The notes under the pieces were generated by a model that had not been told where the DNA came from, searched no databases, and worked only from the letters and a program-made list of their open reading frames with translations. Position numbers and translations under genes: made by a program. 64,000 bases of DNA, taken from contig CAXKVR010000099.1 in assembly GCA_964058845.1 (NCBI GenBank), forward strand, positions 124,001 to 188,000. Reading direction: 5' to 3'. The stretch is from Carex sylvatica (Eukaryota > Streptophyta > Magnoliopsida > Poales > Cyperaceae). Position 1 is the first letter of the stretch. Each line of letters opens with the position of its first letter. Shown here in pieces: positions 1 through 64,000 of the stretch.

Positions 1-79
1 GTGCCTACATGCAGCAGCTCCCACTTCTTTCTCTCTTTAATTCATCTAGCTCATTTGAGATACACAATTAAATGATTTT

Positions 80-240
80 TTAAAAATAAAATCAATATTA
101 ATTATTTTAATAGAACAAGTCCCATTGGTTTGTTTTAAAAAAAAATAGCTCCATCGATCGGTGGATCTTTTTTTTTTTTAAAACAAACCAATGATGTTTG
201 TTTTTTTAAAATAATTAAAATTGATTCTATTTAAAATAAA
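80..240. repeat. Hairpin-forming inverted repeat upstream of PKS-A
   Basis: An imperfect palindrome whose arms contain CCCATTGGTTTGTTTT and its complement AAAACAAACCAATG around a CCATCGATCGGTGG centre. The same hairpin lies about 0.85 kb upstream of the second PKS copy near 45885-46045. It is probably a small MITE that was present before the duplication. Confidence 0.6.
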
Positions 241-958
241 AAATCCATTTACACATGTTTGTAAAAAGGTGCAGGTAATTTTCTAATTTCTATCCATGAA
301 ACAATTAATTTAACTTTTGCCCGCTGTACAGTATATCGCAGAAACCGTATCACAGAAAATTCGGAGGAAATAAAAAAAAATTAAGAGGAGAGAATATACG
401 TTGATACAATTAATGAAAATTTATCGGTATACAATACAATGAAGGGAAGATTACCTGAAAATTTTCAACTAATAAAAGCTTATAGAAATTGCCAAACTAA
501 AAAAAAGGAGAAGAAAATCAAGTAAGCTTTGATTTCTTCAAGTCACTAGGTTTATTATTTCTTCTGTTAAAGCAGTCGTATTTCACAGGTTACTGATATT
601 TATAAATAACATGAAGAGTGTCAAAAAAAACATTGAAAGCTGAGCAAATATTTAAAAAAAAAAAGGGAACCTCAAGGAGTTGCTTCATTAGCAACTTTTA
701 AGTTATCCTATATAATTTATAATTGAGAATATAATGGATATCAGTTAATATCAAGTCTATCGTTTAACTGCAAGACAGCACTTTCAACCAAACAGAGTAT
801 ATTCTGTTTAAGAATACAAAATGTGTGTATGTGAATAAAGATTAATTGCTTGTAGCGTAATCTTTCTTCATTGATAATTTAATTAAAAAAGCTTTGTACA
901 AGACGAAATCAAATTGTTACCAATGAAGTAGAACATTCTACTACTTTGGATCTTTCAC

Positions 959-966
959 TATTTAAG
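959..966 (+). promoter_or_regulatory. Probable TATA box of PKS-A
   Basis: The sequence TATTTAAG lies 88 bases before the start codon, which would put transcription start near 990 and leave a leader of about 60 bases. It is conserved in the second PKS copy. A nearer TATA-like stretch at about 1010 differs between the two copies and is therefore the less likely choice. Confidence 0.45.
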
Positions 967-1053
967 GCTGCATTCTCAGTAGGATTATGCACATCTCCAA
1001 ACTGTTCCTTTATACATATCAACCTATTTTCTCAGTAGTACCCAACTAATTAA

Positions 1054-2552
1054 ATGGAGCAGTTTGTGCAATCACAGAGGTCAAAAGGCCTTGCTACTGT
1101 TCTAGCAATCGGCACAGCACTCCCACCCGTCTGTGTTCCTCATGATACATACCCCGACATGTACTTCCGGCTTACCAATAGCGAGCATCTTACAGAGCTA
1201 AAGGAGAAGATGACCAGGATATGTAAGTTCATTTCTCCTATTTTTCTTTTCTAGATATATTCAATTTGATTATTATATCCAGTTCACTACCTTAATCCAC
1301 CCAAAAATGTTAGGGAAGCAAATTAATTAGTACTGACCTTTGTTCATTTATTACTATCAAAATGCGATGTAATTGAGTATTACATATCATATTATATATC
1401 GTGCTAATTAGTAAATGAAAACAATTCTTTCTTAAGTACTTCAAATCTGATGCTCAGAAGTCAGAACATTTTAGGCCTGAGACCACAATGAAAAAACACT
1501 TTTAAGTTCCATGTTAAATCATATCTTGATTTATTGAATAATTAATTGTAGGTAAAAGCTCAACTATAAAGCAGCGTTATATGGGCTTGATGGCAAATGA
1601 TGGAGAAATATTAAAGAAGCATCCGAATATTGCCGACCATTCAGCACCATCTCTAGATGCCCGATGGGAGATTGTCTCTGAGGAAGTGGCAAAGCTTGCG
1701 AAAGAGGCAGCAACAGTGGCCATCGGGGAATGGGGCCAGCCTGTATCCAAGATTACCCACCTCATCTTTTGTACAAATAGCGGTGCTGAATGTCCAGGAG
1801 CTGATGTTCGGCTCGTGCATCTACTCGGTCTCCCTACAAATGTTAGGCGCGTCATGCTTTACTACCAAGGATGTCACGGCGGAGCAACTTCACTCCGTAT
1901 AGCAAAGGATCTCGCTGAGAACAATCGCGGTGCACGTGTTCTTGTGGTCACCTCTGAATACATTATTCATGGGTTCCGTGGCCCTTCTGAATCTCACCCC
2001 GATGATCTCGTTTCTCAAGTTTTATTTGGTGATGGATCTGCTGCCGTGATAGTCGGTGCAGATCCCGATTTAGAAGTTGAGCGTCCACTCTATGAGCTCA
2101 TCTCTACAAGGGAAACCATGATCTTGAATACGATGGATGCTCTTGCAATGGTACCAAGAGAAGTCGGAAACCTCGTCACTTTGGCACCTTCAATACCAAA
2201 GCACATCTCGGAAAACATCCGAGGTTGTGTTGAGGAAGTATTAAAGCCATTAGGTATTACCGATTTAAATTCCCTATTTTGGATTGTTCATCCAGGAGGC
2301 CCTAAAATTTTAAAGATGGTTGAAGAAAAACTTGAATTGGAGAAAGACAAGTTCAACATGACAAGGAAGGTACTAACTGATGTTGGCAACTTGTCAAGTC
2401 CAACAGTACTCTTTATAATGAATGAGATGAGAAAGAAATCAATTAATGAAGGAAAGGTTACAACAGGCGATGGGCTTCAATTTGGGATGCTCCTTGGATT
2501 TGGGCCTGGACTGTCAATTGAGGCTATTGCTCTGCGTTCGGTTCCCATTTAA
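1054..2552 (+). CDS. Type III polyketide synthase (chalcone synthase superfamily), copy A
   Basis: Two exons, 1054-1222 and 1552-2552, give 389 residues, the usual chalcone synthase (CHS) length. The intron splits a Cys codon (Cys57) in phase 1, as in other CHS-family genes. The protein aligns without gaps to alfalfa CHS2 numbering. The triad Cys164, His303 and Asn336 is intact, Phe215 and Ser338 are kept, and the C-terminal GFGPG loop is present. Pocket residues differ from CHS: Thr132 to Asn, Met137 to Cys, Thr194 to Ile, Thr197 to Gly, Gly256 to Met, Phe265 to Val. The family condenses a CoA starter with malonyl-CoA in the cytosol as a homodimer. The pocket changes make chalcone an unlikely product; a pyrone, resorcinol or longer polyketide is possible. 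An AATAAA lies at 2693. No breaks are seen. Confidence 0.95.
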
Positions 2553-2692
2553 CCTTTCTCTGTAATTTGCAAAAGACAGTTTACATTACAACAGTAATAA
2601 TAAAAATAATAACCAAAAGTAAATGTAGCTTTTGAAGGTTGGAGATGCGTTAGGAGAATGAGGAAAATGTTGTAATAGATAATTGGAAAATG

Positions 2693-2698
2693 AATAAA
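2693..2698 (+). terminator. Polyadenylation signal of PKS-A
   Basis: A canonical AATAAA lies 141 bases after the stop codon. The matching site is present downstream of the second copy. Confidence 0.45.
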
Positions 2699-3019
2699 AT
2701 GAATCTTAGTGCATGACACCTTTAGATTTTTTTTTTTTTTAAAGCTTAATTGTTTCCTCGTGTTGGATTTATCCAACTCAGTTGGGTTTTATTGAAATTA
2801 AGTGTTTCGCACTTTCTTGCATTTCTCCTATTTGTGAAATAATGTTGAATGTTCTAGCTCTTATAGTGTCGGTTGTCATGGTGTGGTTAATAATTAACTA
2901 TCATTATATAAAGGAAAAAAATGAATTTGGAAAATAGATGAAAAAATTGCACTGTTTCAAACACTCTAGCGAAGCGTAGAAATCAAAGATCAGGAAGAAG
3001 CGAAAAAAAAAAAGTTCTG

Positions 3020-3230
3020 TACGAATTTGGATCACCCCAGTACTTAATCAAATTGAAACGGACGGTTCAGGATCGTTCTTTTAACATGACACAAATCTCA
3101 AAGCACAAATAATACTGGCCCGAGCGCTATTCCCGAATAAACACCATTTTTGAGTTAATCTGAACTGTCCATTTCAATTTGCTTGAGTCAGGTACCTGGG
3201 AGGATTCGGATTCGAATTTATGAAAAAAGG
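3020..3230. repeat. Dispersed repeat, family R, at the edge of the PKS arm
   Basis: It contains a recognisable core, CTCAAAGCACAAATAATACT followed by a GGCCC...CCCGAATA stretch. Related copies occur at 42963-43110 (in the other arm), 48190-48310, 61190-61400 and nested at about 19047-19235; a short terminal piece is at about 63670. The inverted duplication ends inside this repeat. No coding capacity is seen, so it is probably a non-autonomous element or part of one. Confidence 0.6.
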
Positions 3231-3429
3231 GAAACAGAATGGTATAGCAACAAGGTAGTATCTAATACTAAGTTAATCAAGTGTCACTTACTCATGTGCT
3301 AATTAATTCTTTCATCTAGCTAACTCGGAAGGCATACTGCATGTCACAGTATGGTTAAGTGAAAGAATTATGTATGTTAAGCGGTAAAAAAAAAATGTAT
3401 AAATAAACGAAAGAATTATGTATGTCCCA

Positions 3430-4562
3430 CAAACACAATGTATAAATAAACGAAACTATATATATGATCAAAATAACATAAAATTTATAATATTGTTTAT
3501 TTAGAATAATAATTCAAATTATGATAACTAATTTATTTGTTTATAACATTATTTTTTAATATATTTTAAAGTTAGTTCACTTTATTTGGCAATTTTTTTT
3601 TTCTTGAACAAATTTAGAATTTGCAAAAAAATATAAAGTACAACCAAACATAACATATAATAATCAAACTAGTATCGTACTTGTGCGTTGCAACATAAAT
3701 ATATTATAAGAGAATACAAAAAATTAACATACAAAATAATATATTTTCATAACAAAAAATTATAAATTAAAAGAATTATGTATATTAATATATAAGGTCT
3801 ATGTTAAAAACCACATAATGACATTATAAGATCTGTATCAAATTATTAATTCACTTCTCTTACTGATGTTGTTTCCATTTTATTTTATAAATTAATTGTA
3901 CATTATTAATTTTAGACAAAGTTCTAGTGCATGCTGGTATTTTTTTTCAAATTCATGCCCGTGTACGGACTTAGCAAAAAGGAAGGAAAGAAAGAAAGAA
4001 AAAAAAAAGGTGCCTACGATCCAGCACCCAAACCTATCATTATTTGTACATAGATGTTTATACCTACAATTTAATAAAATAATTCAATAGTGATGAATTA
4101 CAATTGAATTTTGTTGATCGGAACAAAATTGATAAGGAATTGAATTCTTCTCAAACTTTTTATTTAAATGTATGCATATGATACAAGGAAAATGATTTCA
4201 TTTTTTTCTCAAACATTTTAATTGTTATTTTTTTATTATGAAAATATATCATTTTGTATGTTAATTTTTTGTATTTTTTTATAATATATTTATGTTGCAA
4301 CGCACAAGTACGATACTAGTTTGATCGTTATATGTTACGTTTGGTTGTACTTGATAATTTTTTGTAATTTCTAAATTTGTTCAAGAAAAAAAATAAAAAT
4401 TGCCTAATAAAGTGAAATAACTTTAAAATATATGAAAAAATAATGTTATAAACAAACAAATTAGTGATCATAATTTGAATTATTTTTCTAAATAAATAAT
4501 ATTATAAATTTTATGTTATTTTGATCATATATATAGTTTCGTTATTTATACATTGTGTTGGT
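3430..4562. mobile_element. Fold-back element with arms of about 330 bp
   Basis: The left arm (about 3433-3765) and the right arm (about 4225-4560) are inverted copies of each other; both include CTAGTATCGTACTTGTGCG or its complement. The centre (3770-4220) is AT-rich with no supported gene. The outer ends read CACAAACACAATG and CATTGTGTTGG. A target-site duplication could not be fixed with confidence. A short direct repeat containing AAAGAATTATGTATGT lies just before the left end. Confidence 0.75.
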
Positions 4563-4689
4563 ATCTATTGATATGCCGTGCTATGAACGACCTAATTAAT
4601 TATTATGTCGTATCATACTTTGTCACTTTTTATTATTAAATAACCATGATATGTACGACATGCGATGCACAGTTATAATCTGTCCGTCT

Positions 4690-5060
4690 GATTTTATTTT
4701 ACAGTGAAAATTAAACTTCTTCGTCAACGTTCTCTTTTATTGTCTCCGTTAATCGACACCTGTTCTTTCCTTTCTCCAAATCTTCTATCCTTGAACGGTC
4801 CGCCCAACCTCCTCTCCTCTGCCCTCCCTCTCTCACTCAGATTCGAATCTCTCTTATCCTCTCCCAAATCAGATCAGTCCTATCTCTCCTCCCAAATCGG
4901 ATCACCATTGTCTCGCAAAAGATAAACCGTAACCCTCCTTTCTCTTTCTCCCTGCGTTACTCTCTTTGGCTGGCTCTCTTAAAAACACCGGTGAAGGTCT
5001 CCCTGTCTCTCTCCGTTAAGCTATCAAGGTCTATTTTTCTCTCTTCCTGATAGATAGATT
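4690..5060 (+). other. CT-rich, leader-like stretch, possible remnant of an interrupted gene
   Basis: Pyrimidine-rich sequence resembles a plant 5' untranslated exon and ends with a plausible donor (CAAG|GTCT) near 5027. A 73-residue open frame here shows no recognisable domain. A CACTA element follows at 5604. An exon-like piece after CAG at about 9710-9828 encodes a Lys-rich 38-residue tail, so a host gene may once have spanned 4.7-9.8 kb. This is weak inference. The rest of 5061-5603 shows nothing recognisable. Confidence 0.2.
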
Positions 5061-6059
5061 TGCTTCTTTTTTAACTTCGTTTGTAATATGGGCAAGTTTT
5101 TTATGATAGTTTTAACTTATAAAGAAGGATGATAGGTTTGATACAAACCAAAAAAAGTGAATAGCTGACTGTACAGAACTTTAGTACATGAATTCAAAAT
5201 CATTTATTTTTTGTTGCTACTTGAGAAATTGCATATTACCTGTTAATCTATGTTGAAATTGGTGATTTGAGACGTGTAATAGTTTTAATTTTGTATATTT
5301 TTTTGAATATATACTTTCATTAATAGACTAGTAAAAAATGATGCATACTGGCCTATATATGAATTATAGTCTAGAATTTCAATTTTCTACTGTTGCACTG
5401 AAATGTAGTTGGTATAGTAACTTTTACTAGAAACTAAGCATTTGATTTTGCTATTACTCCTTGGTTCAAGACATGTCTCTTTAATTATGTTCCAATTCAC
5501 GCTTCTAACCCAACTTTGTCATCTATTAAGTGAAAATCTTTTATCTTTTCATATATCTATATTTTGGATAGAAAAGTTAGTGTAGTGCTACAAAGTGAGG
5601 TATCACTACAAGAAAACATGCATTTACCGGCGCTTACAAATGCCACAAAAAGGCTATAGAAACGCCACCATTGACCTTTCCCGATGTTTCTCTAAGTGCC
5701 GGAAATAGAAGTGTTGGGAAAAGCCTTTCCCGGCGCTTTGGCTATGTTTTCCCAGCGTTTACAGATCGCCACTCGAAATTTGGCACTTACAAAGTGCCAT
5801 CATAATTGTTTGGCTTTTCCCGGCGCTTGGAGAATATTCCCGGCGTTTATACACCCTTTATTGGCGTTTCAGAAACACAGCTAAAAGTTGTAGCATATTA
5901 AAAAAATATGTTTTCATGGCACTTATGAAACGCCGCCAAAGATAAAAAATTATTTAAAAAAAAATTATTTTTATTTTATTTTTAAAAAAATACCAACAAA
6001 TGCCCTTGGGCTTCATTTCACATATCAATCCAGTGCATTGTTTAATTACATCTAGCACT

Positions 6060-7351
6060 CATTGAAAATAAAGGGAAAAGGGGACACAGTGTGAACAGTT
6101 CGGCCATGATAACACCCATTGCCCACATATCTATAGGGAAATAGAAAGATGAACCAAAAAATGAGATCGAACAATTAAATGCACATGCTTTCTTACCATA
6201 TTAAGGTTTGAACAAACTCACCAACTGCTGAGTCATAAACAGAAGACTTTCTTACCATATTAAGGTTTGAACAAACTCACCAACTGCTGAGTCATAAACA
6301 GAAGACTGTAGCAGCACTTCTGGTGCTCTATACCTGTATAGCAAAAAATAATAGTAAGGAAATTTAACAAAATGGAAAAAGTTCCTTTTCTTTTCTCTGT
6401 GTGTGATTGTGTGTGTAGGGGTTGATTTGTACCAGCGAGTGGAAATATATTTTGTAAAAGGAGGAAGAGAAGAAACTTCATGAGCTAGACCAAAATCTGC
6501 AATCTTTATTTATAGTGGCCTTGTTAACCAATAAATTCTCTGAAACCGAGAAATAAATAGAATATTACTAGGTAATACATAAAGAAAATTAAAACAATAT
6601 TATACCAGAAGCTTATAGCACCAGTTCCTTCAGCCTCTTAAAATCCTTTCCCTCTGTCTTTCATTAGTTAGTACAAGTTGTAGTCCTGAAATATTACATT
6701 TCAAATATAATTAAATTCCTGAAATGTATAAAATTAGAAAAAAAAAAATATTCAAATGCAATTTCAATAACTTTTTATATGTTAGTTTGGGGTAATGAAC
6801 AAGTTGGAACTTGAAATAGGCTAACCAGTAAGTAATTTTGTGCAGCCAAAGAAAAAGTGAGAAACTGAAAGACATTAAAATAAGTCAAAGACATTGGAAA
6901 TGCAATACTTAATCCTTACCATGTATTCCATCACAAAGTACAATATGTCGTGTGCTCTTATGACCTCCTTCAGCTTGACAATGTTAGGATGATTCATCCT
7001 GCGTAAAGACTTCACAGACAACAAGCAAAATAAAAACATTAGCAAAAATTAGTATAATATCTCATAAAGAACTAGATAATTCGCAATGTAAAAGGCACCT
7101 TAACTTCACGAAGGTTCATGCACTCCTCCCAAGAATAATATTTTTTCTTCATTTTTTTAACCGCGACCTAAAATTGTTTAATTAACAAGCAATACAGCCA
7201 TAACATTTTAGTTAGAAAATCTAAAATAGAAAGTTCATAATTAGATATATCAAGAAGGTTCTAGAAACATACAACTTCACCACTTTGCTTATTAATTGCA
7301 CGCCAAACACTTCCAAAAGTTCCATCACCAACCTCCTTTATTACCTTAAAT
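6060..7351 (-). pseudogene. Captured fragment of a CDKF/MAK-like (MHK-type) protein kinase
   Basis: At least seven exons can be read in order on the minus strand. 7351-7273 holds the Gly-rich loop (EVGDGTFGSVWRA). 7167-7099 holds [19 protein letters not shown] with the catalytic Lys. 7009-6920 holds [12 protein letters not shown] and the hinge. About 6690-6610 holds NLY*LMKDR, with in-frame stops. About 6516-6433 holds [10 protein letters not shown]. 6333-6281 holds [13 protein letters not shown]. About 6133-6063 holds DMWAMGVIMAELF. Exon borders and introns are retained, so genomic DNA rather than cDNA was captured. The order and motifs fit plant cyclin-dependent kinase F-4/MHK proteins. The His-Arg-Asp catalytic-loop exon was not found, and stops make it non-functional. 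Confidence 0.85.
6188..6305. repeat. 59-bp perfect tandem duplication inside the captured kinase
   Basis: The 59-base unit starting at 6188 repeats at 6247. It spans the 3' end of the activation-segment exon and its splice donor, so the duplication happened after capture or in an already relaxed copy. Confidence 0.85.
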
Positions 7352-9221
7352 CTGTAAAAACCAACAGCAGATATGTCAGATAAATTTTCTGGTTTCATTT
7401 AGATGCTCCTTTGGAACGTACAAACAGACACAGTTTCTGTCTAGAACAATTGTTTTTTACAACTTCAGTCCTTTTATTGAGAAATTAAACATGGCAAATT
7501 CTTTTGTAGTGGCGCATTATAGGAAGGTAAATGCAGAGCCAAAACTCTAGCTCATGCTTTTGTTAGTGTGTCTACACCTTCATTTCATATCCAGGAACCC
7601 AACAAAAACTAGCCCCTTGACACTAAATACTTAACAAAAAATCAATTAGGCATAAAAAAAGGTTCTGAAAGGAATCAACATACCTATCAATGTCGTTTAG
7701 ATGAATAAAACTCAAACTTATCATACATGATATCAACCAACCAAACAATTCTTACACTATTTTGGCAACTTTCAACTATAATTTTAGATGAACAGAACTT
7801 TGAGAAAGTTCTCAAGCATGCATGTGACGTTCCTTGTTCGTCGATGGAAAAATCAGCAACTACTATGGAGAACAAATTAAGAAGAACAAATTTAATCCTG
7901 AAATTTACCAAAAAAAAAAAATCATCATCTTAAATAGATAGAACTATCACTTCCTACTTCCTCTCAAGTTGGCATATGTAGTCTCTTTGAATTTAGCAGC
8001 CATGGCGATCTGTCGAAATAATTTCGCAAGGAGAATATTTGCCAAAGAAGGGAAAATCATATGAGATTGGGAGTGAAGTAATTAGTTAACAAATAGTATC
8101 AACAATTGCTAAAAAGAAAAGAAGAACAATGACCTGATTAAAATTGTAAAACCTTTCTCATGTAAATTTGTCCCCTTTCTCTCTGCAGCTGCCGAAAATA
8201 AAGGTCTATTACTTTCACCTAGAAAAAACATTGGCCTGGCATAGTGGATACTTGCTCATTAAGCAGGAAATAAATAGTGTTGCAAGGAGGAATTTGTAAT
8301 TTTTAATTGCCTAAAAAAATATAGCACTAAATAATTGAAGAAATTTTTGTCCACAGGACATGAACTTGCTTCCAGTTAAGACATTGGCACTATCAGTTAC
8401 TACTCACGAATCTAACCATTGCCGAAATTCTGTTACAGAAACAAACTAAAAATGAATTGAATTATGCTCTAATTCAATAAAAGCCCATGTTTACATAAAT
8501 CAAAAATCAATTGCAAGAACCAAAAACTAACACATTAACACTATCAGTTACGGGACCAAACCATCTTAATTTTATCTGGCTCCCCCTCAATACTATTGTC
8601 AAAGAGATTTAAGAAACATCTACAGAAAATGGAAATATATATATAAAAAAACAAATGTGGTTACCAAATACCAATAGTTTCTTGCGGCTGGTTGTAACTT
8701 TGGGCTAAATGCCTAAAGAACATATAACAAGTGGGTTTATAAGAGTTGTACCTGTACCTGGTTGCATGTCAGATTATAGCTTGATTTTTGGTTGGTTTGG
8801 TACAATAATTTGCCAGAAAAATAGCCAATACATAATTTGCCAGAAGAAGGCCTGTTCCAAGCAATTCTATATTTCTCATGCCAAGCCTTGTCGCAAGAGT
8901 TGATATTTGAAACCTACGCCACAAAACTAATTGGGTTGGTACAACTCGAGAATAACATTGAACTAATTCAAAAAAAATTGAAGCCTTATTCCTAAACCGG
9001 AAATAACATTGAACTAATTTCACAAAATTTCAAAACCTTAATTCAAACCTAAATTCACAAAATTTCAAATTGAAACGCTCAATTCTAGCCCTTAATTCAC
9101 AAATCTCAGAATTTTTTATTATTTTACAAATTTCACATGATAAAAATCTAGTAACTATTGAACCAAAATAACATACCTAGAGAGAGTGTGGCGGCAAACT
9201 GGTAGAAGATCAGTCACAGAG

Positions 9222-9360
9222 AGAGAGACAGAGAGACAGCGGGGGGAGGGTTGGTTTGTGCTCCGGCTTAGAGAGAGAGAGAGACAGCGGGGGGAGGGTT
9301 GGTTTGTGCTCCGGCTTAGAGAGAGAGAGAGACAACGGGAGAGGGTTTGTGCTCGGTAGA
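9222..9360. repeat. 48-bp tandem repeat, about three units, GA-rich
   Basis: The unit contains GAGACAGCGGGGGGAGGG then TTGGTTTGTGCTCCGGC and recurs with a 48-base period; the third unit is diverged. It lies in the right subterminal part of CACTA element 1. The long open frame on the minus strand across it reflects the repeat and is not a gene. Confidence 0.75.
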
Positions 9361-9991
9361 GAGAAAGAGGGCGAACGCAGCGGGATGGCGAGGCAGAGAT
9401 GAAGCGAAAAGGGAGAGGCAGAGAGGAAAGGCAGGGGTGTAAGGTTTGGGTTGGGAGAAACTTTAATTTTACAACTCGCGTAATTTCTGTGCTTGGGCGA
9501 ATACCCACAAAAAGCCGGCGTTTGCTCAGCGATCGAATTTCACCTAACCATATGCTGGCGTTTTTGGTAACGCCACCTGAGTTAACGCCGGTAAACATGT
9601 AATTTGTTGTAGTGTATGCATTTGCTATTATGCATGCCTTAAAATTAGTTACCTTTTGATATTGTTCCAACTTAAAATTCAGTGTTCATCTCTTTTTTAA
9701 TTGCTGACAGGGCGACGTTCGCATTTGAGAAGAAGCTCCATGCAAAGAATGAAGATAAGAGCAAGCAGATGGAGAGCAACATGTTTTCTACACTCTGTGG
9801 AACCAAAGAAAAATTCCAATATTTATGAGGGTAAATAAAGATGCAAAAAAATCTCTCTCCTAATAGTTATGCATAGATCTAAAATTGTTCTAAATTAGTA
9901 AATTTCTCTACAATCATGGCCAATTTTCACTCTTCTTTCACTTTCTCCTCTTTGAGAATCAAAGATCTTCTTTCTATTAGGCATGTCAAAT

Positions 9992-10060
9992 CAAGGTAAC
10001 AACAACAACAACCAAGTCTTAATCCCAAACAAGTTGGGGTAGGCTTGAATCGAGGTAACA
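9992..10060 (+). mobile_element. 3' fragment of an AU-type plant SINE
   Basis: The sequence AACAACAACAACCAAG followed by a TCTTAATCCCA...GTTGGGGTAGGCT segment is the hallmark 3' part of plant AU-like SINEs. A short direct repeat, TCAAGGTAAC and TCGAGGTAAC, flanks it. No 5' tRNA-derived promoter half is visible. Confidence 0.5.
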
Positions 10061-12784
10061 ATGAAGCTAAATTGTTTAAAAAAATTATATTCTTCAATAT
10101 AATGCTTTCCATAAGTTACTCTTGTAAATTGCTGGATTTGTTAATTTTGTACTATTTCTCTCATTACGATGGTTCATCAAGTCCAATTTAGTCCAATTGA
10201 ACCTTGATTTATTAGTAACATGCAAATAACTACTACTAATTTTAATTAAATAAATGAAATGTGATCACTTGTAGTTAGAAGCAACTCAATGAAATGAATG
10301 AAATTCATGCACTAATGCGCAGTATAGGAACTTTAAATGTCATAACTTAATCAATTTGATGATTAAAGTAATCGAGACCAGACCAAATTATTAATTGATC
10401 ATTAGGCCTAACAACGATGCATTATACCAAAGTTAGAGAAGTTTTCAGGTCTCCAAGTTTTTGTTATTAAACTTCATGCAAACAATTTCTGTATGCTAAC
10501 ATGAATTCCTAATCAGGATATTGATACTGGACTACTGGTATCTAGCTGAAATGCAAGATGAGACAATTGAAAATTGAGAAGGTTGAGCAAAGGTTGGAAT
10601 TATAGATTTAGGATGATGAGTTTGCTGATTCTTTTTGGATATTAAAAAGTAAGATGAGATAGAGTGATAGATCGTATCAAAATTCCACTGCAACATCTAT
10701 ATTTCGGTAGATGAAGGCTTACTTTCTGTTACAATTTTATTTTATGTTAGTAGCTCTACAAGAAACTCCATTCAGTAAAATTATTGTATTAATTAATGTG
10801 ATAAAATCAAATCAAATGTACAATACACATCAAGCTTTGTCCATGTATAAGTCTTCATAAATTTAAATAGAAATTTTTTTTCAAACAAACCACACTTATG
10901 CCTTCAAGGCTTTAAGATAATACATTAATCCATACCGACTTTCTTTTTGGCAGCAGGTGGTGAATGGTTGATACATGGAACTTGGTTTTTATGTAAGACC
11001 CAATCATATGAAACATTAATGCTTCATCTCGAATTCACAAATGCAAGCCGTGATCATTTTTCTTTGGTTAGCAAGCATTAACTCAGTGCATGGTTATCCA
11101 ATCAGCTGTCAATACTGCAGGTGCTGTAAACTTAATGAGTATATTGTTGTCCCATTGAACTTTATTAATTCGTTAAAAGTATTTAATTGTATGAATTTCC
11201 AAAAATACTCTTTTAGAAGGAAGTTTTTATTAATATATTGAAATCTTAATGGTACTATTATTTTTTCAGGCTCCACAAAAGCATTGTGATGGTTCTATGG
11301 TTGAGCAACAGACATAAACGTTTGCCTGTAACATTTTGGTGGATTGAGAGACAGAGAGTGTTTGTGACAGAGAGAGAGAGCCTAAAGAGAGGATACGATT
11401 GAGGGAGTACAGAGGCGGTTGTTGAAGAAGCCAATACATACCGTATTAAAATAGCTATGTTTGTTTATCTCACTTTCATACACAAAATTTAAAACTTTCA
11501 TAGGTGGTACCAACTATACAATGAATGTACTATATTTTATTTTTGTTGTTCCATATGCAATCCATTACTTACATGATCTCTACCGCATTTTGCAAACCAT
11601 TACCGAAGCAAAGCGCGGCTGTCTTCTAGTATAGTTTACTTCTCTGTCGTCGTGCCTTCTTAAATTTTAGAGCCATTTCTCCCATTGGTTCTTTGGTACT
11701 TGAGGTCAATTCAGAGGCCATACAACGAGGTGGCCATTGATAAATAATTAATGGTCAAGGAGGCGTGATACGAATGAAAAACAAATCAAACCAGATTAAT
11801 AAATATAAAAAGTGGTGATATGAGGTGAGGACATAGCATCAGAAAACGAGTTGATAATTGATGAAAATGAGGCGTGATCCGTCGTAAATACCACACATTA
11901 ATTAAATATGTGTTCTTTCTGATATTTCATATCATCTTTCCTATAAAATATTGGCAAGTCGCTGTAACTTAATTATCAAGCTTACATTTGATTGCATTTT
12001 AAGCGGAGAAAACAAATATTTATTTCTCATTTAATTGTTAAATAAAAATAAATTTCAGTGATATAAGATAGAATAAAATTGGAGTTACGATAGTGTAAGT
12101 TAAATCGAGGTCAATTTAACTTATTTCGTGTGTAAAGCTTATTGTTAGGGAAATATTTATTTCTTAATTTCTCTTTTTTCTTAGTCGATACTTTAAATCA
12201 TGATTTTAAATACTAAGTTTTAACTTTTAACTATACAAAAATAATTACCTAATTTAATTCTTCTTAACAACCAAACATTATTCAAAGAAAATAAAAGTTG
12301 CAAAAAATCTTACATAAAAAGTGGCGATCATCACAAAAGTCAAATCTCCTATTCATCTCAAAGCCCAAATTTCTATCTAATTATAAGTCATGTTGTTACA
12401 TACTATGACTTTATTCCTTTTTGTAACAAGTATTAACAAAGTGTTGACGGATGAATAATTAAATGTAGAGCATAAATTTTATATTTAAATTCCATTTTTC
12501 AATTTAAAAAAAATATATGAACTTTTCTAAGTGGCCCAAATTTGACCAAAAGATTGGGTGGAGAAAGAGATGACTGACTGATTTTGACGTGAAGGATCAA
12601 TAATCAGTTGTAAGATGACGTGGTCAATTGTCTAAAAACTAAAACTCTACTGGTACACGTTTGAAATGCAATAGTAGTCCTTGATATTGATAGTTTATAT
12701 CATCTACGCTATCTATAAATTAATTAAAGACATTGACAGATCTCTATAAATAACATGTCTGAGGTTAGAGGACATTATAACAAT

Positions 12785-13057
12785 GCATGCAGATCGATTC
12801 TATTTTTTTTTAGAAATTTTTTAAATCACTATTTTTTAAAAAATCGTGGACCATAAAAAATCAATAATAATTAAAACTTCAAAAATATTAGTAATAGATT
12901 TTAAAGAATTGTAAAATTTGTTCTTCAAACACAATTTATTATGGAGATCAACTTGAACAGTTCGAATTAACATTTTAAATTTTGAAATCACAAATATGAG
13001 TGTGAAATAAAATACTCGCTTTACTTTACGAAGCGTCGTCGCCCAACTCTGTATGTA
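12785..13057. mobile_element. Truncated fold-back element (core family 1)
   Basis: It carries the family core (TATGGAGATCAACTTGAAC) and the terminal module ending CGCCCAACTCT. It therefore corresponds to the right half of the complete copy at 18590-18997. The left terminal module is missing. Confidence 0.55.
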
Positions 13058-14836
13058 TATATATTATTAATCTATTTATTCGTTTGTGATCCAAACTATT
13101 CCGTTATTTTTTATATAAAAATTTACTACAGATCAAATTTTTTATATATATTTTTTTAACTTTTATTATTTTTTTAGATAGACAAAAAATTTCAATACTT
13201 TCAGACAGTCAAGGATATTTAGATTAGGTGATTTTCTACTAATAAAAAAGATTAGTAAACAAAATAATAAAAGTTGGTCTCCAATACATTTCACGAAGAT
13301 CATCACTAGTGGAAAATATGGAATTAGGATTGGTTATATACGCATATTAGTATCGGAATACAACCGATCCTGATGAAGGCGATACTGATACTACAATAAT
13401 CTGGATCGGTTATTTGAAACAACCGATCCTAATACTTTTTTTTTTTTTTTGTAGAACCAACTTTATAAAAAAAAAAAAAGTATTAGGATCGGTTGTTAAT
13501 AAAAAAATCGATCATAATATTTTTTTTTTAAGTTAGTTCTGTAAAAAAGAAAAAAAAAACTTTTAGGTTCGGTTATTTTAAACAACCGATTCTAAAAGTT
13601 TTTTTTTTTTTTTTAGAATTAGGATCGGTTATTGTAAACAACCGATCCTAATAGTAGTAATCTGGATCGGTTGTTTAAAATAACCGATACTGATATTTTA
13701 TTGAAGCTAAAAAAATATATTTTTATTTATTTGACTAGCTTCCATATATATTTTGCTGGCCAGCACCCTACTTTTTTTTTTTTTTGCACAGTAAGAAGTA
13801 ATAATCAAATATCATATACACATCCTAAATTAAATATCATACACATATTAAATTATTACAAAAAATTCATGTTCATACAAAGTTTTGTGAAGCATTACAT
13901 ATTATAACAAGAAATTTAAATCCAAAAAAATTTAATTAACTAACATACATACAAGTGACTAATTGAGCTATTTCTTCAATTAACACACATTTATGCAATT
14001 AATGTAAAGCACAACAATAAAAAAAAATAATAATTACCTCTTTTGCAATCACATCACTTGAGATTAGAAAAGACCCGAAAAACAAAAACAAATGTAACAA
14101 TTAGATGGAAAAACATTTTTCAATAAAAAATACAAAAAAATGTGTTTTTAAAAGTATAATAATGAGAAAAATAGATAAAGCTAATACCGTGATAGTTGAT
14201 CAGCCGGATGATTAATAACTTGAGAGAGATGTCTTCAAGACTGTAAAACAATATACAAACACCATTAATTAATTTTTGAAATAATAAAAAAAATTAAAAA
14301 CTGACACAATTGAGAGGCTCGGCTTTGAGAGGAAGAGACGGAGAGAGAGAGAGAGACACGGAGGAGAGGGAGAGACGGAGACAGCAAGAGAGAGACACAT
14401 AGAGGACTGAGGATTTGAGAGGGAGAGACGGAGACACAGAGAGAGACGCTAAGTTGAAAATGAGAGGCGCGAAATGAAAATAAGAACCCTAAGCAGATTA
14501 TATAGGGAATTATCAGGATCAGTTGTTTTAAATAATCGATCCTAATAGTACTATTAGGATCGGTTGTTAATAAAAAAACTGATCCTAATACTTTTTTTTT
14601 GCAGAACCAACTTAAAAAAAAAGTATTAGGATCGGTTGTTTCAAATAACCGATCATAATAGTACTATTAGGATCGGTTTTTTTATTAACAACCGATCCTA
14701 ATACTTTTTTTTTAATAAAATATATTGAAGAATGGGTAAAAATGAAAATGTCGAAAAATTTAGTGTAACTTAATATTTGCATTGAACATCTTCGTGAGAG
14801 ACAAATATCTGCTTAATGTATATTTTTTAGAGAAAA

Positions 14837-15247
14837 GGGTTCCAATGCCTTATCTTTTTCATATCTCATCATACCTCATATTTTATATTTTTATTTTCAA
14901 AGTTCAAATTGTCAATCGGAACCATTCAACATAATATTTGTACTAAAATATGCATGGAGATAAAATTTTATATTTTTTTGAAATTGTTTTACTAATTTTT
15001 AAGATAGGTACAAAATCACTGTTTTTGAACCGTTCAAAAAACAGTGATTTTCTACCCATCTTAAAAAATAGGAAAAAAATTTCAAAATTATAAAATTTCA
15101 TCCCTAACCATATTTTAGTATATATATCATGTTGAACGGTTCGGAACGACAAGTTTGACTCTGAAAATGAAGATATAAAATATGAGGTATGATGAAATAT
15201 GAAAGGCATGGGGCATGAGGCATGAGGCATTGGAAGTTTGGAACCCT
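14837..15247. mobile_element. Fold-back element (core family 1) nested in CACTA 2
   Basis: Termini GGGTTCCAATGCC and GGCATTGGAAGTTTGGAACCC mark an inverted repeat with a central AAACAGTGATTTT hairpin. It shares the inner core (GGAACCATTCAACAT...GGAGATAAAATTTTATATTT) with the elements in OSC intron 1 but has its own terminal module. Confidence 0.75.
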
Positions 15248-15256
15248 CCTCATTTT

Positions 15257-15643
15257 TAGACTAGAACTCGAGTGTTCTTGGTGAACTCAAGTCTAAAATT
15301 CGTCAAATTAGCTTCAAATTATGAATCTGGACCGTTGAGACTCGCCTATCTTATGAGCGATGAGTCTACATTTGAAAATTTTAAACATTCGAATTATTTT
15401 AGTATAAAGTCGAGTGGTCAAAAATTAGAAGTTTAATAAATTAATTTTGATGCATTCATTTTTTGACTGCTTGACTTTATAGTAAATTAATTATAATGTT
15501 TAAAGTTTTTACATATAGAAGCATCACTCGTAAGGTAAGCGGATTTGAACGGTTCGGATTCGTCATTTGAAATCGATTTGACAGATTTTAGACTTGAATT
15601 CACCAAGGGACTTGATGAACTTAAGAACACCCTAGTTCTACTC
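15257..15643. mobile_element. Fold-back element (core family 2) nested in CACTA 2
   Basis: The inverted ends read CTAGAACTCGAGTGTTCTTG and AAGAACACCCTAGTTCTA. The interior matches the copy at 18149-18558 and the half copy at 35290-35430. Confidence 0.75.
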
Positions 15644-17232
15644 ATTTTTTTGTATATTATTTTATGTTTTACAATATTCTAAAACCTAAAATCTAAATAT
15701 TCTAATTTGAGTGCATATATACTTCATTATCTCTGTTATTCAAATTTGAGAAATTCAACTCCAATTATGTGGCTCATTAGTTTAATTTAGATTTCTCTTA
15801 AATTATAGAGGCCAAAAAATATTAACGGAGCTGTTAATTTGATCAGCCAAAAGCATCCCAACTTAATAAAAAAATTTAAATAACATATTTATTTCCCATT
15901 TTTCAGAATAACAAACAGATATAAGGAAACATAGAAAGATGTAATACAAACAAATAGTAAGTTTAAACAACCATCTTGATAATAATGAATTATTAAAATT
16001 CCTCATTTATCCTGATAACACTTGATAAGTTTAATAGTCTTCTATGCATTTTATTACTTAAATTAATTATATGATGAATTAGACTTTATAGTTGTCATTC
16101 TTATAAAAAAAATTTAATGCTTGATGGAGATGTTTGTATTTGCAATATTTTTTTATTTCGGCAAACAAAAAGTTTGTATATATTAACAAGAACGTGTTTC
16201 ATGACCTCATTAATTTTCATCATGGTATGATGATGAAACTATCAAAATTAGACAATTTGGAGACTTTATCTCCTCAAGAAACTTCTGTAACATAGGTATG
16301 TGGTTTTTATTTCTTTTTAAATGTGTTATGAACTATATTGGTATTTCTTTGCTTGTGAGATGTAGAATTTGAACCAATTTATCACACAAAACACTAAATG
16401 TTAAACGAATTAGCAGCAAACAGTTGATATGTGTTATTTAGAATCTTATTACCTTATTGGCAATTCAATCATGCATATATTCATTTTTAAATGATCAATG
16501 TTCTTGTACTCTCATTTTATAAGAGAAATTTCATAATTTATTTTGACTATGTATTCAATTAAGCAAGTAGAAAATTTTTACTTTATTTTTAAGATTAATT
16601 AAAGATTTTTAGAAAATTATAAGTACGAAATTTCAAACTTTTTTATTTGAAATTAATAGTACTACTAGGATCGGATGTTTAAAACAACCGATCATAATTT
16701 TTTTTTTTTTGTAGAACCAACTTTAAAATATATATATATATTAGGATCGATTGTTAATAAAAAAACCGATCCTGATAGTATCAGAATCAGTTGTTTAGAA
16801 CAACTGATCCTACAGTTGAACTATCAGGATCAGTTGCTCTAAACAACTGATTCTAAAAACTATCAGTATCAGTTATTCTAAGCAACTGATTCTGATACTA
16901 TCAAGATCGGTTTTTATAAAAATCCGATCTGATTAACTATTAAGATCGGTTTTATTTAGAGAACCGATCCAGATAAATACTAGTATCGGTTGTTTCATAT
17001 AGCCGATCCAGATAGGCCGATCCTGATTCCTATTTTTCCACTAGTGCATGTTAATAAATAATTCATATTAATTGTTCGAACTATAAAAAATAAAAATAAA
17101 AATATATAATACGAACCTACCTGTGCATTATTATAAGATATCATCATCACCTCACTCAAATAAAATATTATAATATTGATAATCATAATAAGTAACTAAG
17201 TAAGCCAACCTCCCGATCCATCCACACCTCTC

Positions 17233-17239
17233 TATATAT
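17233..17239 (+). promoter_or_regulatory. TATA box of the OSC gene
   Basis: TATATAT lies 53 bases before the ATG at 17292 and predicts a leader of about 25-30 bases. Only about 185 bp of sequence separates it from the end of CACTA transposon 2, so any further upstream control elements lie in or beyond that transposon. Confidence 0.55.
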
Positions 17240-17291
17240 GCGAGAGCACGTCTCTTTTAACAAGTGCTAGAAATAATCGATCGGTGTAGAA

Positions 17292-19811
17292 ATGTGGAGA
17301 CTGAAAGTAGCAGAAGGAGCAAGTTCATGGCTGAAAACCACAAATAACCATATCGGGAGGCAGGTTTGGGAGTTCGATCCTGATGCCGGGTTGTCGGAAG
17401 AGAGAGATGAGGTCGAAAGAGCTCACCGGATGTTTCATGCCAATAGATTTCAGATTAAGCACAGCAGTGACCTCCTAATGCGCATCCAAGTATATATATA
17501 TACCTGTTTCATTTTTTGTTTTATTTTTAGACTTTTGTTTGTTTGAAATTTAGTAATTATCAAATATAAACGGGATGCTGGCAATTAATTATTAATTTTG
17601 TTGACTTTAACTAATTCGAATATCATATATTCATATGCCTAATTTTTATAAGCAAGAATGATGAACTTTTAAATATACGTATATATATAGAGAGAGAGGG
17701 GTTGGCTATACTTGCAGAAGCATATGAGAGTATATGCTTATAAGTCATTTTCTCGTTTTCACAATTTAAAAAGCCAATCTGAACCGCTAGATGTGATCTC
17801 TATATTGAAATGTGCTTGGAGACCAAATTTTATATTTTTCTGAATTTTTTTTACTATTTATTAAGCTACTTTGAATTTTATATTTTTCTGATCCAACGAT
17901 GGCTTCTGATTTTATTATTTTGTTAAGCCATTGTTGGATCAACAATTTTCAAAGTGGCTTAATAAATAGTAAAAAAAATTCAGAAAAATATAAAATTTGG
18001 TCTCTAAGCACATTTCAATATAGAGATCACATCTAATGGTTCAGATCGACTTTTTGGATTTTAAAAACAAAAAAATGACTTATAAGCATATAACCTCATA
18101 TGCTTATGTAAGTAGAGTAGCCAACCTCATATATATATATATATATATGAGTAGAACTAGGAAACACTAAGCTCACCAAAGTGTTTGGTGAGCTTAACTC
18201 TAAAATCCATCAAATCGGTTTCAAATGACGAATCTGAACAGTTGAAACCCGCCTACCTTACGAGTGATGCATCTACATGTGAAAATTTTAAACGCTCGAA
18301 TTTATTTAGTATAAAGTCAAGCAGTCAAAAAACGTTCAAAAAATGAATGCACTAAAATTAATTTATTAACCTTTTAATTTTAACCGATTGATTTTATACT
18401 AAATTAATTCAAATGTTTAAAATTTCACATGTAGACATATCACTCGTAAGATAGGTGGGTTCTAACGGTTCGAATTCGTTATTTGAAATCGATTTAATGA
18501 GTTTTGGAGTTAAGCTCACCAAACACTTTGGTGAGCTTAAGAACACCCTAGTTCTACTATATATATATATATATATGTATGTATATATAGAGTTGGGCTA
18601 TGGTAATTCGCGAAGTAAAGTGAATGTTTTACTTCACGTTTATATCTCTAATTTCATAATTCAAAATGTCGATCAGAACTGTTCAAGTTCATCTCTATAT
18701 TAAATTGTGCTTGGAGACCAAATTTTATATTTTTTTGAATTTTTTTACTATTTCTTTAGAATTTGTGAATATCGTTGTTTTTTCAAAAAATTATGGACAA
18801 TAAAAAATAGGAATTTTAAAAAATTCTAAAGAAATAGTAAAAAATTTCCAAAAAAATGTAAAATTTAGTCTCCAAGCACAATTTAATATGGAGATCAACT
18901 TGAACGTTTCAGATCAACGTTTTGAATTATAAAATTGAAGATATAAATGTGAAGTAAAACATTCGCTTTACTTCACAAAACACCGTAGCCCAACTCTTTC
19001 TCTCTCTCTCTCCATATATATATATAGTAAGGCTACCATACATTGCGAATCTGTATCCTCTCCGGTATTGAAGAGGATCACCCTCACTTTACGGTTTGAG
19101 ATTAAATTTCAACCAATTTGGTATTCGGGCTGCAATATGGGACAGTATTTTTGGGCTTTGAGATTTGTGCCAAGTTAAAAAGAACAGTCCAAATCTAGTA
19201 ATTGTAAAAGATTCCCTTATCAGGTATTGGAGAGGATGTGAATTCATACATTGCAATGCATGGACATTTTTGTACATTAGACTATAAATCACGTGATTCA
19301 AAGTCCAAATAACCAATCCAAACTGTTCATCTTGTTGTCCATATTAATATATGTTTGGAGACCAAATTTTATATTTTTTGGAATTGTTTACTATTTTTTT
19401 AGATTTATTGAAAATCACTGTTTTTTATGGTCCAGATTTGTCTAAAAACAACGATTATCAATAAATCTAAAAAAATAGTAAAAAGATTTCAAAAAATATA
19501 AAATTTTGTCTCCAAACACATATTAATATGGACAATAAGATGAGCGATTTGGATCGATTATTTGGACTTTGAATCACGTGATTTATAGTGCAATGTACAA
19601 AGAAGACTATACATTGCAATGTACTGTAGTCCATCTCTCTCTCTATACATTTCTACCTATCTAAAAAAATAGTAAAAAATTTGGTCTTGAAACACATATT
19701 AATATGGAGAACAAGATGAACGGTTTGGATCGATTGTTAGGATTTTGAAAAGTTGAATATTGAGCCGTAGCACCGTAGCTCTCTATGCAACCCATAGCAC
19801 CCTAGCCTTAC

Positions 19812-19848
<37 letters not shown>

Positions 19849-20253
19849 TGGCTAATATGCTTTCGGAAGCATATGGACCGAAGTGCTTACGGTCCAAATT
19901 TGAAATTTCAAACTCAAAAAGTCAATCGGAACCGTTCATCTTGTTCTTCATATTAATATATTTTTGGAGACCAAATTTTACATTTTTCTGAATTTGTTTA
20001 CTATTTATTAAGCCACTTTGAAAATTACTGATCCAACGGTGGCTTAACCAAACAGTAAAACCGTTGAATCAACGATTTTCAAAGTGGCTTAATAAATAGT
20101 AAAAAAAAATCAGAAAAATATAAAATTTGATCTCCAAGCACATATTAATATGGAGAACAAGATGAACGGTTCCGATCGACTTTTTGAGTTTTGAAATTTC
20201 AAATTTGGACCGTAAGTACTTCGGCTCATATGCTTCCGAAAGCATATTAGTCA

Positions 20254-20292
<39 letters not shown>

Positions 20293-21668
20293 GTTGGGAT
20301 AAAATGAGCCATGGCTCACCAAGCGTTGGTGCTCCATGGCTTATTTTAGCCATTTTGAAAACCCAAACAACTAATCCGAACCGTTCATCTTTTCCACCAT
20401 ATTGAAATGTACTTGGAGACCAAATTTTACAATTTTTTGAATTTTTTTTTTACTATTTATTAATCCACTTTGAAAATCCGACAGTCGAAATTTTTTTACT
20501 GTTTTTTACTGTTCACTTGAATTTTCAAATTTTTAAAGTGGCTTAATAAATAGTAAAAAAATTCAAAAAATATAAAATTTTGTCTCCAAACACATTTCAA
20601 TATGGAGATCACATCTAACGGTTCAGATTAGTTGTTTGAACTTTCCAAATAAAAATATGGCGTGGAGTACAAACGCGTGGTACTCTATGGCTCACCCAAG
20701 TCAATCTCTCTCTCTCTCTCTCTACACACACATACAAGTAACAAATGAAAACATTATATTGTCTTTTATTTACAAGAGCCAAACATGTGTGGACGTGCAT
20801 TGATCAATTAAAGATTAAGATGGCTAAGTCTTCAATTGTTTTAACGATGGATGGTTTATCTGTGTAGTCTTCTTTTAAAGGAGAACAAATTATAATAGTG
20901 CAATTATTTTAGGATAAAAAATATATATATAGCGTCCTCTTTCGTATAATAATGGTGTAATATTTGTCATGATATATATATTTGAAGTAATTGATTTGCG
21001 CACTATGAGTTGAATTGCATGCTTATATTAATGAAGTAAATTTAAATTAATCTCAATCCAACTTAATATGATCCAAACCTCATCCTGACCTTCCAATTTG
21101 TATTAATTATTTATTTGAAATCAAACATAAATTAAGCGTATCCGAACTAAAATAATTTGACACCTAAATTAAACTCTGTGTCTATAAATTGGTCGGAAAT
21201 TCAATAAAATTCAAACCCATATGATCAGAGTCATATAGACGTACACCATATTAAAAATAATCCGAAAGTGTACAAAATTCGAAGGATACTAATTGATGCA
21301 ATCCAATCCCGATATATATATACCACTATTTAGGGGCGGATTTAAAGAGAGTCCATAAATGACTTAGTCATATCCATAAATACAAATTATCAATTTTATC
21401 ATTTACATTTATAATTTTTAAAATTGTTTATATAGTTCAGGTTACTAATAAAATACTAAATGCATTGTTGTAGTTTAATTAGTTCAGGTTAATTTTAATC
21501 TGCATGCTTTCCTAGTAAGTGCATTGAATAGTGGGTTAGGAAGTTTGCTGACTAAAGATTATGATTATGTTTATGATTATGATGATGATTTTTTTGTCTT
21601 TGTTTTTGCTTCATTAACAGCCCGTATAGGCCATTATGATGATTATCATTATTATCATTATCATTATT

Positions 21669-21700
<32 letters not shown>

Positions 21701-24700
21701 TATAATTATTATTACTACTACTATTACTATTATTATTAATAATGTTATTGTTGTTATGGACAATTTTCAAACTTATTTTTCATTATTTTAAGCTTATTTT
21801 TATAGAAAACAAATATTTGAGGTAACAACTTGTATATCAGAATCCTCTGTTAGATATATTAGATTCATTTTCAAATTAAAATATTGATTAAATGATAAAA
21901 ATTCAGTCATTTACTAGTCCACCTACCATTTTATTAAATAATATATGTACCCTTCTAAATAGTAACAAAATCATACTATTCTAATTTTTATCCAACAAGT
22001 ACAAAAATCGTTGCATAATAATTTTTGTATTACCCGGATAAGATCTAGAGTTTAGAATAGTCTAATTTTTCATCAAAGATAATAGTAAATTTGCCAAACG
22101 AGCCTTGTAAGTACAGTGAAGGTGATCATTGTATCAGTTACTGAAACTTATCTGATTTTATATATGTAGTTCTCAAGGCTTAATCAACTCGAACTGGACC
22201 TTCCAGTAATAAAACTTGGAGAAAATGAGGAAGTAACAGAGGAAGCAGTGGTAACTTCGCTAAGGAGAGCTATTAGTAGATATTCTACATTACAAACACA
22301 CGATGGCCACTGGGCTGGGGATTATGGAGGCCCTCTGTTTCTCATGCCTTTCTTGGTACTTCATGTCTAAATTCATTAATTTCTCTTAAATTTCTGTTCA
22401 ACCAACTTTGAAAAAAAGAATAATCGATCACTTCTCCAAACAGATAATAACTTTGTATGTCACTGGAACATTAAACACTGTTCTCTCCCCTGAGCATCAA
22501 AAAGAGATGCGCCGCTATATCTACAATCATCAGGTACATTAAATCCAGCTGAGATAGTACTTATTGATTCAAACCAACTTATTAACAATTTGCGAGTGAA
22601 ACAACAGAACGAAGATGGGGGATGGGGATTGCATATAGAGGGACACAGCACCATGTTTGGATCTGTCATGTCATATGTCACTTTGAGGTTGCTTGGTGAA
22701 GGTACCAATGGTGGAGATGGCACCATAGAGAAGGCAAGGGATTGGATACTAAGCCATGGCAGTGCTACTGCTGTTACTTCATGGGGCAAAATGTGGCTCT
22801 CTGTAAGTGCTAAACTGTATCCTCCAATGTTTTAATTTTTATTACAAAATTTCTATCAAGACAAAGATGTACTGGTCTTATTCTATTACTTAATATGTTT
22901 AATTTTATTGAGTAAATCAGGTGCTTGGAGTGTTTGACTGGTCTGGAAATAATCCTCTACCGCCTGAGATATGGCTGCTCCCTTACATTCTGCCTATTCA
23001 TCCTGGTACATGCCTTCTTTTGCCATGTCTAATGACAACTTTAACTGATTAATCTGTTCAAGATGATAGACTCTTAATAGTTCAAACAATAAATTGAAAA
23101 ATTAGAGTATGTACTGGTCTTGGTGCTTTCTGAACAAGACACCTATATGTTTGAATGTACAATTTGTAGGAAGGTTGTGGTGTCACTGCCGGATGGTTTA
23201 TTTGCCGATGTCTTACATTTATGGAAGGAGATTTGTTGGAAAAATCACACCGCTGGTATTGGAACTAAGGAAGGAACTGTATTCCATTCCGTATGACAGG
23301 ATTGATTGGAACAAGGCTCGCAATGAGTGTGCAAAGGTTTGTTAATTTTGTATAATTTACCCTTTTCAACTTTACTGTAGCTCCAACTGTGACACATTCA
23401 GTTTCCTACTGGGAATTTGATTTATTTTGGAAAATGTTGTTTCCAATTTTCATCATGTGCAGGAAGATCTGTACTACCCCCATCCAATGATACAAGATAT
23501 ACTATGGACCACACTTCACAAATTTGTTGAGCCCATTCTAATGCACTGGCCTGGTGACAAATTAAGAGAGAATGCTCTTAACATTGCTAGCCAACATATA
23601 CATTATGAAGACGAGAACACTTATTACGTTTGCATTGGTCCTGTTAACAAGGTCTCCTACTCTCCAATTGCTTTCTTTCTTCTATTATTATTATTATTAT
23701 TATCTGATAGATGGATTAAATGTGTTGTGCGTCTAATACTTGCTAATGCTACTGTTTGGTTTGGTACTTCATGTAATGTAAGTTTGGTGTAGGTGCTAAA
23801 TATGTTGTGCTGCTGGATAGAAGATCCAAGCTCGGAGGCGTTTAAGCTCCACATCCCAAGAATCTATGATTATCTCTGGATTGCTGAAGATGGAATGAAA
23901 ATGCAGGGTCACAATGGAAGTCAATTGTGGGACACTGCACTTACTGTTCAGGCAATCTACGCCACTGGCCTGGTTCAAGAGTATGCACCTACCCTATACA
24001 AGGCTCATGACTTCATAAAACATACTCAGGTATCCATTATATTTATGCATGCATATATCAAGTTGATATCAACTTTTGATGATCTGAAAAATAAAAAGGT
24101 ATTTGTTGTAACATTTTTTTTAATAGGTACTTGAGGATTGTCCTGGTGATCTTAGTTCCTGGTATCGTCACATATCTAAAGGTGGATGGCCGTTCAGTAC
24201 AGCAGATCAGGGATGGCCAGCTTCTGACTGCACTACTGAGGGACTAAAGGTAATTGTTTGTTCTTTTCTCAAAAAAATTGAATATAAATTCTCATGATTA
24301 TCTGGATTTGCTTTTACCTTGTTCAGGCAGCTTTACTACTGTCAAAGTTACCTCAAACTATGGTGGGTCATCCAATTGAAGCAAACAGGCTGTATGATGC
24401 TGTCAATGTTGTTTTATCTTTGATGGTTTGTGTACTACACTATGCTATACTGAGAAGTATTCAATTCATGTTATTTCAAATTTTCAATATTTGCATGTTT
24501 TAACTCTACCTCGTTACGTGCTTCTACATATTCTCTGAACGAGCAAATTTATTTTATTTATTTATTTTGTTCCGTTCAATCATCAATTAGAAATATCTTG
24601 TTTTCATATTGATTCATTTTAATTGTAGAATGACGATGGTGGTTTTGCAACCTATGAACTCACAAGATCTTATGCATGGATGGAGGTGAGAATTGATGTT

Positions 24701-27546
24701 TAATTATCCTCTAGTCTTTATCTTGTGCCTTGAGCACCTTAATATGAACTAAAAGAGATCAGTTTGATAATGTTAGCATGGTTTGGAAACTCAGCCAAAT
24801 CCAAATTGTGTTGGCCAAGTTGGACCTCGACAAGCTGATTTTCATTCAGTTTACTTGCTCTTGTATTTTGTATTGGAACCTTGGTTGTTTGACAAAAATC
24901 TGTTGGATTTTTACACACGTGGTAAACTTAAAACACTAATAAGGCTCTATTAGAGTAAGATCTAAATAGAATTTAATTCAATTTCATAGAAATGAGATGA
25001 AATGAGCTTATATTTTTAATTTTTTTTTTTTTTAAAACTTCAAAAAGAAGAAGAGAGGATTCAGTTTCAAACCAACAAGAAAAGATAAAAAGAACATTCA
25101 GTTCCAATAAAACATTTCTCCTCTGCTTTGTGCCTCAACACCATGAAGGAAATGTGAAGCAGAGTGGATGATGATGGTTATTGGTCATTTCGCCTAATCG
25201 AGATCAATCCTCACCAAATAACAACCTTTTTCATAGGATTTCATACCAAATTGCTCTGAGGTCTAAATTAAATAATTTCTCTTTGCTATATCATTTCTTA
25301 TCATGAGCAGTCAAACCCCAAAATAACTTTTGTGTGTCAGCAAAAACACAGAAGTTTGCCAAAAGAGCCTAAAGGGTACGTATTTTACTAAAAAATCTGT
25401 TCTTATTACTTAATTTGAGAGACATTAATGGAAGAGTACCGCTCAAAGATAATTTCTGAGAAAGGAGTAATTATCTGTTGAATGTTGTCTAGACTTTTTA
25501 TTATATTTTTGCTTATAATAAAGGTAACAATAGTTTTTTCTTTAGTATGCAAATAGATTTTTCTATCAACATGCAGTGTGGTGCATTAGATTAGTTCTCA
25601 TGAATTGTCATACTAACAGTCACTTTGAATAGAGAACATTCTTGCAAATATTTTTCACCAGAAAGCTACTGGACAAGAGTTTGGTAATAAATAATACTAG
25701 AAACAAAAAAATCAATGTTGTAGAAAACAAAAAAGTTTGAACAATCAATCAAATTTATTCAAGCTTTAATCATATTGCCGTGTTTTGATTAATAGTGATG
25801 CATGAGAACACTCAATAACATTTTGTTGAAACATTATGTTAAATGGGTTATGTAACTTATTTTTTCTGGTTAACTTTAATTTTCTACCAATTGTGATGCC
25901 TTAATCCTCCTCCATATTGGAATTACTTTATTACTGGTGTATAAAGGTCATTTTGTTTTCTACTAACAGTAAAATATTGTGGCAACTATATTAATTTCAA
26001 TGATTTTACAACTGAAAAATGCAGCTGATTAATCCAGCAGAGACATTTGGGGGCATTATGATAGACTACTCGTAAGAGAAGAATGTTAACCACTTTTGAT
26101 TATATTATTTAATCAAAATACAATATAATTGAGCACATTTATAATTGGATACAGATGTGTAGAATGCACATCAGCTGCAATACAGGGTCTGACTGCATTT
26201 CGAAAGCTATATCCAGTTCACCGTAGGAGAGATATCGATGCCAGCATCAGAAAAGCTGTCAACTATATTGAATCAATTCAACACCCGGATGGTTCATGGT
26301 TTGAATATTCTGATTTTTTTTTAATTCAGTTTTATTTTAGAAGTCTGCAATTACCATTGAAGTTTTAGAAAGATGTAATTTCTCGTAGATTTCATGATAT
26401 ATATATATTTTTTTTTTTTGTGTAAAGTTGGAGGTCAAACCATCCAATGATTTCATGATATTAATTGTCATGCTTGATTGTTTGTTTAACAGGTATGGTT
26501 CATGGGCAGTTTGTTTCACATATGGAACATGGTTTGGAGTTAAAGGATTAATAGCAGCAGGAAAGACGTACGAAAACAATGCATCTTTAAGAAAAGCGTG
26601 TGATTTCTTGCTTTCTAAAGAATTGCCTTCTGGCGGTTGGGGTGAGAGCTATCTGTCATGCCAAGATAAGGTACTTGTGCATGAATTGCCACAAAATGAT
26701 TTAGATATTGGATCCATATGCTTGGTATCCTGCCCTTTTATACGTACTAAGAACTAGCAAGTACAATATAATAACATGCATGTGAAGATGGAATGGAATT
26801 AAGAAAAGTGTTGATTAGACAATGGTTTTATTGTCTGTGATTGAGAAAGGTTTATACAAATCTGGAAGGGAACAAGGCTCACGCAGTGAACACCGGATGG
26901 GCTATGTTGGCTCTTATTGATGCTGGCCAGGTATTCTTTTCTTTTTTTTTTGTTTCCTTTGCTGGTTGAAGTAATACAGCTTCCATAATTTATTTATCAG
27001 TTTTAGGGGATTTCTAAATGCACAAGTTTTTACGCTACAATGTCATGGCTACTTAAGAATTAATAATACAAATTATGTTCAAACTAGAATCATTGATCTT
27101 GACATATCAGGTATGTAACCTTATTAGTTATTAGCACACCTAATCCATCCCTAAAAATTACTATAGTATCAACTCATTGCCTGCGCTTGTTGGTTAGGCT
27201 GGTAGAGACCCAATGCCATTGCACAAGGCAGCAAAAGTTTTGATCAACTTACAAATGGAGAATGGAGAGTTCCCTCAGCAAGTATGTGCACCTCTGTTCT
27301 CCTAGTTTATTATCAATAATAGAAATAGTTCATTTCCACAGCAGCCTTTCATCATTTTTTTTTTTTTTATCATTCTGCTTACAGTTAGGCCCTTTCCATT
27401 TTAATGTTTGTGAATGGTAGGAGATAATGGGGGTGTTCAACCAAAATTGCATGATTAGCTACTCGCAATATCGCAACATATTTCCAATATGGGCTCTTGG
27501 TGAATACCGTTGTCGTGTATTACATGCCGAAAAGAGAATTTGGTAG
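17292..27546 (+). CDS. Oxidosqualene cyclase, cycloartenol-synthase clade, with altered product-control residues
   Basis: Seventeen exons with GT-AG borders join in frame to 761 residues: 17292-17489, 22170-22355, 22444-22533, 22608-22802, 22921-23005, 23170-23336, 23463-23651, 23793-24029, 24127-24249, 24327-24425, 24629-24685, 26025-26071, 26155-26298, 26493-26670, 26850-26930, 27198-27281, 27421-27546. The family cyclises 2,3-oxidosqualene on ER membranes. [12 protein letters not shown] repeats, LWCHCR (254-259), Tyr118, His257, Tyr532 and the protonating Asp483 mark the cycloartenol synthase clade. Numbering matches Arabidopsis CAS1 through this region. However, Tyr410 is His, His477 is Gln, Ile481 is Ala, and the DCTAE motif reads DCTTE. 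A specialised triterpene product is inferred. Intron 1 is 4.7 kb and full of fold-back elements. No stop or frameshift is seen. Confidence 0.95.
17700..18127. mobile_element. Fold-back element in OSC intron 1, no. 1 (core family 1)
   Basis: The ends are GGTTGGCTATACTTGCAGAA and a complementary GTAGCCAACC. The arms meet in a hairpin around AAGCCATTGTTGGATC. The core GGAGACCAAATTTTATATTT is shared with neighbouring elements while the terminal module is its own. TA and GA microsatellites flank it. Confidence 0.75.
18149..18558. mobile_element. Fold-back element in OSC intron 1, no. 2 (core family 2)
   Basis: The ends are GAGTAGAACTAGG and CCTAGTTCTACT, with a CACCAAACACTTTGGTGAG palindrome near the right end and its partner near the left. 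It is homologous to the element at 15257-15643. It is flanked on both sides by runs of TA. Confidence 0.78.
18590..18997. mobile_element. Fold-back element in OSC intron 1, no. 3 (core family 1)
   Basis: The ends are AGTTGGGCTATGG and CCGTAGCCCAACT. Subterminal GCGAAGTAAAGTGAA pairs with TTCGCTTTACTTC. It shares the family 1 core and is the complete version of the half copy at 12785-13057. Confidence 0.78.
19031..19635. mobile_element. Fold-back element in OSC intron 1, no. 4, interrupted by a family R repeat
   Basis: The arms contain ATCACGTGATTCAAAGTCC and its complement near 19570, with the family 1 core inside. About 190 bp of family R sequence (about 19047-19235) interrupts the left end, so that repeat inserted later. 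The ends read AAGGCTACCATACATTGC and TACATTGCAATGTACTGTAG. Confidence 0.65.
19650..19805. mobile_element. Half fold-back copy in OSC intron 1, no. 5 (core family 1)
   Basis: Only one arm remains. It runs from the core (ATATTAATATGGAGAACAAG) to a terminal module, CATAGCACCCTAGCCTTAC, that differs from the other copies. Confidence 0.55.
19849..20255. mobile_element. Fold-back element in OSC intron 1, no. 6 (core family 1)
   Basis: The ends pair GTGGCTAATATGCTTTCGG with CCGAAAGCATATTAGTCAC. A second inverted block, GACCGAAGTGCTTACGGTCC, pairs near 20205. (GA)n on the left and (CT)n on the right extend the palindrome. Confidence 0.8.
20293..20705. mobile_element. Fold-back element in OSC intron 1, no. 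7 (core family 1)
   Basis: The ends contain GAGCCATGGCTCACC and GGCTCACCC, with the family 1 core inside and a hairpin around 20480-20540. A TA run borders it on the left and a CT run on the right. Confidence 0.7.
20706..22169. other. Remainder of OSC intron 1
   Basis: AT-rich intron sequence in which the only recognisable feature is the trinucleotide microsatellite at 21556-21750. Confidence 0.5.
21556..21750. repeat. Compound trinucleotide microsatellite (TTA/ATC/ATT)n
   Basis: GATTAT, CATCAT and ATTATT runs follow one another, including an uninterrupted (ATC) tract near 21670-21700. Translations rich in Tyr/His and Asp/Asn come from this repeat and are not proteins. Confidence 0.9.
24686..26024. 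other. Long intron 11 of the OSC gene
   Basis: A 1.34-kb intron between the exon ending at YAWME (24685) and the one starting LINPAETFG (26025). I see no transposon termini or coding sequence in it. Confidence 0.55.
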
Positions 27547-28894
27547 CTTGGTATCTATTTTATTTGATCCTAGCTTCTCCACAAGGTTTGTCTGACAATC
27601 TCTGCTTGGAAATTGTCTGATTGTTATTATGCATTCTAGAAGCAAATTTTATGTGTACAAGAAATCAAATTTTAGGACCTTGTTATTATTTTTCTTTTAT
27701 GCATTTCGTGTTTTCCATTCAGGATTGGGAAGTTTGCTAGGTACCGCTGGTTCTCTATCTAATTGCTGTGTTTTAGACAGGATATTGTTGGAGAGATGCA
27801 ATAAAAATTGTCTTTTCTTTTAATGCAAATGTTGTCGACCCTGTTTTGTTTTTGCAATTAGTCACAATTAATAGCATTAATATGAAGGATTGGTATCAAA
27901 ATAAATCTGATCTATTTGTGAAAACACGGATCCATCATGTTCTATATTTTAGTACAATTTTCAATTTAGAATCTAGATTGGTGAGGGATTTTGGAATGAT
28001 ATAATTTTATTTAACAATCGTATTGTCATAAGAAAAATTCTACGTTACCAATATATTTATTGTGTTCGTGGTCTCGGATTGTGTTGGATTGGGTCTTTGA
28101 TTGAGCAAACTTGACTAGGCCTCATTTGGACTGGGGTAAATATACTATTCGTGGCGATCTAGTGGTTGCTAGCAATGTTCATTTAATATTAGCCCAGTAA
28201 ATATTTGTATAAATAGGCAATGTATAGTTGTTCCTGACAGCACTTACAATGCGAAGCGGAGCGCGTCCGATGCACATCAGATCAAAATCGGTTTGATGTC
28301 TTCTTGGAACCGTCATATTTGCAAACAATTAATCTACACGAACTTTGAAGTGGCATGCCCAAATTTTGTATTGAATCAGACGATTCCAAACGGACACTGG
28401 ATTAATTTGGTCTGATGATCATCAGACACCCTCCGTTCAAGGGCTCCCCTTACATTGAACTTTTAATTATATATTTTTATTAAATATGACATTTTTTTCC
28501 AATTTTTTAGATAGTACGAGAATTTCATAATTTGCAAATATTTTTGAAAAAGAAATCATATTTTAATTTTCACGTGGATAAAAATTATGAATTCTGGACT
28601 GTTAATTGGTAATTCCACATTGGGCTTCTAATTTTAATTTGTAATCCAATGTAGCAATTTTTAATTAAATTTAAAAATAGAGATACTTTAAGTTGTTTTT
28701 TTTTTTTTTTTTTTTTCTATAACAGATATTAACAATATGCCTATATTCTTCTACTGAACTATGATGTGTGTCACTTTCAAAACAGATCAGAAGCATCATA
28801 TCATTATCCGGTTTAATATTGGACTAAATTTTGACTTTTGACTTCTGTATAAACTTTCCAATTACGCAAGGACTTGTTCAAAATTAATTATCTG

Positions 28895-28902
28895 TATAAA
28901 AA
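28895..28902 (+). promoter_or_regulatory. Candidate TATA box of peptide gene 1
   Basis: TATAAAAA lies about 140 bases before the favoured start codon, giving a leader of roughly 110 bases. A nearer alternative is TACAAATA at 28965. Both are conserved in the duplicated copy upstream of peptide gene 2. Confidence 0.3.
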
Positions 28903-29038
28903 AGTGCATTCCAATCTTGATTCTTGACAAACAGGGGCACACTCCGAGAACGCCCAACTGCCACTACAAATAGCTTTGAGATTCAAAATTTCAAAACATT
29001 CACATCCTCATAAAAAATTGCAAGTCATATACATACAC

Positions 29039-29200
29039 ATGCTAGTTTCGATGGAGATGTACCGGCATAGAGACATTTTGGTGATGGCTATTATGGTTTC
29101 TTCTTTTCTCTTGCTTATGGGTTCAACCATGGCGAGAATGGACCCACAACCATGGCGAGTTTGCAATAGAGATGGTGTATGTATTCATCCACATCATTAG
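29039..29200 (+). CDS. Small secreted peptide 1, C-x5-C-x-x-P-H-H type, unknown family
   Basis: A 53-residue frame starts at MLVSMEMYRHRDI; ATGs at 29051 and 29057 are alternatives. The first ATG is favoured because the block M-L-x-x-x-x-M-Y-x-H-R-D is shared by all three tandem copies. A hydrophobic signal segment (ILVMAIMVSSFLLLMGS) is followed by a probable cut after Ala in STMAR. The mature tail of about 21 residues ends VCNRDGVCIHPHH, with two Cys spaced C-x5-C, then x-x-Pro-His-His. No described peptide family is recognised; an apoplastic signal or defence peptide is inference. The frame could be non-coding, but three related copies and unlinked relatives with the same layout argue for a gene. 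It lies 1.5 kb after the OSC on the same strand. Confidence 0.65.
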   Translation: MLVSMEMYRHRDILVMAIMVSSFLLLMGSTMARMDPQPWRVCNRDGVCIHPHH

Positions 29201-29391
29201 TAGTATTTGGGGAGCCCATATAATTTTGGTCATTCAAATGTTGGTCTGTAATTTTCTCAGAATTTTACAAGGATAAGGGAAGAAATCAAATTGTGTTAGA
29301 AAGAATTTTCCCTAATACATGGCGTTATTGAGCTAAAGTTGTAGTTCATAAACAATAGTATTATTTTTTACTGATATATATGTTTACATTA

Positions 29392-29846
29392 ATTGTTGCC
29401 CTGTAATTAGTATCATTGTTCATATTACTGTTACCATGCATGGCAGAGCTACCTCCTCTAGCCAAGTTTACAAACCCCGTCGATATGATGCTTGCAATTA
29501 TCCACACATTAATTAGTATGTATATACTTGATTCCAGCGAGATCATTATGTAACTGCTGATGTAGTATTAAGCTTTATGAGGAATTATAAGAGTAATTTC
29601 ATCGAACACCTTGCGGACATACACCAATACTCGAGTAAATGAAGAAATGTGAAAGACACAAAACCCAAAACTCTAAACCCTAAACCCTAAACCTTGAAAA
29701 AAAAAAGCATGAAGAAAAAACACTTTTGTTCAATTGACTTCACCCCTCATATAGAGGCCACGGTTTGCCTTTTAATCAAAAGAAAAAAAAAAAACAGTGG
29801 CGATTTGGAAGATTTCCGCTACTAACCAAATAATTCAATTTGGTCT
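29392..29846. other. Spacer before the LINE fragment, with a short telomere-like motif
   Basis: Apart from the AAACCCTAAACCCTAAACC-type motif at 29673-29693, nothing recognisable is seen. The sequence from about 29790 may be 5' LINE remnant. Confidence 0.4.
29673..29693. repeat. Short interstitial telomere-like motif
   Basis: About three units of CCCTAAA, the plant telomere repeat. It is too short to be a relic telomere and is most likely a telo-box or a chance repair insertion. Confidence 0.5.
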
Positions 29847-31532
29847 TTGGCCATATTTTTGGCTTCACCGTCAACCGTACGTATACACAATTTGACTATT
29901 GCAGTCAAGCAACAGCTGATTCCAAATTCGGTGATTAATGAAATAACTTCTATTATCCGAAGATTTTTCTGGGGCAAAGTGGAGAAGCGGCGATATTTGG
30001 CATATGTCGCTTGGGAAAAAATTACAATGCCGGTAGAGATGGGTGGGCTCGGAGTGCGTGATCTACAAGCAATGAATGAAAGCCTTCTCATGAAATTTCT
30101 GTGGAGATTGGCCGCAGGTTCGGAGGCACAGTGGGTGAAATTAGTAAAAGCTAAGTATTTTCCGAGGAGTGAATTGTGGCATAGCAAAAGAGATTATAAT
30201 TGCACCGGGTTTTGGAAAAGTATGATGCGTCTCAGGAGTGTTCTAGAGCCATGGGTGCAGTGGAATATAGGCAATGGAGAGAGTTGTGGGGCCTTCTCAC
30301 AACCCTGGTTTCAAGGGGCTTTGGAGTCAAAACCGACAGATGAAACTCAGCGGCACTTGGTTGTCAGAGATTTGCTTGATGTCCAAAGTGGAAATTGGGA
30401 TGTAGATCAGCTCTCTCATCTGTTCGGTTATGTGAAGTGCATGGAAATCATTTCAAATATTGATCCTCCTTCGCATGGTGCTTCTGAAGATAAGCTGATT
30501 TTCAAAAAAGGTAGCAATGGCATGCATTCGGTTAAGATGGGATACACACTGTTGAGAAATCCACAGGTGAGTCCGTGCATTGGAACACAAGAACTGTGGG
30601 AAGCTGTTTGGCGTAAGGGAGAAGTGTTACCTAGAATCAGATTGTTTGTTTGGAAATTGCTGCATAAGGCTGTGCCTCTAGCAAAAACCATGCATCGTCG
30701 GTTCCCACATCAAAGCCCGGTGTGTGTGACGTGTGGTAGGGAGAAGGAAGACGCATCTCATCTATTGCATCTATGCCCCTTCTCTAGGGCATGCTTCCTA
30801 GCAGGACCGTTAGGTATGAGAACGGAAGGATTTGGTGGTGAATTTGTGCAAGTGCTACATACAGTTTTGGAAATGCTTGATGACGACCAGTGGCTTCTAT
30901 ATGTAAACTCGGCATGGGCCCTATGGAGATGTAGAAATGATAGAATTTATGAGGGTAAACATCCTGACTTTTCTCAGTTTATGATTTATCTCAATGCTAT
31001 AAATGGGGAATCAAAGATTGCTTCTACACGCAAGTTTTGTGTGATGCCGGGTCGGGCTCAAGGCGAGATCTTAAGTTCAGAGGTGCAAAATGACTATAAT
31101 TGTTTCTTGGATGGGTCATGGGATGAGGGGTGGGCGGGAGGAATTGGAGTTGTTGTGTGGTATAAAGAGGAAATGATTCTATATCAATCCAAGGCAGTAA
31201 AGTGTTGTTGCTCACTTCAGGTGGAGGCCACAGCCCTCAGAGAGTCGATTCTGTTGGTGATTAAACTTGGAATAGCCTCTTGCTCCTTCTTTTCAGATTG
31301 CCCCACATTGGTAAAAGCTGTTTCGAATCCACATCCCCCAGTAGATGCAGAATGGCGTGCGTTCGAGAAAGTGCTAGAAAGTTGGAAGCTGTTACAAGAA
31401 AATCTCTCTTTCTCATGTAATTATATTCAAAGATGTCAGAACGATATGGCCGATAAGTTAGCAAAGATTGGGAGGATAAACAGATGGGATCACTCAGGAT
31501 ATACGTTTCCTTGTTTTAAAAATTTAATGTAG
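29847..31532 (+). pseudogene. LINE (non-LTR retrotransposon) fragment: zf-RVT and RNase H domains
   Basis: One open frame of 561 residues covers only the C-terminal part of a plant L1-type ORF2. Residues about 1-200 are the post-RT region (RRFFWGK, VCWEKI-like AWEKITMP, MGGLGVRDL). Residues about 250-330 form the zf-RVT domain (LWEAVWR, RLFVWKLLHKAVPL, CVTCGREKEDASHLLHLCP). Residues about 410-545 are a plant RNase H with Asp in FLDGSW, Glu in QVEATALRES, Asp in FFSDCPTLVKAV and the final Asp in NDMADKLAK. The endonuclease and the reverse transcriptase YADD core are absent, so it cannot move alone. The open frame suggests either recent insertion or a co-opted RNase H protein. It separates the two tandem copies. 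Confidence 0.88.
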
Positions 31533-31676
31533 CAGGGCAGGGTAGACAATATAGAAAGGGCTTGTGTGATGATTTCATTTTCTGGGATGTAACAACCTAC
31601 GGGTTTCTGATAACAAAATAAAAAATAAAAAATAGAAATAATTTATTTCCAAAGCAGCCTTTCAACAATTTTTTTT

Positions 31677-33238
31677 AGGGAAATTTACCTCCGTGTCACT
31701 CCAAAACTTAAAAATTATCAAATTGCCACCTCAAAACTTAAAATTACTTATTTTCCACCCTAAAATTATCAAAATTATCAAATTAGCACAATATACATCT
31801 AATATACATATTTAATTAAAATTATTATGAAAAATATTGTATAATAAAACGTATTTTCCAAAATACCCTTCAAGAACACATGAAATTTTTTCTCTCTATC
31901 TTTCTCTCTTCCTCTCTTATGCCTCTATCTCTCTTTCTCTCAATCTCTCTTACGCCTCTTTCTCTCTCTCTCTCTCTTTCTCTCTTTCATAGCATAGAAA
32001 GAATGACCAACCTACCTATTAAATAACCTCTAATGTTTTCCGAATCATTGACAACTTGTTTCTGAGAACTTGAAAACAATATATTGTTTAATTAATTAAT
32101 TTAATTGATATTAACTGCATATCTAAATCAGGGCGCAGGTGGTGGGATGGCCACCAATTCAGGTGAAAACCAAGGCATCTGCCACAACTCAGGTGAAAAC
32201 CAAGGACGAGGCCTCTTCTGCGGGCCCCGAGCCGAAGCAGAACTCCTCTAACAGCTGCCCCTATGTCAAGGTCAGCATTGATGGACCCCCCTACCTCCGC
32301 AAAGTCGACTTGAAGCTCTTTAGCGGCTACAAGGAGCTCTCCATTGCACTGGAGAAGATGTTCAGTGACTTCACCAGTTGTCAGATTTTCTTTACTTCTT
32401 TTATTTATTTATTTATTTTTAATTTTGCATCCTTTGAATTAGTTTTAGCATGTTTAAAAAATGAGATTTGTATTATATCCACTGGATGGAATTCTTATTT
32501 CTGTTTTGAGGGGATACATCAAATTAGGTTTAGGATTGTACGTGAGATGGTAATTTTTTGGAGGGTAATGATCTCATTTTTCATTTTGCAAAGTTGTATG
32601 TAATATTTCAACATTTTGTTGGTAATTCATACTTGAGATAACTCCTTAAATTTTGTTGACAGAACCAATCGATGGTATTTTAACAAAATACTGGTAACTA
32701 AAAAGTGTGCAAAGTGATTCACACATGAATGTATGAACCCACTGGTTGAATTCTTTTTTTTTTCGTTAATTTTTTTTTACCTAAGGTTACAAAGCAGTTT
32801 GTATCAGTACTTTAGAATTACATTTTCCTGTTGTTGTGTTGATATGGCCTTAGGCAGAGGAAAATATGAGTCTGTTTCAGAGACACGAACCAAAGACCTG
32901 CTGAATAAGTCAGAGTATATTAGGCGAAGAGAAGGATTCGGGGTTAGACAAAATATTACTGGAAAGAGAGAAAGAGGGATAGAGGCATTAGAGAGGAAGA
33001 GAGAAAGATAGAGAGGCGAAATTTCATCTGTTCTTGAAAGGTATTTTGGGAAATACGAAAATACGTTTTGTCATACAATATTTTTCATAATAATTTTAAT
33101 TAAATATGTATATTAGATGTATGTTGTGGCAATTTGATAATTTTAATGATTTTAGGGTTGCAAATAAATAATTTTAAATTTTGGAGTGGCAATTTGATAA
33201 TTTTCAAGTTTTAGAGTGGCACGGAGGTAAATTTTCCT
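31677..33238. mobile_element. Pack-type TIR transposon (Mutator- or hAT-like) carrying an Aux/IAA exon
   Basis: Long terminal inverted repeats of about 270 bp (31677-31945 and 32955-33238) start AGGGAAATTTACCTCCGTG and end in the complement. Inner TIR parts are CT/GA-rich. The flanks are runs of seven to eight T, and the undisturbed homologous site at 27355-27368 is a 14-T run, so insertion into poly-T is clear but the exact target duplication is hidden. No transposase is present. The interior carries a GC-rich Aux/IAA exon (32132-32376). Long TIRs plus a captured host exon fit a Pack-MULE best. Confidence 0.88.
32132..32376 (+). pseudogene. Captured Aux/IAA exon 2 (degron and start of PB1 domain)
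   Basis: Bounded by a CAG acceptor and a phase-1 donor, this matches the canonical second exon of Aux/IAA genes. It begins [10 protein letters not shown], the domain II degron core recognised by TIR1/AFB auxin receptors. It then runs through a Ser/Lys linker into domain III ([19 protein letters not shown], then [16 protein letters not shown]). The EAR repression domain I and domain IV are absent. The linker holds a small duplication, QVKTK twice. Coding DNA is much richer in G and C than its surroundings, which marks it as foreign to the element. The open frame (82 residues) has no stop. Whether it is transcribed is unknown; a truncated product or small RNAs against donor genes are possible. 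Confidence 0.9.
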
Positions 33239-34227
33239 TTTTTTATCATACTGCTGATAAGATCTTACAGTTAAGCAAATTTTATGTGTACAAGAAATCA
33301 ACTTTTATTAGGACCTTGTTATTATTTTTATTTTATGCATTCCGTGTTTTCCATTCAGGATTGGGATTTGGGAAGTTTGCTAGGTACCGCTGTTCTCGAT
33401 TTAATTGCTGTGTTTTAGACAGGATATTAATATTGTTGGAGATATGTAATAAAAATTGTCTTTTCTTTTTGTGCAAATGTTGTCGGCCCTGTTTTGTTTT
33501 TTGCAATTAGTAACAACTAATAGCATTCATATGAAGGATTAGTATGAAAATACATCTGATCTGTTTGTGAAAACACGGATCCATGATGTTCTATATTTTA
33601 GTACAGTTTTCAATTTAGAATCTAGATTGATGAAGGATTTTCGAATGATTTAATTTTATTTAACAATCGTATTGTCATAAGAAAAATTCTACGTTATCCA
33701 TATATTTATTGTGTACGTTGTCTCGGATTGTGTTGGATTGGATCTTTGATTGAGCAAACTTGACTAGGTCTCATTTGGGCTGAGTTAAATATACTATCCG
33801 TGGAGATCTAGTGGTTGCTAGCAACGTTGTTTTAATATATATTAGCCGAGTAAATTTTTGTTTAAATGGGCAATGTATAGTTGTTCCTGACAGCACTTAC
33901 AATGGGAAGCGTAAATAAAAGTGGGGAAAGACATAGTATAATTGTTATTTTCAAATTGAAATTGGACTCGGTTTTGCATGTGCACAAGTCGGGAATTGCC
34001 GCTTTAAATGCAGATACAGTATGTATACAATTTAATTAGGCAAAGGGGGTACGGTGGGAATCTAGCAATCATATTTCTCACCAAACGTCCGATGCACATC
34101 AGATCAAAATCGGTTTGATGTCTTCTTGGAACCGTCCTATTTGCAAACACTTAATCTACACGAACTTTGAAGTGGCATGCGCAAATTTTGTATTGAATCA
34201 GATGATTTCAAACGGACACCGGACTGT

Positions 34228-34365
34228 CACAACAACAAGGTAGGCACCTTTCGCGAGAGAAAAAGTGCATTTATGATGGTACTCCGTCGCTAAAAGTATC
34301 GTCACTAATAGAAAAAGCACGTTTATGACAGTATTCCGTCGCGAAAAACCTACCTTCTTGTTGTG
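34228..34365. mobile_element. 138-bp CACTA-type MITE
   Basis: The ends are CACAACAACAAGGTAGG and CCTACCTTCTTGTTGTG, flanked by TGT on both sides (34225-34227 and 34366-34368). The sequence is absent from the homologous position in tandem copy 1 (near 28405), so it inserted after the duplication. An internal repeat, TTCCGTCGC, supports a palindromic structure. Confidence 0.88.
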
Positions 34366-35038
34366 TGTGGTCTGATGATTAATTATTAGACACCCTCCAT
34401 TCAAGGGCTCCCCCTTACATTGAACTTTTAATTATATATTTTAATTAAACGTGACATTTTTTTTTTCCAATTTTCGAGATAGTATGAGAATTTCATAATT
34501 TGCAAAAAAAAATTAAAAAGAAACCACATTTATAATTTTCACGTTGACAAAAATTATGAATTCTGGACTGTTAATTGGTAATTCCACATTGGGCTTCCAA
34601 TTTTAATTTGTAGTCCAACGTACCAATTTTTAATTAAATTTAAAAATAGAGATACTCTAAGTTATTTTTATTTTATTTTTGTATAACAGATATTAACAAA
34701 GTATATATTCTTCTACTGAACTATGAGGTGTGTCACTTTTAAAACAGATCAAGAGCATCATATCATTATCCGCTTTAATATTGCCTTTTGACTTTTGCCT
34801 TTTGACTTTAAAACAGATCAGGACTAAATTTTGACTTTTGACTTCTGTGTAAACTTTCCAATTACGCAAGGACTTGTGCAAAATTAATTATCTGTATAAA
34901 AAAGTGCATTCCAATCTTGACTCTTGACAAACAGGGGCACACTCCAATAACGCCCAACTGCCACTACAAATAGCTTTGAGATTCAAAATTTCAAAACATT
35001 CACATCCTCATAAAAAATTGCAAGTCATATACATACAC

Positions 35039-35170
35039 ATGCTAGTTTCGATGGAGATGTACCGGCATAGAGACATTTTGGTGATGGCTATTATGGTTTC
35101 TTCTTTTCTCTTGCTTATGGGTTCAACCATGGCGAGAATGAACCCATATTTGGTATGTAGTTTTCTCTGA
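35039..35170 (+). pseudogene. Small secreted peptide 2, copy with the cysteine core deleted
   Basis: It is identical to peptide 1 from MLVSMEMYRHRDI through the signal segment and MARM. A deletion of roughly 85-90 bp then fuses the frame to former 3' UTR, giving NPYLVCSFL and a stop. Both cysteines of the motif and the Pro-His-His tail are lost. The promoter and leader are nearly identical to copy 1. It would make a secreted 43-residue product without the family signature, so I treat it as a decayed duplicate. Confidence 0.7.
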
Positions 35171-35289
35171 ATTTTACAAGGATAAGGGAATCAAATTGTG
35201 CTGGAAAGAATTTTCCCTAATACATGGTGTTATTGAGCTAAATTTGTAGTTCATATGTAACAGTATTCTTCTTGACTGATATATCTATT

Positions 35290-35430
35290 TACGAGTAGAA
35301 CTAGGGTGTTCTTAAGTTCATCAAACTCTTTTGTGAACTCAACTGTAAAATCTATCATATTGAATTTAAACAACGAATTCAAACAGTTGAAAACCCATCT
35401 ACCTAATGAAGGATGCGTCTACATGCAATA
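35290..35430. mobile_element. Half fold-back element (core family 2)
   Basis: It begins GAGTAGAACTAGGGTGTTC and matches the left arm of the elements at 15257 and 18149. The right arm is absent. Confidence 0.6.
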
Positions 35431-35449
35431 GTTATAATTTATAATTAAC

Positions 35450-36180
35450 AAGTTTTCATTAAAAGAAATTACTTTCAAATTTTCACGCTGGCAAAATTAT
35501 GAATTCTCATTAGTTGATTGTTAATTGTTAATTCTATTATACATTCAATTTTAATTTTTAATCCGACGTAGTAATTTCTTATTAATTTAAAAATAAACAA
35601 TAGTATTATGGATATATTCTTCCACTGAACTATGGGTGTGTCGCTTTTGAACAGAGCAGGAGCATCATATCATGGGTCGTTTTATAATTGTACTAAATTT
35701 TGACTTTTATCTTCTGTATAAACTTGCTAAGGAAGGACTAGTTTGGTGCATCATATCATGGATCGTTTTAAAATTGTACTAAATTTTGACTTTTGTCTTC
35801 TGCATAAACTTGCTAAGCAAGGCCTTGTTCAAAACTGATTATATGTATAAAAAATTGCATTTCAATCTTGATTGTTGACAAAAACGGGCCAATCAAGAAA
35901 GCTCTACTGCCAATACAAATAGTTTGGGGATTCAAAATTTCAAAACATTCATATCCTCACCAAAAATTTGCAAGCCATCTATACACACACACACATGTTG
36001 TTTTTGATAAAAATGTACTGGCATAGAGACATTTTTCTGATGGGCCGGCCGGCTATTTTGGTTGCTTTTCTTTTCTTGCTTATCGGTTCAAGCATGGCGA
36101 GAATGGAGCCAAAAGTTTGCACTCCAGATGGTGTATGCCATGAACCACATCATTAGTATTTGGGGGCGCCCATAAAGTAG
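35450..36180. repeat. Older third copy of the peptide-gene unit
   Basis: Diverged homologue of 28500-29215, with shared landmarks in the promoter (ACTAAATTTTGACTTTT, TTCAAAACATTCA). An internal duplication of about 85 bp (about 35659-35744 and 35745-35830) repeats the TCATATCATGG...AACTTGCTAAG segment. Confidence 0.75.
35995..36156 (+). CDS. Small secreted peptide 3, C-x5-C-x-x-P-H-H type
   Basis: A 53-residue frame starts MLFLIKMYWHRDI; ATG 36013 would give 47 residues. The signal segment (AILVAFLFLLIGSS) ends at a probable cut after Ala in SSMAR, leaving an 18-residue mature peptide ending VCTPDGVCHEPHH. Compared with peptide 1 the leader has diverged freely, but MARM, C-x-x-D-G-V-C and P-H-H are kept. 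This pattern suggests selection on the mature part. The loop C-x5-C could close by a disulfide, and the Cys/His set could bind metal; both are inference. Function is unknown. It lies immediately before the decayed hAT region. Confidence 0.68.
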   Translation: MLFLIKMYWHRDIFLMGRPAILVAFLFLLIGSSMARMEPKVCTPDGVCHEPHH

Positions 36181-36592
36181 GTAGGGCTGCTAATGGGCAG
36201 ATTTCAGTCCATGATCGACTCGTATCAAGATTAAAATGATAAATGATCAGTCCATGTTCAGTTCGGTAATGGGCGGGTTGTTGTCCATGTTCAGTCCATC
36301 CAACTCCGTTCATTACAAAGCCCAGTTCAAATTGGTCCCGTTCAAAATGAAATGTTTGGACAATCAATGGACTGTCCATTGGACAACCAACGAACAAACA
36401 AAGTATATAACGCAAATTGTGCAGAAGTATATAACGCAAGAACAAGAACCATCTCATATTAAAAAACAGAACCAACAGATTAATTGACTCAAGAGTATCA
36501 AACAGAACCATCTCATATTCTCATATTAAAAAATAATCAACTACATACTATAATTTAAATCTTACCAAGAACAAGAACACACCACCAAGTGC

Positions 36593-36593
<1 letters not shown>

Positions 36594-36630
<37 letters not shown>
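36594..36630. repeat. Poly-A tract of 37 bases
   Basis: An uninterrupted adenine run inside the hAT region. It could be a microsatellite or the tail of a lost retroposon. Confidence 0.9.
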
Positions 36631-36631
<1 letters not shown>

Positions 36632-37275
36632 ATAATATGCAAACTAAATTCAATGCAAAATGAAATAATCCAACATTAACTCTAATTAAAACTAAGTCTT
36701 TAATGCAACATGGAACTCAAAAAACCTAAGACAACTCCAATTCTTCATCCAGCGCCAGCTCAAAATATTATCACTTGACGGGAGAACTTCACAGCAAATA
36801 AAAAGAAGTTGAAATAAATTTAAAACAAATACATTTAAAATTGGGTGCAACCTTAACCCAAAATGGCCCCAATGACAACATATAGGATCAAAATGGAGGC
36901 TTTGGTCAGTATCTCTAGCCTTCTAGCAGAGACATACTACTTCTATCATTGTACTAGAAAATGGGAACTCAACTCAAAGATATAGGTGAATTCCAGGTTT
37001 TTGGAAAGCTTGAAATTCTAAGCTTCTAACAAGACCAGTGTTCTATACAAAGTAATATATCACAGAGAATACAATCCTACAAACAAACAAGAATTAGCAG
37101 TTCTTGCTATGAGCAATCAACTGACCAGAGCTCAGGTATGATCTGACCTCAACTGGACTGATGGACTAAAAAATCATGCATTAATATCATCAATTCCTAC
37201 AAATTCTATATAAAAACCTCCCTTGACTCAATTCCTACAAATTTGGAAAGAGAGTGAAATACCTTGACTCATCAG

Positions 37276-37986
37276 TAGGGCTGTGCTCTCGGACCGGGTC
37301 CGGGCGGACCGGGTTTACCCGGGGTCGAGCCACGGGTTTGGTCGGGTACGGGTAGGTCGGGTAAACGGGTATCTCGGGGCGGGTATACTCGGGTATAATT
37401 TTCAAAAACCGTACCCGACCCGAGTTTTACCCGTGCCCGTGGTACCCGGCACGGGTAGGGCGGTCCGGGTATGGTACCCGGTCCGGGTCGGGTACCCGGT
37501 CCGGTCCGGTTTTTTTTTTTTTTTTTTTTTTTTTAGGCGGCAAATTCGAAATTTCAAAAAAATTTGAATTTTTTCGAATTTTTTTGAATTTTTTCTGAAT
37601 TTTTTTGAATTTTTTTTGAAGTTTTTTGAATTTTTTTGAATTTTTTTGAATTTTTCTGAATTTTTTTGAATTTTTTTGAATTTTTTAACGGGTACGGGTC
37701 GGGTACGGGGTCGGGTACGGATCGGGTCGGGTACGGGGTCGGGTACGGATCGGGTCGGGTACGGGTCGGGTCGGGTCGGGTCGGGTCGGGTCGGGTCGGG
37801 TCGGACTTAAATCGGACCGGGTTTGGTCGGGTTTTGAACCAAAAAATCGTACCCTACCCGTTTTTTACCCGTACCCGTGTACCCGTTTACCCGACCCATA
37901 CCCGGGCTCGGGCACGGATAACCCGGGTAACGAGCACGGGCAGGTACGGGTCAGGTCCGACCCGGGCGGGTAAAAGCAAACCTCTA
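37276..37986. mobile_element. GC-rich hAT MITE with 8-bp target duplication CTCATCAG
   Basis: The element starts TAGGGCTGTGCTCTCGG and its other end complements to TAGAGGTTTGC. Perfect 8-bp direct repeats CTCATCAG flank it at 37268-37275 and 37987-37994, which fixes the superfamily as hAT. The interior is made of GGGTACGGGTCGGGT-like units on both arms around a (TTTTTGAA)n centre (37505-37690). A run of GGGTC units at about 37762-37802 can form a G-quadruplex with two-base loops. The long Gly/Arg/Val-rich open frames across it are products of the repeat. Confidence 0.92.
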
Positions 37987-38655
37987 CTCATCAGCACCAA
38001 CATCCTCTGCTGAAATGAAAAATGGAGAATATATAAAAACCTCCCTGAAAAAGAGGAAAATTTATATTGTTATTTGAAAGCAAGAAGTGATATATGGTAT
38101 TTAATTTTAAGATACCCGCATGAATTTTAAGGTACCCGAGTTCCTATACAGATTTGAGTTGATACTTCTAATATACAGATATGAGGGGTAGTTTTGACCA
38201 TTCTGACACCCTATTTTGTTATTTTTACCCAGACCAGCTCTCTGATCCAAATTTGATGTTCTTGGTGTCAAGAATTCCAAGAAAAGATGTTCTTCACCCT
38301 TAATTAATTTCACATTTTTCTAAAGTTTTCTAGCTGGGTTGTACTAGTTATTTTGTGCAGGTCAGATTTTTGTACCAATTTTTGTAATTTCAGAATCTGA
38401 ACTTTGAAATGCCATTATAAATTGTAGAAAAATCCGAAAAATGCAAAACTTGTTCCTACACACTCATGAAAATGTCTTTTATCCGTCTATAGGAGGAATT
38501 GGTTTTTTTTTGAGTCTAGCTATATCTTGCTGCCTAATTCAGTGACTAGTCTACATGATCACAAAATGTCTAATTTATTTTATTGGTTTATCATATAGTC
38601 TAATTAAATGAAAGTAGAGTTGTTGACCTTGAAGAAGAGGATATGGTATTTACCT

Positions 38656-40592
38656 TTAAGGTCCCCACATGAATGGACAGAATTGGTCCAAGTCGAAGCC
38701 ACCGTCAACGCAATTAAACCAATCTTTTGAACAAATAAGAGCTTGGATGGTTTCAGGATTCATTGAGTTGCGCGAGTGATCTGTCAATCGACCCGCTGCA
38801 CTGAATGTTGACTCCGATGCAACGGTTGAGACTTGAACTGCCAAAAAGTCTCTTGCCATCTTTGCTAACGTCGGATACAAATCCGAGTTTCATTTCCACC
38901 ATTGCAGAATATCAAAATTTTCTTCATCAAGCTCTACCACAGCTTCTTCCAAGTAGTTGTCCAACTCGGATCTCCTTGGCCGTATATGACGTTTTTGCAT
39001 TTTAAATTGGAATAATTTCATATCAAACTTTTTTTTCCCCAAGAAACTACTTTCCACTTGTGGGAACCCGCTACTTGACGCCCGATCTACATTGCAAATG
39101 CTCGCATAGTCATCATAGCATTTTTTAAGTGATAAGCACACTTCTTCCAATCTTTTTTTGTACTCATCAGTATCAACTCCATATGCAACTCCAAAAAAAA
39201 TTGGATGTCTTCTAACTTTGCCCGAGGATAAAAAACACAAGCTAATATGAGTATCAAGTTTAGGGTTTTCCAATATTTGTTAAACTTTGGTAGCATCTTT
39301 TCTACTAAGTTTTGCAAAGTTTGATTGAAATTAATATAATCTTCCAACAACATAGCACGGATGGTCCACACCTCTTTCATATACAAGTGTGAGCATGATC
39401 ACCTCATAGTAGAGAAAGTTTTCGTAGCATAAAAGAATGCCTCTAAAATTTTTGCTAACTTTTCCGCCTCCTTCCACTCATCCGAACTAGGAACTTCCAA
39501 TAAATCGTTTTCTCCAAACCTTAACAAGGCATGTTTGTATTTTAAAGCTTCTTTAACCATCTCATATGTTGAATTCTACCTAGTTGGGCAATCTAGAGTC
39601 ATACCCTTCTTTTCTCCTAATTGAAGTTCTTTTAAGATATCATTAAAAAATTGGAGTCCTCTTGCCACTCGAAACTATTCGCCGCAGTATCTCTCTAATT
39701 TTCTCCAAAGCCTCTGAAATAATATTCATTACATCTTGCACCATCATATTTAAGACATAGGCCGCACATCTCATGTGCATGTGTTTCCCTCCAAAAATTC
39801 TATTATACCCAAATTTCTCCTCAATACTTCCTATCGCATTATCATTCATTGTAGAATTATCTAGTGTAATTGTGAATATCTTACCATTCAACTTCCATTG
39901 AACTAGAATTTTCTCAATTAAACTTGCAACCGCTTGACCCGAATGCGAGTAAAATATTTGTCTGAAACCAATAATCTTCTTTTTAAAGTTGAAGTTCTTG
40001 TCGATATAGTGTGTCGTCAAGCACAAATATCCCAAAATTGACACTTGATGTCCAAATATCGACCGTGAAAGACACGCATGAATCTAACTCTTCAAATTCC
40101 TTCAATGATACCGCCAACCCCTTATTATAGACCTCCACACAGTCATTTCTTAAGGTTTGTTGCCCAATGGCTTTGTATTCGGGTCTAAGTGATCTCATCG
40201 TGGCTTTTCAAAATCGGCTCTCAATGACGGAAAATGGTATCTCGGCATCAATAAAAAGGAGTATCATGAGGCTACGGATCACTTCAGGATTAAATTTGTA
40301 ATTGGATGTACCAAACATATCACCATCTTTATCCAATCCAAACTTTTCCCTTTTTTCTTCACTGATTTTTTCACAAGCATCTTTGATATGACGACGTAAT
40401 TGTGTTGTTCCCAACTTAGGACAAATAGCAAACTCCATCTTACAATGCCTACACACGACTTTTGTTTCCAGATTATCAAAATGATTCCACACTTCTTATT
40501 TCCTTTGTGAACTAGTTCGCCTTACTACGATCGGACCACTCTCGGACTGAACACTAGCATCGGGTAAGACATTTTGACTCTCGAATTGTGAC
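38656..40592 (-). pseudogene. hAT transposase (BED finger, RNase H-like core, dimerisation domain), broken
   Basis: The start at 40592 (MSQFESQNVLPD) leads within about 30 codons to a stop, just before VWNHFDNLETKVVCRHCKM and the BED zinc-finger pattern C-x2-C...H-x4-C. Further pieces read in different frames: LRPEYKAIGQQT and FTVDIWTSS around 40000-40200, TLDNSTMNDNAIG near 39850, and a C-terminal dimerisation block with VSTVASESTFSAAGR and NPETIQALICSKDW at 38680-38850. Frameshifts at about 39640, 39280 and 38880 and several stops make it non-functional. The order is that of plant Ac/Tag1-like zinc-finger BED transposases. Confidence 0.88.
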
Positions 40593-42654
40593 ATTACCTA
40601 TTATCATATTAAAAAACATTGGCTTTAGTAACATATGTACAATTTGTACTTTATGGTGTAATCAATGCACATGACAAATCTGAAATTCTGAACAAATAAA
40701 TGAAATAAATTCTGAACAAATCTGACTTTTTTTTTAATAAAGTAACATTGCATTACAAATCTGAAATTCTAAACAAATAAATGAAATAAATTCTGAACAA
40801 ATCTGACTAATTTTTTATAATAAAGTAACGTTGCATTGCAAATCTGAAATTCTGAACAAATAAATGAAATAATTTTAAACTTGCAAGTTGCAACTAGAGA
40901 CCAAGTCATGCTTGGTTAGAGTGAATATAACCTCAAGATTATTTAACCTTGACAATATTATTTTCTAAGTACCCTGACTGAAAGGGAAAAAATGGACTTA
41001 CGAGAGACTATTAGTTTTTTGAGCTGATTAGGTATCCAGCCTGCGAAGCGGTTGTATGCAATGTTCCTATAATCATAAGAAATTCAATTTAATATGAATA
41101 ATAAATTTAAATGAGAGTCCCTAGAAAAAAAAAATTAGAATTAAGATAGTTCGTGGAGAAATGGTTCCTTGCCAGTACATGCATCATCAGATCTCTACTT
41201 GCAAAGAGACAAATAGGTATGTCTGAGAGACACAACCTCCATCTGATTCTTTTCTTCTTTCTCACCCCAAAAAGGCCAAGATAAGTAAAGAAATTACTGA
41301 AATTGTAGATAAATCGATACTAGCACACTACTACTTAAATCATGACAAATCCGGTTCTATTGGTCTAAACTAACCTTTAGAGAGAGAACAATTATCAATG
41401 CATAAATAGAGAAATCCATACCAGGAAGAGAAGGAAATATTTATAATTCAAAGCTCCAACACAGTTCACAGCCCATACACAATGGTGATCCATTTTAAGA
41501 ATGCATCTTCCACCTGAAATTAAATAGATTATCATACTTGTCAAAAAGCTGAATATCAACTTTAAGCTAAAAAAAAATTAGAAATTCAAATACCCAACAC
41601 CTGAAATTAAATAGTTTGTACCTTAAGACGAAGAAGTGGCGGGGCGGGAAGGCGACACGGAGGAGAGGCGAAGAAGTGGCGGGACGGAGGTGCAGCAACG
41701 AGACGGAGGAGAGAGGAGGCGACGCGTGAGAGAGAGGAGAGAGGAGGCGGCGTGTGACAGTGTGAGAAAGAGGGTGGCTAGATGAGATGAGAGAGGGTTC
41801 AGCGGGGAAGAAGAAATCGCTGGCATCGCTAGGTATTTCTAAACCGAATCGATCGATCAGATTATTGGACAAATCTATTGGATAAATTCAACGGATCGTC
41901 CATGCTCGTCTAAACTCAGCCCAATTTTATAAATATCAACCGATCTGAACTGAGTTTTGGGCCATGTTTAGATAAAAGCTCGCTCATTATTTGTTCAGTT
42001 TTGTCCAACCCGTTTGTTCATGAACAAAGCTGTTCAATTAGCACCATAAAAACCATCTATTTAATCTAGTATAAACAATTTATTAAAAACCATCTATATT
42101 AAAATCATGTTTGGATGCCCTCCAATTATTTGATAATTGGATGACATTCACACTATTAGTGCAAATTGGGTCTTATCAATAGTTGTTAGTGTTAGAATAA
42201 TCAGATATTATCTAATTAGTCCGATTTGTAATTGAAGGTCCAGATTACACTTGGAGTCTTCCAATAATATCAACAGTACTGGTGAGGAGCTTAACGTAGT
42301 GAAATTGGTTATTTATTTCCTAATTTCTCAAGAAGTGAGGGTTTTTGTCGAAGGACTTTAATTGGACAAAACCTTATCTAGCCAAGAGTCTAAATCCTTC
42401 GATCAGATTCAAAATTTAACGAACGGTTTAAATTTATATGTAGGACCATTTAAATTTATCGAGTTTCAAAATTGTTCATACAATCCTCGATGCAGATTGA
42501 ACGGTTTGGACCCGATTTTCAATAAAATTTGTCCAAAACCATTTTACAAAACCAAATTCTTTTCCCAAGTACATGCGAGTATGCGACCCAGTATGCTAGT
42601 GTTGTCTTTACTAAAATAAGTTATTCACAGATTAGAAATTTTGACAACCATCTC

Positions 42655-42663
42655 TATATATAA
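42655..42663 (+). promoter_or_regulatory. TATA box of peptide gene 4
   Basis: TATATATAA lies 102 bases before the start codon, preceded by CCATCTC. It is conserved at 54268-54276 upstream of peptide gene 5. Confidence 0.55.
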
Positions 42664-42756
42664 TTTGTTTTGTTTTGTCTTTCTTCTCTCACGGATATAA
42701 CTTCACAATAAAACTTAATTAAGCTTCTAGTTTCCATCAGCAATTACATACTTGCA

Positions 42757-42933
42757 ATGAAGGATTTGAGGAGGGAAATTCTCTTGATCATGGTCATAAT
42801 TGTCTCGATTTTCTTGTCTATGTTGTTAGGAACATGCTTAGGAGCATCGATTCCTGCCAGTCCTGTTTGCAATCCTAAGACTGGCGAGTGTCGCAATCCT
42901 AAGACTGGCAAGTGCCACAATGATTCACAATAA
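42757..42933 (+). CDS. Small secreted peptide 4, C-x6-C type with repeated core
   Basis: A 58-residue product starts MKDLRREILLIMVIIVSIF. The hydrophobic segment ends near GTCLGA, giving a mature part of about 28 residues. It holds the unit NPKTGECR followed by NPKTGKCH, a 24-base in-frame tandem duplication, so three Cys occur where relatives have two: C-x6-C-x-N-P then a further x-x-x-x-C. The last residues (NDSQ) and the stop come from a copied piece of the gene's own 5' leader (CACAATAAAACTTAATTAAG), replacing the N-P-H-H-D end seen in peptide 5. A strong TATA box and leader are present. Function unknown. It lies about 30 bp from the edge of the PKS-B inverted arm. Confidence 0.68.
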   Translation: MKDLRREILLIMVIIVSIFLSMLLGTCLGASIPASPVCNPKTGECRNPKTGKCHNDSQ

Positions 42934-42962
42934 AACTTAATTAAGCTCCTTTTTTCCATCAA

Positions 42963-45900
42963 ATTAACTCAAAAATGGTGTTTATTCAGGAATAGCGCAC
43001 GGGCCAGTATTATTTGTGCTTTGAGATTTGTGTCATGTTAAAAGAACAATCCTGAACCGTTCGTTTCAATTTGATTGAGTAAGTACTGGGGTGATCCGAA
43101 TTCGTACGGAACTTTTTTTTTTTTCGCTTCTTCCTGATCTTTGATTTCTCCGCTTCGGTAGAGTGTTTGAAACATTGCAATTTTTTCATCTATTTTCCAA
43201 ATTCATTTTTTTCCTTTATATAATGATAGTTAATTATTAACCACACTATGACAACCGACACTATAAGAGCTAGAACATTCAACATTATTTCACAAATAGG
43301 AGAAATGCAAGAAAGTGCGAAACACTTAATTTCAATAAAACCCAACTGAGTTGGATAAATCCAACACGAGGAAACAATTAAGCTTTAAAAAAAAAAATCT
43401 AAAGGTGTCATGCACTAAGATTCATTTTATCCATTTTCCAATTATCTATTACAACATTTTCCTCATTCTCCTAACGCATCTCCAACCTTCAAAAGCTACA
43501 TTTACTTTTGGTTATTATTTTTATTATTACTGTTGCAATGTAAACTGTCTTTTGCAAATTACAGAGAAAGGTTAAATGGGAACCGAACGCAGAGCAATAG
43601 CCTCAATTGACAGTCCAGGCCCAAATCCAAGGAGCATCCCAAATTGAAGCCCATCGCCTGTTGTAACCTTTCCTTCATTAATTGATTTCTTTCTCATCTC
43701 ATTCATTATAAAGAGTACTGTTGGACTTGACAAGTTGCCAACATCAGTTAGTACCTTCCTTGTCATGTTGAACTTGTCTTTCTCCAATTCAAGTTTTTCT
43801 TCAACCATCTTTAAAATTTTAGGGCCTCCTGGATGAACAATCCAAAATAGAGAATTTAAATCGGTAATACCTAATGGCTTTAATACTTCCTCAACACAAC
43901 CTCGGATGTTTTCCGAGATGTGCTTTGGTATTGAAGGTGCCAAAGTGACGAGGTTTCCGACTTCTCTTGGTACCATTGCAAGAGCATCCATCGTATTCAA
44001 GATCATGGTTTCCCTTGTAGAGATGAGCTCATAGAGTGGACGCTCAACTTCTAAATCGGGATCTGCACCGACTATCACGGCAGCAGATCCATCACCAAAT
44101 AAAACTTGAGAAACGAGATCATCGGGGTGAGATTCAGAAGGGCCACGGAACCCATGAATAATGTATTCAGAGGTGACCACAAGAACACGTGCACCGCGAT
44201 TGTTCTCAGCGAGATCCTTTGCTATACGGAGTGAAGTTGCTCCGCCGTGACATCCTTGGTAGTAAAGCATGACGCGCCTAACATTTGTAGGGAGACCGAG
44301 TAGATGCACGAGCCGAACATCAGCTCCTGGACATTCAGCACCGCTATTTGTACAAAATATGAGGTGGGTAATCTTGGATACAGGCTGGCCCCATTCCCCG
44401 ATGGCCACTGTTGCTGCCTCTTTTGCAAGCTTTGCTACTTCCTCAGAGACAATCTCCCATCGGGCATCTAGAGATGGTGCTGAATGGTCGGCAATATTCG
44501 GATGCTTCTTTAATATTTCTCCATCATTTGCCATCAAGCCCATATAACGCTGCTTTATAGTTGAGCTTTTACCTACAATTAATTATTCAATAAATCAAGA
44601 TATGATTTAACATGGAACTTAAAAGTGTTTTTTCATTGTGGTCTCAGGCCTAAAATGTTCTGACTTCTGAGCATCAGATTTGAAGTACTTAAGAAAGAAT
44701 TGTTTTCATTTACTAATTAGCACGATATATAATATGATATGTAATACTCAATTACATCGCATTTTGATAGTAATAAATGAACAAAGGTCAGTACTAATTA
44801 ATTTGCTTCCCTAACATTTTTGGGTGGATTAAGGTAGTGAACTGGATATAATAATCAAATTGAATATATCTAGAAAAGAAAAATAGGAGAAATGAACTTA
44901 CATATCCTGGTCATCTTCTCCTTTAGCTCTGTAAGATGCTCACTATTGGTAAGCCGGAAGTACATGTCGGGGTATGTATCATGAGGAACACAGACGGGTG
45001 GGAGTGCTGTGCCGATTGCTAGAACAGTAGCAAGGCCTTTTGACCTCTGTGATTGCACAAACTGCTCCATTTAATTAGTTGGGTACTACAGAGAAAATAG
45101 GTTGATATATATGTATAAAGGAACAGTTTGGAGATGTGCATAATCCTACTGAGAATGCAGCCTTAAATAGTGAAAGATCCAAAGTAGTAGAATGTTCTAC
45201 TTCATTGGTAACAATTTGATTTCGTCTTGTACAAAGCTTTTTTAATTAAATTATCAATGAAGAAAGATTACGCTACAGGCAATTAATCTTTATTCACATA
45301 CACACATTTTGTATTCTTAAACAGAATATACTCTGTTTGGTTGAAAGTGCTGTCTTGCAGTTAAACGATAGACTTGATATTAACTGATATCCATTATATT
45401 CTCAATTATAAATTATATAGAATAACTTAAAAGTTGCTAATGAAGCAACTCCTTGAGGTTCCCTTTTTTTTTAAATAGTTGCTCAGCTTTCAATGTTTTT
45501 TTGACACTCTTCGTGTTATTTATAAATATCAGTAACCTGTGAAATACGACTGCTTTAACAGAAGAAATAATAAACCTAGTGACTTGAAGAAATCAAAGCT
45601 TACTTGATTTTCTTCTCCTTTTTTTTAGTTTGGCAATTTCTATAAGCTTTTATTAGTTGAAAATTTTCAGGTAATCTTCCCTTCATTGTATTGTATACCG
45701 ATAAATTTTCATTAATTGTATCAACGTATATTCTCTCCTCTTAATTTTTTTTATTTCCTCCGAATTTTCTGTGATACGGTTTCTGCGATATATTGTACAG
45801 CGGACAAAAGTTAAATTAATTGTTTCATGGGTAGAAATTAGAAAATTACCTGCACTTTTTTACAAACATGTGTAAATGGATTTTTTTTTTTTAAATAGAA

Positions 45901-46126
45901 TCAATTTTAATTATTTTAATAAAACAAACATCATTGGTTTGTTTTTTAGAAGAAAAAAAAGATCCATCGATCATGGAGCTATTTTTTTTTAAAACAAATC
46001 AATGGGACTTGTTCTATTAGAATAATTAATATTGATTTTATTTTTAAAAATTATTTAATTTTGTATCACAAAAGAGCTAGATGAATTGAAGAGAGAAAGA
46101 AGTGGGAGCTGCTGCATGTAGGTACT
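42963..46126. repeat. Right arm of the large inverted duplication (PKS-B arm)
   Basis: Reverse complement of 1-3157. The inner limit is in family R sequence at 42963. The outer limit visible here is 46126, where the partner runs off the window start. Short indels relative to the left arm lie in poly-A/T tracts and in the leader (extra TATATA near 45103). Confidence 0.93.
43572..45070 (-). CDS. Type III polyketide synthase, copy B
   Basis: Exons 45070-44902 and 44572-43572 encode 389 residues that read the same as copy A. The coding differences I see are synonymous, for example in the Leu-Ile-Phe-Cys stretch near residue 128 and in the Ala-Lys codons near residue 105. The catalytic triad Cys164/His303/Asn336 and the altered pocket (Asn132, Cys137, Ile194, Gly197, Met256, Val265) are therefore shared. 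It faces copy A tail to tail across about 41 kb. Its upstream region is also duplicated, including the TATTTAAG box, so both copies should be expressed alike unless position or silencing intervenes. Both could be functional; nothing in the sequence favours one. Confidence 0.95.
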
Positions 46127-47114
46127 TACTAAAAACAGTTGTAATTTGATCATGTAACTAATAATTATTACTTAATTTATTTATTTTAGATTTTAGTTAG
46201 TTAATAAAATAAAATAAAATAATGCTAAACATTAAGTAAATATGGTAAAATTCATATAATGAGACAATGTTAAAAAAAATTGATCATGTAATATGATTCA
46301 TGGAGCAGTTTGTATGACATTTTATGATGTGTTATTTTTAATTGAAGAGAGATACATCATGCAACACACAAAGTATGTTATATAATCGATACACGTGACA
46401 TGATGTGCCATCATGCATGGAAGATTTATAATTTGAGTCAAGAATAGCCAAGAAAATAAGTTCGGTTAGGAAAAATATGAGTTGCGAAGAAAATAAATTT
46501 GGTTGATTGTTCATCTGAGATAGACAATAACCTAAAAATACATTGACTATTTTTTTTTTTTTTTCAAAATCGAGAAAGTGACAGGTTGTATATCTCTAAG
46601 CCTTATTAAGTCCATCAATGAATAACGTGACAAAACCAATAACAACATTACTAATTTTCTTCACTGCCCTTAGTCCTTACTTGAAATTTTTTATTTTACG
46701 AATTCCATCCTCATGAAATCATTATTTTAAATAATATTAGTAAAATAGATAAACTCGGTGCTCAAATATTATCATTCACATTATAGATGGCTTGATAAAA
46801 CAGCAAAATTAAAATACTAGCTCCATCATCTCTTCCTCTTCCTCAGCGGTTCTTTATCTATTAAAGAATAATTTTCTTTGCATATAAATAAACAAGATTT
46901 TATATACAAAATTTTCAGAAAAAGGAAAATAATTTACTATTTCTTAATTATCTATAATTAGTTGAAATGGTTAAAAAAATGATGTTATGGCCAGGGAAAA
47001 ACTTACTTTTTGTCGTTTTGCTGATTAGATATATAGTCTATTATTTAGAAAAATCGAGTTTCACAAGAAATTACATATTGTACAATTATTTCTTAAAATT
47101 TGCATATTTTAGTT

Positions 47115-47512
47115 TGAGTGAGGCTACGATATATAGTATACATATTACAGATTTATGTATACTACTAATTTATTTTTAAAAGTTCAAACAATTGATATGA
47201 ACCATTAAACATGATCTTCATATGAAAATGTATTTGAAGATTAAATTTAGTATTTTTTTTCAATATTACTTTTAAATAGGGAGAAAATCACTTAATCTAA
47301 ACATTCTAGATCTCCGAAAGCAACAATTTTCTATCTATTTTTTTTTAAATAATAAAATTATAAATTATATAAAATTTGGTTCCAAATAAGTTTTATATAG
47401 AAATTATATTTAATGGTCGGATAGACTATTTAAATTTTGTAAATAGAGATATAAATCAATAACATGAATCGATTCGTAATGTGCATATTACCAAGTCTCA
47501 CTCTTTTAGTTG
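47115..47512. mobile_element. Degenerate fold-back element (core family 1-like)
   Basis: The ends GAGTGAGGCTACGATATATA and TTACCAAGTCTCACTC form an imperfect inverted pair. The interior keeps a weak form of the core (GAAAATGTATTTGAAGATTA). It is more diverged than the intron 1 copies, so it is older. Confidence 0.5.
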
Positions 47513-48189
47513 TAAAAATGTATCAAATTATATAGATTATACAACAGAAAGCAAATATTTTATTCTGTTAATTCTTAAAATTTTCCGATTGCGGATTTAG
47601 CAATATTGATGAATACATTCTAAAATGTAATATAATATTTTCATTGAATTGGATTTAGAGACCCCTCATATTAAATTGTAAATAAATTTCGTACAGTTAA
47701 AAGACACAATGCGACCTTTTTTTTAAATCTGTAAAAATTTCGTACAGTTATACCAATTTTTTTGGTAAAACTGACCAATTATACTAATAAACTAAGTCAT
47801 ATATTTAAAATATTCTTTCTTCTAATATTGATCAGAATGAAAAAATAGTAAAAAATTTATTTAATAAATATTTAAAATATTTAAGAACTTTTTGAACCTC
47901 CAAATGTTGAATTTGTATATATAATTTATTAAATTTTGTGCAATACATTAGCTCACAATTTATTTTTGTAGGACCGCATTTTTTTAAATATTTAAGAAAT
48001 GGTGCAAGTTTGAAAGCGAATCTCTTATGAATGTTAAATCAGTTGAGTCGTTTAGTTTCACTCTTTAACTTTACTAGAAAAAAAAAATTATGTCAAAAAA
48101 GTTTCGATGTAAAAAAGTTTTTTTTCCCACAAAATAATTAATTAAATGGGCAAAACGATGCGGGAATTGGCCCGGACCTATCTCAGCCG

Positions 48190-48310
48190 GTGCCTATTCG
48201 GGATGGAGCAGGGGCAGTATTATTTATGCTTTGAGATTCGTGCCAGGTTAAAAGAATAATCCTCAACCGTCCGTTTCAATTGTACTCGGTCAGGTAAGCT
48301 CAGGGGATGT
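48190..48310. repeat. Dispersed repeat, family R
   Basis: It contains GGTGCCTATTCGGGA and GCAGTATTATTTATGCTTTG and leads into CCGTCCGTTTCAATT, matching 42963-43110 in the same orientation. Confidence 0.65.
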
Positions 48311-48347
48311 GACTTCGCAGACCATCTCCTTTCCCTTTATTTCGTCT

Positions 48348-49640
48348 CGCACGCAAGTTGTTTGATGATATGCTTGAGCTAACCTACAACCTGATTACTG
48401 CTTACTACCGCTGTCAACAACGGCGGCTCCTCTCTCTACTCAGTTACCTTCAGTCAATACTGCTGAGGCCCTGCCAAACTCGAGTTACATGGAACTGTGC
48501 ACGTTCAGTCCATTGCTTATACAAGACTCTAGATCAAATGCCTCTTAAAGCCATGGAAACCTCTGATGGCACAATGATCAGTCACATTTTACCCCTTTAA
48601 CTGTATATATATCTGGCACTGGCAGCTTGGGAGACTTCTCTGTGCACATATGTAATGCGTATATAAGGTGTTTGATGCTATGCCTAAGACTGCCTTTTTC
48701 ACTCTAGTGTTAAGTTGTACTTCCGCTCTTATCACCATAATTAATTACTCGATGATCTGCCCTTAAAAACTAAAATGATTGTTCAAATGCTTTTCAATCA
48801 AATTTATTACAAAAAATCAAACCTACCTAGTTAACAGCATATACTCTATCATGACTCCTGAGAACCCATAGACACTTATCATTGATTACTTGGAATATAT
48901 AGATATTTGTGTTGGAATGGAATTGCTACCATGGTTAAGTCAAGGCATAACACACCTAAAGAAACGGTCCATAGATGGTTATTTATTTGCTCTCAGCCTC
49001 ACTTTGTGAATCATGATAGCACTTCTTGGTGCGGAATCACATTGCTCTAGAAGTGCTGACAAGCACATTACTAGACCATGTTATATAGCCTTATATTTCT
49101 AGTGTGAGGAAAATAGAGGTTAATCCAAAAGGCCCATGGGTTTATGAGAGTATTTTCTTAAATTGATTAAAATTTTAGCTCTACATATGTTCCAAAGAAG
49201 TTACTTTATACGTCGGTTCCAAATCAGTTTACACTAAGCTAAGAATTTTGTATATTTCTTTTAAGATCCTAACAAGTTCGGTTGACCTCGAGTTAACACA
49301 TTGCCTTTTGAACTAGTTGAATACCCTCTAAATTATGGAAACCAATTTTATATAGGTCATGTTCTTACAGTTTGAGATGCTTATTTATTACATATGCATA
49401 TAGAATAAGGGAGAAGATTAAGATCAGTTTGTACAGCATTCTTAGCATTTTCACGCCCGTCACATCCAAATGTAGAGGTACTCTCCGATCTCCATTAAAG
49501 ATCAGCTAATCTATGGTTTGATGAGGCCCATGGAATGGTAGATGTACTTATATATTCTCCCAAATGACACCTTTAGCTTGTCATACTGTTAGAAGAGAAG
49601 CTCCCTTGCAATTTGGGCAAATGTTGTATTGAATTGCAGC
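48348..49640. repeat. Second inverted duplication, left copy
   Basis: It matches the reverse complement of about 62160-63549, with landmarks GTTTGATGAT, GCTTGAGCTAACCTACAACC and AGAAGAGAAGCTCCCTTGCA. Divergence is much higher than in the PKS arms (many substitutions and indels), so it is older. The two copies flank peptides 5 and 6 and the Copia element. Confidence 0.8.
48358..48600 (+). CDS. Hypothetical 80-residue frame conserved in the second inverted duplication
   Basis: The frame starts MFDDMLELTYNL, continues through SILLRPCQTR and TWNCAR, and ends HILPL. The partner on the minus strand at 63301-63537 has the same start and stop and similar sequence. The two differ by two separate one-codon indels that keep the frame. 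No signal peptide, domain or known family is recognised. It may be a gene fragment or part of a repeat that happens to stay open. Its status as a gene is doubtful. Confidence 0.25.
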   Translation: MFDDMLELTYNLITAYYRCQQRRLLSLLSYLQSILLRPCQTRVTWNCARSVHCLYKTLDQMPLKAMETSDGTMISHILPL

Positions 49641-51146
49641 AAATAGGCTTATGGCAAGGTGGCCCTTACTCCTTTGCTTGTTATATGTAGAAGAAATTTC
49701 TAATTACCATATACCAAGTGCTGCCAAGGAGAACAGCTTAATCGAATATTTTTCTTTTTCTTCGATCACTGCGAAGAAGCAATGGACACCATCACAGGCC
49801 ATATACACTGACAAGAAGAATTTAAGAACTTACCAAATTTGATCCACAATCTAAATGATAGAAAATTCATCTATGACCTTAATTTTGTACCTTCTTTTGT
49901 CAAATATTTTGGCACCAGGATTCCCTCTTTTCAAACTCGTAGTGTACCCAAGCTCATGAACCCACAAATTTTCTATTTCTTATTTGTTAAAGTGTGTGTA
50001 CTTGTTTTAAAAAAAATGTTATAGGCTTATAGTGGAGGGGTTATCCAATCAGCTGTTCTTAATTTGTTACAAACGGCCAGAATTACAAATTGCATCTATC
50101 TCACAAGCTTTCTATCTGTCAAGTTTAGAAAATTGATATAAATTTGTCATTTCCATAGCCACACTGAATTTAATTGTGCACTTCTATTAGAAAATAAACT
50201 TAAAGGACATAGCCTTGAAATTCTATCAACTGTTCAATACTGGTCCTATAAGTGAAGTAGCTTATTGCAGAAGTTGAAATTTTAGTTAGTCAAGTGTAGG
50301 ATTGAGTATTTCAGCATTGACATTGTAATTGTTCTCTCTAAGAACCATATATATATTTTTAGTTTTTAAATTATGCTTTCTGCTGTGCAGTTTTGCAATA
50401 ATCCTATTCTTGGCAATCTTTTAACTGAAGAGAATCAGAAGGTACTCATAAGACCTAGTACTACTATGATCACCTAACACTGCAAGACATGTTCCCATTA
50501 TTTCTTTCTTTATATTACTCTACTGACAAACTTTTATGAATAACTAATTTCAAAGGGTTGACAGATTGGCCCCACACGGCAGCTCCATTGCATAGACCCG
50601 CTGGTGCTCAAGAACTCTTTGACTACCAAGCTTGGTAAAACAACAACATGTTGCTCTAGCTAGTCTCTGTTTTTGTTTGGGAATATTAATCGTATAGGAA
50701 TTTTGTTTTTTTTTTTTGTGTTCGGACTGTTAACTATTTTGTAAAGAGAATACGATATGATATTGTAATTGGTATACATGAAATTTGTTTCCTTCAATCT
50801 TGAAATTATTACAAGTATAATTTAGGTTTTGTTTGGTCTGTACATAAAGTAATTGTTTAGAATTTTTTTTGTTTCAGACTTATGAATCCAAAATTTATAA
50901 CAAATTGTTACGTACGTACTACTCCTACATTAAGGGTTTTACATAATTAAGAAAAAAAACTAAGGGGGCGTAAAGCAAAATTGCAGAAATAAATTAGCTC
51001 CTGTTAAATTTGCAGACAATAGGAAATCTTGATCCGCCATGTTATAGATCACAGATCTACACTTTTTGGTATAAAAACCTGATAGAGAGAGAATGTGGTG
51101 ACCCTTGATTTTCCGTGGCAATGAGAATGTAACTATACAATTTTTA
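49641..51146. other. Intergenic stretch with possible exon remnants
   Basis: Two exon-like pieces with CAG acceptors and GT donors occur near 50391-50440 and 50560-50636, but they do not join to a recognisable protein. The rest shows nothing supported. Confidence 0.3.
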
Positions 51147-52827
51147 CCGACATTTTTATTTTTACCCAATTAAAAAATTATTTTAATAATAATAACCAAG
51201 ATTTAGAAATAATTTTAAAAATACCCAAACCGTGGAATTTTTCCACGGTCCCAAGTTTTTTTTTTTTTTTACAAAACAAAAATTTGTATTTCTTTTTTAT
51301 TTTTTTTTATGAAAATATTAGAAATGTTGGATATATTTCTTTGAAAATAGATGAAATACAATACAATTTGATTTATTAGAAAGACTGTAACAAATAACCC
51401 GATTAATATTTTTCAGGCCGGATTTTTCACGGCTGTAAGAAAAATTAAAATATTTCATTATGTGTTATTATAAAAAAATAAAAATGCATGGATTCTGAGT
51501 TATTGATCCCGTTCAAAAGTCACTTCTAGGTAATATAAAAATTATTGTGATCCTTCTAGTACATTTAATTTATAAAAAGTTGTATCTATTTTGAGAATTC
51601 TTTTTAAATAACAATCATTAAATAACTTAAAGTTTCTATTTTTTTCTAAAATAGATACAACTTTTTATAAATTAAATGTACTAGAAGGATCACAATAATT
51701 TCTATATTACCTAGAAGTGACTTTTGAACTGGGATCAATAACTCAGAATCCATGCATTTTTTTTTACAATAACACATAATGAAATATATTAATTTTTCTT
51801 ACAGCTGCGAAAAATTCGGCTTGAAAAATATTGATCGGGTTATTTGTTACAGTCTTTCTAATAAATCAAATTGTATTGTATTCCATCTATTTTCAAAAAA
51901 AATATTCAACATTTCTAATATTTCAATACAAAAAAAAAATTATGTTTTGATAAAAAAAAACGGTTGTTGAATTCATTGAAGTCGGTAACTGATTTTGATT
52001 TTTTTTTTTTAACAAAACAGAATTTTTTATTTTTTATTTTTTTGTATTGAAATATTAGAAATGTTGAATATATTTATTTGAAAATAGATGGAATACAATA
52101 CAATTTAATTTATTAGAAATACTGTAACAAATAACCCTATCAATATTTTTCAAGCCGAATTTTTCGCGTCTGTAAGAAAAATTAATATATTTTATTATGT
52201 ATTATTGTAAAAAAATGAAAATGCATGCATTCTGAGTTATTGATTCCGGTTCAAAAGTCACTTCTATGTAATATAGAAATTATTGTGATCCTTCTAGTAC
52301 ATTTAATTTATAAAAAATTGTATCTATTTTAAAAAAAAATAAAAAATTTAAGTTATTTAATGATTGTTATTCAAAAAGAATTCTCAAAATAGAAACAATT
52401 TTTTATAAATTAGATGTACTAGAAGGATCACAATAATTTATATATTACCTAGAAGTGACTTTTGAACTGGGATCAATAACTCAGAATCCATGCATTTTTA
52501 TTTTTTTACAATAACACATAATGAAATATATTAATTTTTCTTACGGCCGCGAAAAATTCAGCCTGAAAAATATTGATCGGGTTATTTGTTACAGTCTTTC
52601 TAATAAATCAAATTGTATTGTATTCCATCTATTTTCAAAGAAATATATCCAACATTTCTAATATTTTCATAAAATAAAATAAAATAAAAATTTATGTTTT
52701 GTAAAAAAAAAAAAAAAACTTGGAACCGTGTAATTTTTTCACGGTTTGGGTATTTTTAAAATTATTTCTAAACCTTGGTTTTTATTATTAAAATAATTTT
52801 TTAATTGGGTAAAAATAAAAATGTCGG
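51147..52827. mobile_element. Compound fold-back element with four alternating arms
   Basis: The outer inverted ends are CCGACATTTTTATTTTTACC and its complement near 52808-52827, each followed by a CCGTGGAATTTTTCCACGG-like palindrome. Inside, a block of about 330 bp with landmarks GTGATCCTTCTAGTACATTT and TCAAAAGTCACTTCTA occurs four times in alternating orientation (about 51300-51625, 51640-51950, 52030-52350 and 52375-52680). The arrangement is a tandem dimer of a fold-back unit within one pair of ends. No transposase is present. Short Asn/Lys/Ile-rich frames in it are not genes. Confidence 0.82.
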
Positions 52828-54102
52828 ATTTTTCTGAGTAGCATTAATTATTTTAAGCCCGTTCTACAACAAAAGGCGCTTGCAACGTGGTTAGCAGCAT
52901 ATTTCTCGCAACATAAAGTTCAATTAAAAAGTTAAAAAATGACCCAACAATAAATTACTAGATAAAACGATTCATTTACCTTCCAGTTGTTTATTTGGGT
53001 AGATCGAACGGCACAAAAGGCGTGCTGTGTTGCCCATTGTGGCCCATTAGCTGATCAGACGATTCATCCCGTTCGTCCGATGTGGTCCAGTAACTCAACT
53101 TGTGTGTTTAGATCTGACCGTCCTATCATTGTTCCGATCAATACGATCCGAGATGAAATGCAGAGTCTCTTTCATAATCGTGCAAGAGCAGATCGGACAG
53201 TCTGAATCCAAACACAAAATTTAAGTTACTTTCGGGCTTCTCAATCAGCTGGGGCGTGGGCCCCACCACGTGAGGCTGATAGGTTTTCTTGGTTGGTCGG
53301 CTGCGAGCCTGCGACAAGTTGAAATGCTTGTGAATTTACAGTTTATTGATTTAACAATTTTTACCCGTTATACATATGTTTCCACAGATCGCGCTTTTGA
53401 AAACTTAAGGAATGATAAAAACAATCTGTATTGTCTATTCATGATCTGTACGCATCTTGACGATAAATGAACGTCTCGGATCACTTCATAACCAAGGCAT
53501 GATGGAGGGACAAGTATTAGCTAATATTATATATATACTTAGTATCACACTGTCCGTTATTATATGTTAAGATAAGAAATTGAGCATCTTATTTTAATTA
53601 GGGATGTTATTTAACAGAGCATTTTTTGGGGACTCAGGGCGTTGTTAATTTACTGTTTAGTTTTTTTGCAACATATTGTTTGATTGCAACAAATTTTAAA
53701 TCGATCACAATTAAATTACTGATATCAAATGATGGACTATAATAAGTCTATAATATGGAGATTTTACCACAATTGTAACTATATGAAATAAATAAATAAA
53801 AAATATCCTATGAATAGGTGCAAGTTATAATAATCTCAATTCTGTTGTACATCTTCTATCAAAAGAAAATTTCCCTATAGGTGCATGACTATTTTACAGT
53901 TTAGTTTTTGGCAACATTTTTTTTTATAATAATAAAATTCAAATCGTTGGATGGAACTATTATTTTTCTCGATATTAACTGCATGAATAATTTGGTGCGA
54001 TCTACAAACTTGTAAAAACAAAATTATATTTTTTAAAATTAACGCAAATAATAAACAAGTGATACTTAATTTAAGAACCAAAGTACAATATTTTAAAGTC
54101 TT
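52828..54102. other. Intergenic stretch, no gene recognised
   Basis: A locally more GC-rich patch at 52985-53290 has a 72-residue open frame with no recognised domain. The remainder is AT-rich with nothing supported. Confidence 0.45.
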
Positions 54103-54267
54103 AAATTGTTCATACAATCCTCGATGCAGATCGAACGGTTTGGATCCGATTTTCAATAAAATTTGTCCAAAACCAAATTCTTTTCCCAAGTACATGCGAC
54201 CCAGTATGCTAGTGTTGTCCTTACTAAAATAAGTTATTCACAGATTAAAAATTTTGACAACCATCTC

Positions 54268-54276
54268 TATATATAA
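54268..54276 (+). promoter_or_regulatory. TATA box of peptide gene 5
   Basis: TATATATAA lies 102 bases upstream of the ATG, the same spacing as in peptide gene 4. Confidence 0.55.
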
Positions 54277-54369
54277 TTAGTTTTGTTTTGTCTTTCTTCT
54301 CTCACGGATATAACTTCACAATAAAACTTAATTAAGCTTCTAGTTTCCATCAGCAATTACATACTTGCA

Positions 54370-54525
54370 ATGAAGGATTTGAGGAGGGAAATTCTCTTGA
54401 TCATGGTCATAATAGTCTCCATTTTCTTGTCTATGTTGTTAGGAACATGCTTAGGAGCACCGGTTCCTGCCAGCCTTGTTTGCAATCCTAAGACTGGCGA
54501 GGGCCACAATCCACACCATGATTAA
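54370..54525 (+). CDS. Small secreted peptide 5, N-P-H-H-D ending, second Cys replaced by Gly
   Basis: A 51-residue product starts MKDLRREILLIMVIIVSIF with the same signal segment as peptide 4. The mature part is about 21 residues and ends VCNPKTGEGHNPHHD. Its end shows the original relation of this pair to peptides 1 and 3 (Pro-His-His), but the second Cys of the signature is Gly (TGT to GGC), which would prevent a C-x6-C disulfide. It is either a diverging paralogue or an early pseudogene; promoter and frame are otherwise sound. Function unknown. Confidence 0.6.
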   Translation: MKDLRREILLIMVIIVSIFLSMLLGTCLGAPVPASLVCNPKTGEGHNPHHD

Positions 54526-55654
54526 CAGTGTCGGTATAGATGGTCAATTTGATCGGTGGTTGCTCTTCAAAAAGGTGCCATTTATTGTATTATTGTCTTT
54601 TCTTTTCTTTTTATCTATTCTGTATTTCTGTATGAATGAGTTCTTGCTGCTCATGGTCGATGTCTTATTACATTATCAAGTTTGAAGGATGGATAAATGA
54701 TCTTTAAAATTGTATTTTGGTTACCATTATTATTATTTTTATTTTTTTGAGAAAAAAATGTGGATCATGTCCACATTTAATTTCATTAAGATAGTTACAA
54801 AAGTTTTGTGACAGGATTACAAGAGTTAAAATAATACTCGATACATTTGAGCAATTAAAGTGAACGAAAAACATAATAGAAATGAAATAAATAAAGAGTC
54901 GAAAGTTTCAAAAATCCAAACTAAATAAATCAGAAATTTAGCTAAATGCCAGTATTGTCATCCTCTATGTGCCTGCTTCCTTCCCCCATCTTCACTGATC
55001 ACTGTTGCCTTGATTTCTTCTCTGTACCGTATGCCTTTCTGTACCAGTCCTGGTACCAGTTGCATAGTTTGTAGCAGTTGAGATGGCTTGCTGTACCAAT
55101 CCTGTTACCGTTATTATTTTTCTCCTCTTTGCTACAAGCTATAGTTGAGAGAGTAAATAATTCTTCATTACACTTTATGCATTATAGATGATTAGTATTA
55201 ATTTAAAAATGTAAAGAAATAAATAAATCCAAAATGACCTTGTATGTATATATTAACTGATCGATTTCAATTTTGTGTTGTACTTTCACGCAAAGGCAAT
55301 ATTGGTTTGTTTTATAATAGCCCACTAACTCCTGTTATAATTAAGACCCCCCCAAAAAAAAAAAAAAGAAGAAGAGGATTTTGGTCCTTTTAAGTTAATA
55401 TAAAGTAGGTTGCGATTCTAATGTTGTTTTTTTATGGGCTACCTTTGGTCTGATTTCCCTAGAAGGCCCTAGTAAATACGTGGAGAATTTCTGGGTCTTT
55501 CAGCACAAGCCACTGTCATATATCGGTACCTTCCAAAATCTCATTTAAACTTTGTTCACTTTTCAAAGTCTTGATCTTTTATTCTTTAAGTCCTGGTACT
55601 CAATCGGTCTTCACACGGCATCGGAAGATATACACATTCACTTGCAATTAATAA
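54526..55654. other. Intergenic stretch, no gene recognised
   Basis: It contains a repeated CTGTACCAGTCCTGGTACC-like patch at 55025-55115 and AT-rich filler. No supported gene is seen. Confidence 0.45.
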
Positions 55655-55710
55655 AAAGCTTATACAAGCATCAATTTTACAGAAAGCTTATACAAGCATC
55701 AATTTTACAG
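55655..55710 (+). repeat. Perfect 28-bp tandem repeat in the peptide 6 leader
   Basis: The 28-base unit starting AAAGCTTATACAAGCATC occurs twice without mismatch, ending 20 bases before the start codon at 55731. Confidence 0.9.
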
Positions 55711-55730
55711 AGTATCTAACAATTAACAAA

Positions 55731-55955
55731 ATGAAGAGAGAGATGCAAAACCCGCTCAGTGTACTTCCTATTGTCATCCTCCTTTTCTTTTCAACCGCAC
55801 CAACAAGCTCGGTCGCACGAGGACCCATTCAGTGGATCTCTCCACCCGATCACTGCTACTCAAAAGTGGAGGTTTGTCCACCGCCAGCTACCCCTCAACT
55901 TGGAGAAACTACCAGCACTTCTGATCCACCAGATCAAGCAATTGATCAACCTTAG
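55731..55955 (+). CDS. Small secreted peptide 6, C-x6-C-x-x-P type with Pro/Thr-rich tail
   Basis: A 74-residue product starts MKREMQNPLSVLPIVILLFF. The hydrophobic segment is followed by S-S-V-A-R, matching the S-T-M-A-R and S-S-M-A-R cleavage region of peptides 1 and 3. The mature part carries HCYSKVEVCPPP (C-x6-C-x-x-P, the spacing of peptide 4) and then an acidic, Pro/Thr/Ser-rich tail of about 25 residues. The ATG at 55743 is a weaker alternative start. AATAAA lies at 56147. It is the most diverged family member seen and lacks the Pro-His-His end. Grouping it with the others is inference from spacing and the cleavage motif. Function unknown. Confidence 0.62.
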   Translation: MKREMQNPLSVLPIVILLFFSTAPTSSVARGPIQWISPPDHCYSKVEVCPPPATPQLGETTSTSDPPDQAIDQP

Positions 55956-56302
55956 TAAATGAAGGATATATGATCGGTACGGTCAGACAGATTATCTTAA
56001 TATGGTAGCAAGTATGTCGGTATGATGATATCAACTACTATTTATGTTTTTCTTTTTTCTTTTTATTTGCTAGTAAATTGGTACTCGTCAGTATTGGGAA
56101 AGATGTTGTACATATCTTTATCGCAGAATTGAAATATAATTGTTGAAATAAAAATGGTCTTTGTGTGTGCGCATGTCGAATTAAGTAGCTGAAGTCTTTA
56201 CAAGTTTCTTCTTCTTCTTTCTCCCCTACAGGTGTTTCAATTTCCTCCCCTTTTTTTTTCCTAAACTTTAAATTGTAGCTGTCGTTTAAACAGGCTATAT
56301 AT

Positions 56303-59300
56303 TGAATCTGAGGGGATAAAATTATATTTCTCTTGCTACAAAAAGCCTATTTATAATTACAAAGGCTCAATATAGCCATTTGTACTATTTTTCTATTTAT
56401 GATAACGACGGTACACATTACCGTTTTATTTATTTCTATTTTTGGTACTTAATCTAAAAACTTGGATCTTAGATTAATAGTCGATGATGATGATTCTGAG
56501 ATCAATCTTCAACACTCTCCCCTCAAGTTAGAATTGTAAATGTCAAATAATCCTAGCTTGTTTGTAATGTTCTCAAGTGGTTTCGGTTCTAGTCCCTTAG
56601 TGAAGATGTCGGCTAATTGATTCTCACTTCGAATAAAGGGTGTCTCAATTTCTTTTGCTTGCACCTTTTATCTGATGAAATGGCAATCGACTTCTGTGTT
56701 TAGTTCGCTCATGAAATATGAGATTTGACGCAATGTGTCGTGCCGAGTTGTTATCGCAATACATCTTCATGGGTTGATCATACATGATACCCATATCTTT
56801 CAGTAATTGCTTGAGCCATACTAGTTCACTCGCGGTTGATGTCATGGCGTGATACTCCGCTGCCGCAGTTGATCTTGCCACGACATTTTGTTTCTTGCTT
56901 TTCCATGTAACTAAATTTCTGCCTACAAACGTGCAAAAATCGGTAGTAAATTTTCTATCAAAACTTCTGGTCCAGTCTGCATCAGAATAGCCACATATAT
57001 TGTTAGAGTTGTTGTTTTTCATCCAAATACCTTTACCGGAGTTTCCTTTTCAATATCTCAAAATTCTATTCACGGCTTCTAAGTGTGGGGTTCTAGGTGA
57101 GTGCATAAATTTACTTATTTGACTTATGAAAAAAGAAATATCCGGATGAGTCACCGTTAGGTATATTAATTTTCTTACAAGTCTTTGAAATTGGTTTATA
57201 TCTTCTAATTGTTCACCATCCTCAATGTTTAATTTACACTTGTAATCTATTGGTGTTGAGATCGGTTTACAACCTATTTTACCGGTCTCTTTTAACAAGT
57301 CAATTGTGTATTTTCTTTGTGAAATAAAAAGACCCTTCTTTGAGCAAACTACTTCTATTCCTAAAAAATATTTTAGATATCCTAAATCTTTAATGTCAAA
57401 ATTTTATTTTAATTTTATTTTGAATTTTTTAATTTCTTCTAAATTATTTCCGGTGATTATGATATCATCTACATATACCAAAATTAGAGTAGTGTTGGTT
57501 GCATTATGATTTCTAAACAAGGAATGGTCGGCACTACTAATGTTAAAACCACAAGAAATTAAATAAGATCTAAGTTTGCCATACCATGCCCGTGGAGATT
57601 GCTTCAATCCGTAGATTGATTTATTTAGCCTACAAGCCATGTTAGAGTCGGTTTCCAATTTATGATCGGGTGGTAATATCATATACACCTCCTCTTCAAG
57701 TGTTCCTTGAAGGAAAGTATTTTTAACATTCATTTGGTAAAGGTCTCAACCATTGTTTACCACAATAGAAAATAAAATTCTAACGGTATTCATTTTTGTG
57801 ACCGGTGCAAAAGTCTTGTTATAATCAATACCATAGGTTTGGGTAAATCCTTTTGCTAGTAGTCTTGCCTTATACTGTTTTATAGTGCCGTCACTTTTAT
57901 ACTTGATTTTGTATACCCATTTACAACCAACGGATTTTTTGTGTTTTGGTAATAAAATAATTTTCCAAGTTTTATTTTTTTCTAAGGCGTATAGTTCTTC
58001 CTTCATGGCTTGTGACCAAATTGAATTTTCAATGGCTTCTTGATAATTCTTTGGCTCTAACTCATTTTCAATACAAGTGAAAAATGCATGGTATTCGGGT
58101 GCAATTTTGTCATAAGAGATAAATTTTTTCTATTGGATATTGTACCGTGTAGGTTACATAATCTCTAAGTTTAGTGGATGGTTGTAGTACCCTAGATGAC
58201 TTTCTAACAATTCGATCATCTTCTAATTCAATCTCACTTTCATTTGTACCATTGTTGATTTCATGAATTTCTACCTCATGATTATTTATTTCAACTTGAT
58301 TATGAGTTGAATCAAGGTTTTGGTTATCTATGCAAGGTAGTACCATATTAAATTGGTCATTTGGATATGTTTGGTTAATTTTCTCTTTTTCTTTAAAATA
58401 AGGTTCACCCTCCCAAAAAATGACATTTCTAGATACAAATATTTTTTTATTAATTGAATCATAACATTTGTAACTTTTTTTGTAATGTGAGTATCCTAAA
58501 AATATAGTTTTTTGAGATACAAAATCAAGTTTATATTTTTCTTTTAATATGCACAAAACTTGTGCATCCAAATACTTTTATATGATCATAAGTATTTTTT
58601 TTCTTGATAGAGAATTTCTAATGGACTCTTGTTTTTTAGAACTAAACTTGGCAATCTATTAATTAGATGTGTGGCACAAAGTATGGCATCCGACCAATAA
58701 ATTTTTGGAACGTTATTTTGAAATAATAACGAACGTGTCATTTCTAATATATGTCTATTTTTTCTTTCCGATACTCCGTTTTGTTCGGAAGTATTTATGC
58801 AAGTTGTTAATGTATAATTCATTTTTCTTTAAATAGAATTGAGAAATTTTTGTTTATAAATTCTGTTCCGTTATCCGACCTAAAGATTTTAAGTTTTGCG
58901 TTGAATTGATTTTCTATAAGACATAGAAACTCCTTAAAATAATTAAACACTTCATCCTTGGATTGAAGTAAATATAACCAAGTGGTTCTAGAAAAATCAT
59001 CAATAAATATAACAAAATATTTAAATCCATTATGTGAGATAGTTGGGACCGGTTTTCATATATCAGAGTGGATCAAATCAAACATAGCTTCACTTTTGCT
59101 AGTGGAAAGTGAAAAAGGAAGTTTTGTTTATTTTGCTAACTTACATGTTTCACAACTAATACAATTAAAAAAATTTAATTCTAGAACACTATTCAAAATC
59201 TTGTCGGATGGATGCCCAAGTCTCTTATGCCATAAATCAAAATTAATGGATTTTGCGGAAGCACAAAGTAATTGTTTTGATTGCAAAAGATAGTGTCCAT

Positions 59301-61160
59301 TTTCAAGAAATCATTCACCAATCTTCTCGCCGGTTTTTCGGTCCTGAAATACGACATTTTCACAAGAGAAAATCACATTACAATTTAATTCTTGTGTTAA
59401 TTTGTTTATAGAAATTAGATTGATAGGAAATGTGTCTAAATATATAATATTTTTAATTTGTCTGTTATATAGATTAATTTCTCCTACCCCATTTAAGTAA
59501 GATTTCATACTATTTGCAACAACTAGATATTAATTATTATTGGTTGAATTTAAATATGATAACAGTTGTTTATTTTCAAACATATGATTCGTAGCACCGT
59601 TATCTAAAATAATTTAATCAAATAAATTAGAATTTTGGAGTTAGAAACAATACCACATGTTGGAGCACTTTGTTTACCAAGCAACACACTTAGCTGTTGG
59701 AGAACTTGACTCACTTGATCTTCTGACCCACCAGACCCGTCAGCGCCTCTCCAACTTGATTCGGATCCACTTGCAATGCTCGGACCTGTTTGGAAACCAG
59801 ATCCAACTCCCTGGTTCGGACCCGTTAGAGTAAAGAGTGGACCCGAACTGTTGGCTCCTTGGTTCGGATCCAATAAGGGAAGAGGCGGACCCGTTATTGA
59901 AACAGAAAAACCTTTCGATTCACCCTCTTTCTCCCACCTTCGCCTTTCTTCCTCTCTGCCGCCTCTAGCCTCTCCCTTCTCCAAAGTTCGGTACTTTTTT
60001 GGTTTGAGATATGGGTAGAGAAACCAGCACCGATCTTGATGGTGGCCTTCTTTCTTGCAATTAGCGCACCTCTCGGTTGAATTTGAACGGTTTTGATTTC
60101 TAGGGTTTTGAGAGAGACTCGGATTTTTCACGGCAAAGCCATGGGTCTCGTGTCCTTTGCCACTGCTGGTTTGTGGACCACCAATGGCTAGTCTACGGCT
60201 TTCTTCTTGTTGAATCGTTTGAGTGATTGAGGCATAAGAGGGAAGGTCGGTTGTGAGCAAGAGTTGAGACCTCACGGCTTCGTAACTTGGGTTTAATCCC
60301 GAAAGGTAATCAAAAATGTCATCTTCTTCGGATCTTTTTTTGATTACCTGTGAGTCTGTTGTTGGTGGTCGGTAAGACTGAAGTTCGTCTTTTTTCTTTT
60401 TTAGAGCACTGAGATATTCGGTGTTGCTCATTGTTCCTTGCTGGATTTTTTGGATCTCTTGTTTCAAGTGGTAGACATGTGAGAAATTATTTTATTGGCC
60501 AAAATGTGTTTGAGCCGCTTCTCACAGTTCTTGGGCTGTTTCGATTGTCATAATAACTCCGCGACAGCGGGTTCCATTGATCCCGTGAGCCAAGTCATGA
60601 CTCGATCATTCTTGGATTGCCACTGTCTTATGGCTTTTGTTTCTGCTTCGGTTGTAAGGGTTTTTTATTTCCCCTGTGATGAATTCTACTAATTCTCTGC
60701 CGCTGAGAGCTCGTTTCGCTGATCGTGACCATGACAGGTAATTTCTGTCATTGAGCAAAACATTGGTGATTTTAGAAGAGTTAGTAGTTTCCATTCTTGG
60801 TTGCTGCCCTTCAGATGACATCTTGTTGTTGTTTGTGTTTTTTTTTTCTGGTATTTTGCTGGTACCGACTAGCTTGCTAGTTTGGGTGACACTTGTGCGG
60901 AAGTTTCGAACCTATTGCTCTGATACCATATTGAATTTAATGGAGAGTAGAATCTGAGGGGATAAAATTATATTTCTCTTGCTACAAAAAACCTATTTAT
61001 AATTACAAAGGCTCAATATAGCCGTTTGTACTAGTTTTCTATTTATGGTAATGACGGTACACGTTACGGTTTTATTTATTTCTATTTTTGGTATTTAATC
61101 TAAACACTTGGATCTTAGATCAATGGTCGATGATGATGATTCTGAGATCAATCTTCAACA
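56303..61160 (-). mobile_element. Copia LTR retrotransposon, full-length but degenerate
   Basis: In element orientation (minus strand) the 5' LTR is 61160-60932 (229 bp) and the 3' LTR 56514-56303 (212 bp). Both begin TGTTGAAGATTGATC and end with CA. The 3' LTR lacks 17 bp between short GAAT repeats, and several point differences separate the LTRs. A primer-binding site TGGTATCAGAGC lies next to the 5' LTR (60928-60917), and a polypurine tract, TTGAGGGGAGAG, abuts the 3' LTR. Both flanks read CTATATAT. The domain order gag-protease-integrase-RT-RNase H defines Copia. Confidence 0.95.
56645..60821 (-). pseudogene. Copia gag-pol reading frame, broken
   Basis: Pieces in order: the gag N-terminus at 60821-60606 (KITNVLLNDRNYLSWSRS); gag with a CCHC knuckle C-x2-C-x4-H-x4-C at 60467-59604 (RCANCKKEGHHQDRC); the pre-integrase region at 59508-59311; an integrase piece with EQNGVSERKNRHILEMTRSL at 58822-58586; reverse transcriptase at 58006-57404, including YVDDIIITGNN; and RNase H at 57022-56645 with GYSDADW and STAAAEYHAM. 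Stops and frameshifts near 60600, 59300-58850, 58570, 57740, 57400 and 57040 break the polyprotein, so the element is inactive by itself. Between gag and pre-integrase the protease region is hard to read. Confidence 0.92.
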
Positions 61161-61189
61161 CTATATATCCAACTGTGTAAGATAGCGGC

Positions 61190-61400
61190 CATCTTGTCGA
61201 ATTCGCATCCTCTGAGATATCTCAAATTTTGCGTGATTTTTTGGAAAATCTCAACCGTTCAAATACTTCTGCACGAATCTCAAAGCTCAAATAATTCTGG
61301 CCCCCTGCTCTGTCCCCGAATAGGCACCGGACACGTCGGTCACGCAAAATATGAGATTTCTCAGAAAATACGCACTCCCATCTTGTCACCCTGTATTCAA
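61190..61400. repeat. Dispersed repeat, family R
   Basis: It contains CGAATCTCAAAGCTCAAATA then ATTCTGGCCC and CCCCGAATAGGCACCGG, in the same orientation as 3020-3230. Its ends form an inverted pair (ATCTCAAATTTTGCGTGA and CACGCAAAATATGAGAT), suggesting the real termini of a small element. Confidence 0.65.
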
Positions 61401-62159
61401 GGAATTTGTATCCTTTGCATTAACGAAACATGTGTTAATAGATCTGAACCGTCCGATTGAGATCTACACTTAAATTAAAGGGTCCCGTGCTCATAGGCGT
61501 TTCGGCCAGATGCGGACTCGTATTCAAGCCCGTCCGGCCCATATATAGCCTAAGAACAAGTTATTAGAATATTTAATACTATTTGCATCGGATAATATGC
61601 CATCTTTTCTCAATACAGTTATACAATTTTAGGAGCAATTACTACAGTATACAAAAGGTCGGTAATTAAGCTCGTTGGCTAGGGTGAGCATGGCCGCATG
61701 GGCATCTAAGGCTTTGATTTATATTGGGATTCGCATTCTATATGAATCTAACGGATCAGATAAGTTGCACTTTTGATAAAAGAGAAATTTTGATATATGC
61801 CCATCGATATTTCTCCATCAACATTTTAAAATTAATTATTTTTCCATCTAAACTTACCTATTTTATTCATATACAAATTTATTAATTTAATCACTTAAAA
61901 TAAAAATTAATATTAACGGAATGTTTTGCCCGAGGCAAAGTCTTGGAGCTCGCCATTTGGTAACAATGATTTTCCATCTTATGCCCCTGACATTTTTTAT
62001 TTTGAACATGGGTCCTTTATATGTCAGAAAGCTGTATTTACTTCCCATTTGCTCTAATTCATTCCCGTGACTGTAGACTATGTTTTCAATACCAGGGACT
62101 TGATTAATTCTAAAAATTAATGGGTTGGCAAACCTGTCCAATGTGGCCCCGCCCCTGGC
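61401..62159. other. Intergenic stretch, no gene recognised
   Basis: AT-rich sequence with a short GC-richer patch at 61480-61560. Nothing is supported in it. Confidence 0.45.
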
Positions 62160-63549
62160 CATGGATGCAGCCTATTCAACACGACATTTGCCCAATTGCA
62201 AGGGAGCTTCTCTTCTACCGGTATGACAAGCCAAAGGTTTCATTTCGGAGAAAATATATAGAGTGCATCTACCATTGCATGGACCTCTGTCAAACTAGAT
62301 TAGCTGATCTTTAATTGAGATCAGAGAGCACCTCTACATTTGTATGTGACGGGAGTGAAAATGCCAAGAATTATGTACCAACTGATCTTAATCTTCTCCC
62401 TGATTTTATTTGTTTATGCAATAGACAAGGTCTCAAATTGCAAGAACATAAACAATGTTAAATTGGATTCTATATTGTAGACAGGTATTCAACTAGTTCA
62501 AAAAGAAATGCGTTAACTCGAGATTAACCGAACTTGTTATGATCTTAGAAGAAACTAAAAAAAATTCTTAGCAATTGTCTAAACTGATTTGGAACCATCT
62601 CATAAATTGACTTCTATGGATAATCTGTAGGGTTAAAAATTTTAAATCAATTCAAGTGAATACTCTCATAAACTAAGGGGATTTTGGATTAACCTCTATT
62701 ATCCCAACGCTAGAAATATAAAGCTATAATATGGTCTGGCAATGTGCTTGTCAGTACTTTATTACCAAGGGAAGTAGAATATTCAAATTCTGGGGCAATT
62801 TGATTTTTGCACCAAGAAGTGATATGATGATTCCCACACTGAGTCTGAGAGCAAATAAAGGACCATATATATATACTCCAGAAAATGCTAATAGCAGATC
62901 TATCATCTATGCACCGTTTCTTTAGGTGTATTATACTATTATGCCTTGATTTAACCATGGTAACAATTTATTCTGGGAAATTTCATTTCAACACAAATAT
63001 TTATGTATTAAAATTGGATTAGTACCCAACGGTTCTCCCAATCACGAGTCATGAGAGGGTATTTTCTGTTAACTAGGTAGGTTTGATTTTTTGTAATTAA
63101 TTGATTGAAGTACTTGGAGGCTTGGAGCTCAGACAGCCTGAGTCAAAAAAGTATTCGATCAATCATTTTAAATTTTAATAGCGGACCATCAAGTAATTAA
63201 GGGGAAAGCAGAAGTACCATTTAACACCTTATATAAGCATTACATGTGTGCACAGAGAAGCTTCTTAATCTGCCAAAAATAGTGACAACTATATACACAG
63301 TTAAAGGGGCCAAATGCGGAAGAACACTGTGGCATCAGAGGTTTCCACTACTAGGCGCATTTGATCTAGAGCCCTGCATGAGCAATGGACAACACGTGCA
63401 CAGTTCCATGTACCTCGAGTTTGGCAGGGCCTCAACAGTATTGATCGAGGGCAACTAAGTAGAGAGAGGAACCGCTGCTGTTGACAGCTGTAATGAGCAG
63501 TGAGGTTGTAGGTTAGCTCAAGCAAATCATCAAACAACTTACATGCGTG
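62160..63549. repeat. Second inverted duplication, right copy
   Basis: Reverse complement of 48348-49640, diverged. The homology includes the hypothetical frame at 63301-63537 and the non-coding stretch down to CCTATTCAACACGACATTTG near 62172. Confidence 0.8.
63301..63537 (-). CDS. Hypothetical 78-residue frame, partner of 48358-48600
   Basis: The frame starts MFDDLLELTYNL, keeps SILLRPCQTR and TWNCAR, and ends RIWPL. It aligns with the 80-residue partner with two one-codon gaps. No known domain or signal peptide is seen. Coding status is doubtful. Confidence 0.25.
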   Translation of the reverse strand: MFDDLLELTYNLTAHYSCQQQRFLSLLSCPRSILLRPCQTRGTWNCARVVHCSCRALDQMRLVVETSDATVFFRIWPL

Positions 63550-64000
63550 ACTAAATCAGCGGAATGGAGATAGTGTGGCTTCAGCAGCACAAAATTTCTT
63601 TAGCTAATTTCGACTCCGACCTACAAAACAAGAGAACACAAGTATATTGAACACAGCATTGCGGTTTCTAATTAACTCAAAAACGGTGTCTATTCGGTCA
63701 AAAACAACAAATGCCTATTTTTTTTTAACCTCCACCGTGTTTTAATTTTTTTTTATTTTAATAATTCAAGATTTAAAACTTAAAATCAAAATAAAATCGT
63801 TAGATATGATCTATGTTATTTTTTCGATGTGTTCATAAAAAATTATCACATTTCAATTTTGTTTTTATGTGAATTAATAAGTTGAAAAATCAACATTTAG
63901 AAATTATCTATATTGGTACGTTTTTGCCAAGCTCTTGATGACAACTAAAATAAAATTAAAATCTCATATATTTTTTACATGTGCATAGATAAAATGATTA
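63550..64000. other. Window end, no gene recognised
   Basis: AT-rich sequence. A short piece at 63670-63700 (AACTCAAAAACGGTGTCTAT) resembles the terminus of family R. Confidence 0.4.

Follow-up and report, generated by a model that had tools for sequence, protein, structure and literature searches.

Background

The described systems closest to the locus studied here are SCOOP, CTNIP (a family also called SCREW) and inceptin. The PROSCOOP precursors of Brassicaceae are, in the part of the source available, 72-117 amino acid residues long, encoded by two or three exons and devoid of cysteine, and their tandem clusters contain vestiges of transposable elements (PMC6382344). For CTNIP, the accessible text describes an active C-terminal segment of 23 residues and two conserved Cys residues, 9-11 residues apart, that are needed for activity (PMC9191895). 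CTNIP peptides are perceived by HSL3. Inceptin derives, in the excerpts available, from the gamma subunit of the chloroplast ATP synthase, as a fragment of 11-13 residues that is freed in the insect gut (PMC9718524, PMC6770897). Its Asp-3 and C-terminal Ala are reported there to be essential (PMC6770897), and Phaseoloid legumes are the only plants for which a response to it is reported (PMC9718524). Certain plants use its loop to sense herbivory.

In the present study, we examined a 64,000-nucleotide stretch of DNA from Carex sylvatica (the window), in which a sequence-only reading had pointed to six small ORFs (P1-P6), together with the whole 301,224-bp contig (C99) that contains it. All six ORFs are present on the plus strand at the starts given by that reading. 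Like the PROSCOOPs, as far as the available text describes them, they belong to short secreted-looking precursors with a conserved C-terminal motif, arranged in a cluster and apparently lineage-specific (PMC6382344). However, the precursors found here have 43-79 residues, an apparently single ORF and a two-Cys loop, and the presence of Cys in all 11 ORFs of the set rules out membership in the Cys-free SCOOP family on that description (PMC6382344). The likeness to CTNIP lies in the short secreted precursor with two Cys residues in the C-terminal part, seen here in nine of the ten open ORFs. The surrounding sequence differs, and the Cys spacing of 5 or 6, against the 9-11 given in the accessible text, rules out membership in CTNIP/SCREW as well (PMC9191895).

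Methods

Predicted signal peptides were called by hydrophobicity only, and the mature parts were cut by the analyst. For the chance control, 40 sequences as long as the contig were generated from a first-order Markov model. Promoters were tested in two ways: on seven paralogue groups, with the lower value of each duplicate pair and two patterns by two lengths, and on nine genes, with four patterns by three lengths and with P2 and P5 left out. The queries for the protein database were P1-P6, A/B/D/E and P0001; C was left out.

Results and discussion

Extent and common design of the ORFs

The set proved larger than the window's six ORFs (Table 1). Five further ORFs (A-E; example cores ICNPITKQCSGTNPPHA and ICDPITKKCRHTNPPHS) lie on C99 22-39 kb upstream of the window, and C99:85-180 kb holds ten open ORFs and P2 as a tandem cluster of small secreted-looking precursors. 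Their common design is a single complete-looking ORF that begins with a hydrophobic leader. By inspection, nine of the ten open ORFs have C-x5/6-C, P5 having one Cys, and in seven of the ten the stop codon lies at most two residues from a Pro-His-His, Pro-Pro-His or Pro-Pro-Asn end. Inspection also agreed with the sequence-only reading on C-x5-C in P1 and P3 and C-x6-C in P4 and P6, the Pro at the third position past the second Cys of these four, S-x-[MV]-A-R in P1, P3 and P6, and Pro-His-His in P1, P3 and P5. C-x-x-P, proposed as the shared motif, holds for P1, P3, P4, P6, A and D but not for B and E, which carry C-x4-P-P-H.

Table 1. Features located in the window (window positions)
Feature	Position	Strand	Description
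P1 upstream region	28831..29038	+	TTGAC cores at -208, -201 and -115; TATA-like TACAAATA at -74
P1	29039..29200	+	53 residues, appears whole; leader, then mature ...WRVCNRDGVCIHPHH (C-x5-C)
P2	35039..35170	+	Truncated copy of P1, mature part deleted; 98% repeat D5
P3	35995..36156	+	53 residues, appears whole; ...KVCTPDGVCHEPHH (C-x5-C)
P4	42757..42933	+	58 residues; VCNPKTGECRNPKTGKCHNDSQ; 24-bp internal repeat, altered C-terminus
Copy of P4's own 5'UTR (42702-42746, 89%)	42924..42966	+	Spans the last codons and stop of P4
P5	54370..54525	+	51 residues, copy of the P4 region (repeat D6, 97%); VCNPKTGEGHNPHHD
P6	55731..55955	+	74 residues; ...DHCYSKVEVCPPPATPQ... (C-x6-C)

C-x5/6-C-x-x-P after a hydrophobic segment was found in 6 of the 159 C99 ORFs of 35-100 residues with a hydrophobic N-terminal segment (P1, P3, P4 and P6 in the window, A and D outside it), against 0.175 on average and at most one in the Markov control sequences. 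The two-Cys motif is beyond chance for the set; the control rules out chance ORFs for the whole set, not for each member singly. A screen of the contig for C-x4..7-C gave 23 ORFs, of which A, B, C, D, E, P1, P3, P4 and P6 were kept and 14 were dropped, among them several frames made of simple repeats (for example YICICIY). Other sequences dropped as candidates were C99:103501-103656 (CMDGKLECRKP) and C99:197988-198137 (CHPHHTLCQRP), both without a hydrophobic leader, and C99:80881 (45 residues, secreted-looking), with one Cys.

Gene loss and rearrangement are evident within the window. The P2 region is 98.2% identical to the P1 region over 326 bp; since 3 bp (35147-35149) stand in place of 94 bp of P1 (29147-29240), P2 has no mature peptide. 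The 3' end of P4 is rearranged, and the 5'UTR copy there adjoins the boundary (42959) of an inverted duplicate with a polyketide synthase gene. P5 has Gly instead of the second Cys. Only P1, P3 and P6 look whole in the window. A leader relic (C99:224692-224817, minus strand) and an orphan promoter (C99:104257-104482) were also observed on the contig.

Relationships among the ORFs and database searches

When members were used as queries against their own genome, every match fell on C99. P1 is homologous by tblastn to P3 (6.7e-14), P5 (0.001) and P4 (0.003). Homology is shown within A/D, within B/E and within P1-P5. A profile of the A/B/D/E mature parts placed P4 top among the other ORFs, but with E=0.83, and P5, P6, P3 and P1 at ranks 208, 421, 532 and 1452; the reverse profile search from the P side did not recover A-E. 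Common descent of A-E with P1-P5 may be suggested across this weak bridge.

In tblastn of P6 against the contig, the best non-self match had E=0.32 and lay at an unrelated place. P6 is tied to the other members by motif only and is a putative member of the family. Because about 0.04 motif-bearing ORFs are expected by chance per 64 kb, the reality of P6 rests mainly on P0001, a near-orthologue of 77 residues with 89% identity. The family of short, secreted-looking two-Cys peptides claimed from the window is supported as a set, enlarged by A-E; P2 as a peptide gene and P6 as a demonstrable homologue are not supported.

None of the 11 peptides, nor P0001, scored above the curated cut-off in Pfam-A, where the matches below it (best E 0.018) fell largely on the hydrophobic leaders. 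None of ten peptides reached the cut-off in NCBIfam, and PDB gave no credibly related chain (best E 1.3). The protein database yielded one match among 30 candidates for P1-P6, none among 26 for A/B/D/E and one among 3 for P6 with P0001; the near-orthologue of P6 is the sole relative found with these queries. No such family was found in the literature searched, in which part of the results were mostly on other subjects. The view that the peptides belong to no named family agrees with these searches.

Promoters, divergence of A and D, and proposed function

TTGAC (W-box) cores are enriched within 300 bp upstream of the ORFs (14 observed vs 4.2 expected in seven paralogue groups, p=0.0004), and every seven-group test gave p <=0.035. 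The enrichment weakens with length (500 bp, p=0.027 for seven groups; 1000 bp, p=0.055 for TTGAC in nine genes). The P1 upstream region is common to P2 and P3, the P6 promoter has no W-box core, and the 150 bp upstream of C are part of a repeat present elsewhere on the contig.

Divergence between A and D is concentrated in the mature part. Codons 1-39 (leader and propeptide) differ at 2 of 117 nucleotides and codons 40-65 (mature part) at 25 of 78 (p=1.3e-9 vs codons 1-39). We do not claim positive selection for this pair, as local replacement seems to explain the 18 differences in the 36 nucleotides of codons 40-51 just as well as point substitution.

The ORFs appear to combine a short precursor, a predicted signal peptide and a conserved C-terminal motif, by which plant small secreted peptides and phytocytokines are generally recognized. 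Such peptides are also marked by elicitor-induced expression and a receptor-dependent response, for which the W-box enrichment would be a promoter proxy. We give about even credence to the explanation that local duplication produced a family of genes for small secreted peptides, apparently confined to one lineage, whose mode of action is like that of clustered phytocytokines. Under the control of W-box-rich promoters, the genes would be transcribed in a WRKY-dependent, stress-inducible manner, each giving a precursor with a predicted N-terminal signal peptide. After secretion and cleavage, about 18-28 residues from the C-terminus would be left as the peptide, A and D also shedding a propeptide. 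A small loop would form through a disulfide between the two Cys residues; the Pro/His-type end behind it is, in most members, also where the protein stops, and proline may be hydroxylated. A receptor on the cell surface of the same plant would then perceive the peptide.

It is possible, though unlikely, that the products are instead secreted antimicrobial or anti-herbivore peptides that act directly, the mature part diversifying against enemies rather than serving as a ligand of a plant receptor. Defence effectors are an equally good fit for the clustering, the W-box-rich promoters and the divergence of the A/D mature part next to flanks that are conserved. However, the mature parts are short, Pro-rich and hydrophilic (GRAVY -0.65 to -1.52), nearly neutral (net charge -4 to +2) and, in most, provided with two Cys residues, whereas antimicrobial peptides are typically cationic and many of those from plants have four or more Cys residues. 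None of the computed features separates a signalling from an antimicrobial or metal-binding role; the low net charge together with the W-box-rich promoters makes us lean towards an inducible signal as the role of the candidate peptides.

Gene callers easily overlook secreted precursors as short as these, and many plant receptor kinases have no known ligand. The cluster offers concrete and cheap candidates, as peptides of about 20 residues can be synthesised and applied. A and D, alike in leader and propeptide and different in the mature part, are a natural pair in which to ask whether ligands diverge because of recognition. If the peptides are active, the locus would set peptides with a Cys loop beside the SCOOPs, which lack cysteine.

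Constraint and possible decay

It may also be that most of the present ORFs are non-functional copies in decay, which arose when one or two ancestral peptide genes were amplified with the surrounding repeats. The damage to P2, P4 and P5, the leader relic, the orphan promoter and the repeat upstream of C are in keeping with decay, as is the pair P1/P3, in which no constraint is visible because dN (0.222) is close to dS (0.186). We nevertheless consider decay improbable as a general explanation. In the last 17 codons of B/E, 8.0 changes at 11.0 synonymous sites stand against 6.0 at 40.0 nonsynonymous sites (Fisher p=0.0005); these mature parts are under purifying selection. A/D has no coding indel despite 1-, 6- and 49-bp gaps in the flanks, and P6 has kept its high identity to P0001. 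In the alignments of P1/P3 and of B/E, indels within the coding part come in multiples of three, and those in the flanks have other lengths.

The sequence-only reading had also held that leaders diverge more than mature cores. This fails for P4/P5 (no nonsynonymous change in the leader, six in the mature part) and for P1/P3 (dN 0.203 in the leader, 0.261 in the mature part), and fits only B/E, outside the window.

The inceptin-like loop of P1 and P3

Slightly less probable still than decay is a wider reading, in which the peptides would be endogenous Cys-loop ligands in an arms race. Promoter, leader and propeptide would stay near-constant while loop and tail are replaced or diversified, as in A/D; P1 and P3 would have converged on the inceptin loop, and the cluster would supply the rapidly evolving ligands of a receptor.

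P1 and P3 (VCNRDGVCI and VCTPDGVCH) have the C-x5-C spacing of the inceptin disulfide loop and share [IV]-C-x-x-[DN]-G-V-C with inceptin (ICDINGVCVDA), a pattern found in 2 of 7,137 contig ORFs, both of them these paralogues. It is very doubtful that they are endogenous mimics of this loop acting on an inceptin-receptor-like protein, as the pattern was picked after the match had been seen and represents one evolutionary event, and the response to inceptin is reported, in the excerpts available, only in Phaseoloid legumes (PMC9718524). Position 3 is Asn in P1 and Thr in P3, and Pro stands at the Ala position in both; the absence of the Asp-3 and C-terminal Ala described as essential in the accessible text (PMC6770897) rules out membership, and the resemblance is kept. 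Moreover, P1 and P3 are encoded by small genes of their own, in contrast to a fragment of the ATP synthase gamma subunit; they gave no Pfam match to that family, and PF00231 (gamma subunit) had no match in the part of the source genome searched. Least probable of all are extracellular metal-binding (Cys/His) peptides: P1 and P3 have two Cys and three His residues each and C has four His, but there is a single His in each of A, B and D, the D tail ends in Asn, and the two-Cys spacing would better fit a disulfide in the oxidising apoplast.

Methods

ORFs of 35–100 aa with a hydrophobic N-terminal segment were listed across the whole Carex sylvatica contig (C99), including the sequence beyond the window, and 40 first-order Markov sequences served as the chance control. 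The window corresponds to C99:124001-188000. In the promoter count, seven paralogue groups were used with the lower value for each duplicate pair, and the expectation was taken from random contig segments. tblastn across the contig was run with low-complexity filtering off. The genome searched comprised 64.0 Mb in 950 contigs, an incomplete part.

Results and discussion

The set of small secreted-looking peptide genes in a birth-and-death cluster is real, and apparently undescribed so far. The six plus-strand ORFs of the window (P1–P6) are present as the sequence-only reading described them. On the whole contig, 159 ORFs have a hydrophobic N-terminus (Markov mean 115). After the hydrophobic segment, C-x5/6-C occurs in 19 ORFs, some of them simple-repeat frames (Markov mean 3.6, maximum 8), and C-x5/6-C-x-x-P in six (mean 0.175, maximum 1). 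New among these six are A and D, both outside the window; as they are paralogues, they amount to one independent find there. When P2 is excluded, nine of the ten open ORFs among P1–P6 and A–E (Table) contain C-x5/6-C, the exception being P5, and in seven the stop lies no more than two residues from a Pro-His-His, Pro-Pro-His or Pro-Pro-Asn (exceptions P4, P6, and C). A secreted-looking 45-aa ORF with one Cys (MLKKDFLYLLLLVVFIILILLSEICNAVPLAAEGGDIKRYEFYVM; C99:80881-81015, outside the window) was not placed in the family.

Table. Peptide ORFs outside the window and other features on the contig
Feature	Location	Strand	Basis	Remarks
A	C99:85389-85583	-	C-x5/6-C-x-x-P scan	...NVCRLYPRNCNGPNPPH
B	C99:91641-91769	-	looser spacing, C-x4..7-C	...GICNPITKQCSGTNPPHA
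C	C99:94752-94988	-	looser spacing, C-x4..7-C	...NCPGDCDPFNGCCHHTHPPS...
D	C99:100747-100941	+	C-x5/6-C-x-x-P scan	...DDCYPYPRSCNGPKPPN
E	C99:102115-102261	-	looser spacing, C-x4..7-C	...IICDPITKKCRHTNPPHS
Type III polyketide synthase (chalcone/stilbene synthase family) duplicate	window 373-3163 and 42959-45752		Pfam on copy 43572-44582	inverted, ~40 kb apart, about 99%
Closely packed short repeats, direct and inverted, MITE-like	window 12856-20660			ATTAGGATCGGTTGTT type
Triterpene (oxidosqualene) cyclase gene fragments	window 22494-24131		SQHop_cyclase_N, E 5.5e-15	second piece below cut-off
Non-LTR retroelement remnant	window 29826-31532		zf-RVT + RVT_3 domains	568-codon ORF, between P1 and P2
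hAT transposase dimerisation, weak	window 38890-39276		18.5 bits, cut-off 21.4	below cut-off

Within the set, {A,D} (77% identity across the whole precursor), {B,E} (49% over B residues 7-43) and {P1,P2,P3,P4,P5} are, judged by their sequences, coherent groups. This grading follows from tblastn, which linked B to A (0.005), B and E to C (0.010 and 0.013), and P1 to P5 and P4 (0.001 and 0.003), and from profiles of the mature part, the C-terminal peptide. A is probably related to B/E and C. A common origin bridging A–E with P1–P5 is plausible but weak: E-P4 (0.064), B-P4 (0.33) and B-P5 (0.46) score below some low-complexity or chance matches, and when 7,137 ORFs were ranked with the A/B/D/E profile, P4 came directly behind the profile's own members, yet at E=0.83 (C ranked 13, P5 208, P6 421, P3 532, and P1 1452). 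The P1/P3/P4/P5 profile did not recover A–E (D ranked 553, B 876, and C 925; A and E were unlisted). P6 is tied to the other members by motif and position only. Genome searches with members of the set gave matches confined to C99; since the ATP synthase gamma family (PF00231) had no match in the 64.0 Mb, this restriction is valid for the searched part. Further traces on the contig are a P4-like leader relic (C99:224692-224817, minus strand, 81%) and, near A–E, a P3-like promoter without a gene (C99:104257-104482, 94%).

The best evidence here for a translated, useful mature part is the constraint on B/E. Within the final 17 codons of this pair, 11.0 synonymous sites carry 8.0 changes and 40.0 nonsynonymous sites carry 6.0 (p=0.0005 by Fisher's test on rounded counts; p=0.012 for the final 22 codons); the leaders have dN 0.61 and dS 0.67. 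The proposal that leaders diverge more than mature cores holds for B/E only, and fails for the window pairs: in P4/P5 the leader protein is unchanged and the mature part has six nonsynonymous changes. For P1/P3, dN is 0.222 and dS 0.186. Between A and D, 2 of 117 nt differ in codons 1-39 and 25 of 78 in codons 40-65 (p=1.3e-9; 21.2 nonsynonymous and 3.8 synonymous changes), and the neighbouring UTRs are nearly identical again, gaps aside. Decay of several copies is real: P2 has lost its mature part, Gly replaces the second Cys in P5, and P4 has a 24-bp internal repeat. The last codons and stop of P4 are contained in 42924-42966, which duplicates the gene's 5'UTR (42702-42746) and adjoins the boundary (42959) of the inverted duplicate that holds the polyketide synthase gene.

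No peptide exceeded the cut-off in Pfam (0/11) or NCBIfam (0/10), and the best PDB match (E=1.3) was to an unrelated transporter. Profiles of P1–P6 and A/B/D/E against 5.8 billion proteins found solely P0001, a 77-aa near-orthologue of P6. No such family was named in the literature searched, which consisted of abstract openings, mostly outside subscription journals. Among known secreted-peptide families, CTNIPs have Cys 9–11 apart (excerpt of PMC9191895), and PROSCOOPs are Cys-free, encoded by genes of two or three exons that are clustered with transposon vestiges (excerpt of PMC6382344). P1 and P3 share the loop pattern of inceptin (2 of 7,137 ORFs) but lack its Asp-3 and Ala; this likeness counts as a single event and may be coincidental. 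The set is an apparently new family within an already well-known type of peptide.

Upstream of the ORFs, TTGAC cores are enriched within 300 bp (14 versus 4.2 expected, p=0.0004; GC-matched p=0.00025) and within 500 bp (p=0.027); P6 has none. TATA-like elements were matched in P1–P5, A, C, and D, and the search gave no match for B, E, and P6. The 150 bp upstream of C match a repeat recurring in the window (e.g. 16899-17045, 90.5%), so its TATA-like element belongs to the repeat. The precursor would run from leader through propeptide (A/D) to a loop peptide at the C-terminus, which has a Pro/His-type end. Beyond the level of ORFs and promoters we infer every step: the genes are probably induced through WRKY factors, and the loop peptide is probably sensed outside the cell. 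The main rival to such sensing is that these are directly acting defence peptides.

The ATTAGGATCGGTTGTT-type repeat also makes up the upstream region of C. The hAT-like match adjoins other minus-strand ORFs, and a third similar polyketide synthase ORF lies further along the contig (C99:194870-195877).
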